Shown: positions 1 through 56,852 of the stretch, one piece after another
How positions within the stretch are numbered: the first letter of the stretch is position 1
How the letters are laid out: every line of letters starts with the position of its first letter
DNA from: Catellatospora coxensis
Lineage (GTDB): Bacteria; Actinomycetota; Actinomycetes; Mycobacteriales; Micromonosporaceae
Direction: 5' to 3'
Assembly (NCBI RefSeq): GCF_016862635.1
Contig: NZ_BONI01000063.1
Span: forward strand, 1-56,852
Length of the DNA stretch: 56,852 bases
Program-made: the position numbers and the translations under genes
The notes under the pieces: model-generated
What the model was told of the DNA's origin: nothing
Seen by the model: only the letters and a program-made list of their open reading frames with translations
Databases searched by the model: none

Positions 1-30
1 GGCGGGGTCCGGCGCACGCCGGACCCCGCC
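1..30 (-). terminator. Terminator hairpin after the M43 protease gene
   Basis: A perfect inverted repeat with 13-bp arms (GGCGGGGTCCGGC and its complement) and a GCAC loop lies 6 bases beyond the stop codon of the protease gene, on its strand. The window edge hides any T-tract, so this is called from the very stable stem and its position. Confidence 0.75.
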
Positions 31-36
31 TTGGCG

Positions 37-987
37 TCACGCGCGGTACGCGTTCCAGGCGTCGAGCATGCGGGTCGCCTGGCCCGCGGTGAACTCGTAC
101 ATGCACGAGTCGTCGGTGTAGTCCATGAAGTTGTGGATCGGGTCCAGGCCCGGCTTGCTCTTGCAGGTGTCCAGGTTGGTCGGGCACCCGAACGCGGCGG
201 TCTTCTCCGCCGGGGTGTCGGCGACCTGGTCGCCCTGGCCGTTGCAGCCGCCCTGGAAGGTGTGGTACAGGTTCAGCCAGTGGCCGATCTCGTGGGTTGC
301 GGTGTCGCCCAGGTTGTACGGGCTGGCGTTGCCGCCGGGCAGCGACTCGGCGAGGATCACCGCGCCGTCGTACGACGTGATGTTCGACTGCGGGAAGGTG
401 GCCCAGCCGAGCAGGTCCTGGCTGAGCAGGCCGGTGTAGATGTTCAGGGTGCCGGCGCCGCCCACGCGCAGCGCCGCCTTCATCGCCTTCTCCGAGTTCG
501 AGTTGTAGACGATCGGGTACCAGGCGGCGTTGGTGACCCGGTTGATCGACTGCAGCTGGAACGCGAACGCCGTCGCCGCCCCGCCGGTGCCACCGGAGTA
601 CGCCTGGTTGAGCACGTTGATCTGGTTCGTGATCATCGAGTCCGGGATGTTGCCGTTGGCCCGGGTGCCGTCCTCGGAGATCACGTGTACGACCACCGGA
701 ATGGTGACCGTGGCCGCCGCGACAGCCGCGGCCGTGCCGGCGCGAGCCTTGCCCTTGGCCTTGAGCGCGGCTTCGAGGGCCTTCTCGTTGGCGGCCACCT
801 GCTCGGTGGTCAGCTCGTTGGGGTCCTGCTTGGCGGAGCCGCCCGGCTTGGCCTTCGCCGCCGCGGCCGGCTCCACGCACGTCGGCGCGGGCGCCGCGGC
901 GACGCCGACGCCCGCCCCTCCGGTGAGCGTGGACGCCGCGACGAGCGCGGTCAGCCCGAGTGTGCTGAGGGAGCGCCTCAGGTTCAT
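37..987 (-). CDS. Secreted M43 (pappalysin-like) zinc metalloprotease
   Basis: A 316-residue exported protease. Residues 1-31 form a Sec-type signal peptide (Arg-Arg, hydrophobic core, AAA end). An Ala/Lys-rich linker follows, and the catalytic domain runs from about residue 92 to the end. The metzincin zinc motif HEIGHWLNLYH gives ligands His232, His236 and His242 with catalytic Glu233. The Met-turn is at FMDY (Met288), and Cys pairs around 248-295 fit the disulfides of the family. Length and layout match M43 enzymes that cleave extracellular proteins. A GGAGAGG ribosome site 7 bases upstream supports this ATG. The gene is monocistronic, followed by a strong hairpin and preceded by repeated GTGTCAC boxes. 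Confidence 0.93.
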   Translation of the reverse strand: MNLRRSLSTLGLTALVAASTLTGGAGVGVAAAPAPTCVEPAAAAKAKPGGSAKQDPNELTTEQVAANEKALEAALKAKGKARAGTAAAVAAATVTIPVVVHVISEDGTRANGNIPDSMITNQINVLNQAYSGGTGGAATAFAFQLQSINRVTNAAWYPIVYNSNSEKAMKAALRVGGAGTLNIYTGLLSQDLLGWATFPQSNITSYDGAVILAESLPGGNASPYNLGDTATHEIGHWLNLYHTFQGGCNGQGDQVADTPAEKTAAFGCPTNLDTCKSKPGLDPIHNFMDYTDDSCMYEFTAGQATRMLDAWNAYRA

Positions 988-1113
988 CGATTCACCTCTC
1001 CTGCCCCTGGCGCGGTGGGGTTGTCCGCGCCGTTCCCATGCATGTGGGAGGGACGCTAGGGATGATCGATGGAGATCGAAATCATGTGTACGGATGGTGG
1101 CCTTGTCGCGGCC

Positions 1114-1165
1114 GTGTCACGGATTCGCGGTGACACTCCGATGAGGTCGGACGACACCGTGTCAC
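1114..1165. promoter_or_regulatory. Three GTGTCAC boxes upstream of the M43 protease
   Basis: GTGTCAC (1114-1120) and its complement GTGACAC (1130-1136) form a perfect 7-bp inverted repeat with a 9-base spacer. A third GTGTCAC lies at 1159-1165. The block is in the 200-base gap between the start of the protease gene (987, minus) and the stop of the next minus-strand gene (1190). The arrangement suggests an operator bound by a dimeric regulator. The regulator is unknown, and the distance to the start (over 125 bases) is long. Confidence 0.35.
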
Positions 1166-1189
1166 GTGATCCGGGCCACGACCGGACGG

Positions 1190-2242
1190 TCAGGCGGGCA
1201 CGAGCATCGCGAAGATGCGGAACGCGGCCATCGGCTGCGGCAGGTCGTCGCGCTGCTCGGGGACCGTCGCCATGCCGGCCGGGAACGGCTCGTTGTCGAG
1301 CAGCACCTCGTTGGTCATCAACCGGCCGTCCCGATAGCAAAGGAACACCCGCAGCCCGTGCGCCTGCCGGCTGAGCGGCATGTCGCGCAGCGCGCCCAGC
1401 ACGGCGTAGAACGCGTCACCGGCCGGGGGGACGTCCTGCGCGAAAAAGTTGATCTGCGGTCCGACGCAGACGTCGAACGGGCCGGAGGGGTGCTCGTACC
1501 GCTCCCACTCGACCTGACCGGTATGGGCGGCGCGGTCCACCAGGGCGGCGAGCAGGACATGCAGGCTGCACTCGGCGAACATCGCCGTGCCGCCGTCGAT
1601 GGACGCCTGCCAGGTGTCCCCGTGCGCGGCGACGCTCTCCAGCAGCCAGTCGACGGCGAGGGTGGGATGCTGCACGGCGAAGTCGAGCTGGCCCAGCACC
1701 CGGGGCGCCGGGTGGGTGATCAGGCTCGCGTCGAAGCGCAGCTCGCCCGCGTACCGGCCGCGCTCGTCCCGGCCGACGGTCAGGCCGTGGCGGGAGAGCA
1801 GCTGGGCGAACCGCACGGCGGGCGAGGGCACACCGCCGTCGCCAGGCTCCGCGGGCGGGAGCGGGTTCGGCAGGTGGGTCGCGCTGAAGACGAGGTCTTC
1901 GAGCTTCGAGTCGCGCATCTGGTTCACCACGTTCACCTCGGCGCTGCGCAGCCCGATCTCCTTCAGCTCCTCGTGGGTCGGGCGCAGGGCGCGGGACTGG
2001 GCCGCCCGGAAGACGGGGTCACTGTCGAGCCGCCGGCGCACCTCGCCTTCGACGACGTCCGGATCGAAGGTGCAGCCCCGCAGCAGGTACCGCCCGAACA
2101 CGATCGGCAGGTACGTCACCAGGCGCTCGGCCAGCCAGCCGGCCACCCCCTGCTCCCGCAGCACCACGACGATCTCGTCGTCGTCCCGGTCGGGATTGTT
2201 GAGGAAGGCGGCGATCCCCACGGCCACGGCGGCGTCGAACAT
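1190..2242 (-). CDS. Unknown cytoplasmic protein, 350 residues
   Basis: A 350-residue protein that I do not recognise. It has no signal peptide or membrane segment. The N-terminal third is helical and acidic (AFLNNPDRDDDEIVVVL), and the C-terminal half looks like mixed alpha/beta sequence ending in FRIFAMLVPA. Codon bias is typical of the window, so it is a real gene. A TTG five codons upstream is possible, but ATG 2242 is preferred: TATCCT at 2249-2254 on the coding strand lies 6 bases before it, as expected for leaderless transcription. It is divergent from the PE-LIG ligase gene with 149 bases between starts. No function can be assigned. Confidence 0.8.
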   Translation of the reverse strand: MFDAAVAVGIAAFLNNPDRDDDEIVVVLREQGVAGWLAERLVTYLPIVFGRYLLRGCTFDPDVVEGEVRRRLDSDPVFRAAQSRALRPTHEELKEIGLRSAEVNVVNQMRDSKLEDLVFSATHLPNPLPPAEPGDGGVPSPAVRFAQLLSRHGLTVGRDERGRYAGELRFDASLITHPAPRVLGQLDFAVQHPTLAVDWLLESVAAHGDTWQASIDGGTAMFAECSLHVLLAALVDRAAHTGQVEWERYEHPSGPFDVCVGPQINFFAQDVPPAGDAFYAVLGALRDMPLSRQAHGLRVFLCYRDGRLMTNEVLLDNEPFPAGMATVPEQRDDLPQPMAAFRIFAMLVPA

Positions 2243-2391
2243 CCCGCGAGGATACAAGCCCTTTCGCGTACGCCCGGCCGCCCAGTCCCACGTGCAGTTT
2301 CGGGGAAAGTGCAGGCGCGACCCGCGGGGCGCGGGGGCGGAGAGTTCGTGATCGTCGGTGAGGTGGGGTCTGGCCGGGGTAGAACTGCAGT

Positions 2392-3831
2392 GTGGCCGAC
2401 AAGCTCGCGCCGTACCGGGGGAAGCGGTCGGCGGCGCGTACGCCCGAGCCGGTGCCCGCGGCCGGGCCGGTGCCGCGCGGGCACGACGACACCTTCGTCA
2501 TCCAGGAGCACCACGCCCGCGCGCTGCACTGGGACTTCCGCCTGGAGCACGGCGGCGTGCTCGTCTCCTGGGCCGTGCCCAAGGGCCTGCCGCTGGACCC
2601 GAAGGACAACCGCCTCGCGGTGCACACTGAAGATCATCCACTCGAGTACGCGGACTTCGCCGGGCACATCCCCGAGGGCGAGTACGGCGGGGGCGAGGTC
2701 TTGATCTGGGACCGGGGCACCTACGACCTGGAGAAGTGGAGCGATCGCGAGGTCAAGGTCGTGCTGCACGGGCACCGGGTGCAGGGGCGTTACGTGCTCA
2801 TCCGTACCAGGGGCACCCAGTGGTTGATGCACCGCATGGACCCGGCGCCGGCCGACCGGACCGCGCCGCCCGACCTGGTCCGGCCCATGACGGCGACGCT
2901 GGGGGAGCTGCCGCCGAAGGCGCAGGACAGCCGGTACGGCTACGAGCTGAAGTGGGACGGGGTGCGGGCGGTCGTCTACGTGGAGGGCGGCCGGGTGCGC
3001 GCGATGAGCCGCAACGACCTGGACGTCACGGCGGCGTACCCGGAGCTGCGGGCGTTCGGGGAGGCGCTCGGCTCGACCACCGCCGTGTTCGACGGGGAGC
3101 TGGTGGCTTTCGACAGCTCGGGGCGGATCTCGTTCGGCGCGCTGCAGCCCCGGATGCACGTGCAGGACGCGGCGCGGGTGCGGCGGCTGGCCGCGCGGAC
3201 GCCGGTGACGTACGTCCTGTTCGACCTGCTGCACCTGGACGGGCGGGACACCACGGAGCTGCCCTACCGGCAGCGGCGCGAGCTGCTGGAGGGGCTGGGC
3301 CTGTCGGGGGCGCACTGGGACACGCCGCCGTACACCGAGGGCGGCGGCCAGCGGCTGCTGGAGACCTCGCGCGAGCAGGGCCTGGAGGGCGTCGTCGGGA
3401 AGCTGCTGGACTCGGTGTACGAGCCGGGGCGGCGGTCACGAGCGTGGATCAAGGTGAAGAACCTGCGTACGCAGGAGGTCGTCGTCGCCGGGTGGCGGCC
3501 CGGCCAGGGCAGTCGCGCCGACACGATCGGGGCGCTGCTGCTGGGCATTCCCGGGCCGGACGGGTTGCGCTACGCCGGCTCGGTCGGCACCGGCTTCACC
3601 CGGCAGATGCTCGACGACCTGCGGCAGCGGCTGTCCAGGCTGGAGCGCCGGACGTCACCGTTCGCGGGCGCGCTGCCTGCTCGCGACGCGAAGGACGCAC
3701 ACTGGGTCACGCCGAAGCTGGTCGGCGAGGTGCGCTTCACCGAGTGGACCCGCGACGGCCGGCTGCGCCACCCGGCCTGGCGCGGCCTGCGCCCGGACAA
3801 GTCCCCGTCCGACGTCGTGCCCGAGTCCTGA
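2392..3831 (+). CDS. ligD: LigD-type protein: 3'-phosphoesterase plus ATP-dependent DNA ligase
   Basis: A 479-residue fusion of two LigD modules. Residues about 30-150 are the phosphoesterase (PE) domain that trims 3' ends, with the His/Asp/Arg cluster HHARALHWDFRLEHGG. Residues about 165-475 are an ATP-dependent ligase. They carry motif I (ELKWDG, adenylated Lys187), motif III (FDGELVAF near 233-240), motif IV (EGVVGK, 332-337) and motif V (WIKVK, 352-356). The polymerase domain of full LigD is absent, as in many actinomycetes that encode it separately. No Ku gene is nearby. TAGAAC at 2380-2385 sits 6 bases before the GTG start, suggesting a leaderless mRNA. Expected role: DNA end processing and sealing in non-homologous end joining. 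Confidence 0.9.
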   Translation: MADKLAPYRGKRSAARTPEPVPAAGPVPRGHDDTFVIQEHHARALHWDFRLEHGGVLVSWAVPKGLPLDPKDNRLAVHTEDHPLEYADFAGHIPEGEYGGGEVLIWDRGTYDLEKWSDREVKVVLHGHRVQGRYVLIRTRGTQWLMHRMDPAPADRTAPPDLVRPMTATLGELPPKAQDSRYGYELKWDGVRAVVYVEGGRVRAMSRNDLDVTAAYPELRAFGEALGSTTAVFDGELVAFDSSGRISFGALQPRMHVQDAARVRRLAARTPVTYVLFDLLHLDGRDTTELPYRQRRELLEGLGLSGAHWDTPPYTEGGGQRLLETSREQGLEGVVGKLLDSVYEPGRRSRAWIKVKNLRTQEVVVAGWRPGQGSRADTIGALLLGIPGPDGLRYAGSVGTGFTRQMLDDLRQRLSRLERRTSPFAGALPARDAKDAHWVTPKLVGEVRFTEWTRDGRLRHPAWRGLRPDKSPSDVVPES

Positions 3832-3942
3832 CCGCGGAGCGGCCCGCGCGCCGGATTCGGCCGTGACCTGGCGGTGTGCCCGCCAGGCTTCCGCGAGCCC
3901 GCTGGTGCACGTCATCGCCGCAGGTCGGCGCCCCTGCGATGT

Positions 3943-3962
3943 TAAGAAGGTGCCCTTCCTTA
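3943..3962. terminator. Short AT-containing hairpin between ligD and the EF-hand gene
   Basis: TAAGAAGG and CCTTCCTTA form an imperfect hairpin with a one-base bulge. It overlaps the stop codon (3960-3962) of the EF-hand gene and lies between two convergent genes. From memory, similar TAAGAAGG...CCTTCTTA palindromes are frequent in Micromonosporaceae intergenic DNA; I cannot verify that here. A bidirectional terminator is the simplest reading. Confidence 0.4.
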
Positions 3963-4493
3963 GCGGCCTAGGAGGGGGATGTCGAGGAGGCCGGCGTGGT
4001 AGTCGCGGACGGCTTGGGCCAGTTCGTCGATGCTCAGCTGGCCGTCGTGGTTCTCGTCGATCTGGTCGAAGGCTTCCTCGGCGTGGGGCTTGGTGACGCC
4101 GATGGCCTCGATCCAGCGGCGGAACTCGGCCGGGTTGACCTGGCCGTCGCCGTCGGTGTCGCACAGGTCGAGGGTGGCGCTGATGGTGGGACGCAGCACG
4201 GTGCTGAAACCGGTGTTGCCCATCAGGATGATCTCGGTCTGCGCGATGCGGTCGAACTGCTTCGCCGACAGCGTGTCCTCGGGGGCCAGGCTCGCCTTGG
4301 CGGCCAGGTACTCCCACATCGCCAGGTACGAGTCGAGCACGGCGCGGCCGCGCGGGGACTGCTCGTCCTCGCCGAACGCCGCCACGATGCGCCGGCCCTC
4401 GGCCTCGAAGTCCGACTGGTCGACGTGGCCGTTGCCGTCGGTGTCCCACAGCCGGAACCGCCGCGCGAGCCGCTCGCTCCGAACGTCCAACAT
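3960..4493 (-). CDS. EF-hand calcium-binding protein
   Basis: A 177-residue cytoplasmic protein of the calerythrin / sarcoplasmic calcium-binding type. Three canonical EF loops are visible: DTDGNGHVDQSD (17-28), DTDGDGQVNPAE (112-123) and DENHDGQLSIDE (146-157). The loop expected near residues 66-80 is degenerate, so this is a four-EF fold with three likely calcium sites. The frame is open further upstream, but ATG 4493 has an AGGGGG ribosome site and begins the first helix, so the 105 upstream codons are excluded. It is divergent from the NADH dehydrogenase gene across about 208 bases. Role (buffer or sensor) is unknown. Confidence 0.9.
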   Translation of the reverse strand: MLDVRSERLARRFRLWDTDGNGHVDQSDFEAEGRRIVAAFGEDEQSPRGRAVLDSYLAMWEYLAAKASLAPEDTLSAKQFDRIAQTEIILMGNTGFSTVLRPTISATLDLCDTDGDGQVNPAEFRRWIEAIGVTKPHAEEAFDQIDENHDGQLSIDELAQAVRDYHAGLLDIPLLGR

Positions 4494-4701
4494 GTGTCGC
4501 ACCCCCTGCTCTGCCGGCGCGAGCGCCGATCCGGAACCGAAGGCCGTATGGGAACCGGTGAGCCACGCGGAACCCGAGGCCTGACAGGACACTACCAAGC
4601 GCGAGGAACCGGCGGCGCAGCGTTGCGATTCTGTGACAGAGCGTGGCGGGAACCGGTCGCGGCGGGTTTGCCGAACGCCGTTCCGGGGAATGGAGTCGGC
4701 C

Positions 4702-6093
4702 ATGGCCCGGCCTCGCATCGTCATCGTCGGAGCGGGATTCGCGGGCTTCCACGCTGCCCGCAGCCTGGCGCGCAGCTCCCGCGGCCACGCCGACATCACG
4801 CTGGTCAACCCGGCGGACTACCTGCTCTACGTGCCGCTGCTGCCCGAGGTGATGGCGGGCCTGCTGGAGCCGCGCCGGATCGCGGTCTCGCTGGCCGCGA
4901 CACTGCGCCACGTACGCCAGGTGCCCGGCATGGTCACCGCCGTCGACCTGGCGAGGCGCCGGCTCGCCTACACGGGTCCCGAGGGCGCGCGCAACGTGCT
5001 CGACTACGACCGGCTGCTGCTCACCCCGGGCAGCGTGAACCGGCTGCTGCCCATCCCGGGCGTCAACATGTACGCGCACGGGCTGCGCGGCATGGCCGAG
5101 GCGATGTTCCTGCGCGACCACATCACGCTGCAGGTGGAACTCGCCGCCCAGGCCACCGACCCGGAGGAGCGCCGGGCCCGCTGCACCTTCGTGGTGGTCG
5201 GCGCGGGCTACACCGGCACCGAGGTCGCCGCGCACGGGCAGCTGTTCACCGACGCGCTGGCCCGGTCGCTGCCCCGGCTGCGGGAACGGCCCCGCTGGCT
5301 GCTGCTGGACACCGCCGAGCGGGTGCTGCCCGAGCTGGATCCGCGGCTGTCGCGCACCGCGGCGCGGGTGCTGGCCCGGCGCGGCGTCGACGTGCGGATG
5401 CGCACCTCGGTGCGCCAGGCCGAGGCGGAGGGCGTGCAGCTCACCGACGACTCGTACGTGCCGACGCGCTCGCTGATCTGGTGTGTCGGCGTACGCCCTG
5501 ACCCGCTGGTCGACGGCCTCGGGCTGCCGTCGGTGGACGGCCGCCTGATCGTCGACGAGTACCTCGCCGTGCCCGGCCACCCCGAGGTGTTCTCCTGTGG
5601 CGACGCCGCCGCCGTGCCCGACCTGACCCGCCCCGGCCAGCACACCCCGATGACCGCCCAGCACGCCGTACGGCAGGGCCGGGTCGCCGCGCACAACATC
5701 GCCGCCTCCTGCGGGGTCGGCACGCGCAAGCCGTACCGGCACCACGACCTGGGCTTCCTCGTCGATCTCGGCGGGCTCGACGCGGCCGCGAACCCGTTCG
5801 GCGTGCCGCTGTCCGGGCTGCCCGCGATGGCGGTGACCCGGGGCTACCACCTGCTCTCGCTGCCCGGCAACCGCGCCCGGGTCGCGGCCGACTGGCTGCT
5901 CGACGCGATCCTGCCCACCCCGTCCGTCCGCCTCGGCCTGGTCCCACCCCAGGCCGCCGAACTGGACCTGGCCTGCGAGCCGGTCCCCGACCCCGGCCGC
6001 CACGCCCTCTCCGCCTCACCCCAGGTCCCCGCCGGCTTCATCCCCGCCGACGGCCTCCCTGCCGACGACCGCCGCCCACCCCGCCCGGCGTAG
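4702..6093 (+). CDS. ndh: Type II NADH dehydrogenase-like flavoprotein
   Basis: A 463-residue FAD-dependent pyridine nucleotide oxidoreductase of the NDH-2 group, which moves electrons from NADH to quinone without pumping protons. The N-terminal GAGFAG (about residues 10-15) binds FAD, and a second Rossmann motif, VVGAGYTGTE (about 170-180), binds NADH. The FSCGDAAAVPD segment is the C-terminal FAD site. No C-terminal transmembrane helix is evident; the tail is Pro-rich, so membrane attachment would be peripheral. ATG 4702 is chosen over in-frame ATG 4690 because GGAG is correctly spaced before it. The stop codon lies inside the left edge of palindromic repeat copy 1. Confidence 0.85.
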   Translation: MARPRIVIVGAGFAGFHAARSLARSSRGHADITLVNPADYLLYVPLLPEVMAGLLEPRRIAVSLAATLRHVRQVPGMVTAVDLARRRLAYTGPEGARNVLDYDRLLLTPGSVNRLLPIPGVNMYAHGLRGMAEAMFLRDHITLQVELAAQATDPEERRARCTFVVVGAGYTGTEVAAHGQLFTDALARSLPRLRERPRWLLLDTAERVLPELDPRLSRTAARVLARRGVDVRMRTSVRQAEAEGVQLTDDSYVPTRSLIWCVGVRPDPLVDGLGLPSVDGRLIVDEYLAVPGHPEVFSCGDAAAVPDLTRPGQHTPMTAQHAVRQGRVAAHNIAASCGVGTRKPYRHHDLGFLVDLGGLDAAANPFGVPLSGLPAMAVTRGYHLLSLPGNRARVAADWLLDAILPTPSVRLGLVPPQAAELDLACEPVPDPGRHALSASPQVPAGFIPADGLPADDRRPPRPA

Positions 6094-6155
6094 ACGTTGG
6101 CCTATCTCATCGAATTCCGTCGCCGGATTTTCGATGAGATAGGCCAACGTTTATG
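6089..6155. repeat. 67-bp palindromic element, copy 1
   Basis: A 67-bp near-perfect palindrome. The core arms, 6094-6114 and 6130-6150, pair over 21 bases (ACGTTGGCCTATCTCATCGA...). The 13-base centre 6116-6128 contains a further 4-bp stem with a TCGC loop. It overlaps the ndh stop codon, and its left arm contains the stop codon (6102-6104) of the degraded PPOX gene on the opposite strand. Three more copies of identical length occur at 22844, 28082 and 42760. Confidence 0.92.
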
Positions 6156-6443
6156 GAAATCGCGAGGGTCGGTTCGGTGGAGGAGGTGTCTTTCCGACTT
6201 CGCAGGGCGCGGAGCTGCGGCTGGGCCGCGGGATCGGCGCCGGGTGCCCGTGGACAGGTGCGGGTGCCCGCTGCGTTTGAGCCCGGCCAGCACCCCGAAC
6301 TGCTGCCCGCCCAGCAGCTCGGATGCCTCCTGGTCGGTGAGTGGGCGGGGTGCCGGTCCAGCGCCGGGCCGGTCGTCGGCAGCGGTCTCGGTAACGGTGT
6401 CAGGAACGGTCGAGGTAGCGGTGGCAACAACGGTCGGGTTCAT
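6102..6443 (-). pseudogene. Truncated PPOX (F420-type flavin reductase) remnant
   Basis: The frame starts at an ATG with an AAAGGA ribosome site and encodes 113 residues. After a Thr/Ala-rich lead, residues 36-65 (LTDQEASELLGG, QQFGVLAGLKRSGHPHLST) match the conserved N-terminus of PPOX-class F420-dependent oxidoreductases. After Thr65 the similarity stops abruptly. The rest is Arg/Pro-rich and ends in RWPISS...SMR, which is encoded by palindromic repeat copy 1. The rest of the fold (usually about 130 residues in total) is missing in all three frames. It lies 107 bases after the MFS exporter gene, on the same strand, probably as the last cistron of the MarR-controlled unit. Expression of a short peptide is possible. 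Confidence 0.75.
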
Positions 6444-6550
6444 GGCGAGTCCTTTCGTGGTGGGGGTCGGTGCCTGGTGGTGCCGCGGGAGCCGCGCCTG
6501 CTGCCCCGTGCCGGCAGGCGCGGTTCTCGCCGCGTCGAGACGGGTGAAGG

Positions 6551-8008
6551 TCAGGCGGCGGCGGGCACGGCAGGCCGGTCGTCCGGCAGCCGCGCGGGCT
6601 GCCGAGACTCGCGGAGCAGGGTGTACGCGACCGCGAAGGCGGCGACCATCAGCCCGGCGCCGACGGCGTACGCGAGCCGGTAGCCGCCCGTCAGCGCCTC
6701 GGCCTGGCTCGCGCCCCCGGCCAGCGCGTGCCCGGTGTGCCCTGCGGCCAGCGTGGACAGCACCGCGACGCCGACCGCCATGCCGATCTGCTGCGTCGTG
6801 TTGAACAGGCCCGAGGCGAGGCCCGCGTCGTCCGGCCCCGCGCCGGACATGCCGAGCGTGGTCAGCGCGGGCAGCGCGAGCCCGAACCCGGCGGCCAGCA
6901 GCATGGCCGGGAGCAGGTCGGTGACGTACGAGGCGTGCACCGGGACGCGGGCCAGCAGCGCCAGCAGCACGGTCAGCAGCGCGAGGCCGGTCAGCAGCAC
7001 CCGGCGCTCGCCGAAGCGGGTGTTGAGCCGGGCCGAGACACCCAGCGACACCGCTCCGATGATCAGCGCGGCGGGCAGCATCGCCAGCCCGGTCTCGCCC
7101 GCGCCGTAGCCGAGCACCTTCTGCAGGTACAGCGCGGTGATGATCTGGAACGAGAACAGCGCGGCGACCATCAGCATCTGCACCAGGTTCGCCCCGGCGA
7201 CGCTGCGCGAGCGCAGGACCCGCGGCGGCATCAGCGGCCGCCGCGCGGTGGCCTGCCGGATCGCGAACGCGGCCAGCAGCAGCACCGCGACCGCGCCGGT
7301 GGCCAGCGTCGGCGTCGACGTCCAGCCGCGCTCCTCGGCCTTGACCACGGTGTAGATGCCGAGCATCAGCCCGGCGGTGACCAGCAGTGCCCCGACGGCG
7401 TCGGCTCCGGCGGACAGGCCGAGGCCGCGGTCGGCGGGCAGCACCGCGACGGCGACCGCAAGGGCGGCCACGCCGATCGGCAGGTTGATGAAGAAGATCC
7501 AGTGCCAGTCGAGGGCGTCGGTGAGCACGCCGCCGAGCACCTGGCCGAGTGAGGCCCCGGCCGCGCCGGTGAAGCTGAACACCGCGATCGCCTTGGCCCG
7601 CTCCGCCGGCGCCGGGAACAGGTTGACCAGGATGCCCAGGCCGACCGCCGCGGCCATGGCGCTGCCGACGCCCTGCAGGAAGCGGGCGGCGACGAGCAGG
7701 GCCGGGGTGTCGGCGATGCCCGCGAGCAGGGACGCCGCGGTGAACACGGCGGTGCCGGCCAGGAACAGGCGGCGGCGGCCGATCAGGTCGCCGAGCCGCC
7801 CGGCCAGCAGCAGCAGGCTGCCGAAGGCGACCAGGTACGCGTTGACGACCCAGCTCAGGCCGGCGGGGGTGAACCCGAGGTCCTGCTGGATGGCGGGCAT
7901 CGCGACGGTGACGATGCTGCCGTCGAGGACGGTCATCAGCAGCCCGGTCGCGATCACCCCCAGGGCGATCCAGCGGGAGCGGGACGGAGTGGACACGGAC
8001 GTGGACAT
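6551..8008 (-). CDS. MFS drug exporter, DHA2 family (14 TM)
   Basis: A 485-residue polytopic membrane protein of the EmrB/QacA type. The signature LLMTVLDGSIVTVAMP lies in the first helix. GRLGDLIGRRRLF is the conserved cytoplasmic loop between helices 2 and 3, and GGVLTD lies in the helix 5 region. About 14 hydrophobic segments are present, as expected for proton-driven export of amphipathic drugs or dyes. AGGAGG 5 bases before ATG 8008 defines the start. The gene lies 83 bases downstream of a MarR repressor gene on the same strand. The gap carries a near copy of the operator found before marR, so the repressor probably controls the exporter directly. Confidence 0.93.
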   Translation of the reverse strand: MSTSVSTPSRSRWIALGVIATGLLMTVLDGSIVTVAMPAIQQDLGFTPAGLSWVVNAYLVAFGSLLLLAGRLGDLIGRRRLFLAGTAVFTAASLLAGIADTPALLVAARFLQGVGSAMAAAVGLGILVNLFPAPAERAKAIAVFSFTGAAGASLGQVLGGVLTDALDWHWIFFINLPIGVAALAVAVAVLPADRGLGLSAGADAVGALLVTAGLMLGIYTVVKAEERGWTSTPTLATGAVAVLLLAAFAIRQATARRPLMPPRVLRSRSVAGANLVQMLMVAALFSFQIITALYLQKVLGYGAGETGLAMLPAALIIGAVSLGVSARLNTRFGERRVLLTGLALLTVLLALLARVPVHASYVTDLLPAMLLAAGFGLALPALTTLGMSGAGPDDAGLASGLFNTTQQIGMAVGVAVLSTLAAGHTGHALAGGASQAEALTGGYRLAYAVGAGLMVAAFAVAYTLLRESRQPARLPDDRPAVPAAA

Positions 8009-8049
8009 GTGGTCCTCCTGTGGACGGTGCCGACAGGAGAGACCGTAGC

Positions 8050-8073
8050 GGATAGTTCCGTTGCAGACAATCT
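8050..8073 (-). promoter_or_regulatory. MarR operator copy in the exporter promoter
   Basis: This 24-base element (GGATAGTTCCGTTGCAGACA plus ATCT) matches the one upstream of marR at 20 of 24 positions. It sits just upstream of a TACGGT -10-like box for the MFS gene, so a bound repressor would cover the -35 region. GTTCCGT here also pairs with ACGGAAC 16 bases on. Confidence 0.65.
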
Positions 8074-8091
8074 TTCACGGAACCGGATCGG

Positions 8092-8571
8092 CTACTGGCG
8101 GGCCCGCCGCACCGGCTGGGCGGACTTGTCCGGGGTGGCCAGATGCTCGGTGACCAGGCTTTCCAGGGCGCGCAGCAGGGTTTCGCGCTGGGTCGCGGGC
8201 AGCGCGGAAAGAGCCTGCTCGTGTACCCGGTCGACGATCTCCTGGCTGCGGGCGGCCATCTTCGCGCCCGCAGGGGTGACCGCGATGATCCGGGCGCGCC
8301 GGTCGGTGCTCGACGGGCGGCGCTCGGCCAGACCCGCCTTCTCCAGCGCGTCGACGGTGACCACCATCGTGGTCTTGTCCATGTCCCCGATCGCGGCGAG
8401 CTGGATCTGGGTGCGCTCCTCCTCCAGCGCGTGCACCAGCACGCAGTGCATCCGCGCGGTCAGGCCGATCTCGGCCAGCGCGGCGGCCATCCGGGTGCGC
8501 AGCACGTGGCTCGTGTGGTCCAGCAGGAAGGACAGGTCGGGGCTGGTGCGGGTGGGCGCCATCGCGGTCAT
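8092..8571 (-). CDS. MarR-family transcriptional repressor
   Basis: A 159-residue winged-helix regulator. The recognition region (LAAIGDMDKTTMVVTVDALEK, about 58-78) is followed by the beta-wing DRRARIIAVTPAG, which carries the Asp-Arg-Arg signature. Flanking helices form the dimer interface. ATG 8571 is 7 bases after TACACT (8579-8584 on the coding strand), so the mRNA is probably leaderless. An in-frame ATG three codons later is an alternative. It is transcribed ahead of the MFS exporter and shares an operator-like element with it. The inferred role is autoregulated repression relieved by a small-molecule ligand. Confidence 0.92.
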   Translation of the reverse strand: MTAMAPTRTSPDLSFLLDHTSHVLRTRMAAALAEIGLTARMHCVLVHALEEERTQIQLAAIGDMDKTTMVVTVDALEKAGLAERRPSSTDRRARIIAVTPAGAKMAARSQEIVDRVHEQALSALPATQRETLLRALESLVTEHLATPDKSAQPVRRARQ

Positions 8572-8578
8572 GCCCGCC

Positions 8579-8612
8579 AGTGTACGCGGGATAGATCCGT
8601 AGCAGATTATCT
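8579..8612 (-). promoter_or_regulatory. marR promoter with MarR operator copy
   Basis: A TACACT -10 box (8579-8584) lies 7 bases before the marR start. The 24-base element 8589-8612 (GGATAGATCCGTAGCAGATT plus ATCT) lies directly upstream and overlaps the adk stop codon. It is the partner of the element at 8050-8073. Two copies, one before each gene of the unit, are the usual sign of autoregulation. Confidence 0.65.
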
Positions 8613-9290
8613 GCGCCGGTCAGCCTGCGCCTTGCGCACCGGCTGGGGCAGGCCGAGCTGCTCGCGGATGGCCCGCTGCACCGCGCCCTTGGCCGCCGTG
8701 GCGTCCACGCTGATCACCAGCTCCTTGCCGCGGAACAGGTCCAGCGCCGGATCGGTCTTGGCGTGGTAGTCGGCCAGCCGGGCGGCCAGCGCCTCCTCGG
8801 TGTCGTCGGCGCGGGTGACCAGCTCGCCGCCGCACGCGTCGCAGCGGCCCTCGCGGGCCGGGCGGTGCTCGATGAGGTTGTAGTCCATGCCGCAGTTCGA
8901 GCACAGCCGCCGGGCCAGCACACGGCGGCGCACCTCGCTGTCGGGCAGGTCGAGGTGGATCACCGCGTCGACGTCGTAGCTCTCCAGGAAGAACTGGGCC
9001 TGGCGGCGGTTGCGGGGGAAGCCGTCGAGGATGAAGCCGTAGTTCCAGTCGTGCAGCGCCAGCCGGTCGCGGACCACGGTCTCGGTGGTGCTGTCGTCGA
9101 CCAGCTCGCCGGCGTTCATCGCCCGGCGCACCTGCGCACCGAGCTTGGTGTGGTACTGCACGTGCCAGCGGTAGACGTCGCCGACGCTGATGTGCACCAG
9201 GTCGAAGTCGGCGGCCAGCTGCTTGGCCTGGGTGCCCTTGCCGCTGCCCTGAACGCCCATGATCACGTACTTGCGCACACATGAAGTCAA
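8607..9290 (-). CDS. adk: Adenylate kinase-like nucleoside monophosphate kinase with zinc LID
   Basis: A 227-residue P-loop kinase that would transfer phosphate from ATP to AMP (or another NMP). Visible are the P-loop GVQGSGKGT (12-20), the NMP-binding FILDGFPRNRRQA (87-99), and a LID domain with four cysteines (Cys130, Cys133, Cys150, Cys153) placed to bind zinc. It is not in a ribosomal-protein operon, where the housekeeping adk of actinobacteria normally lies, and its C-terminus extends past the usual end. It is probably an accessory paralogue. The start is uncertain: ATG 9290 has no clear ribosome site, and GTG four codons on is possible. It is divergent from the tmsA-like gene. Confidence 0.88.
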   Translation of the reverse strand: MTSCVRKYVIMGVQGSGKGTQAKQLAADFDLVHISVGDVYRWHVQYHTKLGAQVRRAMNAGELVDDSTTETVVRDRLALHDWNYGFILDGFPRNRRQAQFFLESYDVDAVIHLDLPDSEVRRRVLARRLCSNCGMDYNLIEHRPAREGRCDACGGELVTRADDTEEALAARLADYHAKTDPALDLFRGKELVISVDATAAKGAVQRAIREQLGLPQPVRKAQADRRR

Positions 9291-9358
9291 TCACGGGTGG
9301 GTATCGGTGTTGAGTGATTTATGACGCCCGGCACACCGGGCGGCGGTACGTTGCGAGC

Positions 9359-10720
9359 GTGGGGCCATCCGTTGAGGACCATGCCGGTGCGGTACGCGCG
9401 CTGAAGGCGCAGTACCAGGCTCTGCCCCGCACAGAACCGGTACGGCTGGCCAAGCGAACGTCCAACCTGTTCCGCTTCGGCCGCGCGGACGCCGGACCCG
9501 GACTGGACGTCAGCGCCTTCGACTCGGTGATCTACGTGGACGAGACCGAGCGCACCGCCCAGGTGCAGGGCATGGTCACCTACGAGCGGCTGGTCGACGA
9601 GACGCTGCGCTTCGGGCTGATGCCGCTGGTCGTGCCGCAGCTCAAGACCATCACCATCGGCGGGGCGGTGGCCGGGCTGGGCATCGAGTCGTCGTCGTTC
9701 CGCAACGGCCTGCCGCACGAGTCGGTGCTGGAGCTGGAGATCCTCACCGGCGACGGCCGGGTGGTCACCGCCCGGCCCGACAACGAGCACGCCGAGCTGT
9801 TCCGCTCGTTCCCCAACTCGTACGGCACGCTCGGCTACGCGCTGCGGCTGACCATCGAGCTGGAGCCGGTGCAGCCGTACGTGCGGCTGCGGCACCGGCG
9901 CTTCGACAACGCCGCCGCCTGCTTCGCCGCGCTGGACGAGCTGTGCAGCACCGGCCGCGACGGCGACGCGCGGGTCGACTTCCTCGACGGCACCGTCTTC
10001 CACGGCCGGCAGATGTACCTGACCATCGGCACGTTCACCGACACCGCGCCGTGGACCAGCGACTACACCGGCCAGGAGATCTACTACCGGTCGCCGTCCC
10101 GGCGGCCCATCGACTACCTGACCGTCCGCGACTACCTGTGGCGCTGGGACACCGACTGGTTCTGGTGCTCGCGGGCGTTCGGCGCGCAGCATCCGCTGGT
10201 ACGCCGCCTGTGGCCGCGCCGCTACCGGCGCTCCGACGTCTACCACCGCATCGTCGGCTTCGACCGCAGGCACGGGCTCAGCGCCCGGCTGGACAAGGTG
10301 CGCGGCCGCCCACCGCAGGAGGCGGTGGTGCAGGACGTCGAGGTGCCGGTGCGCCAGGGCCCGGAGTTCCTGGACTTCTTCCTCGACGAGGTCGGCATCA
10401 CCCCGGTCTGGCTGTGCCCGCTGCGGCTGCGCGATCCCGTGCCGTGGCCGCTGTACCCGCTCAAGCCCGACGACCTGTACGTCAACTTCGGCTTCTGGTC
10501 CAGCGTCGCGCGGCGGCCCGGCCAGGCCGCGGACTTCCACAACCGGCTCATCGAGGCGCGCGTCGACGCGCTCGGCGGGCACAAGTCCCTCTACTCCACG
10601 GTGCACTACCCCCGCGAGGAGTTCTGGGAGCTCTACAACGGCCCCGCGTACGCGGCGGTGAAGGGCGAGTACGACCCCGACGGTCGGCTGCCCGACCTGT
10701 ACGACAAGTGTGTTCGGTGA
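9359..10720 (+). CDS. tmsA: FAD-dependent oxidoreductase of the TmsA/BfaA type
   Basis: A 453-residue FAD-linked oxidase/reductase of the DHCR24-like group. The PCMH FAD-binding fold covers about residues 20-190, with the flavin motif TIGGAVAGLGIESSSFRNG and YGTLGYALRL. The C-terminal half is the substrate domain (PWPLYPLKPDDLYVNFGFW). In 10-methyl fatty acid synthesis this enzyme reduces the 10-methylene intermediate made by the partner methyltransferase. The next gene encodes such a methyltransferase in near-contact, which strengthens the call. GTG 9359 is chosen because TACGTT (9347-9352) lies 6 bases before it; an upstream GTG at 9314 has no signal. Confidence 0.8.
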   Translation: MGPSVEDHAGAVRALKAQYQALPRTEPVRLAKRTSNLFRFGRADAGPGLDVSAFDSVIYVDETERTAQVQGMVTYERLVDETLRFGLMPLVVPQLKTITIGGAVAGLGIESSSFRNGLPHESVLELEILTGDGRVVTARPDNEHAELFRSFPNSYGTLGYALRLTIELEPVQPYVRLRHRRFDNAAACFAALDELCSTGRDGDARVDFLDGTVFHGRQMYLTIGTFTDTAPWTSDYTGQEIYYRSPSRRPIDYLTVRDYLWRWDTDWFWCSRAFGAQHPLVRRLWPRRYRRSDVYHRIVGFDRRHGLSARLDKVRGRPPQEAVVQDVEVPVRQGPEFLDFFLDEVGITPVWLCPLRLRDPVPWPLYPLKPDDLYVNFGFWSSVARRPGQAADFHNRLIEARVDALGGHKSLYSTVHYPREEFWELYNGPAYAAVKGEYDPDGRLPDLYDKCVR

Positions 10721-10727
10721 GGCGGAG

Positions 10728-11963
10728 ATGGCTATTGCGAAGGTCGTCCAGGGGCTCGTCACGGGCCCGGTTCCGGTGCGGTTCTCCGCGTTCGACGGCA
10801 GCGCCGCGGGGCCGTCCGACGCGGCCGTCGGCATCGAGGTCCGCAGCGAGCGGGCGCTGTCCTATCTGGCCACCGGCCGCAACGAGCTGGGCCTGGCCCG
10901 CGCGTACGTCTCCGGTGACCTCGAGGTGCACGGCGACATGTACGAGGCGCTGGTCGCCGTCAACGGGCTGAAGCTGGACCAGTCCTGGTCGGGGCGCTAT
11001 CACGCGCTGCGCGACCTGGGCGGGCTGCGGCTGCTGAACCCGCCGCCGCGGCCGCCGATGGAGGCGCGGCTGCACGGCCGCCGGCACTCCAAGGAGCGTG
11101 ACCAGGCCGCGATCGCGCACCACTACGACGTGTCGAACCGGTTCTACGAGTGGCTGCTCGGCCCGTCGATGGCGTACACCTGCGCGGTCTTCCCCGACGC
11201 GGCGGCGACCCTGGAGCAGGCCCAGTTCGCCAAGCACGACCTGGTGGCGAGGAAGCTCGACCTGCAACCCGGCAAACGCCTGCTGGACGTCGGCTGCGGC
11301 TGGGGCGGCATGGTCATGCACGCGGCCCGCGAGTACGGCGTGAAGGCGCTCGGGGTGACCCTGTCCCGACGGCAGGCCGAGTGGGCGGCCAAGGCCATCG
11401 CCGAGGCGGGCCTGTCCGACCTGGCCGAGGTGCGCCACCTGGACTACCGCGACGTGCCGGTCAGCCACTACGACGCGATCAGCTCGATCGGGCTCACCGA
11501 GCACATCGGCCGCGCCCAGCTGCCCGGCTACTTCCGGTTCCTGCAGCAGCGGCTGCGCTACGGCGGGCGGCTGCTCAACCACTGCATCACCCGGCCCGAC
11601 AACCGCGACCCGGGGCGTTACCGGCGCACGTTCATCAACCAGTACGTGTTCCCCGACGGGGAGCTCGAAGGCGTCGGGCACCTGATCGGCGTGATGAACG
11701 CCAACGGCTTCGAGATCCGGCACGAGGAGAACCTCCGCGAGCACTACGCGCTGACGCTGGCCCAGTGGTCGGCGAACCTGGAACGGCACTGGGAAGAGTC
11801 CATCGAGGAGATCGGGCAGAGCCGGGCCCGGGTGTGGCGGCTCTACCTGGCCGGCTGCCGGCTCGGCTTCGAGCGCGACCAGGTGCAGCTGCACCAGGTG
11901 CTGGGCGTACGCCTCGACCCGCGGGGCGGCAGCGGCATGCCGCTGCGCCCGAGCTGGCCCTGA
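10728..11963 (+). CDS. tmsB: SAM-dependent fatty acid methyltransferase, TmsB/BfaB type
   Basis: A 411-residue member of the cyclopropane fatty acid synthase family. The N-terminal region (1-115) contains SGDLEVHGDMYEAL. The catalytic domain has HHYDVSNRFY (131-140), YTCAVF (150-155), the SAM-binding DVGCGWGG (187-194) and the Glu/His pair in ISSIGLTEHIG. Together with TmsA it should place a methyl group at C10 of oleoyl phospholipid chains, giving 10-methylstearate (tuberculostearate). That branched acid is common in actinomycetes. A GTGAGG ribosome site overlaps the stop of tmsA, so translation is probably coupled. A GTG six codons upstream, inside tmsA, is less likely. Confidence 0.85.
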   Translation: MAIAKVVQGLVTGPVPVRFSAFDGSAAGPSDAAVGIEVRSERALSYLATGRNELGLARAYVSGDLEVHGDMYEALVAVNGLKLDQSWSGRYHALRDLGGLRLLNPPPRPPMEARLHGRRHSKERDQAAIAHHYDVSNRFYEWLLGPSMAYTCAVFPDAAATLEQAQFAKHDLVARKLDLQPGKRLLDVGCGWGGMVMHAAREYGVKALGVTLSRRQAEWAAKAIAEAGLSDLAEVRHLDYRDVPVSHYDAISSIGLTEHIGRAQLPGYFRFLQQRLRYGGRLLNHCITRPDNRDPGRYRRTFINQYVFPDGELEGVGHLIGVMNANGFEIRHEENLREHYALTLAQWSANLERHWEESIEEIGQSRARVWRLYLAGCRLGFERDQVQLHQVLGVRLDPRGGSGMPLRPSWP

Positions 11964-11964
11964 G

Positions 11965-12525
11965 TCAGCGGGCCCCGGCCGGGGCCCAGATCTTCGCGGT
12001 GACCGTGGTGCCCAGCGTGCTGGAGTCGATGGTCAGCCGTTCCGAGAAGCACCGGGCGATCCACAGCCCCCGGCCGGAGGTCTGCGTGCCGGTCGGCGGC
12101 TGCCAGCCCGCCGTGTAGGGCCGGTTCACCCCCGGCCCGACATCGCTGACCTGGCAGAACACCCAGTCGGGGTAGCGTGACAGCCGCAGCCGGCCGTGCC
12201 CGTCGGCGTGCATCACGACGTTGACGACCAGCTCGGTGGTGACCAGCTCCAGCGCCCAGCCGACCGGTTCGGGCAGCCGCCACGCCTCGCCCAGCTCGTG
12301 GATGCGCTGCCGGATCCGGCGCAGGTCGATCCGCGTGAACGGCCCCTCCACGAGCACCTGGTCGTGCGGCGTCATCGGGGTGGGGCCGGTGCCGGCCTCG
12401 GGCCCGGCCGCCTCCTCGTGCTCCGGCACGGGCGGGGCGGGAGGAGGCAGCAGTTTCCGCCGGGGCCTGCGGTACGGGGTGGTACCAGCGGGGGCGCCGT
12501 AGCGCGTTCTGGCGGCGGGGTTCAT
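11965..12525 (-). CDS. Anti-sigma-like ATP-binding protein (HATPase_c_2)
   Basis: A 186-residue cytoplasmic protein with a GHKL ATPase domain of the RsbW/SpoIIAB group. The first 50 residues are Pro/Ala-rich and disordered. The N box (LELVTTELVVNVVMHAD), G1 (SDVGPG) and G2 (GRGLWIAR) are present. Such orphan proteins bind sigma factors or STAS anti-sigma antagonists, or act as serine kinases of them; no sigma or STAS gene is adjacent. A GAGG site lies 6 bases before ATG 12525. The stop is one base from the tmsB stop on the other strand, with no terminator visible between them. Confidence 0.85.
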   Translation of the reverse strand: MNPAARTRYGAPAGTTPYRRPRRKLLPPPAPPVPEHEEAAGPEAGTGPTPMTPHDQVLVEGPFTRIDLRRIRQRIHELGEAWRLPEPVGWALELVTTELVVNVVMHADGHGRLRLSRYPDWVFCQVSDVGPGVNRPYTAGWQPPTGTQTSGRGLWIARCFSERLTIDSSTLGTTVTAKIWAPAGAR

Positions 12526-12621
12526 GTGTCACCTCGATCCGGTGGGTGCGGCTGACCTCTGGCCCATACCCATTCCCTCACGTTTTGATCGTCTACCCGG
12601 CGGGCGGTGTGCCGGGCCCGA

Positions 12622-13728
12622 TCAGTCCAGCCGGTAGACGCGGGCGGCGTTGCCCGCGCCGATCTGCTCGGCGATGCGCCGCGCGTCGGCCGCGCTCGCC
12701 GCGCCGTCGTCGACCGCCTCCGCCAGCACCAGCCCCAGGCTGTGCCGCAGCTGCGCGGCGGCGATCACGTACAGCTCGGGCAGGCCGTACGCGTCGGAAG
12801 AGTAGAGCAGCTTGCCGAACGGGGCCAGCTCCAGGAACTCGCCCAGCACCGCCGTGGCCCGCGCGCCCAGGTGCGGCACGGTCAGCCCCAGGTCGGCGTG
12901 CACGTGCGGGTACACCTGCGCCAGCCAGCCGGCCTGGCGGTGGTACGGGTAGCAGTGCAGCAGCACCAGGGGCACCCCGAACGGCAGCGTGGCCGCGCAG
13001 AACGGCTGCAGCAGCGCCGGGTCGGCGCGGGCCAGCGCCGCGTCCCGGTCGCCGAAGCCGGTGTGCAGCTGGACCGGCAGCCCGGCGTCGACCGCGCTCC
13101 ACAGCAGGTGGCGCAGCAGCACCGGATCGGTGAGCCGCCCGCCGTCGCGCTGCCAGCGGGACGCCGCCGCGCTCACCTCGTGCGGCTCCGGCCGCGCCGG
13201 GTCCAGGTCCAGGCCGTGCCGGTACGCCGCGATCGACTTCGTCGCCACCGCCCCCGGCCGGGCCTCGTCGAGCGCCTCGGCGAACGCGGCCGCGAACCCG
13301 GCGGCGTCCGTGCCGGGCGCGACCCGCTCGGCCAGCAGCTCCAGGCGTACCACCGCATGGGTCGAGGCTCCGGCCAGCGTGCCCAGCACGTGGCGGTCCA
13401 CCAGCCCACCCGCGACCGGACCGGTGTCCACCAGCAGCGCGGACAGGTTCGCGGCCCGCAGCAGCCGCGTCGCGACCTCGTCCGGCCCGAGCCGGCGCCG
13501 CCGCCGCAGGTAGTCCTCGACCGGGGCGTGCACGGGCAGGTCCAGCACCGGCGCGCACCAGCGCCGCAGCGCCAGACCCACCCTGCTGTCCAGGTAGGAC
13601 GTGCCGGGCGCGGCCGGCTCGTCCGCCTCCGTGCACCACAGCTCGAACGCCGCGTCGTCCAGCGGAGCCGTGGTGATCGCATGGCAGTGCCCGTCGATCA
13701 GCGGCAGGTCCGCGGTCAGTACCGCCAT
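12622..13728 (-). CDS. Amidohydrolase (TIM-barrel), FluG N-terminal-like
   Basis: A 368-residue metal-dependent hydrolase of the amidohydrolase-2 family. The metal-binding start IDGHCHA is at about residues 12-18, with QLHTGFGD, LLHCYPYHRQ and a late SSDAYGLPE supplying the other ligands and the catalytic Asp. It overlaps the 3' end of the glutamine synthetase-like gene by 13 bases, so the two are translationally coupled and transcribed together. The same two domains are fused in fungal FluG proteins, with the amidohydrolase domain N-terminal. A joint role in making or breaking a gamma-glutamyl amide is likely, but the substrate is unknown. Confidence 0.85.
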   Translation of the reverse strand: MAVLTADLPLIDGHCHAITTAPLDDAAFELWCTEADEPAAPGTSYLDSRVGLALRRWCAPVLDLPVHAPVEDYLRRRRRLGPDEVATRLLRAANLSALLVDTGPVAGGLVDRHVLGTLAGASTHAVVRLELLAERVAPGTDAAGFAAAFAEALDEARPGAVATKSIAAYRHGLDLDPARPEPHEVSAAASRWQRDGGRLTDPVLLRHLLWSAVDAGLPVQLHTGFGDRDAALARADPALLQPFCAATLPFGVPLVLLHCYPYHRQAGWLAQVYPHVHADLGLTVPHLGARATAVLGEFLELAPFGKLLYSSDAYGLPELYVIAAAQLRHSLGLVLAEAVDDGAASAADARRIAEQIGAGNAARVYRLD

Positions 13729-15077
13729 CGCACCGCCGCCACCAGGTCGGACGGGCTGAGCCTGCCGAGGGTGTCGGCCTCGGCGCGGTGCACCGCGCCG
13801 AACGCGTCGAGCAGCGGCTCGCCGAGCATCGCGACCAGGCCCGCGTCGGCGCGCAGGCGCTCGGCCGCCAGCGCGGGGGAGTCCGGCAGCCGGGGCGGGC
13901 GGCGGGCCTCGGCCAGCGTGAACGGGTCGACCCGCACCTCGTCGGGCAGCCGCATCCCGGCCCCGGCGGCGTCGGTGGCCAGTGCGCACACCGCCCCCGC
14001 CACCAGGTACGGGTTCGCCGACGCGTCCACGCACTTGATCTCGGCGTTGGCGGCGGTGTCCCGGCCGCCGGACGCGCCGGTGACGAAGCGCAGCGCCGCC
14101 TCCCGGTTCTCGTGCCCCCAGCACTGGTAGGCCCCGGCCCAGCGCTGCGGAGCCTGCCGCAGCGCGCTGGCCGGGCTCGGCGCGCCCAGCCCGGCCAGCG
14201 CGGGCAGCCGCTGCAGCACCCCGGCCAGCACCGACTCCCCGCGCCGGGTCATCCCGTACGGGCCGTCGCCGCCCGCGAACAGGTTCACCCCGCCGGCCCA
14301 GACCGAGAAGTGCAGGTGCATGCCGTTGCCGACCTGCTCCGCGACGGCCACCGGGGCGAACGAGGCGCGCAGCCCGTGGCGGAACGCCAGCGCCCGGATC
14401 GTCTCGCGCACCAGCACCACGCGGTCGGCGGCGGTGACCGGGTCCGCGTGCGCGACGGACACCTCCAGCTGCCCCGGGCCGTACTCGGGATGGAACTGCT
14501 CCACGGCCACCCCCTGCGCGGCCAGCGCGGCGAGCAGGTCCCGGCCGAAGTCCGCGAGCTCCGCCAGCCGCGCCATGCCGTACGCCGGACCGTCGCCCGC
14601 GGGCGTGCCGTCGGGCCGGGCCAGCAGCCACTCGATCTCGAAGGCCATGCGCAGGTGCAGTCCGGCCGCGTGGGCGCGCTCGACCATGCGTTTGGCGAAC
14701 AGCCGCTGGTCCACCGGGTACGGCTCGCCGTCCTGGGTCCAGCGGTCCACCGGCGCCCAGGCCCAGCCGGGCATCGCGCCGAGCACGGTCAGCGCGTCCA
14801 GGTCGGGGTGCAGCCGCAGGTCGCCGACCGGACCGCCGATCAGGTCACCGGCCGTTATCGCGTCGTCGACGCAGAACACGTCGTGCACCGGCGACATGCC
14901 CACACCCCAGGCCGCGGCATGGTCGAGGCGCTCGGTCGGCACCGATTTGACCCGGGTCACCCCGGCGTTGTCGACCCAGGTCAGGGCGACGGCATGGATG
15001 CCCGCGGAGACCAGCCGTGCGGCGGCGGCCCGTGCGGCGGCACCGCGCGCGTCGCGGTCCAGCACGGGCTCCCACAT
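13716..15077 (-). CDS. Glutamine synthetase-like ligase, FluG C-terminal-like
   Basis: A 453-residue protein of the glutamine synthetase superfamily. The catalytic domain shows the metal-ligand strands AFEIEW and EYGPGQLEVS, the ATP-site strand VGNGMHLHFSVW and the conserved ANPYLVAGAV. The short N-terminal beta-grasp region is present, but there is no adenylylation loop (NLYDLP). It is therefore not the nitrogen-assimilating GlnA but a gamma-glutamyl ligase for an unknown amine. ATG 15077 follows GAGAAT by 6 bases; a longer frame upstream crosses the promoter region and is excluded. It is the first gene of a two-gene unit with the amidohydrolase. Confidence 0.83.
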   Translation of the reverse strand: MWEPVLDRDARGAAARAAAARLVSAGIHAVALTWVDNAGVTRVKSVPTERLDHAAAWGVGMSPVHDVFCVDDAITAGDLIGGPVGDLRLHPDLDALTVLGAMPGWAWAPVDRWTQDGEPYPVDQRLFAKRMVERAHAAGLHLRMAFEIEWLLARPDGTPAGDGPAYGMARLAELADFGRDLLAALAAQGVAVEQFHPEYGPGQLEVSVAHADPVTAADRVVLVRETIRALAFRHGLRASFAPVAVAEQVGNGMHLHFSVWAGGVNLFAGGDGPYGMTRRGESVLAGVLQRLPALAGLGAPSPASALRQAPQRWAGAYQCWGHENREAALRFVTGASGGRDTAANAEIKCVDASANPYLVAGAVCALATDAAGAGMRLPDEVRVDPFTLAEARRPPRLPDSPALAAERLRADAGLVAMLGEPLLDAFGAVHRAEADTLGRLSPSDLVAAVRWRY

Positions 15078-15210
15078 GCCTGAATTCTCGCTGCACGGCC
15101 CGGACCCCGCGCCGTGGACGGCCGAAATAGAACGCGCCGGCGGTCCGGGCGGCTGGGATGACACGAGGCCTGATAAACGGACAAAAAGGCCGCAAATTGT
15201 AATAATGGGC

Positions 15211-15221
15211 GTGTAATACAC
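15211..15221. promoter_or_regulatory. 11-bp palindrome in the shared divergent promoter
   Basis: GTGTAATACAC is a perfect palindrome around a central A. It sits in an unusually AT-rich block (about 15160-15240) between the divergent glutamine synthetase-like gene and the sugar-dehydrogenase lipoprotein gene. It could be an operator for a GntR- or MerR-type regulator controlling one or both; no regulator gene is nearby. Confidence 0.4.
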
Positions 15222-15294
15222 AACAGCCCCCAAAAGTCTCTGTACCCTCGCCGAGTTGCGTGAGGTGACGACACGACCCCGGGGGACAGCCCGC

Positions 15295-17373
15295 ATGAAC
15301 GCTCGCAAGATCGCGCTCGCCGGCGAGTCCATCCTGGTCGCGGTCCTGCTCACCATCATGGGCGTGGTCGCCGCGTGTGAGCACACCGGCGGCCCCGTGC
15401 TGCCCGCCACGTCGGCCCCGCTCGGCCCGGTCATCACCGAACCCGAGAGCGACGGCCAGCTGCTCAGCGGCGCGGACGTGCACATGGAGACCAGCCCCAT
15501 GCAGGACGTCGACGCGGGCAGCGAGCACGTCTGCACCGACTGGGAGATCTGGACGGCGCAGCCGCACGAGCGGGTCTGGTTCGCCGGCTGCATCGGCGGC
15601 GTGCAGAAGACACACACCCACTTCGGCGACGGCGTCTTCGAGAACTCCTTCGCCCAGCGCCGTGACCTGCCCGGCGACCGCGACTACGAGCTGCGGGTGC
15701 GGCACAAGGACAGCAGCGGCAACCCGGCGACGGAGTGGAGCCCGTACACCTCGCGGCCGTTCCGCACGGACAAGGAGCGCAAGCCGCTGCCCGGTGCGCC
15801 GCAGTGGGTGGTGGCCCAGCCCGGGTACAAGGTCGAGGAGGTGGCGTCGGGTTTCGAGCTGCCGGTGAACATCGCGATGGTGCCCTCGCACGCCGTCGCG
15901 CCTGACAAGCCGATGTTCTACGTCACCGAGCTGTACGGCACCATCAAGGTGGTTCGCGGCGACCTGAAGGTCGGGGTGTACGCGAAGAACCTGCTCAACT
16001 GGAACCCGTACGCGGACTTCCCCGGCACCGGCGAGATCGGCCTGACCGGGGTGGTCGTCGACCCGGCGACCGGCGACGTGTTCGCCAGCATGCTGTACCA
16101 GGCCGGGGCGGAGTACTTCCCGAAGGTCGTGCGCATCCACAGCGAGGACGGCGGCCTGACCGGCAAGACCGTCACCACCGTCCTGGACCTGAAGGACGAT
16201 CCGCTGGTCGCCTCGCACCAGATCTCCAACCTGACCATCGGGCCGGACGGCAAGCTGTACATCCACATCGGCGACGGGTTCGTGCCGAAGAGTGCCCGCG
16301 ATCTCACCGACGCCCGGGGCAAGGTGCTGCGGGTCAATCTGGACGGCTCCGCGCCCGAGGACAACCCGTTCTACGACCCGGCGGACAAGAGCGCCGTCAA
16401 GGATCTGGTCTGGGCATCCGGGTTCCGCAACCCGTTCGGCGGGGCCTGGCGGGCCGCGGACGGCCAGCACTACTCGGTGGAGAACGGCTCGACCAACAAC
16501 GACCGGCTGGCCCGGATCGTCAAGGGCGGCGACTACGGCTGGAACTCGAACACCTCCAGCCTGAAGAAGAAGGCGCTCTACAACTGGGCGCCGACGCATG
16601 CGCCGGTCGGCATCACCTTCATCCAGAAGGAGGGCAACCAGACCGCCGGGTTCCCGGACACGAAGCTCGGCAACGCGTTCGTGTCGGAGAGCGGCCCCAC
16701 CTACGGCACCGGCCCGCAGCTGCGCGGCAAGCGCATCGTGGAGTTCACCTTCGCCAAGGACGGCTCGGTGTCCAAGCCCAAGACCCTGGTCGAATACAAC
16801 GGGTACGGCAAGACGACGGTCGCCGGTATCGCCGCCGGCCCGGACGGGCTGTACTTCTCCGGGCTCTACCCCGACCAGGGCTACAACCCGATCCTGTCCA
16901 CCGCGAAGATCTACCGTGTGCGGTACGCGCCGCAGGCCGCCGGGGCCAAGCCGAAGCCGGTCGCCGCGAAGGAGTCCTGCACCGACGGCGACCTGCAGGT
17001 GATCGCGCGAGCGTCGAAGACCGAGGTCAAGGGCGGCACCCCGATCGGCTTCACGTTGGTGATCAAGAACCTGTCCAAGCACACCTGCAACCGCGACATC
17101 GGGGCCGACGCGCAGGAGCTGTTCCTGATGCACGGCACGGACAAGGTCTGGTCGTCCGACCACTGCGGTGCGCCGAAGGGCAAGCAGGTCACCGCGCTCG
17201 CCGCGGGCCGGGAGATGGTGTTCACCGTGCCCTGGAACGGCAAGTCCAGCAGCTCCTGCGCCAAGAACCAGGTGCGGGTGGCCACCGGGCCCGTGCCCGC
17301 GGCAGGGTCCTACCAGCTGTTCGCGAGGGTCGGCACCGACCGCAGCGCCCCGGTCTCCATCAAAATCAAGTAA
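15295..17373 (+). CDS. Lipoprotein with glucose/sorbosone dehydrogenase-like beta-propeller
   Basis: A 692-residue exported lipoprotein. The signal ends in a lipobox (VVAAC, Cys28). Residues about 45-165 form a beta-rich domain (SDGQLLSGADVHME...). Residues about 170-555 form the soluble quinoprotein glucose/sorbosone dehydrogenase propeller, with repeated blade motifs such as GPDGKLYIHIGDG and FRNPFGG. Residues about 560-692 form an Ig-like C-terminal domain with four cysteines (CTDGDLQV, HTCNRD, DHCGAP, SSSCAKN). It may oxidise sugars on the outer membrane face with PQQ, but the cofactor residues cannot be confirmed by eye. ATG 15295 has GGGGGA 8 bases upstream. A short remnant frame upstream is rejected. 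Confidence 0.83.
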   Translation: MNARKIALAGESILVAVLLTIMGVVAACEHTGGPVLPATSAPLGPVITEPESDGQLLSGADVHMETSPMQDVDAGSEHVCTDWEIWTAQPHERVWFAGCIGGVQKTHTHFGDGVFENSFAQRRDLPGDRDYELRVRHKDSSGNPATEWSPYTSRPFRTDKERKPLPGAPQWVVAQPGYKVEEVASGFELPVNIAMVPSHAVAPDKPMFYVTELYGTIKVVRGDLKVGVYAKNLLNWNPYADFPGTGEIGLTGVVVDPATGDVFASMLYQAGAEYFPKVVRIHSEDGGLTGKTVTTVLDLKDDPLVASHQISNLTIGPDGKLYIHIGDGFVPKSARDLTDARGKVLRVNLDGSAPEDNPFYDPADKSAVKDLVWASGFRNPFGGAWRAADGQHYSVENGSTNNDRLARIVKGGDYGWNSNTSSLKKKALYNWAPTHAPVGITFIQKEGNQTAGFPDTKLGNAFVSESGPTYGTGPQLRGKRIVEFTFAKDGSVSKPKTLVEYNGYGKTTVAGIAAGPDGLYFSGLYPDQGYNPILSTAKIYRVRYAPQAAGAKPKPVAAKESCTDGDLQVIARASKTEVKGGTPIGFTLVIKNLSKHTCNRDIGADAQELFLMHGTDKVWSSDHCGAPKGKQVTALAAGREMVFTVPWNGKSSSSCAKNQVRVATGPVPAAGSYQLFARVGTDRSAPVSIKIK

Positions 17374-17408
17374 GGCTGGTCAGTAAGAAAACTACATACA
17401 TTCAACGA

Positions 17409-17441
17409 GTTCGGTAGACATCTTTCTTTGATCTACCGAAC
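17409..17441. other. Perfect 10-bp inverted repeat before the amidase gene
   Basis: GTTCGGTAGA and TCTACCGAAC are separated by 13 AT-rich bases, 48 bases upstream of the amidase start and 36 bases after the preceding stop. No T-run follows, so an operator or a leader hairpin is as likely as a terminator. Confidence 0.5.
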
Positions 17442-17488
17442 GTCGTTATAGTCGCGCCGAGCCGACCCCCACACCCTGAGAGGTGCTC

Positions 17489-18550
17489 ATGCTCGGTAAC
17501 CCCTCCGTGCGCCGCCGCACCCTGCTGGCCGCCGCGGCCGGTCTCGCGGCCGCCCCGTTCGCCGCGACCCCCGCCTTCGCCGCCAACCCGAAGGTCTACC
17601 TCGATCCCGGCCACGGCGGCACCGACCCCGGCGCGGTCGCCAACGGACTGCAGGAGAAGGCCCTCACCCTGAACATCGCCCTGCAGATCCGCAACATCCT
17701 GCAGGCCAACTACGCCGTCGACGTGCGGATGTCGCGCACCACCGACGCGACCGTCAGCCTCGCCCAGCGCACCGCCGACGCCAACGCCTGGGGCGCGACC
17801 ATCCTCGTCAGCGTCCACATCAACTCCGGCGGCGGCACCGGCTTCGAGAGCTACCGCTACCCGACCTCCGACGCGGCCACCGTCAACCTGCACAACGCGC
17901 TGCACCCGCGGGTGCTCTCCGGCATGCGCACCGTCGGCTCGGTCACCGACCGCGGCCTGAAGACCGCGAACTTCCACATGCTGCGAGAGTCGAACATGCC
18001 CGCGGTGCTCACCGAGAACCTGTTCATCGACACCGCTGCCGACGCCAACATGCTCAAGAACGCGGCGTTCCTCACCGCCACGGCGCAGGGCCACGTCAAC
18101 GGCATCGCGTCCTACCTGGGTCTGACCGCCCCGCCGCCGAGCTTCAGCACCATCGTGGACAACGCCACCGCGGGCCGGTTCACGGCCAGCGCCAACTGGG
18201 GCACCTCGACGTTCTCCGGCCAGCGCTACGGCGCCGACTACCGCTTCGCCAACCCGGTGCTGGCCAGCGACTCCGCCTGGTTCAAGGTGAACATCCCGGC
18301 AACGGCCAACTACCGGGTCGACGTCTGGCACGCCGCCGACCCCGGCTACAGCAGCTCCGCGCCGCATGTCGTGGTGACCACCGGCGGCAACCAGACCGTC
18401 CACCTCGACCAGCGCACCGGCGGCGGCGGGTGGCGCTCGCTGGGCACGTTCAACCTCGCCGCGGGCGACTACAACGCCGTCGGCGTCAGCCGATGGACCA
18501 GCGCGACCGGCTACGTCATCGCCGACGCGGTGCGGGTCACCCGCGTGTAG
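17489..18550 (+). CDS. Tat-exported N-acetylmuramoyl-L-alanine amidase with golvesin-like domain
   Basis: A 353-residue cell-wall hydrolase. The N-terminus is a twin-arginine signal (VRRRTLLAAAAG) with cleavage near Ala31-Ala32. Residues about 34-212 are an Amidase_3 domain. The zinc ligands are His42 (DPGHGG), Glu56 and His110 (VSVHIN), and the catalytic base is Glu176 (LTENLF). It would cut the bond between MurNAc and L-Ala of the stem peptide. Residues about 220-353 are a golvesin/xly-like beta-sandwich (VDNATAGRF...) thought to bind wall sugars. GAGAGG lies 5 bases before ATG 17489; a GTG two codons earlier lacks spacing. Confidence 0.92.
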   Translation: MLGNPSVRRRTLLAAAAGLAAAPFAATPAFAANPKVYLDPGHGGTDPGAVANGLQEKALTLNIALQIRNILQANYAVDVRMSRTTDATVSLAQRTADANAWGATILVSVHINSGGGTGFESYRYPTSDAATVNLHNALHPRVLSGMRTVGSVTDRGLKTANFHMLRESNMPAVLTENLFIDTAADANMLKNAAFLTATAQGHVNGIASYLGLTAPPPSFSTIVDNATAGRFTASANWGTSTFSGQRYGADYRFANPVLASDSAWFKVNIPATANYRVDVWHAADPGYSSSAPHVVVTTGGNQTVHLDQRTGGGGWRSLGTFNLAAGDYNAVGVSRWTSATGYVIADAVRVTRV

Positions 18551-18560
18551 GCGCGCTCGA

Positions 18561-18598
18561 AGCTCCGTCCATGCTGTTGGATCGGTGTGGACGGAGCT
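18561..18598 (+). terminator. Hairpin after the amidase gene
   Basis: AGCTCCGTCCA and TGGACGGAGCT form a perfect 11-bp stem with a 16-base loop, 10 bases after the amidase stop and 20 bases before the PPOX start. No T-tract follows, as is common in high-GC actinobacterial terminators. Confidence 0.65.
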
Positions 18599-18618
18599 GA
18601 CGACGGCGGGGGAGTGCG

Positions 18619-19020
18619 ATGGACGGCGGCAGACGGGACCTTTCCAGCGCGGGCCTGCTCTTCCTCGCGGAGCGGCGGCTGGCGACGCTGAGCACCCTGC
18701 GGCCCGACGGCACCCCGCATGTCACCCCGGTCGGCTTCACCTACGACCCGGCGACCGGCCTGGCCCGGGTCATCTGCGACGGGGCCAGCCGCAAGGCCGC
18801 CAACGCGCGCCGCAACCCGGCGGTGGCGCTGTGCCAGTTCGAGGGCCGCTTCTGGCTGACCCTTCAGGGCGAGGCGACGGTCACCGGCGACCCGGAGCGG
18901 GTCGCCGACGCCGTCGCCCGGTACACCGCCCGCTACCGCGAACCCCGGGTCAACCCGAACCGCGTTGCGCTCGAGATCGTGGTGACACGCCTGCTCGGCG
19001 ACGCCTCCCTGCTGGCCTGA
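18619..19020 (+). CDS. PPOX-class F420-dependent oxidoreductase
   Basis: A 133-residue split-barrel flavin/deazaflavin reductase of the Rv1155-like group. The hallmark start LAERRLATLSTLRPDGTPHVTPVGF gives strands 1-2; GASRKAANARRNPAVALCQFEG carries the Arg/Lys residues that bind the cofactor phosphate. The length is full for the family, in contrast to the broken relative at 6102-6443. GGGGAG lies 5-6 bases before ATG 18619. The substrate cannot be read from sequence. The next gene is on the opposite strand four bases away. Confidence 0.88.
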   Translation: MDGGRRDLSSAGLLFLAERRLATLSTLRPDGTPHVTPVGFTYDPATGLARVICDGASRKAANARRNPAVALCQFEGRFWLTLQGEATVTGDPERVADAVARYTARYREPRVNPNRVALEIVVTRLLGDASLLA

Positions 19021-19024
19021 CGGC

Positions 19025-19426
19025 TCAGCGCAGGCGGCACTCCAGCCAGACCACCTTGCCGGTGCGGCCGCTCACCACTCCCCAGCGGGCCGACAGGCCG
19101 TCGACGAGGCCGAGGCCGAAGCCGCCGTCCACCCCCGGCGAGCGCTGCTCCGGTGGTCGCGGGCTGCGATCGGTCACCTCGATGCGCAGCCCCGCGCCGG
19201 TGCGGGCCAGCCGGATCGCGACCGCCCCGCCGCCGTGCAGCACGGCGTTGCTCACCAGCTCGGAGGCGAGGATGAGCGCGTCGCCGTCCGGGTCGCGCAG
19301 GTTCCACGCGCCGAGCTGGGTGCTGACGAACTGCCGGGCGAGGACGTTGCTGGCCCGGCCGCCCGGCAGCCGGATCGACGCGGCCGTCACGGGCATCCCG
19401 CCCCGGCCGTGCTTCGCTGATTTCAC
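19025..19426 (-). CDS. Anti-sigma-like ATP-binding protein, short form
   Basis: A 133-residue protein consisting of one GHKL ATPase domain of the RsbW type: N box LILASELVSNAVLHGG, G1 region VTDRSPR and G2 FGLGLVDGL. It is the second such gene in the window and lacks the disordered N-terminus of the first (11965-12525). GTG 19426 is chosen because AGGGGG precedes it with a 6-base spacer; an internal ATG ten codons on has no spaced ribosome site. No partner sigma factor or STAS protein lies nearby. The likely role is binding or phosphorylating a regulator encoded elsewhere. Confidence 0.83.
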   Translation of the reverse strand: MKSAKHGRGGMPVTAASIRLPGGRASNVLARQFVSTQLGAWNLRDPDGDALILASELVSNAVLHGGGAVAIRLARTGAGLRIEVTDRSPRPPEQRSPGVDGGFGLGLVDGLSARWGVVSGRTGKVVWLECRLR

Positions 19427-19530
19427 GGTCCACCCCCTGATCTCGGCTTGGTCTCGGCAGGGATTCGGGGCCTGGCGGCATCCGGATGGGTGGCCTTCCA
19501 CAGCCCGCCCCCGCCGGTAGAGTCGGCGGG

Positions 19531-20529
19531 GTGCCGGACCGTCGCGCCCCCCGCCGCCTGCTCGCGCTGTGCCTGGTGCTGAGCGTCGCCGCGTGCTCCT
19601 CGCCCGCCCCCGAAACACCCGTGTTCACCCCGCCCAGCGGCACCGCCGCGGCCTCGGGGGCGCCGTCCGCCGCGCCGTCGGCGAGCGCGAGCGTGCGCCC
19701 GACCGCGACGCCGGTGGTGCGGGTCGCGCCGAAGAGCGCCTTCGCGGTGGGCGTACGCACGCTGAAGTTCACCCGCGGCGACCGCGCCCTGCCGACCACC
19801 GTCTGGTATCCGGCGACCGGCAAGGCGGGCGGCTCGCCGCGCAAGGACGCCGCGGCCGCCGCCGGGCGCTTCCCCGTGGTGCTGTTCAGCCACGGCCTGC
19901 GCGGGCTGCCCACGTACTACCAGCAGCTCACCACCAGGTTCGCCGCGGCGGGTTTCGTGGTGGCCGGTCCGGCGTACCCGTTCACCAACCACAATGCCGA
20001 CCCGTTCAAGCAGCTCGACATGGCCAACCAGCCCGCCGACGGGTCCGCGGTGCTCACCGCGCTGCTCAAGCTCGACACGAAGTCGGGCGACCTGTTCGCC
20101 GGGCATCTCGACGGCGCCCACATCGGCGTGGCGGGGCACTCCGCGGGCGGGTACACCTCCGCGGGCATGCTGGCGAACAACCGCGACGCCCGGGTCGACG
20201 CGGCGATCGTGATCTCGGGCGGCTCCATGGGGGCGTTCCAGGGCGCGCGCACCCCGGTGCTGTTCGTGCACGGCGATGCCGACGCGGTGGTGCGCTACCA
20301 GGCCGGGCGGGACGCGTACAACGCGACGTCCTGGCCGCGGGCCTTCCTGACGCTGCTCGGCGGCGACCACGGCGCGTTCCTCGGGCCCGGCGCGAAGGGT
20401 TTCGACCAGACCATCAAGACCATGACCGACTTCCTGCGCTGGGCGCTGTGGGGCGACGCCGCGGCCAAGGGCCGGCTGTCCGCCGACGGCACCCGCGCGG
20501 GCGTGGCCAAGTTCGAGGCGAAACTGTGA
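19531..20529 (+). CDS. Secreted lipoprotein alpha/beta-hydrolase
   Basis: A 332-residue lipoprotein with a hydrolase fold of the PAF-acetylhydrolase/chlorophyllase group. The signal peptide ends in a lipobox (VAAC) followed by a Ser/Ala/Pro linker to about residue 65. The oxyanion segment is FSHGLRG, and the nucleophile elbow is GHSAGG. The acid is probably in VHGDADAVV, and the catalytic His in GGDHGAF. It would cleave an ester on the cell surface. GTG 19531 lies 7 bases after TAGAGT, implying leaderless transcription. Its stop overlaps the GTG start of the phosphopantetheinyl transferase gene (GTGA), so the two are co-translated despite acting in different compartments. Confidence 0.85.
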   Translation: MPDRRAPRRLLALCLVLSVAACSSPAPETPVFTPPSGTAAASGAPSAAPSASASVRPTATPVVRVAPKSAFAVGVRTLKFTRGDRALPTTVWYPATGKAGGSPRKDAAAAAGRFPVVLFSHGLRGLPTYYQQLTTRFAAAGFVVAGPAYPFTNHNADPFKQLDMANQPADGSAVLTALLKLDTKSGDLFAGHLDGAHIGVAGHSAGGYTSAGMLANNRDARVDAAIVISGGSMGAFQGARTPVLFVHGDADAVVRYQAGRDAYNATSWPRAFLTLLGGDHGAFLGPGAKGFDQTIKTMTDFLRWALWGDAAAKGRLSADGTRAGVAKFEAKL

Positions 20530-21239
20530 ACCTGCTACCCGGGCAGTGCCGGGTCTACTGGGCGGACCCGGCCGACGAGCAGCCCTGGCACCAGGAGCTG
20601 CTGAGCGCGGGCGAGCGGGCCCGGCGCGAGTCGCTGCGCAGGCCCGAGGACCGCGCCCGGCAGACGGTGGCCGCGGCGCTGCTGCGCCTGCTGGTCGGCC
20701 GGCACCTGGGCGAGAAACCCGCGGGGGTACGCGTCGAGCGCGCCTGCACCACCTGCGCGGTCCCGCACGGCCGGCCCACCGTGCCGGGCGGCCCGGACGT
20801 GTCCGTGTCGCACTCGGGCGACCGCATCGCCGTCGTGCTGAGCCTGGCCGGGCCGGTCGGCGTCGACGTGGAGCAGGCCCAGCCGCAGCGCGACATCCTC
20901 GGGGTGGCCCGGCTGGCGCTGTCCGAGGCCGAGCTGGCCGCCTCGGCTCCGCTCGACCGGGACGGCTTCTACACGTACTGGACGCGCAAGGAGTCGGTGC
21001 TCAAGGCGACCGGCGACGGCCTGCGGGTGGCCATGACCAAGATCGAGGTGTCGGCCCCGGCGCAGGCCCCGCGCCTGCACCGCTTCGACGGGCGGCCCGA
21101 GGTGGTCGAGGCCGCGCGCATGTTCACCCTCGTGCCGGGCGCGGGCTACCAGGGGGCGCTGACCGTGCTCGGCACGCCGTCGGCGGTCACCGAGCACGAC
21201 GCCGCCGAGCTGCTGCGTCACCAGGGCGAGGGCTTGTAG
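20526..21239 (+). CDS. 4'-phosphopantetheinyl transferase, Sfp type
   Basis: A 237-residue enzyme that moves phosphopantetheine from CoA to the serine of a carrier protein. The core motifs are VSVSHSGDRIAV, the Mg-binding GVDVEQ, and YWTRKESVLKATGDGL. Length and order match Sfp-type enzymes that activate polyketide or peptide synthetases. No synthase gene is in the window, so it probably serves a remote cluster. The start is the GTG of a GTGA overlap with the hydrolase gene. Its last 22 bases overlap the convergent SDR gene. Confidence 0.93.
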   Translation: MNLLPGQCRVYWADPADEQPWHQELLSAGERARRESLRRPEDRARQTVAAALLRLLVGRHLGEKPAGVRVERACTTCAVPHGRPTVPGGPDVSVSHSGDRIAVVLSLAGPVGVDVEQAQPQRDILGVARLALSEAELAASAPLDRDGFYTYWTRKESVLKATGDGLRVAMTKIEVSAPAQAPRLHRFDGRPEVVEAARMFTLVPGAGYQGALTVLGTPSAVTEHDAAELLRHQGEGL

Positions 21240-22669
21240 TCCTTCAGGAAGCACCCGAACAGGTCCTCGCCGAGCTCGCCGCGCACGATCGGGTCGTACA
21301 CCCGGGCCGCGCCGTCGACCAGGTCGAGCGGGGCGTGGAACCCCGCGTCCGCCAGGCGGATCTTGGTCGGGTGCGGGCGCTCGTCGGTGATCCAGCCGGT
21401 GTCGACCGCGGTCATCAGGATGCCGTCGTCGAGCATCTCCCCGGCGCTGGTGCGGGTCAGCATGTTCAGCGCGGCCTTGGCCATGTTCGTGTGCGGGTGG
21501 CCCGGCCCCTTGTACTTGCGGCTGAACTGCCCCTCCATCGCCGACACGTTCACCACGTACTTACGCCGCGCCGGTGCCGCGGCCATCGCCGCGCGCAGCC
21601 GGGCGACCAGCACGAACGGGGCGGTGACGTTGCACAGCTGCACTTCGAGCAGCTCGACCGGGTCGACCTCCTGCACCACCTGCACCCAGCTGTTGCTGGG
21701 GTCGAGGTCGGGCACCAGGCCGCCCGCGTCGATCGCGGAGCCGTCGGCGATGCGCTCCAGGCTCGCCCCGCCGGTGGTCAGCGCCAGTGACGTGACCAGC
21801 TCCGGGCTCAGCTGCTGGTGCGGCATGGCCTGGATGGCCGCCGCGGCCGGGCTCGACCCGGTGTAGTGGCCGAAGCTGATCAGCTCGGGCAGCGGCCCGT
21901 CCGGCAGCGGGGCCGACTCGGCCGCCAGCAGCTGCCCGTACGCCTGCGCGGACCGGCGTACCGTCTGCGCCGCGTTGTTGATCAGGATGTCCAGCGGGCC
22001 CTGCGCCGCGACGGAGTCGGCGAGCGCCACCACCTGGGCGGGGTCGCGCAGGTCGATGCCGACCACGCGCAGCCGGTGCAGCCACTCGGCGCTGTCCGGC
22101 ATCGCCTTGAACCGGCGCACCGCGTCGGCAGGGAACCGCGTGGTGATCGTGGTGTGCGCGCCGTCGCGCAGCAGCCGCAGCGCGATGTACATGCCGATCT
22201 TGGCGCGTCCGCCGGTGAGCAGCGCGCGCCGGCCCGTCAGGTCGGTACGCGCGTCGCGGCGGGCGTGGTTCAGCTCCGCGCACGGCGGGCACAGCTGGTG
22301 GTAGAACGCGTCCACCTGGGTGTAGCGGTCCTTGCAGATGTAGCAGGCCCGCGGCTGGCGCAGGTGCCCGGCGACGTCGCCCTTGGTGGGGGAGGTCAGC
22401 CCGAACACGCCCGCGGTCTCGTCGTCGATGCGGCCCGGCGCGCCCGTCGCGGTCGCCGCGGTCACCGCCTCGTCGGCGGCGAGGATCTCCTCGCGCTTGT
22501 CCCGGCGGCGCTGCTGCTTGACGGTCTTGAACAGCCGCCCCACGGCGCGGCGCACCGCCACGGCGTCGGGGTGCTCGGTCGGCAGGTGCTCGACCTCCGC
22601 CAGCACGCTCAGGCACGCCTCAAGGCGGGCGGCATCGATCCCGGTGCGCCCCTGCTCAGTGATCGTCAT
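21218..22669 (-). CDS. SDR-fold protein with N-terminal zinc ribbon, catalytic Tyr missing
   Basis: A 483-residue protein. Residues 1-105 are helical and basic. A treble-clef or zinc-ribbon pair follows (CYIC near 109-112 and CPPC near 127-130), then a short-chain dehydrogenase Rossmann domain (LTGRRALLTGGRAKIGMYIA, then LDILINNAAQ). The active Ser strand is present (YVVNVSAMEG), but the usual YxxxK reads TNMAK, so the catalytic Tyr is replaced by Thr while Lys is kept. A large insertion separates the NNA motif from the Ser strand. This argues for an altered or lost dehydrogenase activity. It converges on and overlaps the transferase gene by 22 bases. Palindromic repeat copy 2 lies 175 bases upstream. 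Confidence 0.78.
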   Translation of the reverse strand: MTITEQGRTGIDAARLEACLSVLAEVEHLPTEHPDAVAVRRAVGRLFKTVKQQRRRDKREEILAADEAVTAATATGAPGRIDDETAGVFGLTSPTKGDVAGHLRQPRACYICKDRYTQVDAFYHQLCPPCAELNHARRDARTDLTGRRALLTGGRAKIGMYIALRLLRDGAHTTITTRFPADAVRRFKAMPDSAEWLHRLRVVGIDLRDPAQVVALADSVAAQGPLDILINNAAQTVRRSAQAYGQLLAAESAPLPDGPLPELISFGHYTGSSPAAAAIQAMPHQQLSPELVTSLALTTGGASLERIADGSAIDAGGLVPDLDPSNSWVQVVQEVDPVELLEVQLCNVTAPFVLVARLRAAMAAAPARRKYVVNVSAMEGQFSRKYKGPGHPHTNMAKAALNMLTRTSAGEMLDDGILMTAVDTGWITDERPHPTKIRLADAGFHAPLDLVDGAARVYDPIVRGELGEDLFGCFLKDYKPSPW

Positions 22670-22843
22670 CCCGCTGCCCGTTCCGTGCTCGCCTGCAACC
22701 TCGCCCGGAAACTGTACGCAAAAGCCCGCACGATGACCGAACCAGCCGCCGAACGCACCCCCGCACTGTCGCCCATCTCACCCACCCGCCCTCGCCGCCC
22801 CACGCCCTCCCCACTCGCCTCCGCGCTACCCGGCCAGGATCGC

Positions 22844-22910
22844 CATAGACGTTGGCCTATCACATCGACTTTTTCGCGCGCGGAGTCGATGTGATAGGCC
22901 AACGTCTATG
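22844..22910. repeat. 67-bp palindromic element, copy 2
   Basis: The most perfect copy: 27-base arms (22844-22870 and 22884-22910, outer end CATAGACGTTGGCCTATCAC) pair without mismatch around a 13-base centre. It lies 42 bases after the ferredoxin stop (22953, minus strand) and upstream of the minus-strand SDR gene. Relative to copy 1, a T-A pair in the arm has become A-T, and an A-T pair has become C-G, preserving pairing. Confidence 0.95.
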
Positions 22911-22952
22911 ACAAATCGGGGTGGGGCGGGCCGGCGGGGCCGCGGTGGTGGG

Positions 22953-23177
22953 TCAGGCGGGGGCGATGGTGGCGCCGGTGGTGGCGTCGGTGACGAGGAT
23001 GGCTTCGACGGGGCAGCAGTCGGCGGCGTCGCTCGCGGCCTCGTCCGGGTCGATCAGGTCACGCAGCGGCGTGGACTTCTTGTCGACCAGGGCGAAGTAC
23101 TCGGGCGCGGTGCCCGCGCACAGGCCGGACCCGATGCACCGGTCGCGGTCGACGGTGACCTTCCACTGCCCGCTCAC
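22953..23177 (-). CDS. [3Fe-4S]-type ferredoxin, P450 partner
   Basis: A 74-residue ferredoxin of the kind paired with bacterial class I P450s. Cys14 and Cys20 (CIGSGLC) and Cys55 of DCCPVEA are the probable cluster ligands. The residue normally filling the fourth cysteine position is not Cys, giving a 3Fe-4S cluster. It would pass electrons from a ferredoxin reductase to the P450. GTG 23177 overlaps the P450 stop (GTGA), so the two proteins are made together. It is too short to stand out by length, but the motif is unmistakable. Confidence 0.92.
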   Translation of the reverse strand: MSGQWKVTVDRDRCIGSGLCAGTAPEYFALVDKKSTPLRDLIDPDEAASDAADCCPVEAILVTDATTGATIAPA

Positions 23178-24382
23178 CAGCGCACCGGCAGTTCCTTGAG
23201 ACCGCGCACCAGCATGCCCTTCTTCCAGGGCAGCGCCTGCTCGGCGACGGCCAGTTCCAGGTTCGGGAAACGGGTGATCAGGCTGTGCAGCGCGACCTGC
23301 AGTTCCATGCGGGCGAGCTGGGCGCCGACGCAGTGGTGCGGGCCGTGGCCGAAGCCGAGGTGCGGGTTGCTCTCCCGGCGGAAGTCGAGCTCGTCGGGGT
23401 TGTCGAAGACCTTGTCGTCGCGGTTGGCGGAGGCGAGCGCGCCGAGCACCGGCTCCCCGGCGCGGATCAGCACGTCGCCGAGCATGATGTCCTCGGTGGC
23501 GTAGCGGGCGAACGCGGCGGCGGTGCCCAGCGGCACGTAGCGCATCAGCTCGTCGACCGCGGCCGGGATCAGGGACGGGTCCGCGCGCAGCTCGGCGAGC
23601 TGGTCGGGGTTGGTGAGCAGCACGTACACGAAGTTGGGGATCTGGGTCACGGTGGTCTCGTGGCCGGCGGCGAGCAGCCCGGCCGACAGCTGCACCAGCT
23701 CGGCCTCGGTGAGCCGGTCCTCGTCCTCGTCGCGGGCCTTGACCATGGCGCCGAGCAGGTCGTCGGTCTCCTGGACGCGGCGCTGGGCGATCAGGCCGGC
23801 GATGTAGCCGTGCAGGTTGCCCAGGTACTCCATGATCTGCTGCGGGGTGAGCGAGGTGGTCGAGATGATCGCCTCGGACCACAGCTGGAACTTGTCCCGG
23901 TCGCTGAACGGCACGCCGAGCAGCTCGCAGATGACGGCCACGGGCAGCGGGGTGGCGAAGTGCTCGACCAGGTCGGCGGGGGAGCCGTGCCGCGCCATGT
24001 CGTCGAGCAGCTGGTTCGCGATCTCCTGGGTGCGCGGGCGCAGCGTCTCGACGCGGCGGGCGGTGAACGCCTTCGCGATGAGTTTGCGCAGCCGGGTGTG
24101 CTCGGGCGGGTCCATCGCGAGCATGCCGGACTCGCCCTGGTGCGGGTGGGTGCGCGGCTCGTCGCGCCCGACGCTGGCGGCCCGGCTGAACCGGGCGTCG
24201 CCGAGGACCATCCGCACGTCGTCGTAGCGGGTGGCGAGCCAGGCCTCCTCGCCGTACGGCAGGCGCACCCTGGTCAGCGGTTCGCTGCGGCGCAGCTGCT
24301 CGTAGAGCGGGTTGAGGTTGAGCCGGTCGGGGTCGCTGAACGGGTAGGTGCGGGCCGCCATGACTTCACTGCCGGTCGACAT
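23174..24382 (-). CDS. Cytochrome P450 monooxygenase
   Basis: A 402-residue soluble P450 of the CYP105/107-like bacterial group. Visible are the I-helix oxygen-binding LLAAGHETTV, the K-helix region ELMRYVP, and the haem-binding FGHGPHHCVGAQLARME, in which Cys is the thiolate ligand. Such enzymes hydroxylate xenobiotics or natural products. ATG 24382 has GAGGGGG 5 bases upstream; ten extra in-frame codons are rejected. The ferredoxin gene is coupled to its end. Upstream on the same strand, 114 bases away, are a serine hydrolase and a TetR regulator. Control by that regulator is possible but not shown. Confidence 0.95.
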   Translation of the reverse strand: MSTGSEVMAARTYPFSDPDRLNLNPLYEQLRRSEPLTRVRLPYGEEAWLATRYDDVRMVLGDARFSRAASVGRDEPRTHPHQGESGMLAMDPPEHTRLRKLIAKAFTARRVETLRPRTQEIANQLLDDMARHGSPADLVEHFATPLPVAVICELLGVPFSDRDKFQLWSEAIISTTSLTPQQIMEYLGNLHGYIAGLIAQRRVQETDDLLGAMVKARDEDEDRLTEAELVQLSAGLLAAGHETTVTQIPNFVYVLLTNPDQLAELRADPSLIPAAVDELMRYVPLGTAAAFARYATEDIMLGDVLIRAGEPVLGALASANRDDKVFDNPDELDFRRESNPHLGFGHGPHHCVGAQLARMELQVALHSLITRFPNLELAVAEQALPWKKGMLVRGLKELPVRW

Positions 24383-24496
24383 CGTCGCCCCCTCGTGTGC
24401 GTACGAATTCAACTCTATGGATGGTAGTGTGGGTCAGTCCCGAAGTCGATGCCCATTCTATGAAAAAGCCGGATATTCACGGCGGATCCGGGCGCA

Positions 24497-25627
24497 TCAC
24501 TCGCGGCGGATCCGGGACGGCAGGGTCGTCGGCGCCCCTTCCCGGACCGCCGAGATGATCATTTCGCGGAGCTGCTCCATCGGGTCGCCGTCGCCGACGG
24601 CCAGCGAGTTCTTCGTCGCCGCGATGGTCAGCCCCAGCTCGGGCAGGGCCCCGGCCAGGCTGCCGCCGATCCCGCCCACCTCGATCATCGGACCGTCGAC
24701 GGCGTACCCGAGCGTCCACCGCACCGGCATGCCGAATGTCCACTCCGGACCCCGGGTGACCGGCCTGGTCGCCTCGCGCAGCCGCGCCGGGGAGATCAGC
24801 CGGACCCCGTCCACCTCGCCGAGCAGCGCCGCAAACATGCGGGCCGCCGCGCGGGCGGTGATGGTGCCGACGGCGGGCACCTCCGCCCGCAGGAAGGAGC
24901 GGTCGTTGCCCAGGTCGGCGTCGGGCCGCGCGCCGTGCGGCACCGCCCGGTCGAAGTTCGGCAGCTGCGCGCTGAGCTGCTTGAGCGCGTCCGACCAGCT
25001 CCGCTCGTCGAGCACGGCGAGCCGGTCAAGATCTTCATCGGGTACGCGGAGCAGCAGCTCGCCGGGCACGCCCAGCGGCGCGGCCACGTCGGTGGCGAGC
25101 ACCTGCGACAGGGTGCGGCCGGTGACCCGCCGGACCGTCTCGCCGACCAGCCAGCCGTACGTCCACACGTGGTAGCCGTGCGCCGTGCCCGGTTCCCACT
25201 CCGGGGCCGTGTCGGCCAGGATCGCGCACATGCGGCCCCAGTCGGCCAGATCGGCGGCGGTCACGTCGGGCGGCAGCGCGGGCAGCCCGGCGGTGTGCGT
25301 GAGCACGTGCCGCAGCGTCACGCCCGACTTGCCGTTGCGGGCGAACTCCGGCCACACCTCGGCCAGCCGCAGGTCGTAGTCGAGCCGCCCCTGCTCGGCC
25401 AGCACGTGCACGACGGTCGAGGTGAGCGCCTTGCCGGTGGAGAAGCTGAAGAACGGCGTGCCCGGGGTGACCGCCCGCCCCGTCGCGGGGTCGGCCAGCC
25501 CGGCGACGGCGTCGACGATCGGCGCGCCGTGCAGGTACGCGGCGACCTGCACGCCGGTCTCCTGCCCGGAGTCGACGAGCTCGTCGACGCGCTGCTGCAC
25601 ACGCTGCTGGAGGTGGTGCCGGTTCAT
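24497..25627 (-). CDS. Serine hydrolase, beta-lactamase/EstB family
   Basis: A 376-residue enzyme of the class C beta-lactamase-like superfamily (esterases, D-peptidases). The SxxK nucleophile is in FSFSTGKALTS. HTAGLPALP is the conserved loop of the family, and YHVWTYGWLVG holds the YxN-equivalent Tyr. No signal peptide is present, so it is cytoplasmic and more likely an esterase than an antibiotic-resistance enzyme. The start overlaps the stop of the TetR gene (ATGA), so translation is coupled and the regulator probably controls it. A 12-base direct repeat (GGCGGATCCGGG) flanks its stop codon. Confidence 0.88.
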   Translation of the reverse strand: MNRHHLQQRVQQRVDELVDSGQETGVQVAAYLHGAPIVDAVAGLADPATGRAVTPGTPFFSFSTGKALTSTVVHVLAEQGRLDYDLRLAEVWPEFARNGKSGVTLRHVLTHTAGLPALPPDVTAADLADWGRMCAILADTAPEWEPGTAHGYHVWTYGWLVGETVRRVTGRTLSQVLATDVAAPLGVPGELLLRVPDEDLDRLAVLDERSWSDALKQLSAQLPNFDRAVPHGARPDADLGNDRSFLRAEVPAVGTITARAAARMFAALLGEVDGVRLISPARLREATRPVTRGPEWTFGMPVRWTLGYAVDGPMIEVGGIGGSLAGALPELGLTIAATKNSLAVGDGDPMEQLREMIISAVREGAPTTLPSRIRRE

Positions 25628-26235
25628 GGTGCGGGGGTGTCCTCTCGGGGGGTGTCGCCGGGCGTCGCGGCCGGCCAGTGTTCGAGCAGCACGTGCAGCG
25701 CCTCGACGGACCGCCGCCACGACAGTTCCACGTCGCGCGGGTGGCCGAAGCCGCCGGTCGCCTCCAGGCTCACGAACCCGTGGAACGTGCTGCGCAGCAG
25801 GCGCACCGCGTCGGTGAGATCGGGTTCGGACAGACCGTACCCGCGCAGCATGCCGTAGGTCAGCTCGTAGGTGCGCCGGAACGCCACCGGGTCGGCGGTG
25901 ACGAGTTCGGGCGGCAGGGGGAGCTGGGTGGCGGCGTACCGCCCGGGGTGGGTGAGGGCGTAGGCCCGGTAGGCGTCGGCGAACGCGAGCAGCGCGTCGC
26001 GGCCGGAGCGTCCTGCCACGGCCGCGCCGATGCGGTCGACGAGCTCGCCGGCGGCCAGCAGGGCGATGCGGTGCCGCAGGTCCTGCAGGTTGCGGACGTG
26101 GGAGTAGAGGCTCGCATCCTTGACCCCGAACCCGCGGGCCACCGCGGAGATGGTGACGCCGTCGAGCCCGGCGGTGTCCGCCAGGTCGGCCGCCGCCAGC
26201 GTCACCCGCTGCGCCGAAAGCCCTGCCCGTGCCAT
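25624..26235 (-). CDS. TetR-family transcriptional regulator
   Basis: A 203-residue one-component regulator. The N-terminal HTH (LDGVTISAVARGFGVKDASLYSHVRN) matches the TetR fold, and the C-terminal half is a helical ligand domain. ATG 26235 is preferred to ATG 26247: TATGCT lies 7 bases before it, and a near-palindrome CCTAAGCATACTAGG (26239-26253) overlaps that promoter, which fits autorepression. It is coupled to the serine hydrolase by a 4-base overlap and lies upstream of the P450-ferredoxin pair on the same strand. Confidence 0.88.
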   Translation of the reverse strand: MARAGLSAQRVTLAAADLADTAGLDGVTISAVARGFGVKDASLYSHVRNLQDLRHRIALLAAGELVDRIGAAVAGRSGRDALLAFADAYRAYALTHPGRYAATQLPLPPELVTADPVAFRRTYELTYGMLRGYGLSEPDLTDAVRLLRSTFHGFVSLEATGGFGHPRDVELSWRRSVEALHVLLEHWPAATPGDTPREDTPAP

Positions 26236-26283
26236 GAACCTAAGCATACTAGGTTTCAGCCTAGGATGGCTAGGGAGGGTTGT

Positions 26284-26562
26284 TCAGTCCACGTACGGCC
26301 GGACCAGGCCCGGGGCCGGCAGGTACGGCTCCCAGTAGACGATCTGCCAGGCCGCCTGCAGCGCGTCCTCGCACGGGTAGGTGTGCCCGCACCGGTCGCA
26401 GATGCCCTGCACCTGCATGTGGTGCTCGTTCCAGCGCTGGCGCCCCTCGGTGACCATGGTCAGGGCGCGGCTCTGGATCGCCGTCCGGCCGACGTAAGTC
26501 GTGCCGTGGGACGTGCGCCGGGCGTCGCTAGAGGATCTGGGTCGTGGCTGCGGCCTTGACAT
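26284..26562 (-). CDS. Small protein with a Cys/His motif, 92 residues
   Basis: I do not recognise the family. The basic, Ser/Arg-rich first half is followed by ICDRCGHTYPCEDAL (Cys-x2-Cys-x5-Cys with a nearby His), which could bind one metal ion, and then an aromatic tail (WQIVYWEPYLPAPG). GGAG 7 bases before ATG 26562 supports the start; a longer frame from 26589 lacks a site. It is transcribed toward the TetR gene, 48 bases ahead of it. Confidence 0.65.
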   Translation of the reverse strand: MSRPQPRPRSSSDARRTSHGTTYVGRTAIQSRALTMVTEGRQRWNEHHMQVQGICDRCGHTYPCEDALQAAWQIVYWEPYLPAPGLVRPYVD

Positions 26563-26667
26563 CAATCTTCTCCTGCCGTCATCCCGCATAACGCGCTACG
26601 GAGCGCAAAGGTGCCGAGCTGTCGTAAACCCGTTGCTCGGGCGGAAGCCCTGCGATGGACTGGCCTG

Positions 26668-27429
26668 GTGAGATCGTTCGAAGAGTTGCTGGTGGAGGGT
26701 GCGGAGGCACCGGTCGACGGGTGGGACTTCGGCTGGTTCGCCGGACGGGCCACCGAACAGCGCCCGTCCTGGGGCTACGCGCGGCTGCTCGCCGAACGCG
26801 CCGCGACCGCGACCGCGGTGCTGGACGTGCAGACCGGCGGCGGCGAGGTGTACGCCGAAGTGCTGGCCCGGGCCGCGCGCCGACCGGCCACCGCCGCCGC
26901 GACCGAGTCCTGGCCGCCGAACCTCGCGCTGGCCCGTCGCACCCTCACCCCGCTGGGCGTGACCGTGGCCGAGGCCCCCGACGGGGCGGCGCTGCCGTTC
27001 CCGGACGCGTCGTTCGACCTGGTGGCCAGCCGGCATCCGACGGTCACCAACTGGGCCGAGACGGCCCGGGTGCTCACCCCCGGCGGCGACTACCTGTCCC
27101 AGCAGATCGGCGCGGGCTCGATGCGGGAGCTGAGCGAGTTCTTCCTCGGCCCCGTCGACCCGGGCACGGGCCGGCTGCCGCAGACCTCGGCCGCCGGGGC
27201 GGAATCCGCCGGGCTCACCGTGACGGAGCTGCGGCCGCAGGCGCTGCGCACCGAGTTCTTCGACGTCGCCGCGGTGATCGTGTTCCTGCGCAAGGTGATC
27301 TGGACCGTGCCCGGCTTCGACGTGGTGAAATACCACGACCGGCTGGTGGCCATGGACGCGCGGATCCGTGCCGAGGGCCCGTTCGTCGCCCACTCCCAGC
27401 GCTTCCTGCTCACCGCCCGCAAACCCTGA
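26668..27429 (+). CDS. Class I SAM-dependent methyltransferase
   Basis: A 253-residue protein with a methyltransferase Rossmann fold. The SAM-binding strand is AVLDVQTGGGEVY, where the usual GxGxG is altered to QTGGGE. PFPDASFDLVASRHP is motif post-I/II, and ARVLTPGGDYL is motif III. The substrate domain at the C-terminus is short. No RNA-binding or lipid-specific feature is visible, so it may act on a small molecule. GTG 26668 begins the conserved sequence; upstream in-frame codons are uncertain. It converges on the XRE-cupin gene with three bases between stops. Confidence 0.78.
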   Translation: MRSFEELLVEGAEAPVDGWDFGWFAGRATEQRPSWGYARLLAERAATATAVLDVQTGGGEVYAEVLARAARRPATAAATESWPPNLALARRTLTPLGVTVAEAPDGAALPFPDASFDLVASRHPTVTNWAETARVLTPGGDYLSQQIGAGSMRELSEFFLGPVDPGTGRLPQTSAAGAESAGLTVTELRPQALRTEFFDVAAVIVFLRKVIWTVPGFDVVKYHDRLVAMDARIRAEGPFVAHSQRFLLTARKP

Positions 27430-27432
27430 CGG

Positions 27433-28002
27433 TCAGCGGCGCGGGTAGCGGATCAGCAGGCTGGCGTGCACGGGCTGGTCGCCGACGGCCTCGTACACGT
27501 GGGGCACGTCGGACTGCCAGGACAGGTGCTCGCCGGGGTGGGCGGTGCGCGGGTCGTCGGCGGGGCCGGCGCGCAGCACGCCGCTGAAGACGGTGATGTG
27601 CTCGGTCACCCCGGCGTGGTGGGCGGGCGAGGACTGGACCGCGCCGGGCGGCACCACCATCCGGTACAGCTCGTAGGTGACCGCCTCGTCGTCGAACACC
27701 TGCAGCAGCGTGGCCTCTACGGCGGTGCCGCGCACCACGCCGGTCTGCCCGCCGGCGAGCAGCGCGGTGATCGGCACCCCGAGCGCGGCGGTCACCGACC
27801 ACAGCGTGTCCAGGGTCGGGTTGCGGGTGCCGTTCTCCAGCCCCGACAGCGTGGCCTTGCCCACGTTCGCCCGCCGGGCCAGCTCGGACAGCGAGATGCC
27901 GGCCGCCTCGCGCAGCCGCCGCAGCCGCGGGCCGACGCTCTCGGCGCCGGGCTCCAGGGCCGGGGGCTGGCTGCCGGGGACGGTTGCCGGACGCGCGCTC
28001 AT
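27433..28002 (-). CDS. XRE-family regulator with C-terminal cupin domain
   Basis: A 189-residue regulator. The HTH spans about residues 25-75 (LRRLREAAGISLSELARRANVGKATLSGLENGTRNP). The C-terminal cupin barrel (YRMVVPPGAVQSSPAHHAGVTEHITVFSG) senses a small ligand. It is divergent from benE. A perfect 8+8 palindrome at 28027-28046, just upstream of its start, is the likely operator. ATG 28002 is used; an ATG six codons upstream is possible. The adjacency suggests control of the transporter, possibly in response to an aromatic acid, but the ligand is inference. Confidence 0.88.
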   Translation of the reverse strand: MSARPATVPGSQPPALEPGAESVGPRLRRLREAAGISLSELARRANVGKATLSGLENGTRNPTLDTLWSVTAALGVPITALLAGGQTGVVRGTAVEATLLQVFDDEAVTYELYRMVVPPGAVQSSPAHHAGVTEHITVFSGVLRAGPADDPRTAHPGEHLSWQSDVPHVYEAVGDQPVHASLLIRYPRR

Positions 28003-28026
28003 GGGGCTATCGTGCACCACGAGCGA

Positions 28027-28046
28027 CCGTTCCGTTTGCGGAACGG
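28027..28046. promoter_or_regulatory. Probable XRE-cupin operator
   Basis: CCGTTCCG and CGGAACGG are perfect inverted 8-base arms around TTTG, 25 bases upstream of the XRE-cupin start and about 150 bases before benE. The site fits the dimeric HTH encoded next to it. Palindromic repeat copy 3 lies between this site and benE. Confidence 0.65.
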
Positions 28047-28081
28047 CAACGAGGGCACCGCGCTCACCCGACCCCGCCTGA

Positions 28082-28148
28082 CGTAGACGTTGGCCTATCT
28101 CATCGAAGATGATCGCGATTCATTCGATGTGATAGGCCAACGTCGATC
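28082..28148. repeat. 67-bp palindromic element, copy 3
   Basis: Core arms 28087-28107 and 28123-28143 pair over 21 bases with one T-T mismatch at the position that covaries between copies 1 and 2. The centre contains a small palindrome (ATCGCGAT). This copy lies in the divergent gap between the XRE-cupin regulator and benE, 47 bases before the benE start, so it would be within the benE leader or promoter. Confidence 0.92.
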
Positions 28149-28194
28149 GAAAGGCGGGTGGGGTGGGCGGGGCACGGGACGGAGGCGGGTGGGC

Positions 28195-29436
28195 GTGGGC
28201 AGGGGAGTGCTGCAGCCGGTGCTGGCCGGGGTGGTCACGGCGGTGGTCGGGTTCGCGAGCACGTTCGCCGTGGTGCTGGCCGGGCTGCGAGCGGTCGGCG
28301 CGGACTCGGGCCAGGCCGCGTCGGGCCTGCTGGCGGTATGCGTGGCGGCCGGTGCGACGGCGATCGTGCTGGGCTTGCGCCACCGCATCCCGATCAGCAT
28401 CGCCTGGTCCACCCCGGGCGCGGCGCTGCTGGTCGCCACCGGCGCGGTCGACGGCGGATTCGCCGCAGCCGTGGGCGCGTTCCTGGTCACCGGCGCGCTG
28501 ATCGTCGCGGCAGGGCTGTTCCCGGCGCTGGGCCGGGCGATCGCGGCGATCCCGCGGCCGATCGCGGCGGCCATGCTGGCGGGCGTACTGCTCGACCTGT
28601 GCATCGCCCCGGTGCGCGCGCTGGTCGACGTGCCGCTGCTCGCCGCGCCGATCGTGCTGGTGTGGCTGGTGCTCAACCGCTTCGCCCGGGCCTGGGCGGT
28701 GCCCGCCGCGCTCGCCACGGCCGCGGCCGTGATCGTGCTGGACTCGCCGGGCGCGCTGCGCGGGGCCGCCGCCGCGCCGGAGGTCGTGCTCACCGCGCCG
28801 GTGTTCACCTGGCAGGCGCTGGTGAGCCTGGCCGTGCCGCTGTTCCTGGTCACCATGGCCTCGCAGAACGTGCCCGGCATGGCCGTGCTGCAGGGGTACG
28901 GCTACACCCCGCCGCTGCGCGGCATCCTGCTCGGCACCGGGGCCGCCACGGCGGTGGCCGCGCCGTTCGGCTCGCACGCGGTGAACCTGGCCGCCATCAC
29001 CGCCGCACTGGCCGCGGGCCCTGACGCGCACCCGGACCCGCGGCGGCGCTGGATCGCGTCGGTGACCGCGGGCACCGGCATGATCACGCTCGGGCTGGGC
29101 GCGAGCGCGGCGACGGCGTTCGTGCTCAGCTCGCCGCCGCTGCTGATCGAGGCGGTGGCGGGCCTGGCCCTGCTCGGCGCGCTCGGCGCGGCGGTCACCT
29201 CGGCCATGGCCGAGGCCGAGGGCCGGGAGGCGGCCGTCGTCACCTTCGTGGTGACCGCGTCCGGGGTGGCGCTGCTCGGGGTCGGGGCGGCCTTCTGGGG
29301 GCTGCTGGCCGGCGGCCTCATGCTGCTGCTGCGGCCTCGCTCAGGAACGTCTCCACCGCCGCCGCGAACGTCGCCGGAGCGTCCACCCACGGAAAGTGAC
29401 CCGACCCCGGCTGCACCGTCAGCCGTGCCGAGCTGA
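28195..29436 (+). CDS. benE: Benzoate/H+ symporter, BenE family
   Basis: A 413-residue membrane protein with about 12 hydrophobic segments. BenE-family features are GVVTAVVGFASTFAVVLAGL, the loop IPISIAWSTPGAALL, and MASQNVPGMAVLQGYGYTPP with the conserved Asn-Val-Pro. It would import benzoate or a related aromatic acid with protons. GTG 28195 has GGAGG at 9 bases; GTG 28189 is a close alternative. The final 34 residues are a Pro/Ser/Thr-rich tail encoded over 119 bases that overlap the end of the convergent hydrolase gene. No benzoate catabolic gene is in the window. Confidence 0.88.
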   Translation: MGRGVLQPVLAGVVTAVVGFASTFAVVLAGLRAVGADSGQAASGLLAVCVAAGATAIVLGLRHRIPISIAWSTPGAALLVATGAVDGGFAAAVGAFLVTGALIVAAGLFPALGRAIAAIPRPIAAAMLAGVLLDLCIAPVRALVDVPLLAAPIVLVWLVLNRFARAWAVPAALATAAAVIVLDSPGALRGAAAAPEVVLTAPVFTWQALVSLAVPLFLVTMASQNVPGMAVLQGYGYTPPLRGILLGTGAATAVAAPFGSHAVNLAAITAALAAGPDAHPDPRRRWIASVTAGTGMITLGLGASAATAFVLSSPPLLIEAVAGLALLGALGAAVTSAMAEAEGREAAVVTFVVTASGVALLGVGAAFWGLLAGGLMLLLRPRSGTSPPPPRTSPERPPTESDPTPAAPSAVPS

Positions 29437-30181
29437 GCCGCCCGGCGAGCGCCCGTACGGCGTGCCTGGTCGGCCAGATGTCGTGCTCGCCGACCACCAG
29501 CAGCATCGGCGCGGCCAGCCCGGTCAGCCGGTCCACCAGCGCCGGATCGGGCTCGTAGCCGGCGTAGAAGCCGTCGGTCGCGGGCTTGGCGAACTCGGCC
29601 GGCTCGGCGGCGGCCTGCGCCTTCGCGGCGTCGTTCCACTGCCCGTACAGCAGCGGGGCGGACAGCCATCGCAGCCGTTCCAGCTCCTCGTCGTCGGCGG
29701 CCTCGGCGGTCAGCGCGGCGGCGGCCTCGTCGATCCACGGCTCGTGCGAGCGCTCGGCCAGCACGTGCGCCACGTCCAGATCGGACGGCAGGCCCAGCAC
29801 CCGCAGCGACGGGTCGACGACGACCAGGCGGCGCAGGCGGTGCGGGTGCCTGTCGGCGTACAGGAAGCACACGCCCCCGCTGGCGGAGTGGCCGAACAGG
29901 TCCATGGTGTCCAGCCCGAGGTGCGCCCGCAGCGCCTCGACGTCGTCGGCGATGCGGTCGACGCGGTAGGTGTCCGGATCGGCGGGCACCGCCGAATCGC
30001 CGGTGCCCCGGTTGTCGAGCAGGATCAGCGTCCGCGTGGCCGACAACCCGCCCAGCTCCCCGAGATACCGCACCGCCTGCCCCGGCCCGCCCGGCACACA
30101 CACCAGCGGCGGCCCGCCCCCACTCACCCGGTAGGCCAGCTCGGTCCCGTCCCACGATCGGAAGCGTTCCACCCATCCCAT
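29318..30181 (-). CDS. Alpha/beta-hydrolase, proline iminopeptidase-like
   Basis: A 287-residue hydrolase. The oxyanion motif is VPGGPGQ, typical of the prolyl aminopeptidase subgroup (HGGPG), and LLDNRGTGDS follows. The nucleophile is Ser of GHSASGG, the acid is probably Asp in VGEHDIWP, and the His is in GSGHFPW. It likely cleaves small peptides or esters in the cytoplasm. Its start is 11 bases after the ABC permease stop on the same strand, so it is the third gene of that operon. Its last 119 bases run antisense to the 3' end of benE, a long overlap for convergent genes. Confidence 0.87.
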   Translation of the reverse strand: MGWVERFRSWDGTELAYRVSGGGPPLVCVPGGPGQAVRYLGELGGLSATRTLILLDNRGTGDSAVPADPDTYRVDRIADDVEALRAHLGLDTMDLFGHSASGGVCFLYADRHPHRLRRLVVVDPSLRVLGLPSDLDVAHVLAERSHEPWIDEAAAALTAEAADDEELERLRWLSAPLLYGQWNDAAKAQAAAEPAEFAKPATDGFYAGYEPDPALVDRLTGLAAPMLLVVGEHDIWPTRHAVRALAGRLSSARLTVQPGSGHFPWVDAPATFAAAVETFLSEAAAAA

Positions 30182-30192
30182 CCTGCCAAAGG

Positions 30193-30876
30193 TCAGGGGC
30201 GGGTTCGGCGGAGGCGGGTGTAGGCGTAGGTGGTGGCGGTGGTCCAGAGGAAGGCGTGGGTGGTGAGGGTGAGGGCGGTGAGGGTGGGGCCGCCGGAGGC
30301 GGTGTAGCGGGCGGCGGCCATCAGCGGGGGCACCAGCCAGGGGGCGGGGGAGCCCTGCAGGCCCAGCACGACGGCCAGGACGGAGCCGGTGACCAGGACC
30401 GCGACGCCCATTCCGGCGGTACGGACGACCGCCCGGCTCGCCAGCGCGCCCAGCGCCACGGCCGGGCCCAGTGCCAGCAGGTGCACGCCGAGTCCGATGA
30501 GGACGGCGACTCCGACGGGCACGTTCGCGTCGGCCTTGACGGCCTGGAACACCCAGGGCGCGGCGAGCGCGACGGCGATGGTGCCGAGCCCGGCCACGGC
30601 GGCGGCCAGCAGCCCGGCGGCGGTCTCGCGGGCGGCGGAGCCGAGGGCCACCCGGGCCAGCCGGCGCTGCACGTCCGGCTCGACGTCCAGCAGGATCTTC
30701 GTCTGCCAGGCCAGCACGGGGAAGGCGACCAGCGCGGAGACGCCGTACGCCTCACCGGCCTCGGCCTGCCCGCCGCCGTAGAGGATCGACAGCGCGGCGA
30801 GCGCGGCGATCAGGGGCGCGACGGCCCGGCCGGTGCGGACGAAGCCGTGCAGCCGCATCCGGGTCAGCGCGATCAC
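30193..30876 (-). CDS. ABC transporter membrane protein
   Basis: A 227-residue protein with six hydrophobic segments and no ATPase motifs. The fold resembles ABC-2-type permeases (for example AALAALSILYGG, then VSALVAFPVLAWQTKILLD). GTG 30876 overlaps the stop of the ATP-binding subunit gene (GTGA), so it is the partner membrane domain. No substrate-binding protein is adjacent, which fits an exporter. The hydrolase gene follows after 11 bases. Confidence 0.8.
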   Translation of the reverse strand: MIALTRMRLHGFVRTGRAVAPLIAALAALSILYGGGQAEAGEAYGVSALVAFPVLAWQTKILLDVEPDVQRRLARVALGSAARETAAGLLAAAVAGLGTIAVALAAPWVFQAVKADANVPVGVAVLIGLGVHLLALGPAVALGALASRAVVRTAGMGVAVLVTGSVLAVVLGLQGSPAPWLVPPLMAAARYTASGGPTLTALTLTTHAFLWTTATTYAYTRLRRTRP

Positions 30877-31610
30877 GAGCCGACCTCCTCGCGTACCCGC
30901 AGCACGTGGTGGCCCTGCTCGCGCAGGCGCGCGACGGCGCCGGCCAGGTCGGCGGCGCTGACCGCCACCTCCACGACGCAGCGCGGTCCGGTGTCGGCGG
31001 CGGCGGTGCTCAGCGTGCCGTCGGCGACGGTCCACGTGCCCGCGCCGGGCAGCCGCACCGTCTCCCCGCGGTGGTCGCTGACCAGCACCGAGCCGCCGCG
31101 CGCGGCGACCTCCAGCACGATCTCGGGGACCAGGTCGCGGGTCGCGGCGTCCAGACCCTCCCACGGTTCGTCGAGGATCAGCAGGTCGGGCGGGGCGAGC
31201 AGGGCCTGCGCCAGGCCGACCTTCTGCGCGGTGCCCTTGGACAGCTCGGGCAGCTTGACGTCGCGGAACTCGCCGAGCCCGAGCCGCTGGACCCACTCGT
31301 CGACGGCCCGCCCGGCCGCGGCGGGGCCGAGCCCGCGCACCGCGGCCATGGCCCGCAGGTAGCCGTCGACGGTGCTCGGCTGCTCGGCGGGGAAGCGCTC
31401 CGGGACCCAGCCCACCACGGCGGGGCGGCCGGTCACCCGGCCCTTCGCCGGGCGCAGCACCCCGGCGATGAGCTGGAGCAATGTGGACTTGCCGGCACCG
31501 TTGCGGCCCAGCACCACCACGATGCCGCCGGGCTCCACCCGGGCCGTGACGTCGCGCAGGACCCACGGGCCGCCGCGGCGGTAGCGCAGCCACACGTCGT
31601 CTAGATGCAC
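30873..31610 (-). CDS. ABC transporter ATP-binding protein
   Basis: A 245-residue ATPase subunit. Walker A is GRNGAGKST, the signature is LSKGTAQKV, Walker B is LLILDEPWEGLD, and the switch His is in LVSDHRGE. The family is close to ABC-2 exporters of lipids, peptides or drugs. The Q-loop region is short. The C-terminal 50 residues form a small extra domain (VVEVAVSAADLAGAVARL). Translation starts at GTG 31610, 6 bases after a weak CACAAT -10-like box. First gene of a three-gene operon with the permease and a hydrolase. Confidence 0.92.
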   Translation of the reverse strand: MHLDDVWLRYRRGGPWVLRDVTARVEPGGIVVVLGRNGAGKSTLLQLIAGVLRPAKGRVTGRPAVVGWVPERFPAEQPSTVDGYLRAMAAVRGLGPAAAGRAVDEWVQRLGLGEFRDVKLPELSKGTAQKVGLAQALLAPPDLLILDEPWEGLDAATRDLVPEIVLEVAARGGSVLVSDHRGETVRLPGAGTWTVADGTLSTAAADTGPRCVVEVAVSAADLAGAVARLREQGHHVLRVREEVGS

Positions 31611-31765
31611 CGGGCGATTGTGCCACCGGGCACGCCGTACCGGCCATGGGTGATCTTGGCGTGGGGCCGCGACGCGGCCGGAGCGGACATAGGATGGTGC
31701 TTTCGTGCATGTTCGCCGGGTGCCGCGGTGTGGCGGGCCGGGCGGCCGACGGCAGGAGAATCACC

Positions 31766-32659
31766 ATGGATCTCGGAGTGCACCTCGTCAGCTTCACGTT
31801 CCCGGGCGGCACGGCGGCGATCGGCCCGACGCTGGCCGCGGCGGGCCGGGCGGCCGAGGACGCCGGGGTGGCCAACCTGTCGGTGATGGACCACTACCTG
31901 CAGATGGAGGGCATGGACCTGGGCGGTCCGCTGATGCCCATGCTGGAGGGGTACACCACGCTGGGCTTCCTGGCCGCGAACACCCGCACGGTCAAGCTGC
32001 AGCTGCTGGTCACCGGCGTGACGTACCGGCACCCCGGGCTGCTCGCGAAGATCGTGACCACGCTGGACGTGCTGTCCGGCGGCCGGGCCGTGCTCGGCAT
32101 CGGCGCGGCCTGGTACGACCGCGAGCACGCCGCCTACGGGGTGCCCTTCCCGCCGGTGGCCGAGCGCTTCGAGCGGCTGGAGGAGGCGCTGCGCATCGTG
32201 CGCCAGATGTGGAGCGACGACGACGGCCCGTTCGAGGGCCGGCACTATCAGCTGGCGGAGACGGTCAACTCGCCGCAGGCGCTGTCCGCCCCGCACCCGC
32301 CCATCATGATCGGCGGCGGGGGCGAGAAGAAGACGCTGCGCCTGGTCGCCAGGTACGCCGACGCCTGCAACCTGTTCGCCGGGCCGGGCAGCGCGCCGGA
32401 GGAGATCGCGGCGAAGCTCGACGTGCTCCAGCGGCACTGCGAGCGCGAGGGCACCGACTACGACCGCATCCGCAAGACCATCGCCTGGTCGGCCCCGGTG
32501 ACCCCGGACGCGGCCGGCGGGGCGGAGTTCGCCGCGTCGCTGGAGCCGTACGCGAAGCTGGGCGTCACCCAGGTGCACGTGATGCCGTACACGGCCGAGC
32601 CGGTGGCCTTCCTCGACGGCCTCGGCGAGCACGTGGTGGGCCGGCTGAAGCAGCTGTGA
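31766..32659 (+). CDS. LLM-class F420-dependent oxidoreductase
   Basis: A 297-residue TIM-barrel enzyme of the luciferase-like group that uses F420H2. VSFTFPGGTAAIGPTLAAAGRAAEDAGVANLSVMDHY is the usual start. VTGVTYRHPGLLAKIVTTLDVLSGGRAVLGIGAAWYDREH is the family core, and PIMIGGGGEKKTLRLVARYADACN ends the cofactor site. The substrate is unknown. GGAG lies 7 bases before ATG 31766; further in-frame codons upstream lack support. It is divergent from the ABC operon and convergent with the HAD gene. Confidence 0.92.
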   Translation: MDLGVHLVSFTFPGGTAAIGPTLAAAGRAAEDAGVANLSVMDHYLQMEGMDLGGPLMPMLEGYTTLGFLAANTRTVKLQLLVTGVTYRHPGLLAKIVTTLDVLSGGRAVLGIGAAWYDREHAAYGVPFPPVAERFERLEEALRIVRQMWSDDDGPFEGRHYQLAETVNSPQALSAPHPPIMIGGGGEKKTLRLVARYADACNLFAGPGSAPEEIAAKLDVLQRHCEREGTDYDRIRKTIAWSAPVTPDAAGGAEFAASLEPYAKLGVTQVHVMPYTAEPVAFLDGLGEHVVGRLKQL

Positions 32660-32663
32660 CGCC

Positions 32664-33314
32664 TCAGCCGAGGCCGAGCAGCGGCGGGACCTGCGCCATC
32701 GCGGTGACCACGTGCTCGGCCCCGGCGGCGCGCAGCGTGTCCGCGGACGCCAGCGCGGCATACCCGATGACGGTCATGCCCGCCGCCCGGCCGCCGCGCA
32801 CCCCGAACGGGCTGTCCTCGATCAGCACGCAGTCCGCCGGGTCGACCCCGATCCGGTCGGCGGCCAGCAGGAACAGGTCGGGCTCGGGCTTGCCCCGGGC
32901 GACCATCGACGCGCTGTAGAGGTGCTCGCCGAAGTAGCCGGCCAGCCCGGTGACCCGCAGCCGGAACGCGATCTCGTGCGGCGTGCCGCTGGACGCCACG
33001 CACACCGGCACCGCCGCGGCACGCAGCAGGTCCAGCAGCTCGCGTACGCCGTCGACGGCGGTCAGCTCGTCGCGCTGGCGCGCCAGCACCTCGCGCTCGT
33101 ACGCGGCGGGCAGGTCGAAGCCGATCGGGCGGCCGAGTTCGAGCTCGACCTCGGCGACGCACTCGACGGTGGCCCGGCCCATGTAGCGCTCGATGCTCTG
33201 CGCCGGCGTCGTGGGCAGGCCGGCCCGGGTGACCAGCTCCGCGAACACCGTGTTGTTGATGATCTCGGAGTCCACCAGCACGCCGTCGCAGTCGAACACC
33301 ACCGCTTTGATCAC
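32664..33314 (-). CDS. HAD-superfamily phosphatase, beta-phosphoglucomutase-like
   Basis: A 216-residue phosphohydrolase. Motif I is FDCDGVLVDSE (nucleophile Asp8, acid Asp10), motif II VASSGTP, motif III Lys of RGKPEPD, motif IV LIEDSPFG. A helical cap domain (about 15-85) classes it with the PGM/phosphatase subgroup acting on sugar phosphates or similar. GTG 33314 begins directly at the first beta-strand. The frame is open far upstream, but that sequence is not HAD-like. Its substrate cannot be inferred from the neighbours. Confidence 0.9.
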   Translation of the reverse strand: MIKAVVFDCDGVLVDSEIINNTVFAELVTRAGLPTTPAQSIERYMGRATVECVAEVELELGRPIGFDLPAAYEREVLARQRDELTAVDGVRELLDLLRAAAVPVCVASSGTPHEIAFRLRVTGLAGYFGEHLYSASMVARGKPEPDLFLLAADRIGVDPADCVLIEDSPFGVRGGRAAGMTVIGYAALASADTLRAAGAEHVVTAMAQVPPLLGLG

Positions 33315-33451
33315 CCGTACAGGTAACCACGGACGGGCGGGCCGCCGCGCCACGGGTGTGACGGGGTGTCGCGATGTGGACAAATCGGATGTACTGGTCG
33401 CGCGCCGGGTCCGATCATGAGCGGCAACGACCCGGTGCGCGGAGGTATGCC

Positions 33452-34606
33452 ATGTCCCGTCAGCTGACCCGCAGAACCGTGCTCGCCGCCGGGCTGGGAC
33501 TGGCCGCCGCGCCACTGCTGCCCGCACACCGCTCGGCCGCCGCCGAACCCCCGCTGCGCGTCGGCGTGCTGGCCGCGCGGACCGGCGGCCTCGTCGAGCA
33601 CGGCCGCCAGCACCTGCTCGGCGCGCAGCGGCGGGCCGACGGGCTGAACGGCGCGGCCGGGCACGGCGGCGCACACCCCGCCCCGCAGCTGGAACTGCTG
33701 CTCCAGGACGTCGGCGACACCCCGGCGACCGCCCGGGAAGCCGTGTCCCGGCTGCTCGACCGGGGCGTGCACGCCATCGTCGGACCGCCCGCCGGCTGGC
33801 TCGACGACGCCGTCACCGGCACCGCGCAGGCCGCCTGCACCCCGCTCGTGCTCCCGGCCACCGGCCCGGCCCCGGGGTCGCCGTACGCCTTCCGCAGCGC
33901 GCCCACCGACGCGCAGGTGCACCGGGCGCTGCTCGCCGCGATGACGGCGGGCGGCCAGCGCGCCGCCGGGGTGCTCCGCCTCGACGCGCGCGACACCCCG
34001 GCGCTGCGGGAGGCGCTCGCCGCCGAGGCCGCCGGGCAGGGCGCGCGCATCGTGTCCACCGAACCGGTGCCGCTCGACGGCACGGGCCTCGCGGACAAGG
34101 TGAAGGCCCTGCTGGCGGCGACTCCCGAAGCGCTGCTGCTGGACCTGCCCGCGTCCCTGGCCGCCGCGGCGGCTGCGGCCGCCAAGACCGGGGGCTGGAC
34201 CGGCCCCGTGCTGTCCACACCGGACGCCGCGTCGGCGATGTTCCACCAGCTCGCGGGTGAGGCGGCGGCGGGCGTGCGGGCTGTCAGCCCGTGGCTGCCG
34301 GCGGCCGCCGAAGCGCCGGAGACGCTGCCGCACTGGTCGGGCGTGCGGCGTTTCGCCGCCGAGCTGGGCACCGCCCCCGCCCCGTCCGCCGGGTACGCCG
34401 CCGACGCGGTGACCCTGCTGCACCAGGCGTTCCTCGGCCACCGCGACAAGATGGCCGCCCGCGACCAGCTCGAACGCGCCTGCTGCGTCGGCGTCACCGG
34501 CGTGTACAACCTGACCGCCGACGACCACGCGGGCCTGGCCCCCGACGCCCTCACCCTGCTCACCTCCCGCGCCGGCTTGTGGACGACCTTGCCTCCTGCC
34601 CCGTGA
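33452..34606 (+). CDS. Tat-exported periplasmic binding protein, Leu/Ile/Val type
   Basis: A 384-residue exported protein. The N-terminus is a twin-arginine signal (LTRRTVLAAGLGLAAAPLL). The rest is a two-lobed type I periplasmic binding fold like the branched-chain amino acid receptors (PLRVGVLAARTGGLVEHGRQHLLGAQ, HAIVGPPAG, SPYAFRSAPTDAQVHRALL). No ABC permease or ATPase is adjacent, so it is either a receptor for a distant transporter or a signalling sensor. GGAGG lies 6 bases before ATG 33452. The sequence is unusually Ala-rich, with one long Ala run. Confidence 0.85.
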   Translation: MSRQLTRRTVLAAGLGLAAAPLLPAHRSAAAEPPLRVGVLAARTGGLVEHGRQHLLGAQRRADGLNGAAGHGGAHPAPQLELLLQDVGDTPATAREAVSRLLDRGVHAIVGPPAGWLDDAVTGTAQAACTPLVLPATGPAPGSPYAFRSAPTDAQVHRALLAAMTAGGQRAAGVLRLDARDTPALREALAAEAAGQGARIVSTEPVPLDGTGLADKVKALLAATPEALLLDLPASLAAAAAAAAKTGGWTGPVLSTPDAASAMFHQLAGEAAAGVRAVSPWLPAAAEAPETLPHWSGVRRFAAELGTAPAPSAGYAADAVTLLHQAFLGHRDKMAARDQLERACCVGVTGVYNLTADDHAGLAPDALTLLTSRAGLWTTLPPAP

Positions 34607-34662
34607 CCCGTCCGGCCGCGACATCGGGTGATCGGATGCGCGACCGCCGCATACTGGGCCGC

Positions 34663-35115
34663 GTGACCCACGACGACAGCGCAGGGCCGCCGGCCGAGGA
34701 GTGCCTGCTGTGCCGGCCCGCCGAGGCGGACGGGTTCTTCGAGCGCCGCCGGGTGTGGGAGGACGAGCACTGGCGGCTGTCGGTGGTGCTCCGGGGTGCG
34801 GTCGCGGGGTTCGCGCACCTGGAGCCGCGCCGGCACATCCCGTACATCACCGACCTGGCCGGGCCGGAGGCGGCGACCCTCGGGCCGGTGCTGGCCCGGG
34901 CCACCGCGGCGGTGCGCGAGGCGACGGGGGCCGACAAGGTCTACGTGTACGTCTTCGGCGACCGGGTGCCGCACCTGCACTTCAACCTGGCCCCGAGCCA
35001 TCCGGGCGGCCCGCTGGTCGGCGGCGCGGGCCAGGTGCGGGCCGGTGCCCCGCAGCTCGACCGGGGTGTGCACGAGGCCGCTGCGGCTTCGGTGCGCCGG
35101 GTGCTCGGCGGGTGA
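34663..35115 (+). CDS. HIT-like nucleotide hydrolase/transferase
   Basis: A 150-residue protein of the histidine triad superfamily. A CLLC pair near the N-terminus may bind zinc. HLEPRRHIPYITDLAGPEA is the substrate-site strand, and PHLHFNLAP corresponds to the triad HxHxH. The last His is replaced by Asn, and the central nucleophilic His is kept. It may hydrolyse dinucleoside polyphosphates or AMP-linked compounds. GTG 34663 lies 7 bases after CATACT, suggesting leaderless expression; an ATG at 34636 is the alternative. Confidence 0.78.
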   Translation: MTHDDSAGPPAEECLLCRPAEADGFFERRRVWEDEHWRLSVVLRGAVAGFAHLEPRRHIPYITDLAGPEAATLGPVLARATAAVREATGADKVYVYVFGDRVPHLHFNLAPSHPGGPLVGGAGQVRAGAPQLDRGVHEAAAASVRRVLGG

Positions 35116-35163
35116 GGCGCGCGCCGGCCGGGTAATGGGGCATTTCGGCAATTTTGCGAATTC

Positions 35164-35194
35164 TTGTCCGGTTTACGCTGTTTGTCGGTAGCGT
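35164..35194 (+). promoter_or_regulatory. Probable promoter of the M15-like secreted protein gene
   Basis: TTGTCC (35164-35169) and TAGCGT (35189-35194) are separated by 19 bases, 38 bases before the ATG and within a locally AT-richer stretch. The spacing is slightly longer than ideal. Confidence 0.4.
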
Positions 35195-35231
35195 CAGGGC
35201 AGCCCGACCTTCCCCTAGCAGTGGAGAACCC

Positions 35232-36440
35232 ATGCGCCGCACCGTGCGACGTGGTCTCTTGTTGCTGACCACGGCCACCGTCCTCGTCCTCGGCTGGCCC
35301 GGCGCCGGCGCGCAGGCCGCCGCCTATCTCAGCCACCGCACCACCGTCGACATCTTCCGCGACGCCGGGATCTCGATCTGGTCCAGCGGGAAGTGCTCCG
35401 ATCGCGACAACCCGAACTGCACGTCGTTCGAGCGCATCCGCCGGAGCACCGTCGACGGCCTGCTCACCCTGCGCAAGGCCAGCAAGTGCGACCTGCGGGT
35501 CACCGGCGGCACCGAGACCGGCCACGGCTCCGGCACGTACACGCACTGGAACGGCTGGAAGATCGACATCAGCAAGTACGACTGCGTCGGCCGCTACATC
35601 AAGCGGTACTTCCGCTACGTCGGCTACATCCGAGGCTGGGGTTACCAGTACAAGGCCCCGTCCGGGAACGTCTACACCGACGAGGGCAACCACTGGGACA
35701 TCCTGTACTACAGCTGCGGCGGCTGCTCCGACGACGACGCCGACCTGGCCCCGAGCCCGTCGCCGAAACCGAGCCCGTCGCCCTCCGCGAAGCCCGGCTC
35801 GTCGCCCTCCGCGTCCGCGAAGCCGAGCCCGTCGGTGTCCACGAGCCCGTCCGTGCCACCGGCCTCGGCCCTCCCCGCGCCGCCGCCTTCGGCCGCCGCA
35901 TCTGCCTCGGCGTCGCCGAGCCCGTCGACATCGGTCTCGCCGAGTGCGCCCGCTACGGCGCAGCCGGTGGTCGCCCCGGTGGCCTCGCCAGGTGTCACGC
36001 CTTCGGCGAGCCTGAGCGCCGGTCCGCCGGCGACAGGCGCGACGCAGCCCAGCATGACGCCGCAGCCCAAGCCCAGCGCGACGGCCCAACCCAGCGCCAC
36101 GCAGCAGCCGAAGTCCAGCACCACGGCACAACCCAGCACCACGGCGCAGCCCGGTGCGACTGCGACGGCCCAGGCGGGCCTGGCACCGCCGCCCCTGACC
36201 CCGTCCACGACGCCGTCGGTGACGCCTTCGGCAGGCCCGTCGGCATCGGACGGAACCGTCCCGGGTGCGGCTTCAGCCGTCGCGGGTCAGGCAGCTCCGG
36301 AGTCGCCGGTGGCGCTGCCGCCGCCCCCGCTGCGTGAGCCCGTGCCGCAGCCGACGAAGCTGCTGCGGGCCGTGGACCCGGAGCCGCGTACGCCGCCCGC
36401 CACCATGAACCCGGCGGAGGTCGACGCACCACTCGGCTGA
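35232..36440 (+). CDS. Secreted M15-like peptidase with Ser/Pro/Ala-rich tail
   Basis: A 402-residue exported protein. The signal peptide covers 1-31 (VRRGLLLLTTATVLVLGWPG, then AQAAA). Residues about 33-170 resemble a D-Ala-D-Ala or endopeptidase M15/VanY domain: HWNGWKID gives the HxxGxxxD zinc pattern and NHWDI a second His, and four or more cysteines suggest disulfides. Residues about 175-402 are low-complexity (PSPSPKPSPS, then TAQPSAT-like repeats), probably a wall-spanning or glycosylated stalk. No LPXTG or transmembrane anchor is seen. The M15 call rests on the His/Asp pattern only. GTGGAGAA precedes the ATG. Confidence 0.7.
   Translation: MRRTVRRGLLLLTTATVLVLGWPGAGAQAAAYLSHRTTVDIFRDAGISIWSSGKCSDRDNPNCTSFERIRRSTVDGLLTLRKASKCDLRVTGGTETGHGSGTYTHWNGWKIDISKYDCVGRYIKRYFRYVGYIRGWGYQYKAPSGNVYTDEGNHWDILYYSCGGCSDDDADLAPSPSPKPSPSPSAKPGSSPSASAKPSPSVSTSPSVPPASALPAPPPSAAASASASPSPSTSVSPSAPATAQPVVAPVASPGVTPSASLSAGPPATGATQPSMTPQPKPSATAQPSATQQPKSSTTAQPSTTAQPGATATAQAGLAPPPLTPSTTPSVTPSAGPSASDGTVPGAASAVAGQAAPESPVALPPPPLREPVPQPTKLLRAVDPEPRTPPATMNPAEVDAPLG
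35748..36250 (+). repeat. Low-complexity Ser/Pro/Ala/Thr coding repeat
   Basis: Short degenerate codon-length repeats encode PSPSPKPSPSPS, SASAKPSPS and then several TAQPSAT / TTAQPG units. This region is prone to slippage and could vary in length between strains. Confidence 0.75.
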
Positions 36441-36449
36441 GCAGGTTTC

Positions 36450-36488
36450 GGGCCGTCCGCGGGGGAGCGCCGTTCCCGCGGGCGGCCC
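36450..36488. terminator. Bidirectional terminator hairpin
   Basis: A 14-bp stem (GGGCCGTCCGCGGG and CCCGCGGGCGGCCC, one G-U pair) with an 11-base loop lies between the convergent M15-like and SnoaL-like genes, 10 bases after one stop and 3 bases from the other. Confidence 0.75.
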
Positions 36489-36491
36489 GGT

Positions 36492-36830
36492 TCAGCCCTT
36501 GACGTAGGAGAGCTTCTCCGCGATCCGGCCGTCGCGGACCCGGATGACGTCGACGCCGCGCACGTGGCCGGTGCCCCAGTCGTACCGCCACCGCTGCACC
36601 ACCAGGTCGTCCGCGATGGTCAGCTCCTCGACGTCGAACCGGCCCTCGAGCTGCTCGAACACCGGCCGCCAGGCTTCGCGTACCTCGTCGCGGCCCTCGT
36701 GGCGGCGGCCGTCCGGGGCGGGGTTCGTGCTCTCGAACACCACGTCGGCCGTGCACAGGTCGAGCGCGGCTTCGAGATCGTGGTCGTTCCACGCGCCGTT
36801 GAAGGCGTCGATCAGTCCAGGCGTGTCCAT
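36492..36830 (-). CDS. SnoaL-like / NTF2-fold protein
   Basis: A 112-residue cone-shaped NTF2-fold protein (LIDAFNGAWNDHDLEAALDLCTADVVFES, then VRVRDGRIAEKLSYVK). Family members include polyketide cyclases and ketosteroid isomerase-like enzymes as well as structural binders. Without neighbours of a pathway the role is unknown. ATG 36830 is 6 bases after TATCGT (36837-36842 on the coding strand), which supports leaderless transcription and this start. Confidence 0.85.
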   Translation of the reverse strand: MDTPGLIDAFNGAWNDHDLEAALDLCTADVVFESTNPAPDGRRHEGRDEVREAWRPVFEQLEGRFDVEELTIADDLVVQRWRYDWGTGHVRGVDVIRVRDGRIAEKLSYVKG

Positions 36831-36937
36831 GCTCGAACGATAGGTCCGCGCGCCGCCCTGAGCTTCGCGGACAGGCCCGGCGCGGGTGCCGGGTTCAGGA
36901 CAGCGGCCGCGCGCCGGTCGCCGGGCCGGGACATGGG

Positions 36938-36975
36938 CCGCGCGCCGGTCCTGTGGCCCAGCGGCCGGCGCGCGG
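36938..36975 (-). terminator. Terminator hairpin after yeiH
   Basis: CCGCGCGCCGG and CCGGCGCGCGG form a perfect 11-bp stem 12 bases beyond the yeiH stop codon on its strand. A second copy of the left arm at 36906-36916 offers an alternative pairing. Confidence 0.65.
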
Positions 36976-36987
36976 AGTCGGGGTCCG

Positions 36988-38112
36988 TCAGGCGGTGAAG
37001 CCCGCGAACAGGATCGAGGCCAGGCCGAGGCCGATGGCGAGGTTGGCCAGGGTCGCGCCGCCGAACACGGCGACCGGCCGCCAGCCCGCCTCGCGCAGGG
37101 CGCTGACCCGCAGCTGCAGGCCGATGCTGACGAAGGCGAGGATCAGGAACCAGGTGCGCAGGTCGTTGATGACGCCGATGTGGGCCTTGGCCTCGGCGGC
37201 GCTGACCGTGCCGGCGTACCAGGTGCCGATCGCGGAGGCGGCGATGAAGCCGAGCACGAACTTGGGGAAGCGGTCCCACAGCTGGCGCAGCCCGGGGCGC
37301 CGCGCGTCGGCGTCCTTCTCGACCTTGAACGCGAACCAGGCCGTCAGCGCGACCGCGACGATGCCGATCAGCGCGTTCTGGGTGGCCTTGACGATGGTGG
37401 CGATCTGCAGGGTCTGCTCGCCCGCGATCGCTCCGGCGGCGGTGACCGCGGCGGTCGTGTCGATGTTGCCGCCGATCCAGGCTCCGGCGACGGCGGGGCT
37501 GAGCCCGAGCACGTCGGCGAGCCACGGCAGCAGGAAGATCGAGGGCAGCGCGAAGATGATGACCAGGCTGGCCGCGTACGCGAGCTGCTCGCGTTTGGCC
37601 CGCACGGCTCCGGCGGCGGCGATCGCGGCGCTGACGCCGCAGATGGACACGGCGGCCGACAGCAGGGCGCGCAGCTTCTCGTCGAGGCCGAGCAGGCCGC
37701 CGAGATACCAGGTGATCAGGAAGACGCTGCTGATCAGCAGGACGGCCTGGCCGATCGCGGGGCCGGCCGCCTTGGCGATGAGGCTGAGGTTGATCGACGC
37801 GCCGAGCAGCACCAGGCCGGTCTTGATGAAGAACTCGGTGCGCACCGCGTCGGCGATGCGCTCGCGCAGTCCCGCGTAATAGACGATGACGTTGCCGATG
37901 AGGCCGAGCGCGATCGCGTAGATCGGGTACTCGACGGCGGCGGCGAACTTCTCCAGGCCGGTGCCTTTGGCCGCGGCCGGGACGGTGTCCTCCAGGTAGC
38001 GGGCCACCGAACCGAGGACGAGCACGACGAGCACGCCGAGGACGAGCCACGGCCAGGTGCGGGCGGGCCGCTCGGCGGGCGGCGCGGCGAGGTCCTGTTC
38101 GGTGGCGACCAT
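36988..38112 (-). CDS. YeiH-family (UPF0324) putative sulfate/anion exporter
   Basis: A 374-residue membrane protein with about ten helices. Family signatures include IYAIALGLIGNVIVYYAG, EFFIKTGLVLLGASINL, AWIGGNIDTTAAVTAAGAI and ATIVKATQNALIG. YeiH relatives are proposed to export sulfate or related anions, and some are expressed under sulfur stress; the substrate is not proven. The ATG shares one base with the stop of the small upstream gene (TGATG), so translation is coupled. Confidence 0.88.
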   Translation of the reverse strand: MVATEQDLAAPPAERPARTWPWLVLGVLVVLVLGSVARYLEDTVPAAAKGTGLEKFAAAVEYPIYAIALGLIGNVIVYYAGLRERIADAVRTEFFIKTGLVLLGASINLSLIAKAAGPAIGQAVLLISSVFLITWYLGGLLGLDEKLRALLSAAVSICGVSAAIAAAGAVRAKREQLAYAASLVIIFALPSIFLLPWLADVLGLSPAVAGAWIGGNIDTTAAVTAAGAIAGEQTLQIATIVKATQNALIGIVAVALTAWFAFKVEKDADARRPGLRQLWDRFPKFVLGFIAASAIGTWYAGTVSAAEAKAHIGVINDLRTWFLILAFVSIGLQLRVSALREAGWRPVAVFGGATLANLAIGLGLASILFAGFTA

Positions 38113-38270
38113 CAGGGCACCAGGCCCGTCGGGATGACGCCGGTCAGCACGAGCGCGACCAGGAGCAGGCCGACGGCGGTGGCCAGCCAGTCCTCGTTGA
38201 GGGCGGCGCGCAGGGCGCGGGCGACGGCGTTGGAGTCGGTGGCGGTCTGCGGTGGGGTGAGGTCACTCAT
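38112..38270 (-). CDS. 52-residue membrane protein coupled to YeiH
   Basis: A short gene recovered by reading the strand upstream of yeiH. It encodes MSDLTPPQTATDSNAVARAL, then RAALNEDWLATAVGLLLVAL and a hydrophobic end (VLTGVIPTGLVP). A soluble, amphipathic N-terminus is followed by one transmembrane helix. GAAAGG lies 8 bases before the ATG. Its TGA overlaps the yeiH ATG by one base. Arrangement and topology suggest a stabilising or regulatory subunit of the transporter; this is inference. Confidence 0.8.
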   Translation of the reverse strand: MSDLTPPQTATDSNAVARALRAALNEDWLATAVGLLLVALVLTGVIPTGLVP

Positions 38271-38311
38271 GGCGTACGCCTTTCGGGGCTGGAGATGGCG
38301 ACGGCGCTTAT

Positions 38312-38345
38312 TCTATACAAGGCCGGTAGGATTAGTCGAGATTAG
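38312..38345 (-). promoter_or_regulatory. Promoter with GATTAG direct repeats for the yeiH unit
   Basis: On the coding strand CTAATC TCGA CTAATC (38330-38345) precedes a TATAGA-type -10 region (38312-38318). The two boxes are 10 bp apart, one helical turn, and overlap the -35 region, which suits an activator or a repressor binding side by side. The small-protein gene starts about 42 bases downstream. Confidence 0.5.
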
Positions 38346-38365
38346 ATTTCCTGCCTGGTCACAGG

Positions 38366-38401
38366 GCTGCGCCCCTGCTGTTGTAGCAGCAGGGGCGCAG
38401 C
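38366..38401 (-). terminator. Strong terminator hairpin after the five-domain secreted protein gene
   Basis: GCTGCGCCCCTGCTG and its exact complement form a 15-bp stem with a TTGTAG loop, 24 bases after the stop of the large minus-strand gene. On the plus strand it is followed by CTTTCGT. It also insulates the yeiH promoter from the large gene. Confidence 0.8.
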
Positions 38402-38425
38402 TTTCGTCCTATTTGCGAGTGGTGG

Positions 38426-41400
38426 CTACAGCGGTTCGAGCCAGATGTTGCGGAACCGCGGGTTCGCGCCCGCGTCCCCGTGGTCCTGCAGCCGGAGCGG
38501 CCCGCCGGACGCGCCCTCCGGTGCGCCCGCGCCGGTCGGCCCGTTGATCGTGATGTCGTTGTGCACCACGAAGCCGTTCCACACGACCGTGACCCGGGCG
38601 TCGGACGTCTTGTTCCCGGAGCCGTCGAAACGGGCCGCCCGGAACACGATGTCGTACGACTGCCAGGTCTCCGGCGCGCCTGCGGCGTTCACGCTGGCGG
38701 CCGCCTTGGTGTAGATCGAGCCCGCCTCGGTGTTGTCCAGGGCAGTGTCGCCGTACGAGTCCAGCACCTGCAGCTCGTAGCGGTCCTGCAGGTAGATGCC
38801 GCTGTTGCCGCGCTGCTGCCCGGTGACGTTGGCCGGGTAGAGCGGCTCGTACCACTCGACGTGCAGCTTGAAGTCGCCGAACGCCTGCCGGGAGCGGATG
38901 TCGCCGCCCAGCGACTCCAGCGAGCCGCCGGAGAACGGCCACGTCGCCGCGCCGCCGCTGGAGTTCTGCCACGAAGCCACGTCATCGCCGTCGAACAGCT
39001 GGATGCGCTGGCCGCTGCCGGCCGCCGCCCAGCGCTGGCTGAGCACCCCGGCGGCCTGCCAGATGTGCAGCTGGGTGCCGTCGGCGGAGCTGCCCGACAG
39101 GGCGTCGAGCACCTTGCCCGACTGTGGGTTGAGGATCGTGCCGTCCGGCTGCGGCTGCCAGACCTGCGAGCCGGTGCCGTTGCAGTTCCACAGCTGCACC
39201 TTGGTGCCGTTGGCGGTGCCCGCGTTGTCGACGTCCAGGCACTTGCCCAGCGCCTGGTAGGTGCTGCCGACCCGGCTCCAGCGCTGCGCGGCCGTGCCGT
39301 TGCAGGTGTACAGCTGGATCTTCGTGCCGTTGGCGGTGCCCGCGTTGTCGACGTCGACGCACTTGCCGCCGATGCCGACGATGGGCCCGGCCCCGCCGGT
39401 CAGCGTCAGCGCGTCCAGGTTGACGTGCCCGGTGTCGCCGCTGTCGTACTTGACCGCGACGGTGTTGGCCCCCGCGTTCAGCACGACGCTCTCGGTGATC
39501 GTCGACCAGGTGTCCCAGTTGCCGGTGTTGCCCATGGTCACCTGGCGCTGCTTGACGCCGTTGACGTACAGGCTGACCGTCTTCGGGCCGACGAACGGGT
39601 TCGGGCCGTTGCTGAAGCGCAGGCCCGCCTGGTAGGTCCCGGCCGTGCCCGCCGTCACGGTGAACGTCGTGGTCGCGCCGAGGGTGCCGTACCCGGCGAC
39701 GAAGCCGGTGCCGGTGTAGCCGGTGTGGTCCGTGGCGACGGTCGCGCCGCCGCTGCGGGCCGCCGACTCGGCCTGGTAGATCCCGTCCGAGGGGGGCGGG
39801 GTCTGGCCGGGGATGGCGTTGAGGGTGTACCACGCCTCGGTGCTCCACAGCGACGCGCCGCTGCTTGAGGTGAACGGGCGCGGCGAGCGGATGTGCACCA
39901 CGCGTCCGGCCAGCCGGCCGTCGACCGCCAGGGTCACCTTCTTGCCGTCCGCGGACAGGGTGGCCGAGGTGACGGTCAGCGTCTGCTCGTCGAGCTTCGG
40001 GCCGCCGTAGTCGGCCGTGGCCTGGTAGCGCCACTGCTTGAGCTTGTACGCCGAGGCCAGGCTCGCCGCCGTCGCCGCCGACAGGGGCTGGGTGTACTCG
40101 ATCTCGAACCCGGCCCCGGTGGCCCGCACGGCCAGGATGTCGAACACCGACGTGCTGTTCGGGGTCAGCTTCTGCAGGCCGTAGGTCAGCTTGCCGGACT
40201 GGCCCCAGTTGCCGCCCGCGCCGAGCCCGCCGAGGTAGATCGCCCCGTCCGGCCCGATGTTGACCTCGGAGACACCCGCCTCCAGGCCCTGCGTCATCCG
40301 GAACAGCGCGCCCTGGTACTCCCCGTTGACCTTCTCCACGAAGGCCCGCTGCAGGCCGCCGTAGGTCACGTCGCCGATCACGAACTGGCCGGCGTAGGCA
40401 CCGCTGGGCAGCAGGATCGGGGTGCTCGGCGAGTTGGCGATCTCGTTCTGCGGCATCCACAGCACCGGCGGGGTCACCGGCGCGGTGTCGAACGGGCCCG
40501 CCGGGGTGGTGTAGTGGTTGAAGAAGCGGCCCTGCTTGATGTGCAGCAGCTTCGACGAGGGCAGCCAGCCGCCCTGGTTGTCGGTGACGAAGACGCCGTT
40601 CTCCGGCCCCCACCCGATGCCGTGCGGGGTACGCAGGCCACCGGCGATGTAGGACACCGCACCGGTCGCCTTGTTCACCTTGATCGTGGTGCCGCGGTTG
40701 CTCGCGGGCTGCGGCACGGTGGTCGCGCCGCCATAGTTGATCGACACCGACAGGTTCAGGTAGAAGAATCCGTCGGCGTACAGCAGGCCGAAGGCGAACT
40801 CGTGGAAGTTTCCGCCGAACGGCCAGGTCGCGACGGTGTTGTACTGGTCGGCGACGTCGTCGCCGTTGGTGTCGAGCAGCTGCGTCAGCCGCTGCTTCTC
40901 GGTGACGTAGACGACGCCGTCGACCACTTTGAGGCCCATCGGCTCCTTGAGATTGCCGGCGATCTTCTTCGTCGTCACGTTGCCGGGGCTGGTCGCCCCG
41001 CCGGTGTTGGCCAGCACGAAGACCTCACCGGCCTGCGACGTGCCCGACTGGTCGGTGCCGCCCCAGGTGCAGATGACCAGCCGCCCGTCGGGCAGCCAGT
41101 CCATGCCGGTCACCTTCGGCTGGAACGTGCCCGGCCGCAGGTTGGTCAGCGTGTACCCGGGGTGCACCCCGGTCAGCGGCAGGCCGTCGCCAGGGGAGTC
41201 GGCGACGCCCTCGCACTCCTTGCGGCCCGGGGCGGTCACCCGCACCACGCCCGCGTCGGTGCTCAGCGCCGAGTTCGGCACCAGCGTGAACGTCGACGAG
41301 CCCGGCGTACGCCACTCCAGGGTGAGCTGCTGGCCGCCGGTGCGCTCGAAGTAGTCGATGCGCAGCGCGTGGTAGCCGGTGGTCAGGTTGACCGTGCCCT

Positions 41401-41800
41401 CCATCGCGGTCGCGCCGTGCAGGCCGTCGTGGTTGACCACCATCGCGCCGTCGATCATCAGCTCGGAGCCGTCGTCGCTGGTGAGCCGGAAGGTGTACGA
41501 GCCGGCGGTGGTGATGTTGACGTTGCCGATCACCTGGGCGAGGAACAGGTCCTCGAACCCGAAGTCGGCGGCGGTGGTCCAGTTGATCGTCGGCATCAGC
41601 TTGTCGACGTTGGGCGTCTGCCCGGTCTTGAGCACGCAGATCTCGTTGAGCGGCACCTGGAGGTCGAACACGCGCAGGGTGACGCCGGGTTCCTGGGTGG
41701 GGATCGCGGCGGCGGGCGCGGCCCACACCCCGCCCGCGAGGGCGAGCGCCAGGGACACCAGCACGGGACCGCGGATTCGGCGTAGCAGTCGTCTGCCCAT
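38426..41800 (-). CDS. Five-domain secreted carbohydrate-active protein
   Basis: A 1124-residue exported protein. Domains in order: signal peptide (1-32); PA14 sugar-binding domain (about 40-185, SYTFRLTSDDGSELMIDG); glucose/sorbosone dehydrogenase-like propeller (about 205-655, GMDWLPDGRLVICTWGG, RTPHGIGWGPENG); CBM6-type module (about 674-802); ricin-type beta-trefoil with two nearly identical repeats (about 803-929, GKCVDVDNAGTANGTKIQL and GKCLDVDNAGTANGTKVQL); DUF1080 / 3-keto-disaccharide hydrolase domain (about 930-1124). It probably binds, oxidises and cleaves a polysaccharide or disaccharide outside the cell. AGGAG precedes the ATG. Whether the propeller binds PQQ cannot be told by eye. 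Confidence 0.88.
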   Translation of the reverse strand: MGRRLLRRIRGPVLVSLALALAGGVWAAPAAAIPTQEPGVTLRVFDLQVPLNEICVLKTGQTPNVDKLMPTINWTTAADFGFEDLFLAQVIGNVNITTAGSYTFRLTSDDGSELMIDGAMVVNHDGLHGATAMEGTVNLTTGYHALRIDYFERTGGQQLTLEWRTPGSSTFTLVPNSALSTDAGVVRVTAPGRKECEGVADSPGDGLPLTGVHPGYTLTNLRPGTFQPKVTGMDWLPDGRLVICTWGGTDQSGTSQAGEVFVLANTGGATSPGNVTTKKIAGNLKEPMGLKVVDGVVYVTEKQRLTQLLDTNGDDVADQYNTVATWPFGGNFHEFAFGLLYADGFFYLNLSVSINYGGATTVPQPASNRGTTIKVNKATGAVSYIAGGLRTPHGIGWGPENGVFVTDNQGGWLPSSKLLHIKQGRFFNHYTTPAGPFDTAPVTPPVLWMPQNEIANSPSTPILLPSGAYAGQFVIGDVTYGGLQRAFVEKVNGEYQGALFRMTQGLEAGVSEVNIGPDGAIYLGGLGAGGNWGQSGKLTYGLQKLTPNSTSVFDILAVRATGAGFEIEYTQPLSAATAASLASAYKLKQWRYQATADYGGPKLDEQTLTVTSATLSADGKKVTLAVDGRLAGRVVHIRSPRPFTSSSGASLWSTEAWYTLNAIPGQTPPPSDGIYQAESAARSGGATVATDHTGYTGTGFVAGYGTLGATTTFTVTAGTAGTYQAGLRFSNGPNPFVGPKTVSLYVNGVKQRQVTMGNTGNWDTWSTITESVVLNAGANTVAVKYDSGDTGHVNLDALTLTGGAGPIVGIGGKCVDVDNAGTANGTKIQLYTCNGTAAQRWSRVGSTYQALGKCLDVDNAGTANGTKVQLWNCNGTGSQVWQPQPDGTILNPQSGKVLDALSGSSADGTQLHIWQAAGVLSQRWAAAGSGQRIQLFDGDDVASWQNSSGGAATWPFSGGSLESLGGDIRSRQAFGDFKLHVEWYEPLYPANVTGQQRGNSGIYLQDRYELQVLDSYGDTALDNTEAGSIYTKAAASVNAAGAPETWQSYDIVFRAARFDGSGNKTSDARVTVVWNGFVVHNDITINGPTGAGAPEGASGGPLRLQDHGDAGANPRFRNIWLEPL

Positions 41801-41958
41801 CGTTGCTCCTGGGGGAGGAGAGAGGTGGCCGTGCCCGGGTGGTCATCGACGCCGACGATTAACACACCAGAAACATCGGAGGGTGGATCGAGACATTAGA
41901 CGCTTTCGATCGCGATGTCCATATCTTCTGATCGATACTGCAAAAGTTCTTGCCGTAT

Positions 41959-42711
41959 CTACGAAAGTCGCCGGGCGCGGTATCGCAGCGCGGCCTCCAA
42001 AGTGGCCGTATGCACTGCTCGTGCCAGTCGCGACCCCCACTCCGAGCGCGGCCCGCAGAACAGGACCTCCTCGCCCGCCTCGCGGGCGGCCACGCACACC
42101 GCGTCGGTGGGGGTGCCCGAGGCGTCGAAGCCGGCGTCGAGCAGCGCCTGCACCTTCGCCTCGGTGGCGGTGGCCACCGCGTTGACCATCGCGGCGGGGG
42201 AGAGTGCCACCGGCAGTGCGACGACGATGTTGATGGTCCCCGGGACCGGCATGGCGCGGTCCGCCGCGGCCGCGGGTGCAGGCGGCGCGAGGACGGTGGC
42301 CGCGGGTGCGGGCGGCGTCGGCACCGTGTCCCGTGCGGGCGTGGCGGGGTCCGCGGCCCAGCCGCACACGCCGATCCCTGCCGTGACCAGCGCCTCGACG
42401 CCGCCGTCGGTGGCGAAGGCACCCTCGGTGACGCGGGCGGCCGTCATCAGGCCGACGCCTCGGCCGGTCATGCCGTGCCGCTGGGCGATCTCGGTCAGGT
42501 GCCGGTCCGGGTCGAGCCGGGTGTACCCGTGGCCGACCTGGGCGTTGAGCACCCACGTGCGGGGGCCCGTGCCGCCGCCGAGCACGGCGCTGGAGATCAT
42601 CTGCCAGCCGTCGCCGGCTCGCCACAGCAGAGCCGGCCAGGTGCCGGACGCGTCCTCGTGCTGGACCAGCAGGGCGCGTAGCAGCGCGGCGTCAGGGTGG
42701 GGGATCGGCAC
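41959..42711 (-). CDS. cbiZ: Adenosylcobinamide amidohydrolase, CbiZ family
   Basis: A 250-residue enzyme. The signature MISSAVLGGGTGPRTWVLNAQV and TGRGVGLMTAARVTEG match CbiZ, which cuts the side chain of adenosyl-pseudocobalamin or cobinamide so that the corrin can be salvaged. A Pro/Ala-rich insert (about 140-165) is unusual. No other cobalamin gene is nearby. GTG 42711 with AAGG upstream is preferred; an ATG 17 codons earlier falls inside palindromic repeat copy 4. The copy ends 49 bases upstream of the chosen start. Confidence 0.85.
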   Translation of the reverse strand: MPIPHPDAALLRALLVQHEDASGTWPALLWRAGDGWQMISSAVLGGGTGPRTWVLNAQVGHGYTRLDPDRHLTEIAQRHGMTGRGVGLMTAARVTEGAFATDGGVEALVTAGIGVCGWAADPATPARDTVPTPPAPAATVLAPPAPAAAADRAMPVPGTINIVVALPVALSPAAMVNAVATATEAKVQALLDAGFDASGTPTDAVCVAAREAGEEVLFCGPRSEWGSRLARAVHTATLEAALRYRARRLS

Positions 42712-42759
42712 ACGGCACCTTAACGCGGTGGCCGAGCCCGCTGCGCCGGAGGCGACTTG

Positions 42760-42826
42760 CATCGACGTCGGCCTATCACATCGAATTCGATCTACAGCCA
42801 GTCGATGTAATAGGCCACCGTCTATG
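42760..42826. repeat. 67-bp palindromic element, copy 4
   Basis: The most diverged copy: arms 42760-42786 and 42800-42826 still pair over most of their length (core GCCTATCACATCGA opposite TCGATGTAATAGGC) with several mismatches. It lies between the MMPL stop (42879, minus) and the CbiZ start (42711, minus), about 50 bases from each. The total length is again 67 bp. Confidence 0.85.
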
Positions 42827-42878
42827 ACAGGCGGGATCCTCCGCGGCGGGCGGGATGGTCTGCGAGGGGCGGGATCGT

Positions 42879-45092
42879 TTATGGGGAGCGGGGTGGGCGG
42901 GTGGCGGAGGCCGCCGTCGCCGGCTGTGCGCGGCGGGGGCGGGGAGGAGTCGGCGGGGCGGTTGCGGGAGTGGTCGGCGGGGCGGTGCCGGTCGGCAGGG
43001 CGGTGCCTCGGGCGGGCCACCAGTTGGCACGGCCGAGCAGGGACATCACGGCGGGCAGCAGCAGTCCACGGACCACCGTCACGTCGAGCAGCACCGCGAC
43101 GGCCATGCCGACGCCGATCTCCTTGACCGCGATCAGCTCGCCCAGCGCGAACCCGAGGAACACGATGCCGATCGACACGGCGGCGGCGGTGACCACGGGG
43201 CCGGTGGCGGTGATCCCGGCGAGCACGGCCTGGTCGTTGGCGGCGCGGGAGCCGCCGCCGCGGCGGGCCCACTCCTCCCTGATCCGGGCCAGCAGGAACA
43301 CCTCGTAGTCCATGGACAGCCCGAAGATGAACACGAACAGCAACAATGGCGTCGTCAGGTCCAGCGCCCCCCAGGGCGTGAAGCCGAGCAGGCCCGACCC
43401 CCAGCCCCACTGGAACACCGCGACCAGCACGCCGAGCGTGGCGACCATCGTCAGCAGGTTCATCAGCAGCGCCTTCACCGGCACCACCAGCGAGCCGGTG
43501 AGCAGGAACAGCAGCAGCGCGGTCGCGGCCACGACGACGGCGAGCGCGACGGGCAGCCGGTCTCCGGTGGCGTCCTTCGCGTCGACGAGCTGCGCGGCGG
43601 GCCCGGCGACCAGCACCGGCACCGTCGTGTCCAGCGCGCGCAGGTCGCGTACCAGCTGCTGGGTGCGCTCGCCCGCGGCCGGGCCGGGCAGCTCCACCTC
43701 GGCGACGACGGACTGCGGCGGCACGTTCTCGCGCAGGTCCACATCGGTCACACCGGGCAGCGCGCGGATCCGGGCCAGCAGCGACCGCACCGCCGGGTCG
43801 GTGGCCGCCGCCTCGATCACCACGGGCACCGGCTGCGGATACTTCGCGGCGAAGTGCTGCTCGTACGCCTCGTACGCCTGCCGGGCCTCGCTGCTCGCGG
43901 GCAGCGAGCGGGCGTCGGAGTCGGCCAGGTTCAGGTGCAGCAGCGGCACGCCCAGCGTGAGCAGGGCCGCGCTCACGGCGAGCGCGACCGCGGCGGGCCG
44001 GCGCTGCGCGAACGCCGCCGAGCGGGCCAGCAGCCCCGGGCCGCGCCGGGCGGGCCGCCGCCACACCCAGGTCCGGGTGCCCGGCGCGGGGACGCGCCGG
44101 TGCGCGACCGCGATCAGCGCGGGCACCAGCGTCAGGCCGGTCGCGGTCGCCAGCAGCACCACCAGCGCGCCGCCCAGCGCCATCGCGGCCAGCAGCGGAT
44201 CGGCGAACACGAACAGGCCCGACAGCGCGACCCCGACCGCGAGCCCCGACACCAGCACGGCCCGTCCGGCGGTGGCCACCGTGCGGGCCAGCAGATCCGG
44301 GATCGGCGCGCGCGGGTCGGCGGCCCGCTCCTCGCGGAACCGGGCCACGATCAGCAGGCTGTAGTCCACGGCCAGGCCCAGGCCGAGCAGGGTGACCACG
44401 TTGACCGTGTACTCGCTGACGCCGGTCACCCCGGCCAGCCCGGTCAGCGCGAGCAGGGTCGCGGCGACCGTGGCCAGGGCCGCGCCCAGCGGCAGGCTGC
44501 CCGAGGCCAGGCCGCCCAGCATGACGACCAGCGCCCCGCACAGCACCACCAGCGCCACCGACTCGCCCAGCGCGGCGTCCGCGATCGCCTGGTCGCCGAA
44601 GTCGCGCTCGGCGAGCAGCTTGCCGCCGACCAGCACCTCCGGCACGTCGATCCGGTGCAGCGCGGCCCGCACCTTGTCGGCGGCGGCGAGCGCCTCGTCG
44701 TCGCTCAGCTCCGGCGACAGCTCGACCACGACCAGGGAGCTCTCGCTGTCGGTGGAGATCTGCGACGAGCCGGCCGTGTACGGGTCGGTGACCTTGACGA
44801 CGCCGGGGATGGCCCGGATCTCGAACATGACCCGGGTGGCCTGGTCGACCAGGTCGGTGGCGAAGAAGTTGCGCCCCGACAGCACCGCCACCACCTGCTC
44901 GCCGGTCGGCGTCAGCGCGTCGAGGCGGGCCTGCGCGACGGTCGAGGGCGCGCCGGGGCGCAGGTCGTCCAGCGGCTGGGTGCGGTCGTACACGGTGCCG
45001 CCGAAGACCGCCCCGCACAGGGCGATCCCGGCCCAGACCGCGAGCACGGCGTACCGCCCCCGGGCCGCGATCCGACCGAGCCGTGCGAGCAT
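42879..45092 (-). CDS. MMPL/RND-family exporter
   Basis: A 737-residue membrane protein with two repeated halves, each a transmembrane helix plus a large external loop and then five helices. Typical motifs are VVTLLGLGLAVDYSLLIVARFREER (first half) and FVFIFGLSMDYEVFLLARIREEW (second half), with the Asp-Tyr pairs that relay protons. Relatives (MmpL, actinomycete drug and lipid exporters) move lipids or antibiotics outward. The tail is a Pro/Ala/Thr-rich disordered region. ATG 45092 is used because GAGG is spaced 5 bases before it; a TTG four codons upstream is the alternative. It is divergent from the Pr6Pr gene. Confidence 0.9.
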   Translation of the reverse strand: MLARLGRIAARGRYAVLAVWAGIALCGAVFGGTVYDRTQPLDDLRPGAPSTVAQARLDALTPTGEQVVAVLSGRNFFATDLVDQATRVMFEIRAIPGVVKVTDPYTAGSSQISTDSESSLVVVELSPELSDDEALAAADKVRAALHRIDVPEVLVGGKLLAERDFGDQAIADAALGESVALVVLCGALVVMLGGLASGSLPLGAALATVAATLLALTGLAGVTGVSEYTVNVVTLLGLGLAVDYSLLIVARFREERAADPRAPIPDLLARTVATAGRAVLVSGLAVGVALSGLFVFADPLLAAMALGGALVVLLATATGLTLVPALIAVAHRRVPAPGTRTWVWRRPARRGPGLLARSAAFAQRRPAAVALAVSAALLTLGVPLLHLNLADSDARSLPASSEARQAYEAYEQHFAAKYPQPVPVVIEAAATDPAVRSLLARIRALPGVTDVDLRENVPPQSVVAEVELPGPAAGERTQQLVRDLRALDTTVPVLVAGPAAQLVDAKDATGDRLPVALAVVVAATALLLFLLTGSLVVPVKALLMNLLTMVATLGVLVAVFQWGWGSGLLGFTPWGALDLTTPLLLFVFIFGLSMDYEVFLLARIREEWARRGGGSRAANDQAVLAGITATGPVVTAAAVSIGIVFLGFALGELIAVKEIGVGMAVAVLLDVTVVRGLLLPAVMSLLGRANWWPARGTALPTGTAPPTTPATAPPTPPRPRRAQPATAASATRPPRSP

Positions 45093-45224
45093 CGCGTCCT
45101 CCAAGGCATGACCATGCCGATCTTTCGATCGCCGGACGCCATGAAATACCGCCGACCGTCCGAACGCAACAGGCTCGTGAACGAGGGCTGTTCACCGCGG
45201 CCGCCCATTGGTACGTTCTCGCGC

Positions 45225-45836
45225 ATGCCGACCGCCCGTGCGCTGCGCGCCCTCACCGCCGGTTGCGCCCTCGCGGGCGTGGCGCTGCTGCTGGCGCACA
45301 CCGGCGGCGACGCGGGCATCGCGGTGTACTTCACGGTGCAGAGCAACCTGATCGTCGCGGCCGTGTTCGGGCTCGCCGCGTTCGGCCGGGGCGACGTGCG
45401 GCTGCGCGGGGCGGCGACGCTCTACATCACGATCACCGGCACCGTGTACCACCTGGTGCTGACGAACCCGGCCAGCCCGTTCTTCACCGCCGACCCGGGT
45501 GCCGAGACCGTGCACAACCTGCTGCTGCACACGGTCACGCCGCTGCTCGCGGCCGCCGACTGGCTGCTGGTCAACCGCGACCGGGTGCGCTGGTGGCACG
45601 CCGGGGCCTGGCTGGCCTACCCGCTGGCCTACCTGGCCTTCGCGCTGGTACGCGGCGCGATCACGGGCCGGTACCCGTACCCCTTCATCGACGTGGCGGC
45701 GCTGGGCTACGGCGCGGTCGCGGTCAACGCCCTGGTCTTCTCGGTCCTGTTCTTCCTGCTCGGCCTGCTGCTGATCGGCCTCGGCGAACTGGCCCGCAGG
45801 GTTCGGCGCGTCCCGGCCGTCGAGCAGATCAGCTGA
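45225..45836 (+). CDS. Pr6Pr-family membrane protein
   Basis: A 203-residue protein with six predicted transmembrane helices. The conserved region YFTVQSNLIVAAVF and the Leu/Ala-rich helices, with HNLLLHTVTPLLAAADWLL, match the actinobacterial Pr6Pr (FAR-17a/AIG1-like) family of unknown function. Distant eukaryotic relatives hydrolyse fatty acid esters of hydroxy fatty acids, but activity here is unknown. TACGTT lies 7 bases before ATG 45225. It is divergent from the MMPL exporter and its last 8 bases overlap the convergent nitrilase gene. Confidence 0.8.
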   Translation: MPTARALRALTAGCALAGVALLLAHTGGDAGIAVYFTVQSNLIVAAVFGLAAFGRGDVRLRGAATLYITITGTVYHLVLTNPASPFFTADPGAETVHNLLLHTVTPLLAAADWLLVNRDRVRWWHAGAWLAYPLAYLAFALVRGAITGRYPYPFIDVAALGYGAVAVNALVFSVLFFLLGLLLIGLGELARRVRRVPAVEQIS

Positions 45837-46566
45837 CGGTCGCCGTCACCATGCCCGTCGTGCCTAGGGGGACCTGCACGACGACCTGGCCCGCGGGGTC
45901 CAGCACGCTGGTCGGACCGTAGCCGATCCGCAGCTCGTCGCGCTCTCCGGTCACATCGGCAGAGATCAGCCACATCCGGGTCTCCCTGGCGCGTTCCGCC
46001 CTGATCTCGTGGTGCCGGTCGCGCCATTGCAACGCGGCCGGCCGCCGCATCATGTTCTGCGCCGGCACCAGCAGCACCCGCGCGCCCTGCCCCGCGACCG
46101 CGGCGGCGGCTTCGGGGAACCGGGTGTCGTGGCAGATGTTGATGCCGAAACGGACCCCGTTGCGGACGAAGGTCGGATACGACCCGCCGCTGTCGAAGTA
46201 CCGCTCACCGTCGGTGAGATGCGTCTTGCGGTAGACCCCGGCGAGTTCACCGCCGGTGACCACGACTGCCGAGTTGTACAGCTCGTCGCCGTCGCTCTCG
46301 ATCAGGCCGAACACCAGCGTCTGTCGCACCGGGCGCAGCCGTCGCAGCACGTCGGTGAACCCGGGCGAGCCGAGGCTCAGCGCGTGGGTGTTCAGGTGTG
46401 CGGGTTCCACCAGATAGCCCTGCAGGAACCCCTCGGGGAACAGCAGCAGGTCGAGGTCCTGTGCCGCGTCCGCGGCGGCGAAGCCGACCATGCAGGCGAG
46501 CGCCCCGTCGACGTCGCCCAGTAGCTCAGGCGTCTGGCAGGCACCGATTCGCAATACGCCGCGCAT
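45829..46566 (-). CDS. Carbon-nitrogen hydrolase (nitrilase family)
   Basis: A 245-residue cytoplasmic amidase of the nitrilase superfamily. The Glu-Lys-Cys triad is complete: LLFPEGFLQGY (Glu), GVYRKTHL (Lys) and GINICHDTRFPE (Cys). It would hydrolyse a small amide such as a deaminated or modified amino acid. TAGAGT at 46573-46578 (coding strand) is 6 bases before ATG 46566, so the mRNA is probably leaderless. The substrate cannot be inferred from the neighbours. Confidence 0.9.
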   Translation of the reverse strand: MRGVLRIGACQTPELLGDVDGALACMVGFAAADAAQDLDLLLFPEGFLQGYLVEPAHLNTHALSLGSPGFTDVLRRLRPVRQTLVFGLIESDGDELYNSAVVVTGGELAGVYRKTHLTDGERYFDSGGSYPTFVRNGVRFGINICHDTRFPEAAAAVAGQGARVLLVPAQNMMRRPAALQWRDRHHEIRAERARETRMWLISADVTGERDELRIGYGPTSVLDPAGQVVVQVPLGTTGMVTATVS

Positions 46567-46602
46567 TCCGCGACTCTAAAGCGCACGCCTACGTCGGTCC
46601 GG

Positions 46603-47142
46603 TCAGGTGAGCGCGGCCGCCTGGGGTCCGGCGGTGCTCGCCGGAGCCCTGGTGCCCTGGTCCGCCGACGAGGCGACCAGGAGGGCGGCGAAGGCCAGCA
46701 GGGCGAGCACAGTGCGTACCGTGTGCAGCTTCCACCACCTGCGGCGGAGGTCTGCCCAATCGGCCGGCGGCTGTTCTGCGGTCCACGTGTCGGCGAGCCG
46801 GTTCAGGGGCTCCAACTGCGTCACGGTGAGCACGACGACCGCCGTGACCAGGACCGTGGCGGCGACGGTGAGCCCTAACACCAGCCCGCCCCGGCGGTGC
46901 GACAGCGCGGACGCGGTCACGAGCAGGGCGAGCGCGCCGAGCAGTAGGGGCGGCATGGCCCGGCCGTAGTCCCGGTTGAGCGCCTGCCAGTACGGCACGT
47001 ACGCGGTGGCCGGCAGCCGGCTCAGCGACGGGGCGATCAGCAGGAACAGGGTGCCTCCGGCGAACAGGCCGACCAGCGCCGTCGCCGTCGGGCGGATGAG
47101 CATCAGCAGTTGCGGCATGGGGTGCTGCCTCCGTGTCGACAT
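46603..47142 (-). CDS. DUF1772-like membrane protein (anthrone oxygenase family)
   Basis: A 179-residue protein with four transmembrane helices. Conserved family elements are the N-terminal helix with GLFAGGTLFLLIAPS and the YWQALNRDYGRAMPPLL segment. Members are called anthrone oxygenase-like, but most are uncharacterised. It is divergent from a TetR regulator; the 56-base gap holds an imperfect inverted repeat that could be the regulator's site. Confidence 0.75.
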   Translation of the reverse strand: MSTRRQHPMPQLLMLIRPTATALVGLFAGGTLFLLIAPSLSRLPATAYVPYWQALNRDYGRAMPPLLLGALALLVTASALSHRRGGLVLGLTVAATVLVTAVVVLTVTQLEPLNRLADTWTAEQPPADWADLRRRWWKLHTVRTVLALLAFAALLVASSADQGTRAPASTAGPQAAALT

Positions 47143-47149
47143 TGGATCT

Positions 47150-47186
47150 ACTGGATCGGAATCATTTCAATAGAAGAGGTTCCAGT
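47150..47186. promoter_or_regulatory. Inverted repeat between DUF1772 and tetR genes
   Basis: ACTGGA (47150-47155) and TCCAGT (47181-47186), extended by partial GGAA/TTCC matches, lie in the 56-base divergent gap. This is a plausible TetR operator controlling both genes, though the arms are short. Confidence 0.4.
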
Positions 47187-47198
47187 CAATCGTCTGGC

Positions 47199-47876
47199 AT
47201 GATGACGGCGATGACCGAGCACACCCGGCGGCGCTACCGCAGCGAGCTGCGGCAGGAGAACGCCCAGGCCACCCGGCAGCGGATCGCCGACGCCGCGCGC
47301 ACCCTGATGCTGGACCGCGGTTACGCCGCGACCACCATGGCCGACGTGGCACAGGCCGCGGGGGTGGCCGTGCAGACGCTTTACACGTCCTGCCCCGGCG
47401 GCAAACCTGGGCTCGCCAAGCTGGTCTACGACGTGACGCTCGCGGGCGACGGACAACTCGTTCCGCAGGCCGAACGGCCCCAGGTGCATGCGATCATCGC
47501 CGAGCCCGACCCGGTCCGGAAGTTGTTCCTGTTCGCAGAGATGGCAGTGGACATCTACGCGCGGATCGGCCCGGTGCACCGGGTGCTGCGCTCCGCGGCG
47601 TCTGGTGGCGGGCTGACCGACCTGATGGCCGAGACCGAGCAGCAGCGCCGGACCGGCAGCCGAGGGCCGGCCGAGCACCTGGCGCAGGTCGGCGCGTTAC
47701 GTCCCGGCCTGGCCGTCGATCGAGCCGCCGACCAGATCTACGTCCTCACGTCGATCGAGCTGTTCGAGCGGCTCGTCGAGGGGTGCGGCTGGAGCCTCGC
47801 CGACTGCCACGACTGGCTCGCGCGCACCCTCGCCGACGCGCTGCTCGCACCGGACCCGAGCACGTCGGATTCTTGA
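47199..47876 (+). CDS. TetR-family transcriptional regulator
   Basis: A 225-residue regulator. The HTH occupies about residues 20-70 (TRQRIADAARTLMLDRGYAATTMADVAQAAGVAVQTLYTSCPGGKPG), with TetR-type helix spacing. The rest is a helical ligand domain. The start is one of two adjacent ATG codons (47199, 47202). It is divergent from the DUF1772 gene and probably represses it. The stop codon lies inside a hairpin shared with the convergent LuxR gene. Confidence 0.88.
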   Translation: MMTAMTEHTRRRYRSELRQENAQATRQRIADAARTLMLDRGYAATTMADVAQAAGVAVQTLYTSCPGGKPGLAKLVYDVTLAGDGQLVPQAERPQVHAIIAEPDPVRKLFLFAEMAVDIYARIGPVHRVLRSAASGGGLTDLMAETEQQRRTGSRGPAEHLAQVGALRPGLAVDRAADQIYVLTSIELFERLVEGCGWSLADCHDWLARTLADALLAPDPSTSDS

Positions 47877-47914
47877 CGGCCTGTGGTCACCGGGACGACC
47901 GGAAACCGTCAAGA
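47871..47914. terminator. Bidirectional hairpin containing both stop codons
   Basis: TCTTGACGG (47871-47879) pairs with CCGTCAAGA (47906-47914). The TetR stop (47874-47876) lies in one arm and the LuxR stop (47909-47911) in the other. A terminator serving both convergent genes is likely. Confidence 0.55.
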
Positions 47915-49327
47915 TCGGAGGGTCAGGGTGGCCGAGGCGAGTTCGGTGCGGTTACGTACGCCGAGTTTGCGGAAGATGTTGCCGAGGTGGAACTCGACCG
48001 TCTTGGCCGAGACGCTCAGCAACTCCGCGACCTCCCGGTTGCTGAGCCCGCCCGCGACGGCTTGGGCGACCCTGGTCTCGGCCTCGGTCAGCTGCGGCCC
48101 GTCGGGCGGAGCCGGTGTGGTGGGCCGGGACTCGGCGGAGCGGGGTGCGGGGATGCGGGGCACACCGCCCGTGGCGCCGACGCGCTGCAGGTCGGCCATG
48201 ACGCGGGCGAGTAGGCCGGCCGCGCCGATCGCGGCGTACCCGGTGCAGGCGACCTCCAGCAGGCGGACCGCGTCGGCGCGGCGGCCGAGCCGGGCGTGCT
48301 GGGCGCCGAGCAGCCACGCCATCCGGGGCCGGGAGAGCCGCTCCACCGGCCGGTTCAGCCCGGCCAGGGACGCCTCGAAGCGGGCCATCGCGGCCGGGTC
48401 GGCCGGCTGGGCGATCCACGAGCGCCAGGCGGGCAGCGCCGGTGCGCCGGGCCAGCCGAGCGGCGGGTCGGGCATCCCGGCCAGCAGCGCGGCGGCGGCC
48501 TCGGGGCGGCCGTGCAGGGCGTAGTGGGTGGCGAGTTCCCAGCGGTGCTCGAAGATGAGGCCGGAGTTGGCCCCGACCACGGTGCCGACCAGGTACTCCA
48601 GCACGCCCAGCCAGGCGTCGGCGTCGCCCGCGGCCAGGTGCAGCGCGGCCGCGCACTCGGCGATGTGCGCCGCGACCCAGCTCGACCCGGCGCGCGCCGC
48701 GAGGTCGCGGGCCTGCGCCAGGCAGGCGGCCGAGGCGGTCAGGTCCCCGCACATCGCTTCGATCTTGACCAGCCACGAGACGGCCTCGGCCTCGATGTCG
48801 AGCCGTCCCGCCGCGCGGGCCAGCCGACGCGCCTCGTGCAGCCCGGCCCGGCCGCGCAGCAGGTCGCCGCTCCAGGCGTCGCCGAGCGCGAGCATGGACG
48901 CGAGCCTGGCCTGGCGGGCGGGTTCGGTGTCGGCCTGGGCCATGAGGTGGGCGTAGCGCGGCCGGGTGTCCTCCGGACGCATCATCGACAGCGTGCAGAT
49001 GACCGCGCATTCCAGGTGGAGCGGGTCGGCGTGCAGGCGGTGCGTCTCGATGAGCCGCAGCGCCGTCTCCAGGTGCCGGGTGGCGTGCGGTTTCCGGGTG
49101 CGTACGCCGACGACCCCGGCGACGGTGTGGAACAGCACCTCGGTCTGCGGCCGGGCCGGGTCGGACCGCAGCGCGGCGAGCCGGTCGGCCAGCGGCCGCA
49201 GGGTGGTCGCGTCCGCGGTGCGGGACATGTTGAAGAACGCCTCGGCGATCAGCCGGGCGGCGGCCACCGGCTCGCCGGCGCGCCGGGCGGCGGCAAGGAG
49301 CTGATCGGCATCGACATCGGGGAGCAC
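47909..49327 (-). CDS. LuxR-family regulator with large helical repeat domain
   Basis: A 472-residue protein. The C-terminal 63 residues are a LuxR/GerE helix-turn-helix (LTEAETRVAQAVAGGLSNREVAELLSVSAKTVEFHLGNIFRKLGV). The rest is an alpha-helical, TPR-like region rich in Ala/Leu (for example LARAAGRLDIEAEAVSWLVKIEAM). The ATPase domain of classic LAL regulators is missing. GTG 49327 lies 6 bases after TACTCT, so it is preferred to GTG 49351. It is divergent from the secreted Ca-repeat gene across about 113 bases and could control it; that is inference. Confidence 0.85.
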   Translation of the reverse strand: MLPDVDADQLLAAARRAGEPVAAARLIAEAFFNMSRTADATTLRPLADRLAALRSDPARPQTEVLFHTVAGVVGVRTRKPHATRHLETALRLIETHRLHADPLHLECAVICTLSMMRPEDTRPRYAHLMAQADTEPARQARLASMLALGDAWSGDLLRGRAGLHEARRLARAAGRLDIEAEAVSWLVKIEAMCGDLTASAACLAQARDLAARAGSSWVAAHIAECAAALHLAAGDADAWLGVLEYLVGTVVGANSGLIFEHRWELATHYALHGRPEAAAALLAGMPDPPLGWPGAPALPAWRSWIAQPADPAAMARFEASLAGLNRPVERLSRPRMAWLLGAQHARLGRRADAVRLLEVACTGYAAIGAAGLLARVMADLQRVGATGGVPRIPAPRSAESRPTTPAPPDGPQLTEAETRVAQAVAGGLSNREVAELLSVSAKTVEFHLGNIFRKLGVRNRTELASATLTLRS

Positions 49328-49440
49328 GCGGACAGAGTAGTGGGGTGGCACCAGGGAAATCCCCAGGTGACGAGGGGGTGCGAGTGGCGGGATGCCGACA
49401 GCGGGCGGCCTGCCGGAGGGGCCGGTGCGACCGTCGCCGC

Positions 49441-50661
49441 ATGCCTCGAGGAATTATCAGTATCGCTATGGCGACCGTCCTGTCCGGAGTGCTCGTCCTC
49501 GGCGGCGGTGTGCCCGCGGCGGCGGCCGAGGAGCCGAACCGCGAGCGGCGGGTGCTGCGCCTGTGCGACCCGACCGGCTGTTACGTGGCCTGGCGGGCGT
49601 ACGACTCCGACCGCGACGGCGTGTGCGACGCCGACGAGGTCGCCGCAGGCACCGACCCGCACGACCCGGCGAGCAGGCCGCCGCTGCGGCACGTGGCGGA
49701 GCTGGCCGCGGGCCGGGCGCTGCCGACGTTCGAGTACGGCGTGGGCGGCTTCGTGCTGTTCCCCGCCGAGATCATCACCGCCCGCGAGAAGCTGGGCGTG
49801 GACCCGCTGGGCGCGTTCCCGCTGCACGGGCGCGCCGACACGCTCACCCGCCTGGGCGTCTCCGCGGAGCAGCTCGACAAGTTCGGGATCTCGCTGGAGC
49901 GCGACGGCTTCTCGCTCGGCCTGGACGGGCTGACGGCCAAGCCCGGCCTGCCGGCCGGGGTCAAGCTGGGCCGCTTCGACGCGAGCCTGGTCAGCGCGGG
50001 TACGTCGAACACCCACTTCGCGCACGGCGGCTGGATCGGCGCCGAGAAGCTCGGCGACGGTGACACGGTCAACCGCTACCGCGACGGCTCGACCGAGCAG
50101 GTGACCCGGACCGGCCACCACGTGCAGATCGTCTACAGCGACGAGAAGGGCCAGACCAACAGCAACTGGAACGGGTTCGACGACACCCGGGTGGACGGCG
50201 CGGCGGCGGTCCGCGAGATGCGCGGGGAGCGCTATCAGCCGGACGGGGAGAAGGAGTCGACGGACGAGGGGACTTCCCGCGACGACCTCGACGGCCCCGA
50301 GGACAGCTACTCGGGCGAGACGGAGTACCCCGAGGAGGACGGCGGTTACGTCAACCCCGATGAGGCGTACAGCGGCATGGTCACCGAGGAGATGGTCGAC
50401 GGCGTGCTGCGGCTGCGCGGCGCGGCGGTCGACGTGGTCCAGGGCTGGCACGCGCCCGGCACCGACGGGACGCCCGACGACGTACGCGACCCGAGCACGA
50501 TCATGCTGGTGGACGACACCGCCGGGGACGTGTTCCTGCTGGTCGAGCCGACCCGGCTGGCCGCCATGCCGCTGCCGGAGAGCCGTCCCGACCTGCCGGA
50601 CCCGATGGACCGAGTGCCGCCGACGGTGCCCGGCACGGGCGGGTGCGGCGGCCTCTGCTGA
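49441..50661 (+). CDS. Secreted protein with a Ca-binding thrombospondin-type repeat, function unknown
   Basis: A 406-residue exported protein with a signal peptide (1-29, SIAMATVLSGVLVLGGGVPAAAA). A single TSP3-like calcium motif, DSDRDGVCDADEVAAGTDPHDP, lies around residues 55-76. The middle (about 90-250) is a mixed domain (FEYGVGGFVLF, then SNTHFAHGGWIG), and the region 255-320 is strongly acidic (DEGTSRDDLDGPEDSYSG). It ends in a Pro-rich tail with GGCGGLC. No enzymatic motif is recognised. Tandem hairpins follow the stop. Confidence 0.78.
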   Translation: MPRGIISIAMATVLSGVLVLGGGVPAAAAEEPNRERRVLRLCDPTGCYVAWRAYDSDRDGVCDADEVAAGTDPHDPASRPPLRHVAELAAGRALPTFEYGVGGFVLFPAEIITAREKLGVDPLGAFPLHGRADTLTRLGVSAEQLDKFGISLERDGFSLGLDGLTAKPGLPAGVKLGRFDASLVSAGTSNTHFAHGGWIGAEKLGDGDTVNRYRDGSTEQVTRTGHHVQIVYSDEKGQTNSNWNGFDDTRVDGAAAVREMRGERYQPDGEKESTDEGTSRDDLDGPEDSYSGETEYPEEDGGYVNPDEAYSGMVTEEMVDGVLRLRGAAVDVVQGWHAPGTDGTPDDVRDPSTIMLVDDTAGDVFLLVEPTRLAAMPLPESRPDLPDPMDRVPPTVPGTGGCGGLC

Positions 50662-50667
50662 CCCCGG

Positions 50668-50700
50668 GGCCGGGTGGCGGTGATCGGCCGCCACCCGGCC
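50668..50700. terminator. First of two tandem hairpins
   Basis: GGCCGGGTGGCGG and its exact complement form a 13-bp stem with a 7-base loop, 6 bases after the Ca-repeat gene stop. Confidence 0.8.
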
Positions 50701-50716
50701 GCTACCTGCGGGTGAA

Positions 50717-50747
50717 CCGTGCCGGGGCCCTGCCTGCCCCGGCACGG
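50717..50747. terminator. Second tandem hairpin, serving the glycoside hydrolase gene
   Basis: CCGTGCCGGGGC and its complement form a perfect 12-bp stem with a 7-base loop, 24 bases beyond the stop of the convergent glycoside hydrolase gene. Confidence 0.75.
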
Positions 50748-50771
50748 ACGCAGGCGCCGCCCGCCGGGGCG

Positions 50772-53027
50772 TCAGGCGGGGCGCGGAGTGACGGTGAGCC
50801 AGTCCAGCTCCGCGTAGCCGTCGCCCTTGGCCAGGCGCACCCGGTGCCGGCCCGCGGGCAGCGGCACGGTGACCTCGGCGCGGCGCAGCACCTGGTCCTG
50901 ACGCGGCCCGGTCAGCCACGCCCCGGTGCTCGGGTAGGACACCGTGGCCCGTTCGACGCCGTCGACCAGCACCCGGTGGGTGGCCGTGCCGGGCAGGCCG
51001 TTGCCGTAGCCGACGGTCAGCCGGTACGACCCGGCGACCGGGGCGTCGACGGTGAACTCGACCGCGGACTCGGCCAGGTCGATGCCGCCGACCAGGTCCG
51101 GGAACTCGTTGTAGCCGTAGTGCGTGATCCGGGCGGCGGTGACCGCGGCCAGCTCCGCCTCGTACCGGTGGGTGTCGGGGCGCACGTCGATGAAGTCCAG
51201 CTCGGCGTACCCGGCGCCGCGGCCGAACCGGATCTCGTTGCGGCCCGCCGCCAGCACGACCCGCTTGTTCGCGGTGGACAGGGCGGAGTTCGCCCAGCCG
51301 TCGGTGGCGGGGTAGTCGACCGTGCCCTGCGCGGTGCCGTTGACAGTGACGGCGTGGCTCGCCGCCGCGCCGGTGCCGTTGGCGTAGCGGACCCGCATCA
51401 GGTACATGCCGGTTGTCGGCACGTCGACGGCGAAGGTGACCGCGCTGTCGGCGAAGTCGAGGCCGCCGACGTACGCGTCGCCGGAGGCCAGGGCCCGGCC
51501 GTCCGTGCCGCCGTGCACCACCACGTGCTGCCGGGACGCGGTCTCGGCCTCGTACTTGCCGGGGTACGCCGTGGGCGGGGCGGCGGGGGAGATCTGGACG
51601 CGGTAGCCGTCGTGCCGGCGCATGGTGCGGATCGGGACCGTGAGGCGGCCCGCCGCGTCGACCGTCATCGTCTTGTCGAACTGGCTGTACGGCCCGGTCA
51701 GCGGGTCGCCGCCGCGTTCGGTGCGCGAGTCGGTGTCGGTGGGCTCCTTGTCCCAGTACACGGCCTCCAGGCGGACCCGCACCTGCCCGGTCAGGCCGCG
51801 GGCGGCCAGGCCGGTCACCACCACGTCGACGTCGCCGTCCTCGCCGCCGGCCAGCAGGGTCACCGTGCGCGCGGCCGCGTCCCAGCTCGCGACGCCGTCG
51901 CTGGCCTGGTAGCGGCGGGTGTCCCAGCGGCTGACGTCGAGCCGGTCGCCGCGCAGCGTCTTGTACCAGTTCATCATGAACCAGCCCGCGTTCGGCGCGA
52001 GCGTGCCGGAAGCGGTGCGGCGCAGCGTGTTCCCGAGCAGGCCGGGGTTGGTGTAGATGGCCATGGCCGCGTGGTCGACGCCGTAGCGCTCGAACTCGGC
52101 CCAGTGCTTGACCATGGCACCGGGCACGCCCTCGAACTCGCCGTTGCCGGGGCCGTACTCCTCGATGACCACGGGCAGCGGGCGGCCGGGCACGCCGAGC
52201 TGGTTCTCCAGCGGCCGGTAGTAGCGCGACAGGCTCTCCGGCACGTCGCCGGGGCTCGGGCCGAGGCTGTGCCAGCCGATCATGTTCGGCACGGTGCCGG
52301 TGGCGACCGCGTTGGCCAGGAAGCCGCGCATGCGCTCCTGCAGCGCGGGTTCCCAGCCGCGGTAGTGCTCGAAGTTCGGGCCCATGATCGGCACGGTGGG
52401 CTCGATGGCCCGGATGCGCCGGAAGGTCTGCGTCCACAGCCAGAAGAACTTCTGGTCGTACGTCGCGCCGGGCACGCTCGTGTCCTGGGCGAAGCCGCCC
52501 TGCAGCTTGTTGTCCGGCTCGTTGAACGGGGCCACGGCCAGCAGCACGTCCTTGTAGGCCTGGATGCCGCGGGTGGCGCTGTCCACCTTGGCGTACCAGT
52601 CGGCGGTGCCCTTCCACTGGTAGGGCCAGCCGTCCATGAGGTCGTTGTAGCGGCCGATCATCTTCATGCCCGCGGCGCGCATCTTGCCGGCCACGGCCTC
52701 GGTCGAGGTCGGGTAGGACGCGTCGCCCTGGGCGCTCTGGTGCTGGCTGAGATAACGCTGCGTGCCGGCGGCCAGGTCGGCGGGGGTGTCCGGGGTGGCC
52801 GCGACGCCGAACAGGGTGCCCAGTCCGGCCTTCTTCAGCGGGCCGCCGGCACGGTCGGCGTACACGGTGATGACGGACTCGACGGTGGCGGCGTGGGCGG
52901 GGTGTGCCGGCTGGCCGGGCAGCAGGCCGGAGGCGAGCGTGACGGCCCCGGTCAGCGCCGTGGCGGCGGCCGCGGTGAGATGTGCGGCACGCTTTCCGGG
53001 CGGTGGGCGCCTGGCTGAGAGATACAC
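50772..53027 (-). CDS. Secreted glycoside hydrolase (clan A fold) with two CBM35/CBM6 modules
   Basis: A 751-residue exported enzyme. The signal peptide runs to about residue 47 (AHPAHAA). The catalytic TIM barrel (about 50-400) has an acid/base candidate Glu170 in PFNEPD and a nucleophile candidate in VIEEYG (Glu289/Glu290), the spacing of GH39/GH5-type clan A enzymes. A beta domain follows, then two carbohydrate-binding modules (about 495-620 and 625-751, each with YEAE and ending AELDF or AELDW). It probably cuts a plant or microbial polysaccharide. A CebR-like operator lies 27 bases upstream of the start. The exact GH family is uncertain. Confidence 0.83.
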   Translation of the reverse strand: MYLSARRPPPGKRAAHLTAAAATALTGAVTLASGLLPGQPAHPAHAATVESVITVYADRAGGPLKKAGLGTLFGVAATPDTPADLAAGTQRYLSQHQSAQGDASYPTSTEAVAGKMRAAGMKMIGRYNDLMDGWPYQWKGTADWYAKVDSATRGIQAYKDVLLAVAPFNEPDNKLQGGFAQDTSVPGATYDQKFFWLWTQTFRRIRAIEPTVPIMGPNFEHYRGWEPALQERMRGFLANAVATGTVPNMIGWHSLGPSPGDVPESLSRYYRPLENQLGVPGRPLPVVIEEYGPGNGEFEGVPGAMVKHWAEFERYGVDHAAMAIYTNPGLLGNTLRRTASGTLAPNAGWFMMNWYKTLRGDRLDVSRWDTRRYQASDGVASWDAAARTVTLLAGGEDGDVDVVVTGLAARGLTGQVRVRLEAVYWDKEPTDTDSRTERGGDPLTGPYSQFDKTMTVDAAGRLTVPIRTMRRHDGYRVQISPAAPPTAYPGKYEAETASRQHVVVHGGTDGRALASGDAYVGGLDFADSAVTFAVDVPTTGMYLMRVRYANGTGAAASHAVTVNGTAQGTVDYPATDGWANSALSTANKRVVLAAGRNEIRFGRGAGYAELDFIDVRPDTHRYEAELAAVTAARITHYGYNEFPDLVGGIDLAESAVEFTVDAPVAGSYRLTVGYGNGLPGTATHRVLVDGVERATVSYPSTGAWLTGPRQDQVLRRAEVTVPLPAGRHRVRLAKGDGYAELDWLTVTPRPA

Positions 53028-53053
53028 GGGAATCCCTTTCCTGGGAGCGAGTG

Positions 53054-53067
53054 TGGGAGCGCTTCCA
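53054..53067 (-). promoter_or_regulatory. CebR/LacI-type operator
   Basis: TGGGAGCGCTTCCA differs at one position from the perfect palindrome TGGGAGCGCTCCCA bound by CebR, the cellobiose-responsive LacI-family repressor of Streptomyces. It sits 27 bases upstream of the glycoside hydrolase start, a position that would block transcription. A partial repeat (CTGGGAGCGAG) lies at 53041-53051. Confidence 0.75.
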
Positions 53068-53118
53068 GAACCTCAGGATTCAGCCGGGACCGGCATTCTC
53101 ATAGACGTTTCGAAATGT

Positions 53119-53138
53119 CTTCGGGAACGGCCCCGAAG
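53119..53138. other. Hairpin in the gap between the glycoside hydrolase and cydA
   Basis: CTTCGGG and CCCGAAG pair perfectly around a 6-base loop. A smaller hairpin (CGGGG/CCCCG) follows at 53176-53189. The divergent gap of 226 bases is otherwise unremarkable. These could be leader structures of cydA or chance GC pairing. Confidence 0.35.
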
Positions 53139-53253
53139 CCGGACAGTGACGTACGGGCGTGACTCAGCTCGCACCCGGGGGATACCCCGTCATTCAGCTC
53201 ATATTCAGGGAGCACTCTGCTGCCAGTAGCCTCGCACAGGCAGGAGTCCCGGC

Positions 53254-54657
53254 ATGGACGTGACGGATCTGGCCCGCTGGCAGTTCGGTGTCACCACCGT
53301 CTACCACTTCCTTTTCGTGCCGCTCACCATCGGTCTGGTGTTCATGGTGGCCGCCTTCGAGACGGCCTGGGTGCGCACCGGCAACGAGAAGTGGCTGAAG
53401 CTCACCAAGTTCTACGGCAAGCTCTTCCTGATCAATTTCGCGATGGGCCTCGTCACGGGCATCGTGCAGGAATTCCAGTTCGGCATGAACTGGAGCGAGT
53501 ACTCGCGCTTCGTCGGCGACGTGTTCGGCGCGCCGCTGGCCATGGAGGCGCTGGTCGCCTTCTTCCTCGAATCCACGTTCCTCGGGCTGTGGATCTTCGG
53601 CTGGGACCGGTTGCCGAAGAAGATCCATGCGGCATGCATCTGGGTCGTCGCGGTCGGCACGGTGCTCAGCGCGTACTTCATCCTGGCCGCGAACTCGTGG
53701 ATGCAGAACCCGGTGGGCTACCGCATCAACCCGGACACCGGCCGCGCCGAGCTGACCGACATCGTCGCCGTGCTGACCAACAAGGTCGCGCTGATCACCG
53801 TGCCGCACACCGTGGCCGGCTGCTTACTGGTCGCGGGCGGCCTGGTCACCGCGGTCGCGGTCTGGCACCTGGTGCGCCGCCCGGGACAGGACACCGGCAC
53901 GTACCGCAGCGCCGTGAAGATCGGCGCGTGGACCACCCTGGTCGCGATGGGCGCGATGCTGCTCACCGGCGACATCCAGGGCAAGATCATGACCGAGGTG
54001 CAGCCGATGAAGATGGCGGCCGCCGAGGCGCTCTACGAATCCGAGCAGCCCGCCCCGTTCTCGGTGTTCACCGTCGGCACGCTCGACGGCAGCCGGCCCG
54101 TCTGGTCGGTGGAGATCCCCGGCCTGCTGTCCTTCCTCGGCACCGGCAGCTTCGACGGCCGGGTCGAGGGGATCAACGACCTGCAGGCCGAGTACGAGCA
54201 GAAGTACGGCGAAGGCGACTACTCGCCGAACATCCCGCTGACCTACTGGACGTTCCGCTTCATGATCGGCCTGGGCGCGGCGGCGGCGCTGCTGGCGCTG
54301 TGGGCGCTGTGGTCGATCCGCCGCGGGCGCGCGCCGACGAACCGGTGGCTGGTGCGCGGGCTCCCCCTGCTGCCGCTGCTGCCGCTGGCGGCGAACTCCA
54401 CCGGCTGGATCTTCACCGAGATGGGCCGCCAGCCGTGGGTGGTGTTCGGCGAGCTGAAGACGGCCGCCGCGAACTCGCCCAACGTCGGCGCGGGCGAGCT
54501 GATCACGTCGTTGGCCGTCTTCACCCTGGTGTACGGCGTGCTGGCCTTCATCGAGGTACGGCTGCTGCTCAAGTACGCCCGCGCCGGGCTGCCCGACGTC
54601 ACCCCGCCGCCCCCGGCCGAGTCCGACGAGGACCGCCCGCTGGCCTTCGCGTACTAG
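53254..54657 (+). CDS. cydA: Cytochrome bd oxidase subunit I
   Basis: A 467-residue, nine-helix subunit of the bd quinol oxidase, the high-affinity terminal oxidase used at low oxygen. His18 (YHFLFVPLTIG) is the high-spin haem ligand. VPHTVAG carries a further haem His, and the GRQPW motif (TEMGRQPWVVFG) is diagnostic. The Q-loop (about 250-330) is of the short type. AGGAG lies 7 bases before the ATG. cydB follows after 12 bases. The haem-exporter genes cydD and cydC are not in the window. Confidence 0.97.
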   Translation: MDVTDLARWQFGVTTVYHFLFVPLTIGLVFMVAAFETAWVRTGNEKWLKLTKFYGKLFLINFAMGLVTGIVQEFQFGMNWSEYSRFVGDVFGAPLAMEALVAFFLESTFLGLWIFGWDRLPKKIHAACIWVVAVGTVLSAYFILAANSWMQNPVGYRINPDTGRAELTDIVAVLTNKVALITVPHTVAGCLLVAGGLVTAVAVWHLVRRPGQDTGTYRSAVKIGAWTTLVAMGAMLLTGDIQGKIMTEVQPMKMAAAEALYESEQPAPFSVFTVGTLDGSRPVWSVEIPGLLSFLGTGSFDGRVEGINDLQAEYEQKYGEGDYSPNIPLTYWTFRFMIGLGAAAALLALWALWSIRRGRAPTNRWLVRGLPLLPLLPLAANSTGWIFTEMGRQPWVVFGELKTAAANSPNVGAGELITSLAVFTLVYGVLAFIEVRLLLKYARAGLPDVTPPPPAESDEDRPLAFAY

Positions 54658-54669
54658 GAGAGGTGCGCC

Positions 54670-55689
54670 ATGGAACTGACCACCCTGTGGTTTCTGCTGA
54701 TCGCGGGACTGTTCGTCGGCTACTTCGTGCTGGAGGGCTTCGACTTCGGCGTGGGCATGCTGGTGCCCGTGCTCGGCCGCGACGACCGCGAGCGCCGGGT
54801 CGTCATCAACACCATCGGCCCGCTGTGGGACGGCAACGAGGTGTGGCTGATCACCGCGGGCGGGGCGATGTTCGCCGCGTTCCCGGAGTGGTACGCCACC
54901 CTGTTCTCCGGCTTCTACCTGCCGCTGCTGCTGATCCTGCTGGCGCTGATCCTGCGCGGGGTCGCCTTCGACTTCCGCGGTAAGCGGCCCGAGGCGGCCT
55001 GGCGGCGGCGCTGGGATTGGTGCATCGTGTTCGGCTCGGCGGTGCCGGCGTTCGTGTGGGGCGTCGTTTTCGCCAACGTGGTGCGCGGCGTGCCGCTCGA
55101 CAGCGGCCACAACCACGTGGGCGGCGTGCTCGACCTGCTGAACCCGTACGCGCTGCTGGGCGGGGCGACGATGGTGGCGCTGTTCCTCACCCACGGGGCG
55201 ATCTTCATCGCGCTGAAGACCAGCGGCGACATCCGGCGGCGGGCGAACGCGCTGGCGGGCCGGGCCGGGCTCGGGGCGGCCGCGCTGGCGGTGCTGTTCC
55301 TCGGGTTGACGCTGGCGCACCGGAGCGGCACGGCGGCCGTGGTGCTGTCGGCGCTCGCGGCGCTGTGCCTGATCGGCGGGTTGGTCGCGAACCGGGTGCC
55401 GGCGCGTGACGGCGAGGGCCGCCGGGAGGGCTGGGCGTTCGCGGGCACCGCGGCGGCGGTGGCGCTGGCCGTGGCGTCGCTGTTCGCCGGGCTGCACCCG
55501 TACGTGCTGCCGTCGACCGTCGAGCCGGCCGTCAACAGCCTCACCGTGCTGAACGCGGCGTCGTCGGCGTACACCCTGAAGATCATGTCTTGGGTGGCTC
55601 TGGTGTTCGCGCCGATCGTGGTGCTCTACCAGGGCTGGACTTACTGGGTCTTCCGCAAGCGCATCGGTACACAGCACATCCCTGAGTGA
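54670..55689 (+). CDS. cydB: Cytochrome bd oxidase subunit II
   Basis: A 339-residue membrane partner of CydA. Family signatures are the first helix LWFLLIAGLFVGYFVLEGFDFGVGML, VINTIGPLWDGNEVWLITAGGAMFAAFP and the GVAFDFRGK loop. Eight to nine helices are visible, with WVALVFAPIVVLYQGWTYWVFRKR near the end. GGAGAGG precedes the ATG. A hairpin with a T-rich tail follows the stop by about 44 bases. Confidence 0.97.
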   Translation: MELTTLWFLLIAGLFVGYFVLEGFDFGVGMLVPVLGRDDRERRVVINTIGPLWDGNEVWLITAGGAMFAAFPEWYATLFSGFYLPLLLILLALILRGVAFDFRGKRPEAAWRRRWDWCIVFGSAVPAFVWGVVFANVVRGVPLDSGHNHVGGVLDLLNPYALLGGATMVALFLTHGAIFIALKTSGDIRRRANALAGRAGLGAAALAVLFLGLTLAHRSGTAAVVLSALAALCLIGGLVANRVPARDGEGRREGWAFAGTAAAVALAVASLFAGLHPYVLPSTVEPAVNSLTVLNAASSAYTLKIMSWVALVFAPIVVLYQGWTYWVFRKRIGTQHIPE

Positions 55690-55732
55690 CCGGATGGTCA
55701 GAATGTGTGACGGCCATCGCGGAATCGCGCGC

Positions 55733-55761
55733 GAGTATGTCACAGATGAATCTGCATACTC
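55733..55761 (+). terminator. Probable terminator of cydAB
   Basis: GAGTATG and CATACTC form the base of a stem; a 3-base bulge and an inner CAGA/TCTG stem with a TGAA loop complete it. AAGTCTTTCT follows. It is the only clear hairpin with a T-rich tail in the window. Confidence 0.6.
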
Positions 55762-55803
55762 AAGTCTTTCTATGTAAGGGGGTAACAGGGTATCCATAGG
55801 GAA

Positions 55804-55823
55804 CTCGTGGCTACCGCCACGAG
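55804..55823 (+). other. Leader hairpin before the M4 protease gene
   Basis: CTCGTGGC and GCCACGAG form a perfect 8-bp stem with a TACC tetraloop, 27 bases upstream of the GTG start. If transcribed it would sit just before the ribosome site and could affect mRNA stability or translation. Confidence 0.5.
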
Positions 55824-55850
55824 AACTTTGTGGAGAGTCGGGGAGGACTC

Positions 55851-56852
55851 GTGAGGAAGATCCTCGCCACTGCCGGCGTGGCCGTCACCGCGGTCGCGTT
55901 CGTGGCAGTGTCAGCAACCTCGGGCGCGGCAGCGCCCGACACGGCCGCGGCGGAACGTGCCGCGGCCGTCGGCGCGAACGCGGCGGACATCCGCTCGTCG
56001 GCGTCGGACGGCTACGCCGTCGACCGCGTCCGCAAGGACGCCAACGGCGCCACCCACACCAAGTACACCCGCACCTACCAGGGTCTGCGCGTGTACGGCG
56101 GTGACTTCGTGGTGCACACCAAGGCCGGCGGCGCCTACGCCGGCGTGTCCAACGGCCTGATCGCGCCCATCACCGTGGCGACCACCCCGAAGGTCACCGC
56201 GGCGAAGGCGCTGGAGACGGCCAAGGCCAACTTCGCCGGCACCATCACCGCCGAGCGGGGCTCGGAGCTGTTCGTCGACGCCAGCACCGGTCAGGGCCGC
56301 CTGGCCTGGGAGACCACGCTGCACGGCTGGCTGGCCGACGGCCAGACCCCGTCCAAGCTGCACGTCATCACCGACGCGCAGACCGGCGCGCTCATCGGCT
56401 CGTTCGACGAGATCGAGACGGTCACCGGCACCGGCAACGGCATCTACTCGGGCAACGTCAGCATCGACACGACGCTGTCGGGCTCGACGTACCAGATGAT
56501 CGACCCGGTTCGCGGCAACGGCCGCACCTGTGACATGAACAACGGCACGTCGACCTGTACGACGTTCACCGACGCGGACAACGCGTGGGGCACCGGGGCC
56601 AACTCCAACCGGCAGTCCGCCGGTGTGGACGCGCACTTCGGCGCGGCCAAGACGTTCGACTACTTCAAGAACGTGCACGGCCGCAACGGCATCTTCGGCA
56701 ACGGCTCGGGCGTGCCCAGCCGGGTCCACTACGGCAACGCGTACGTCAACGCGTTCTGGGACGGCGCGCAGATGACCTACGGCGACGGCTCGGGCAACAG
56801 CCGCCCGCTGGTCTCGCTGGACGTCGCGGGCCACGAGATGAGCCACGGTGTG
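55851..56852 (+). CDS. Secreted M4 thermolysin-like metalloprotease (partial)
   Basis: The window ends inside this gene; 334 codons are visible and the frame is open to the edge. A signal peptide (1-28) is followed by the FTP/PepSY-type propeptide (about 30-190) that keeps the enzyme inactive. The mature catalytic domain begins near GNGIYSGNV (about 196). The zinc motif HEMSH (328-332) is in LDVAGHEMSHGV, of which Glu329 is the catalytic base; the third zinc ligand lies beyond the window. GGGGAGG lies 5 bases before GTG 55851. A strong leader hairpin precedes it. Confidence 0.93.
   Translation, partial: MRKILATAGVAVTAVAFVAVSATSGAAAPDTAAAERAAAVGANAADIRSSASDGYAVDRVRKDANGATHTKYTRTYQGLRVYGGDFVVHTKAGGAYAGVSNGLIAPITVATTPKVTAAKALETAKANFAGTITAERGSELFVDASTGQGRLAWETTLHGWLADGQTPSKLHVITDAQTGALIGSFDEIETVTGTGNGIYSGNVSIDTTLSGSTYQMIDPVRGNGRTCDMNNGTSTCTTFTDADNAWGTGANSNRQSAGVDAHFGAAKTFDYFKNVHGRNGIFGNGSGVPSRVHYGNAYVNAFWDGAQMTYGDGSGNSRPLVSLDVAGHEMSHGV

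Follow-up and report, generated by a model that had tools for sequence, protein, structure and literature searches.

MITEs are short non-coding inverted repeats that occur in many copies. REPs, as described in PMC3733652, lie near the 3' ends of genes, in gaps between convergent or co-oriented genes, and sometimes supply the stop codon; in the CGTC class, the same source describes an unpaired CGTC tag, a stem of 8-9 bp, a loop of 4-5 and no known transposase. The main text of that paper makes no mention of actinobacteria, and PMC12306157 lists three Actinomycetota genomes, all from other families. In Neisseria and Pasteurellaceae, DNA uptake sequences reach hundreds of copies, many of them unpaired, and others form inverted pairs that fold into hairpins, are enriched between convergent genes and differ between species as dialects (PMC1852404). 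Intrinsic terminators of Streptomyces are long and U-poor, with hairpin medians of 32-35 nt that lie a median of 66-76 nt past the gene (PMC12207403).

Here we describe a 67-bp palindromic element of Catellatospora coxensis that behaves as a REP in the broad sense (numerous extragenic palindromes, mostly downstream of genes, more weakly so in genome G125 of another genus) but lacks the GTAG and CGTC REP features that were tested. It resembles MITEs as a short non-coding inverted repeat in many copies; unlike them, its sites are mostly shared between species and no parent element was seen in a search for Y1 transposases. Like the GTAG and CGTC REPs of PMC3733652, it forms many dispersed hairpins near 3' ends, ends in GACG..CGTC and sometimes supplies a stop codon. 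Unlike them, it measures 67 bp rather than 20-40, folds into a stem of about 22 pairs with a long loop where CGTC REPs have 8-9 and 4-5, pairs its CGTC with the GACG at the other end instead of leaving it as an unpaired tag, has neither the unpaired GTAG tag nor the cognate RAYT (Y1) transposase of the GTAG class, and changes dialect at the same site. Like the Streptomyces terminators, it is a long, stable, U-poor hairpin located tens of nt downstream of the stop codon in a GC-rich actinomycete; those terminators, however, were defined from transcript ends and do not make up a single repeated sequence family (PMC12207403). Its core 14-mer had no occurrence in the literature full texts searched, and no earlier description was recognised among the open literature listed for Catellatospora or Micromonosporaceae palindromes, repeats and terminators.

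Four palindromes in the window

The window is the whole 56,852-nt stretch analysed, contig C63 of a 9.35-Mb assembly in 222 contigs. The four 67-bp palindromes reported there by the initial annotation are real and lie where it had placed them (gene calls come from a codon-usage script and starts are approximate):

6089-6155, no strand assigned: copy 1, hairpin element, with convergent genes on either side, oxidoreductase (4690-6093, + strand) and MFS transporter (6551-8008, - strand)
6091-6093, + strand: TAG stop codon of the gene upstream of copy 1, inside copy 1
22844-22910, no strand assigned: copy 2, hairpin element between tandem genes, 42 nt beyond the stop codon of a ferredoxin-like gene (22953-23177, - strand) and 174 nt before the start of the gene at 21218-22669 (- strand)
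28082-28148, no strand assigned: copy 3, hairpin element between the divergent starts of an HTH/cupin gene (27433-28002, - strand) and a BenE-type transporter gene (28189-29436, + strand)
42760-42826, no strand assigned: copy 4, imperfect hairpin element between tandem genes, 52 nt beyond the stop codon of an MMPL-type transporter gene (42879-45092, - strand) and 48 nt upstream of the start of a CbiZ gene (41959-42711, - strand)

Six of the eight 13-base half-sites ACGTTGGCCTATC in the window are exact, and the two of copy 4 carry 1 and 2 mismatches. RNA folding energies of copies 1 to 4 are -49.0, -50.2, -38.0 and -26.9 kcal/mol; given the last value, copy 4 is an imperfect palindrome, which corrects a detail of the initial annotation. 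The contexts are convergent for copy 1, tandem and just 3' of a gene for copies 2 and 4, and divergent for copy 3, and copy 1 holds the stop codon of its upstream gene. Nothing in Rfam matched the window at gathering score; around copy 2, at E up to 5, only miRNA precursors came up, far under their cut-offs, as an effect of the long hairpin. A terminator scan of 22700-28300 called nothing at copies 2 or 3, which its loop limit of 3-8 would miss.

Copy number and taxonomic spread

To count copies in C. coxensis, we took the best 150 covariance-model candidates and the half-site hits, a choice that may miss degenerate copies, and read their loci with a detector that pairs two half-sites 42-48 bp apart with at most 8 mismatches in 28 bases. 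This detector found 97 distinct pairs in the real loci (fetched because they bear copies) vs none in 765,204 bp of base-shuffled sequence; three pairs were 8-mismatch look-alikes and were dropped, leaving 94 copies, each with at most 5 mismatches over its two half-sites. Exact matches to the half-site GACGTTGGCCTATC number 74 + 66 genome-wide (reversed control, 0); the 94 copies account for 134 of these 140, from which we estimate about 100 copies in C. coxensis.

The dispersed hairpin family of nearly fixed length and variable centre that had been proposed from the four copies thus recurs well beyond the window, and a structure-aware covariance model, built from 48 copies, matched 11/11 Catellatospora genomes (16 matches in G007, 17 in G002 and up to at least 150, both strands counted). 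Under stricter filters, the model retained 13 of 200 genomes of the family Micromonosporaceae, namely the 11 Catellatospora and two of another genus, g66. A strict pair pattern matched 8 of 61 genomes, all eight Catellatospora, and 0/50 outside the genus; at least 77 named stretches match the element, all from Catellatospora among the matches listed. The looser pattern GACGTTGG..CCAACGTC matched 37 of 350 family genomes, with three or more copies only in 8/11 Catellatospora, in G125 (73), in G149 (28) and in G217, whose three matches are compact 44-bp palindromes; the remaining matching genomes had one match each, as scattered genomes did for the reversed control. In a phylum sample, this pattern matched 13 of 396 genomes (69 times in C. 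coxensis, twice in G656 and once in each of eleven). G125 and G149, two of the seven g66 genomes, are rich in a diverged form that keeps GACGTTGG, has a different inner stem (CTACCCTC) and in most copies has 60 rather than 59 nt between the GACG ends. Viral contigs gave no match with two exact patterns, and plasmids none for copy 2.

Placement relative to genes

The 94 copies lie mostly between convergent (57) or tandem (32) genes, four being divergent and one inside a called gene, vs 22 convergent, 137 tandem and 101 divergent among the element-free gaps of at least 90 bp in the same loci. A facing stop codon lies within 100 nt of all 89 convergent or tandem copies (median 31 nt; 77 within 60 nt), and 27/32 tandem copies are nearer the upstream stop than the downstream start. 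Six copies overlap the stop codon of a neighbour, one of these (at locus L220) extending 54 nt into the gene. The five named relatives, C. methionotrophica (G001), C. sichuanensis (G004), C. vulcania (G006), Catellatospora sp. KI3 (G009) and C. paridis (G010), gave 51 convergent, 23 tandem and no divergent elements among 74 that could be scored, nine more being too near the locus end, and samples were alike in G005 (12/7/0 plus one overlap), G008 (17/8/0) and KI3 (17/2/0). In g66, all six copies read in G149 but only 3/12 in G125 lie within 100 nt of a facing stop, four of the latter in one gap. As a separate observation, the orientation of the loop relative to transcription in tandem pairs was 12 against 3 in one direction and 6 against 4 in the other, the rest being central.

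The suggestion, made from the mixed contexts of the window copies, that these are not simply terminators does not carry over to the genome: 89/94 copies lie just 3' of a gene and only four between divergent genes, which makes copy 3 of the window the exception. Because copies lie just past gene ends, often at the same places across species, the element probably marks where transcripts stop. Placement alone is no proof of termination, since REPs have the same placement; REPs, and neutral insertions that survive away from promoters, would give a similar pattern. Counting against the reading proposed below, of selected 3'-end hairpins, are the lack of a U-tract, the four divergent C. coxensis copies, the placement in G125 and the low site sharing of G008 and KI3 (see below).

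Hairpin structure

Coupling between the arms in C. coxensis is strong at pairs 19/49 (64 matches vs 42.7 expected under independence) and 26/42 (59 vs 40.9), weaker at pairs 4/64, 5/63, 9/59 and 18/50, and absent at positions 1-3. The stem therefore spans roughly positions 4/5 to 26 and not the 27 full bases initially given. Across 48 copies, of which 18 come from C. coxensis and 30 from the five named relatives, standard pairs fill 91.7% of the pair cells, and both partners have changed in 112 cells vs 50.4 in shuffles; pairs fixed by the retrieval pattern add no information here. The mean folding energy of the 94 copies is -42.3 kcal/mol. The ends follow a consensus CAT[A/C]G, with position 2 a G in 8 of 93 left arms and an A in 85. 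Like an intrinsic terminator, the element has a stable hairpin soon after the stop codon; the U-tract is missing, and A/G-rich sequence follows the hairpin base on both strands. A locus-specific outer stem, suggested by flanks that seemed complementary by eye, was considered and rejected: pairing between the two flanks of a copy was no better than after copies had been shuffled. GATC occurs in the loop of 31/94 C. coxensis copies.

We propose that these palindromes form a dispersed, REP-like family of bidirectional 3'-end hairpin elements held in place by selection, a reading to which we give a probability of roughly 55%. Transcription from either neighbour would read the palindrome just past the stop codon, the RNA would fold into the stem of about 22 base pairs, and the folded stem would either end the transcript or define the 3' end left once Rho has terminated transcription and exonucleases have trimmed the RNA; a single element would serve both genes of a convergent pair. 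Position, palindromy, near-fixed length, compensated changes, shared sites and replacement at two sites by another hairpin family are direct observations; that the hairpin works as RNA, and terminates or stabilises transcripts, is what we infer from them.

Shared sites and respelled inner stems

The named relatives supplied 83 elements. For 63 of them, both flanks match a C. coxensis locus that bears an element in the same position (40 different C. coxensis sites), whereas 3 match on one side and 17 match none of the C. coxensis loci; the loci compared are centred on C. coxensis elements, so that sites empty in C. coxensis are not visible. Synteny-based retrieval gave 351 kb of DNA from relatives, and each of the 15 elements found in it sits on one of the four window sites. 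The copy 1 site is filled in C. coxensis, C. methionotrophica, C. sichuanensis and C. vulcania, with no syntenic match from G003 or C. paridis; the copy 2 site in 8/11 Catellatospora genomes, C. coxensis included; the copy 3 site in 3/11 (C. coxensis, C. methionotrophica and C. vulcania), the other eight relatives having no element there; and the copy 4 site, among six genomes examined, in C. coxensis, C. methionotrophica, G003 and C. vulcania, with a half remnant in C. paridis and nothing in C. sichuanensis.

At shared sites, elements keep their length and outer 14-mer, while the spelling of the inner stem shifts from species to species, with changes on both arms that preserve pairing. Across 61 orthologous pairs (flanks 92.0% identical), such two-sided changes with intact pairing affected pairs 20, 21, 22 and 23 in 45, 27, 34 and 42 cases, and the pair was broken in one partner in 6, 15, 14 and 5. 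The inner stem is mostly CATCGA in C. coxensis, C. sichuanensis and G008, mostly GGATGA in C. paridis, C. vulcania and C. methionotrophica, and, in G005 and the greater part of the mixed KI3 set, of an AGAGGA type with GACGCTGG. Ten of 20 sampled G005 elements are at C. coxensis sites and always in the dialect of G005; at one site, G008 and KI3 have different dialects. Because CATCGA occurs in both C. coxensis and G008, dialects do not simply track flank identity. The loops of orthologous elements are only slightly more alike than shuffled ones (5.93 vs 5.08 of 15, sd 0.37), so two routes to a new dialect are possible, point mutations under a reader that changes and exchange of the interior.

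The striking part is this concerted change, species-wide, at shared sites, on both arms and with pairing kept. With the same sites filled in several species and the inner stem respelled as a set, the family offers a natural experiment on the upkeep of repeated extragenic palindromes, in which selection on the hairpin can be separated from selection on the sequence and the old REP question, useful or selfish, becomes testable site by site. It also hints at a putative factor acting at transcript ends in GC-rich actinomycetes, a group with U-poor terminators.

An alternative is a selfish mobile element of REP or MITE type. A trans-acting enzyme would spread it and, by reading its arms, keep them conserved; copies would survive mainly downstream of genes, where they do least harm, and dialects would mark successive waves. 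This would also account for the REP-like placement (PMC3733652), for loops so little above the shuffled value and for the patchy spread, in all 11 Catellatospora genomes but with many copies in only two of seven g66 genomes. Sites common with C. coxensis are also few in G008 (3/25 sampled elements, the other 22 matching none of the C. coxensis element-centred loci) and in KI3 (2/19). We nevertheless consider this explanation rather unlikely. Most copies do not look recently mobile, because 63 of the 83 elements in named relatives share C. coxensis sites, G008 counting otherwise, and all those fetched by synteny sit at window sites; the compensated changes at fixed sites imply upkeep. A recent burst in G008 was not borne out, no recent insertion having been shown: one of the two G008 sites followed is also filled in KI3 but in none of the other nine genomes (with perhaps a short remnant in G005), and the other is filled in six further species. 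PF01797 (Y1) had a single match in C. coxensis, with an internal stop, and none in G002, G005, C. vulcania, G008 and KI3, so that Y1 transposases do not track the presence of the family and a link to IS200/RAYT found no support. No insertion-sequence end accounting for the element was found, in line with the initial view, the transposase search covering the Y1 family only. No target-site duplication was seen, flanks at empty sites being too diverged to read one.

Replacement by a second hairpin

For the reading as selected 3'-end hairpins, the best sign that a site may need a hairpin rather than the 67-bp element itself is a replacement at two sites. At one convergent site, the element is present in C. 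methionotrophica, C. sichuanensis, G005, C. vulcania, G008, KI3 and C. paridis, missing in G003 and reduced to apparent outer ends in C. coxensis; G002 and G007 have an unrelated repeated hairpin, AAGGGCACCTTC..GAAGGTGCCCTT, in its stead. At a second site, G007 has this hairpin where C. coxensis and C. paridis have the 67-bp element. In 44 comparisons of second-hairpin copies with orthologous gaps, the gap held the 67-bp element in 20 (from those two sites only), the second hairpin in 12, neither in 10 and both in 2, the last being fits of a loose pattern. In the literature searched, the core of the second hairpin appeared only in two unrelated papers.

The conserved core

AC and GGCCTAT are invariant on both arms in 93/93 C. 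coxensis 67-bp copies, and the two cores are nearly always 45 bp apart. In the named relatives, core invariance partly reflects retrieval, as their loci were fetched by an exact core pattern; among the 15 elements fetched by synteny, four are changed within GGCCTAT, so the core is strongly, not absolutely, conserved. Forming a hairpin needs no fixed core, and some factor may read it: the conserved core and the species-wide dialect of the inner stem would then reflect a putative sequence-reading partner. A bolder version, which we hold tentatively and think possible rather than probable, is a genus-wide 3'-end hairpin code read by a putative co-evolving, sequence-specific RNA- or DNA-binding factor; such a factor would keep the outer core almost constant and shift the inner stems at some 70-100 sites between dialects in concert, in place and without transposition.

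The same invariance and fixed spacing, together with a flank consensus (CCCCGCYTTY..RAAAGCGGGG) that shows no locus-specific pairing, would suit a site in duplex DNA bound by a dimeric protein, which would act as a roadblock to polymerases or as an insulator between convergent genes; the palindrome would then be a matter of symmetry and not of a hairpin. A duplex site, however, has no need of pairing, and the inner stem letters vary freely between species while pairing is kept; half-sites outside pairs amount to three two-mismatch singles in 765 kb of C. coxensis DNA, essentially no solitary ends, which also speaks against a mobile element. With the changes within GGCCTAT counted as well, we regard a duplex site as distinctly unlikely. 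A recognition motif maintained by drive, like the DNA uptake sequences that also form inverted pairs in terminators with dialects, is very improbable: the dialects at shared sites and the placement described for uptake sequences fit (PMC1852404), but the element has about 100 copies at fixed spacing, no abundant single motifs and no T-tail.

Along the G008 genome, 3 of the 79 listed copies lie within the first 1.5 Mb of its two contigs vs 26 expected, a cut-off picked after looking, and inheritance together with conserved core regions would explain this scarcity equally well as a chromosome-organising site.

Possible relatives of the 67-bp element in other genera

Two sets of palindromes were found outside Catellatospora:

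L293 (G125:C5:207000-217000), four copies of the form of another Micromonosporaceae genus (g66), in a single gap
L301, L302 and L303 (G217), three compact 44-bp near-perfect palindromes

In the L293 gap, the sequence flanking the four copies is also repeated; judged from sequence, this is a local amplification. The palindromes of G217, a different genus of Micromonosporaceae, share GACGTTGG ends with the 67-bp element and may be related to it.

Other short repeats and palindromes

Another hairpin, AAGGGCACCTTC..GAAGGTGCCCTT, forms a repeat family of its own, both in the C. coxensis genome and in relatives; its copies are mostly 42 bp long and usually have stop codons nearby. Example copies (further loci also carry it):

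L175:667-708
L225:5750-5791
L387:416-490
L388:441-482

Two Catellatospora sp. KI3 loci (L356 and L358) contain a GGGCCCC variant. Besides these two families, G008 carries a third short repeat (L342:8739-8829), with other matches at G008:C2:3287220, G008:C1:3635869 and G005:C12:122109. Counts for G005 may be inflated, because two of its contigs (C6 and C12) give equal matches and probably represent a duplicated assembly region.

Finally, one palindrome lies directly upstream of the HTH/cupin gene:

window 28029-28044, GTTCCGTTTGCGGAAC

It is conserved as GTTCCGT...CGGAAC in all 11 aligned genomes and is possibly the operator of this gene.
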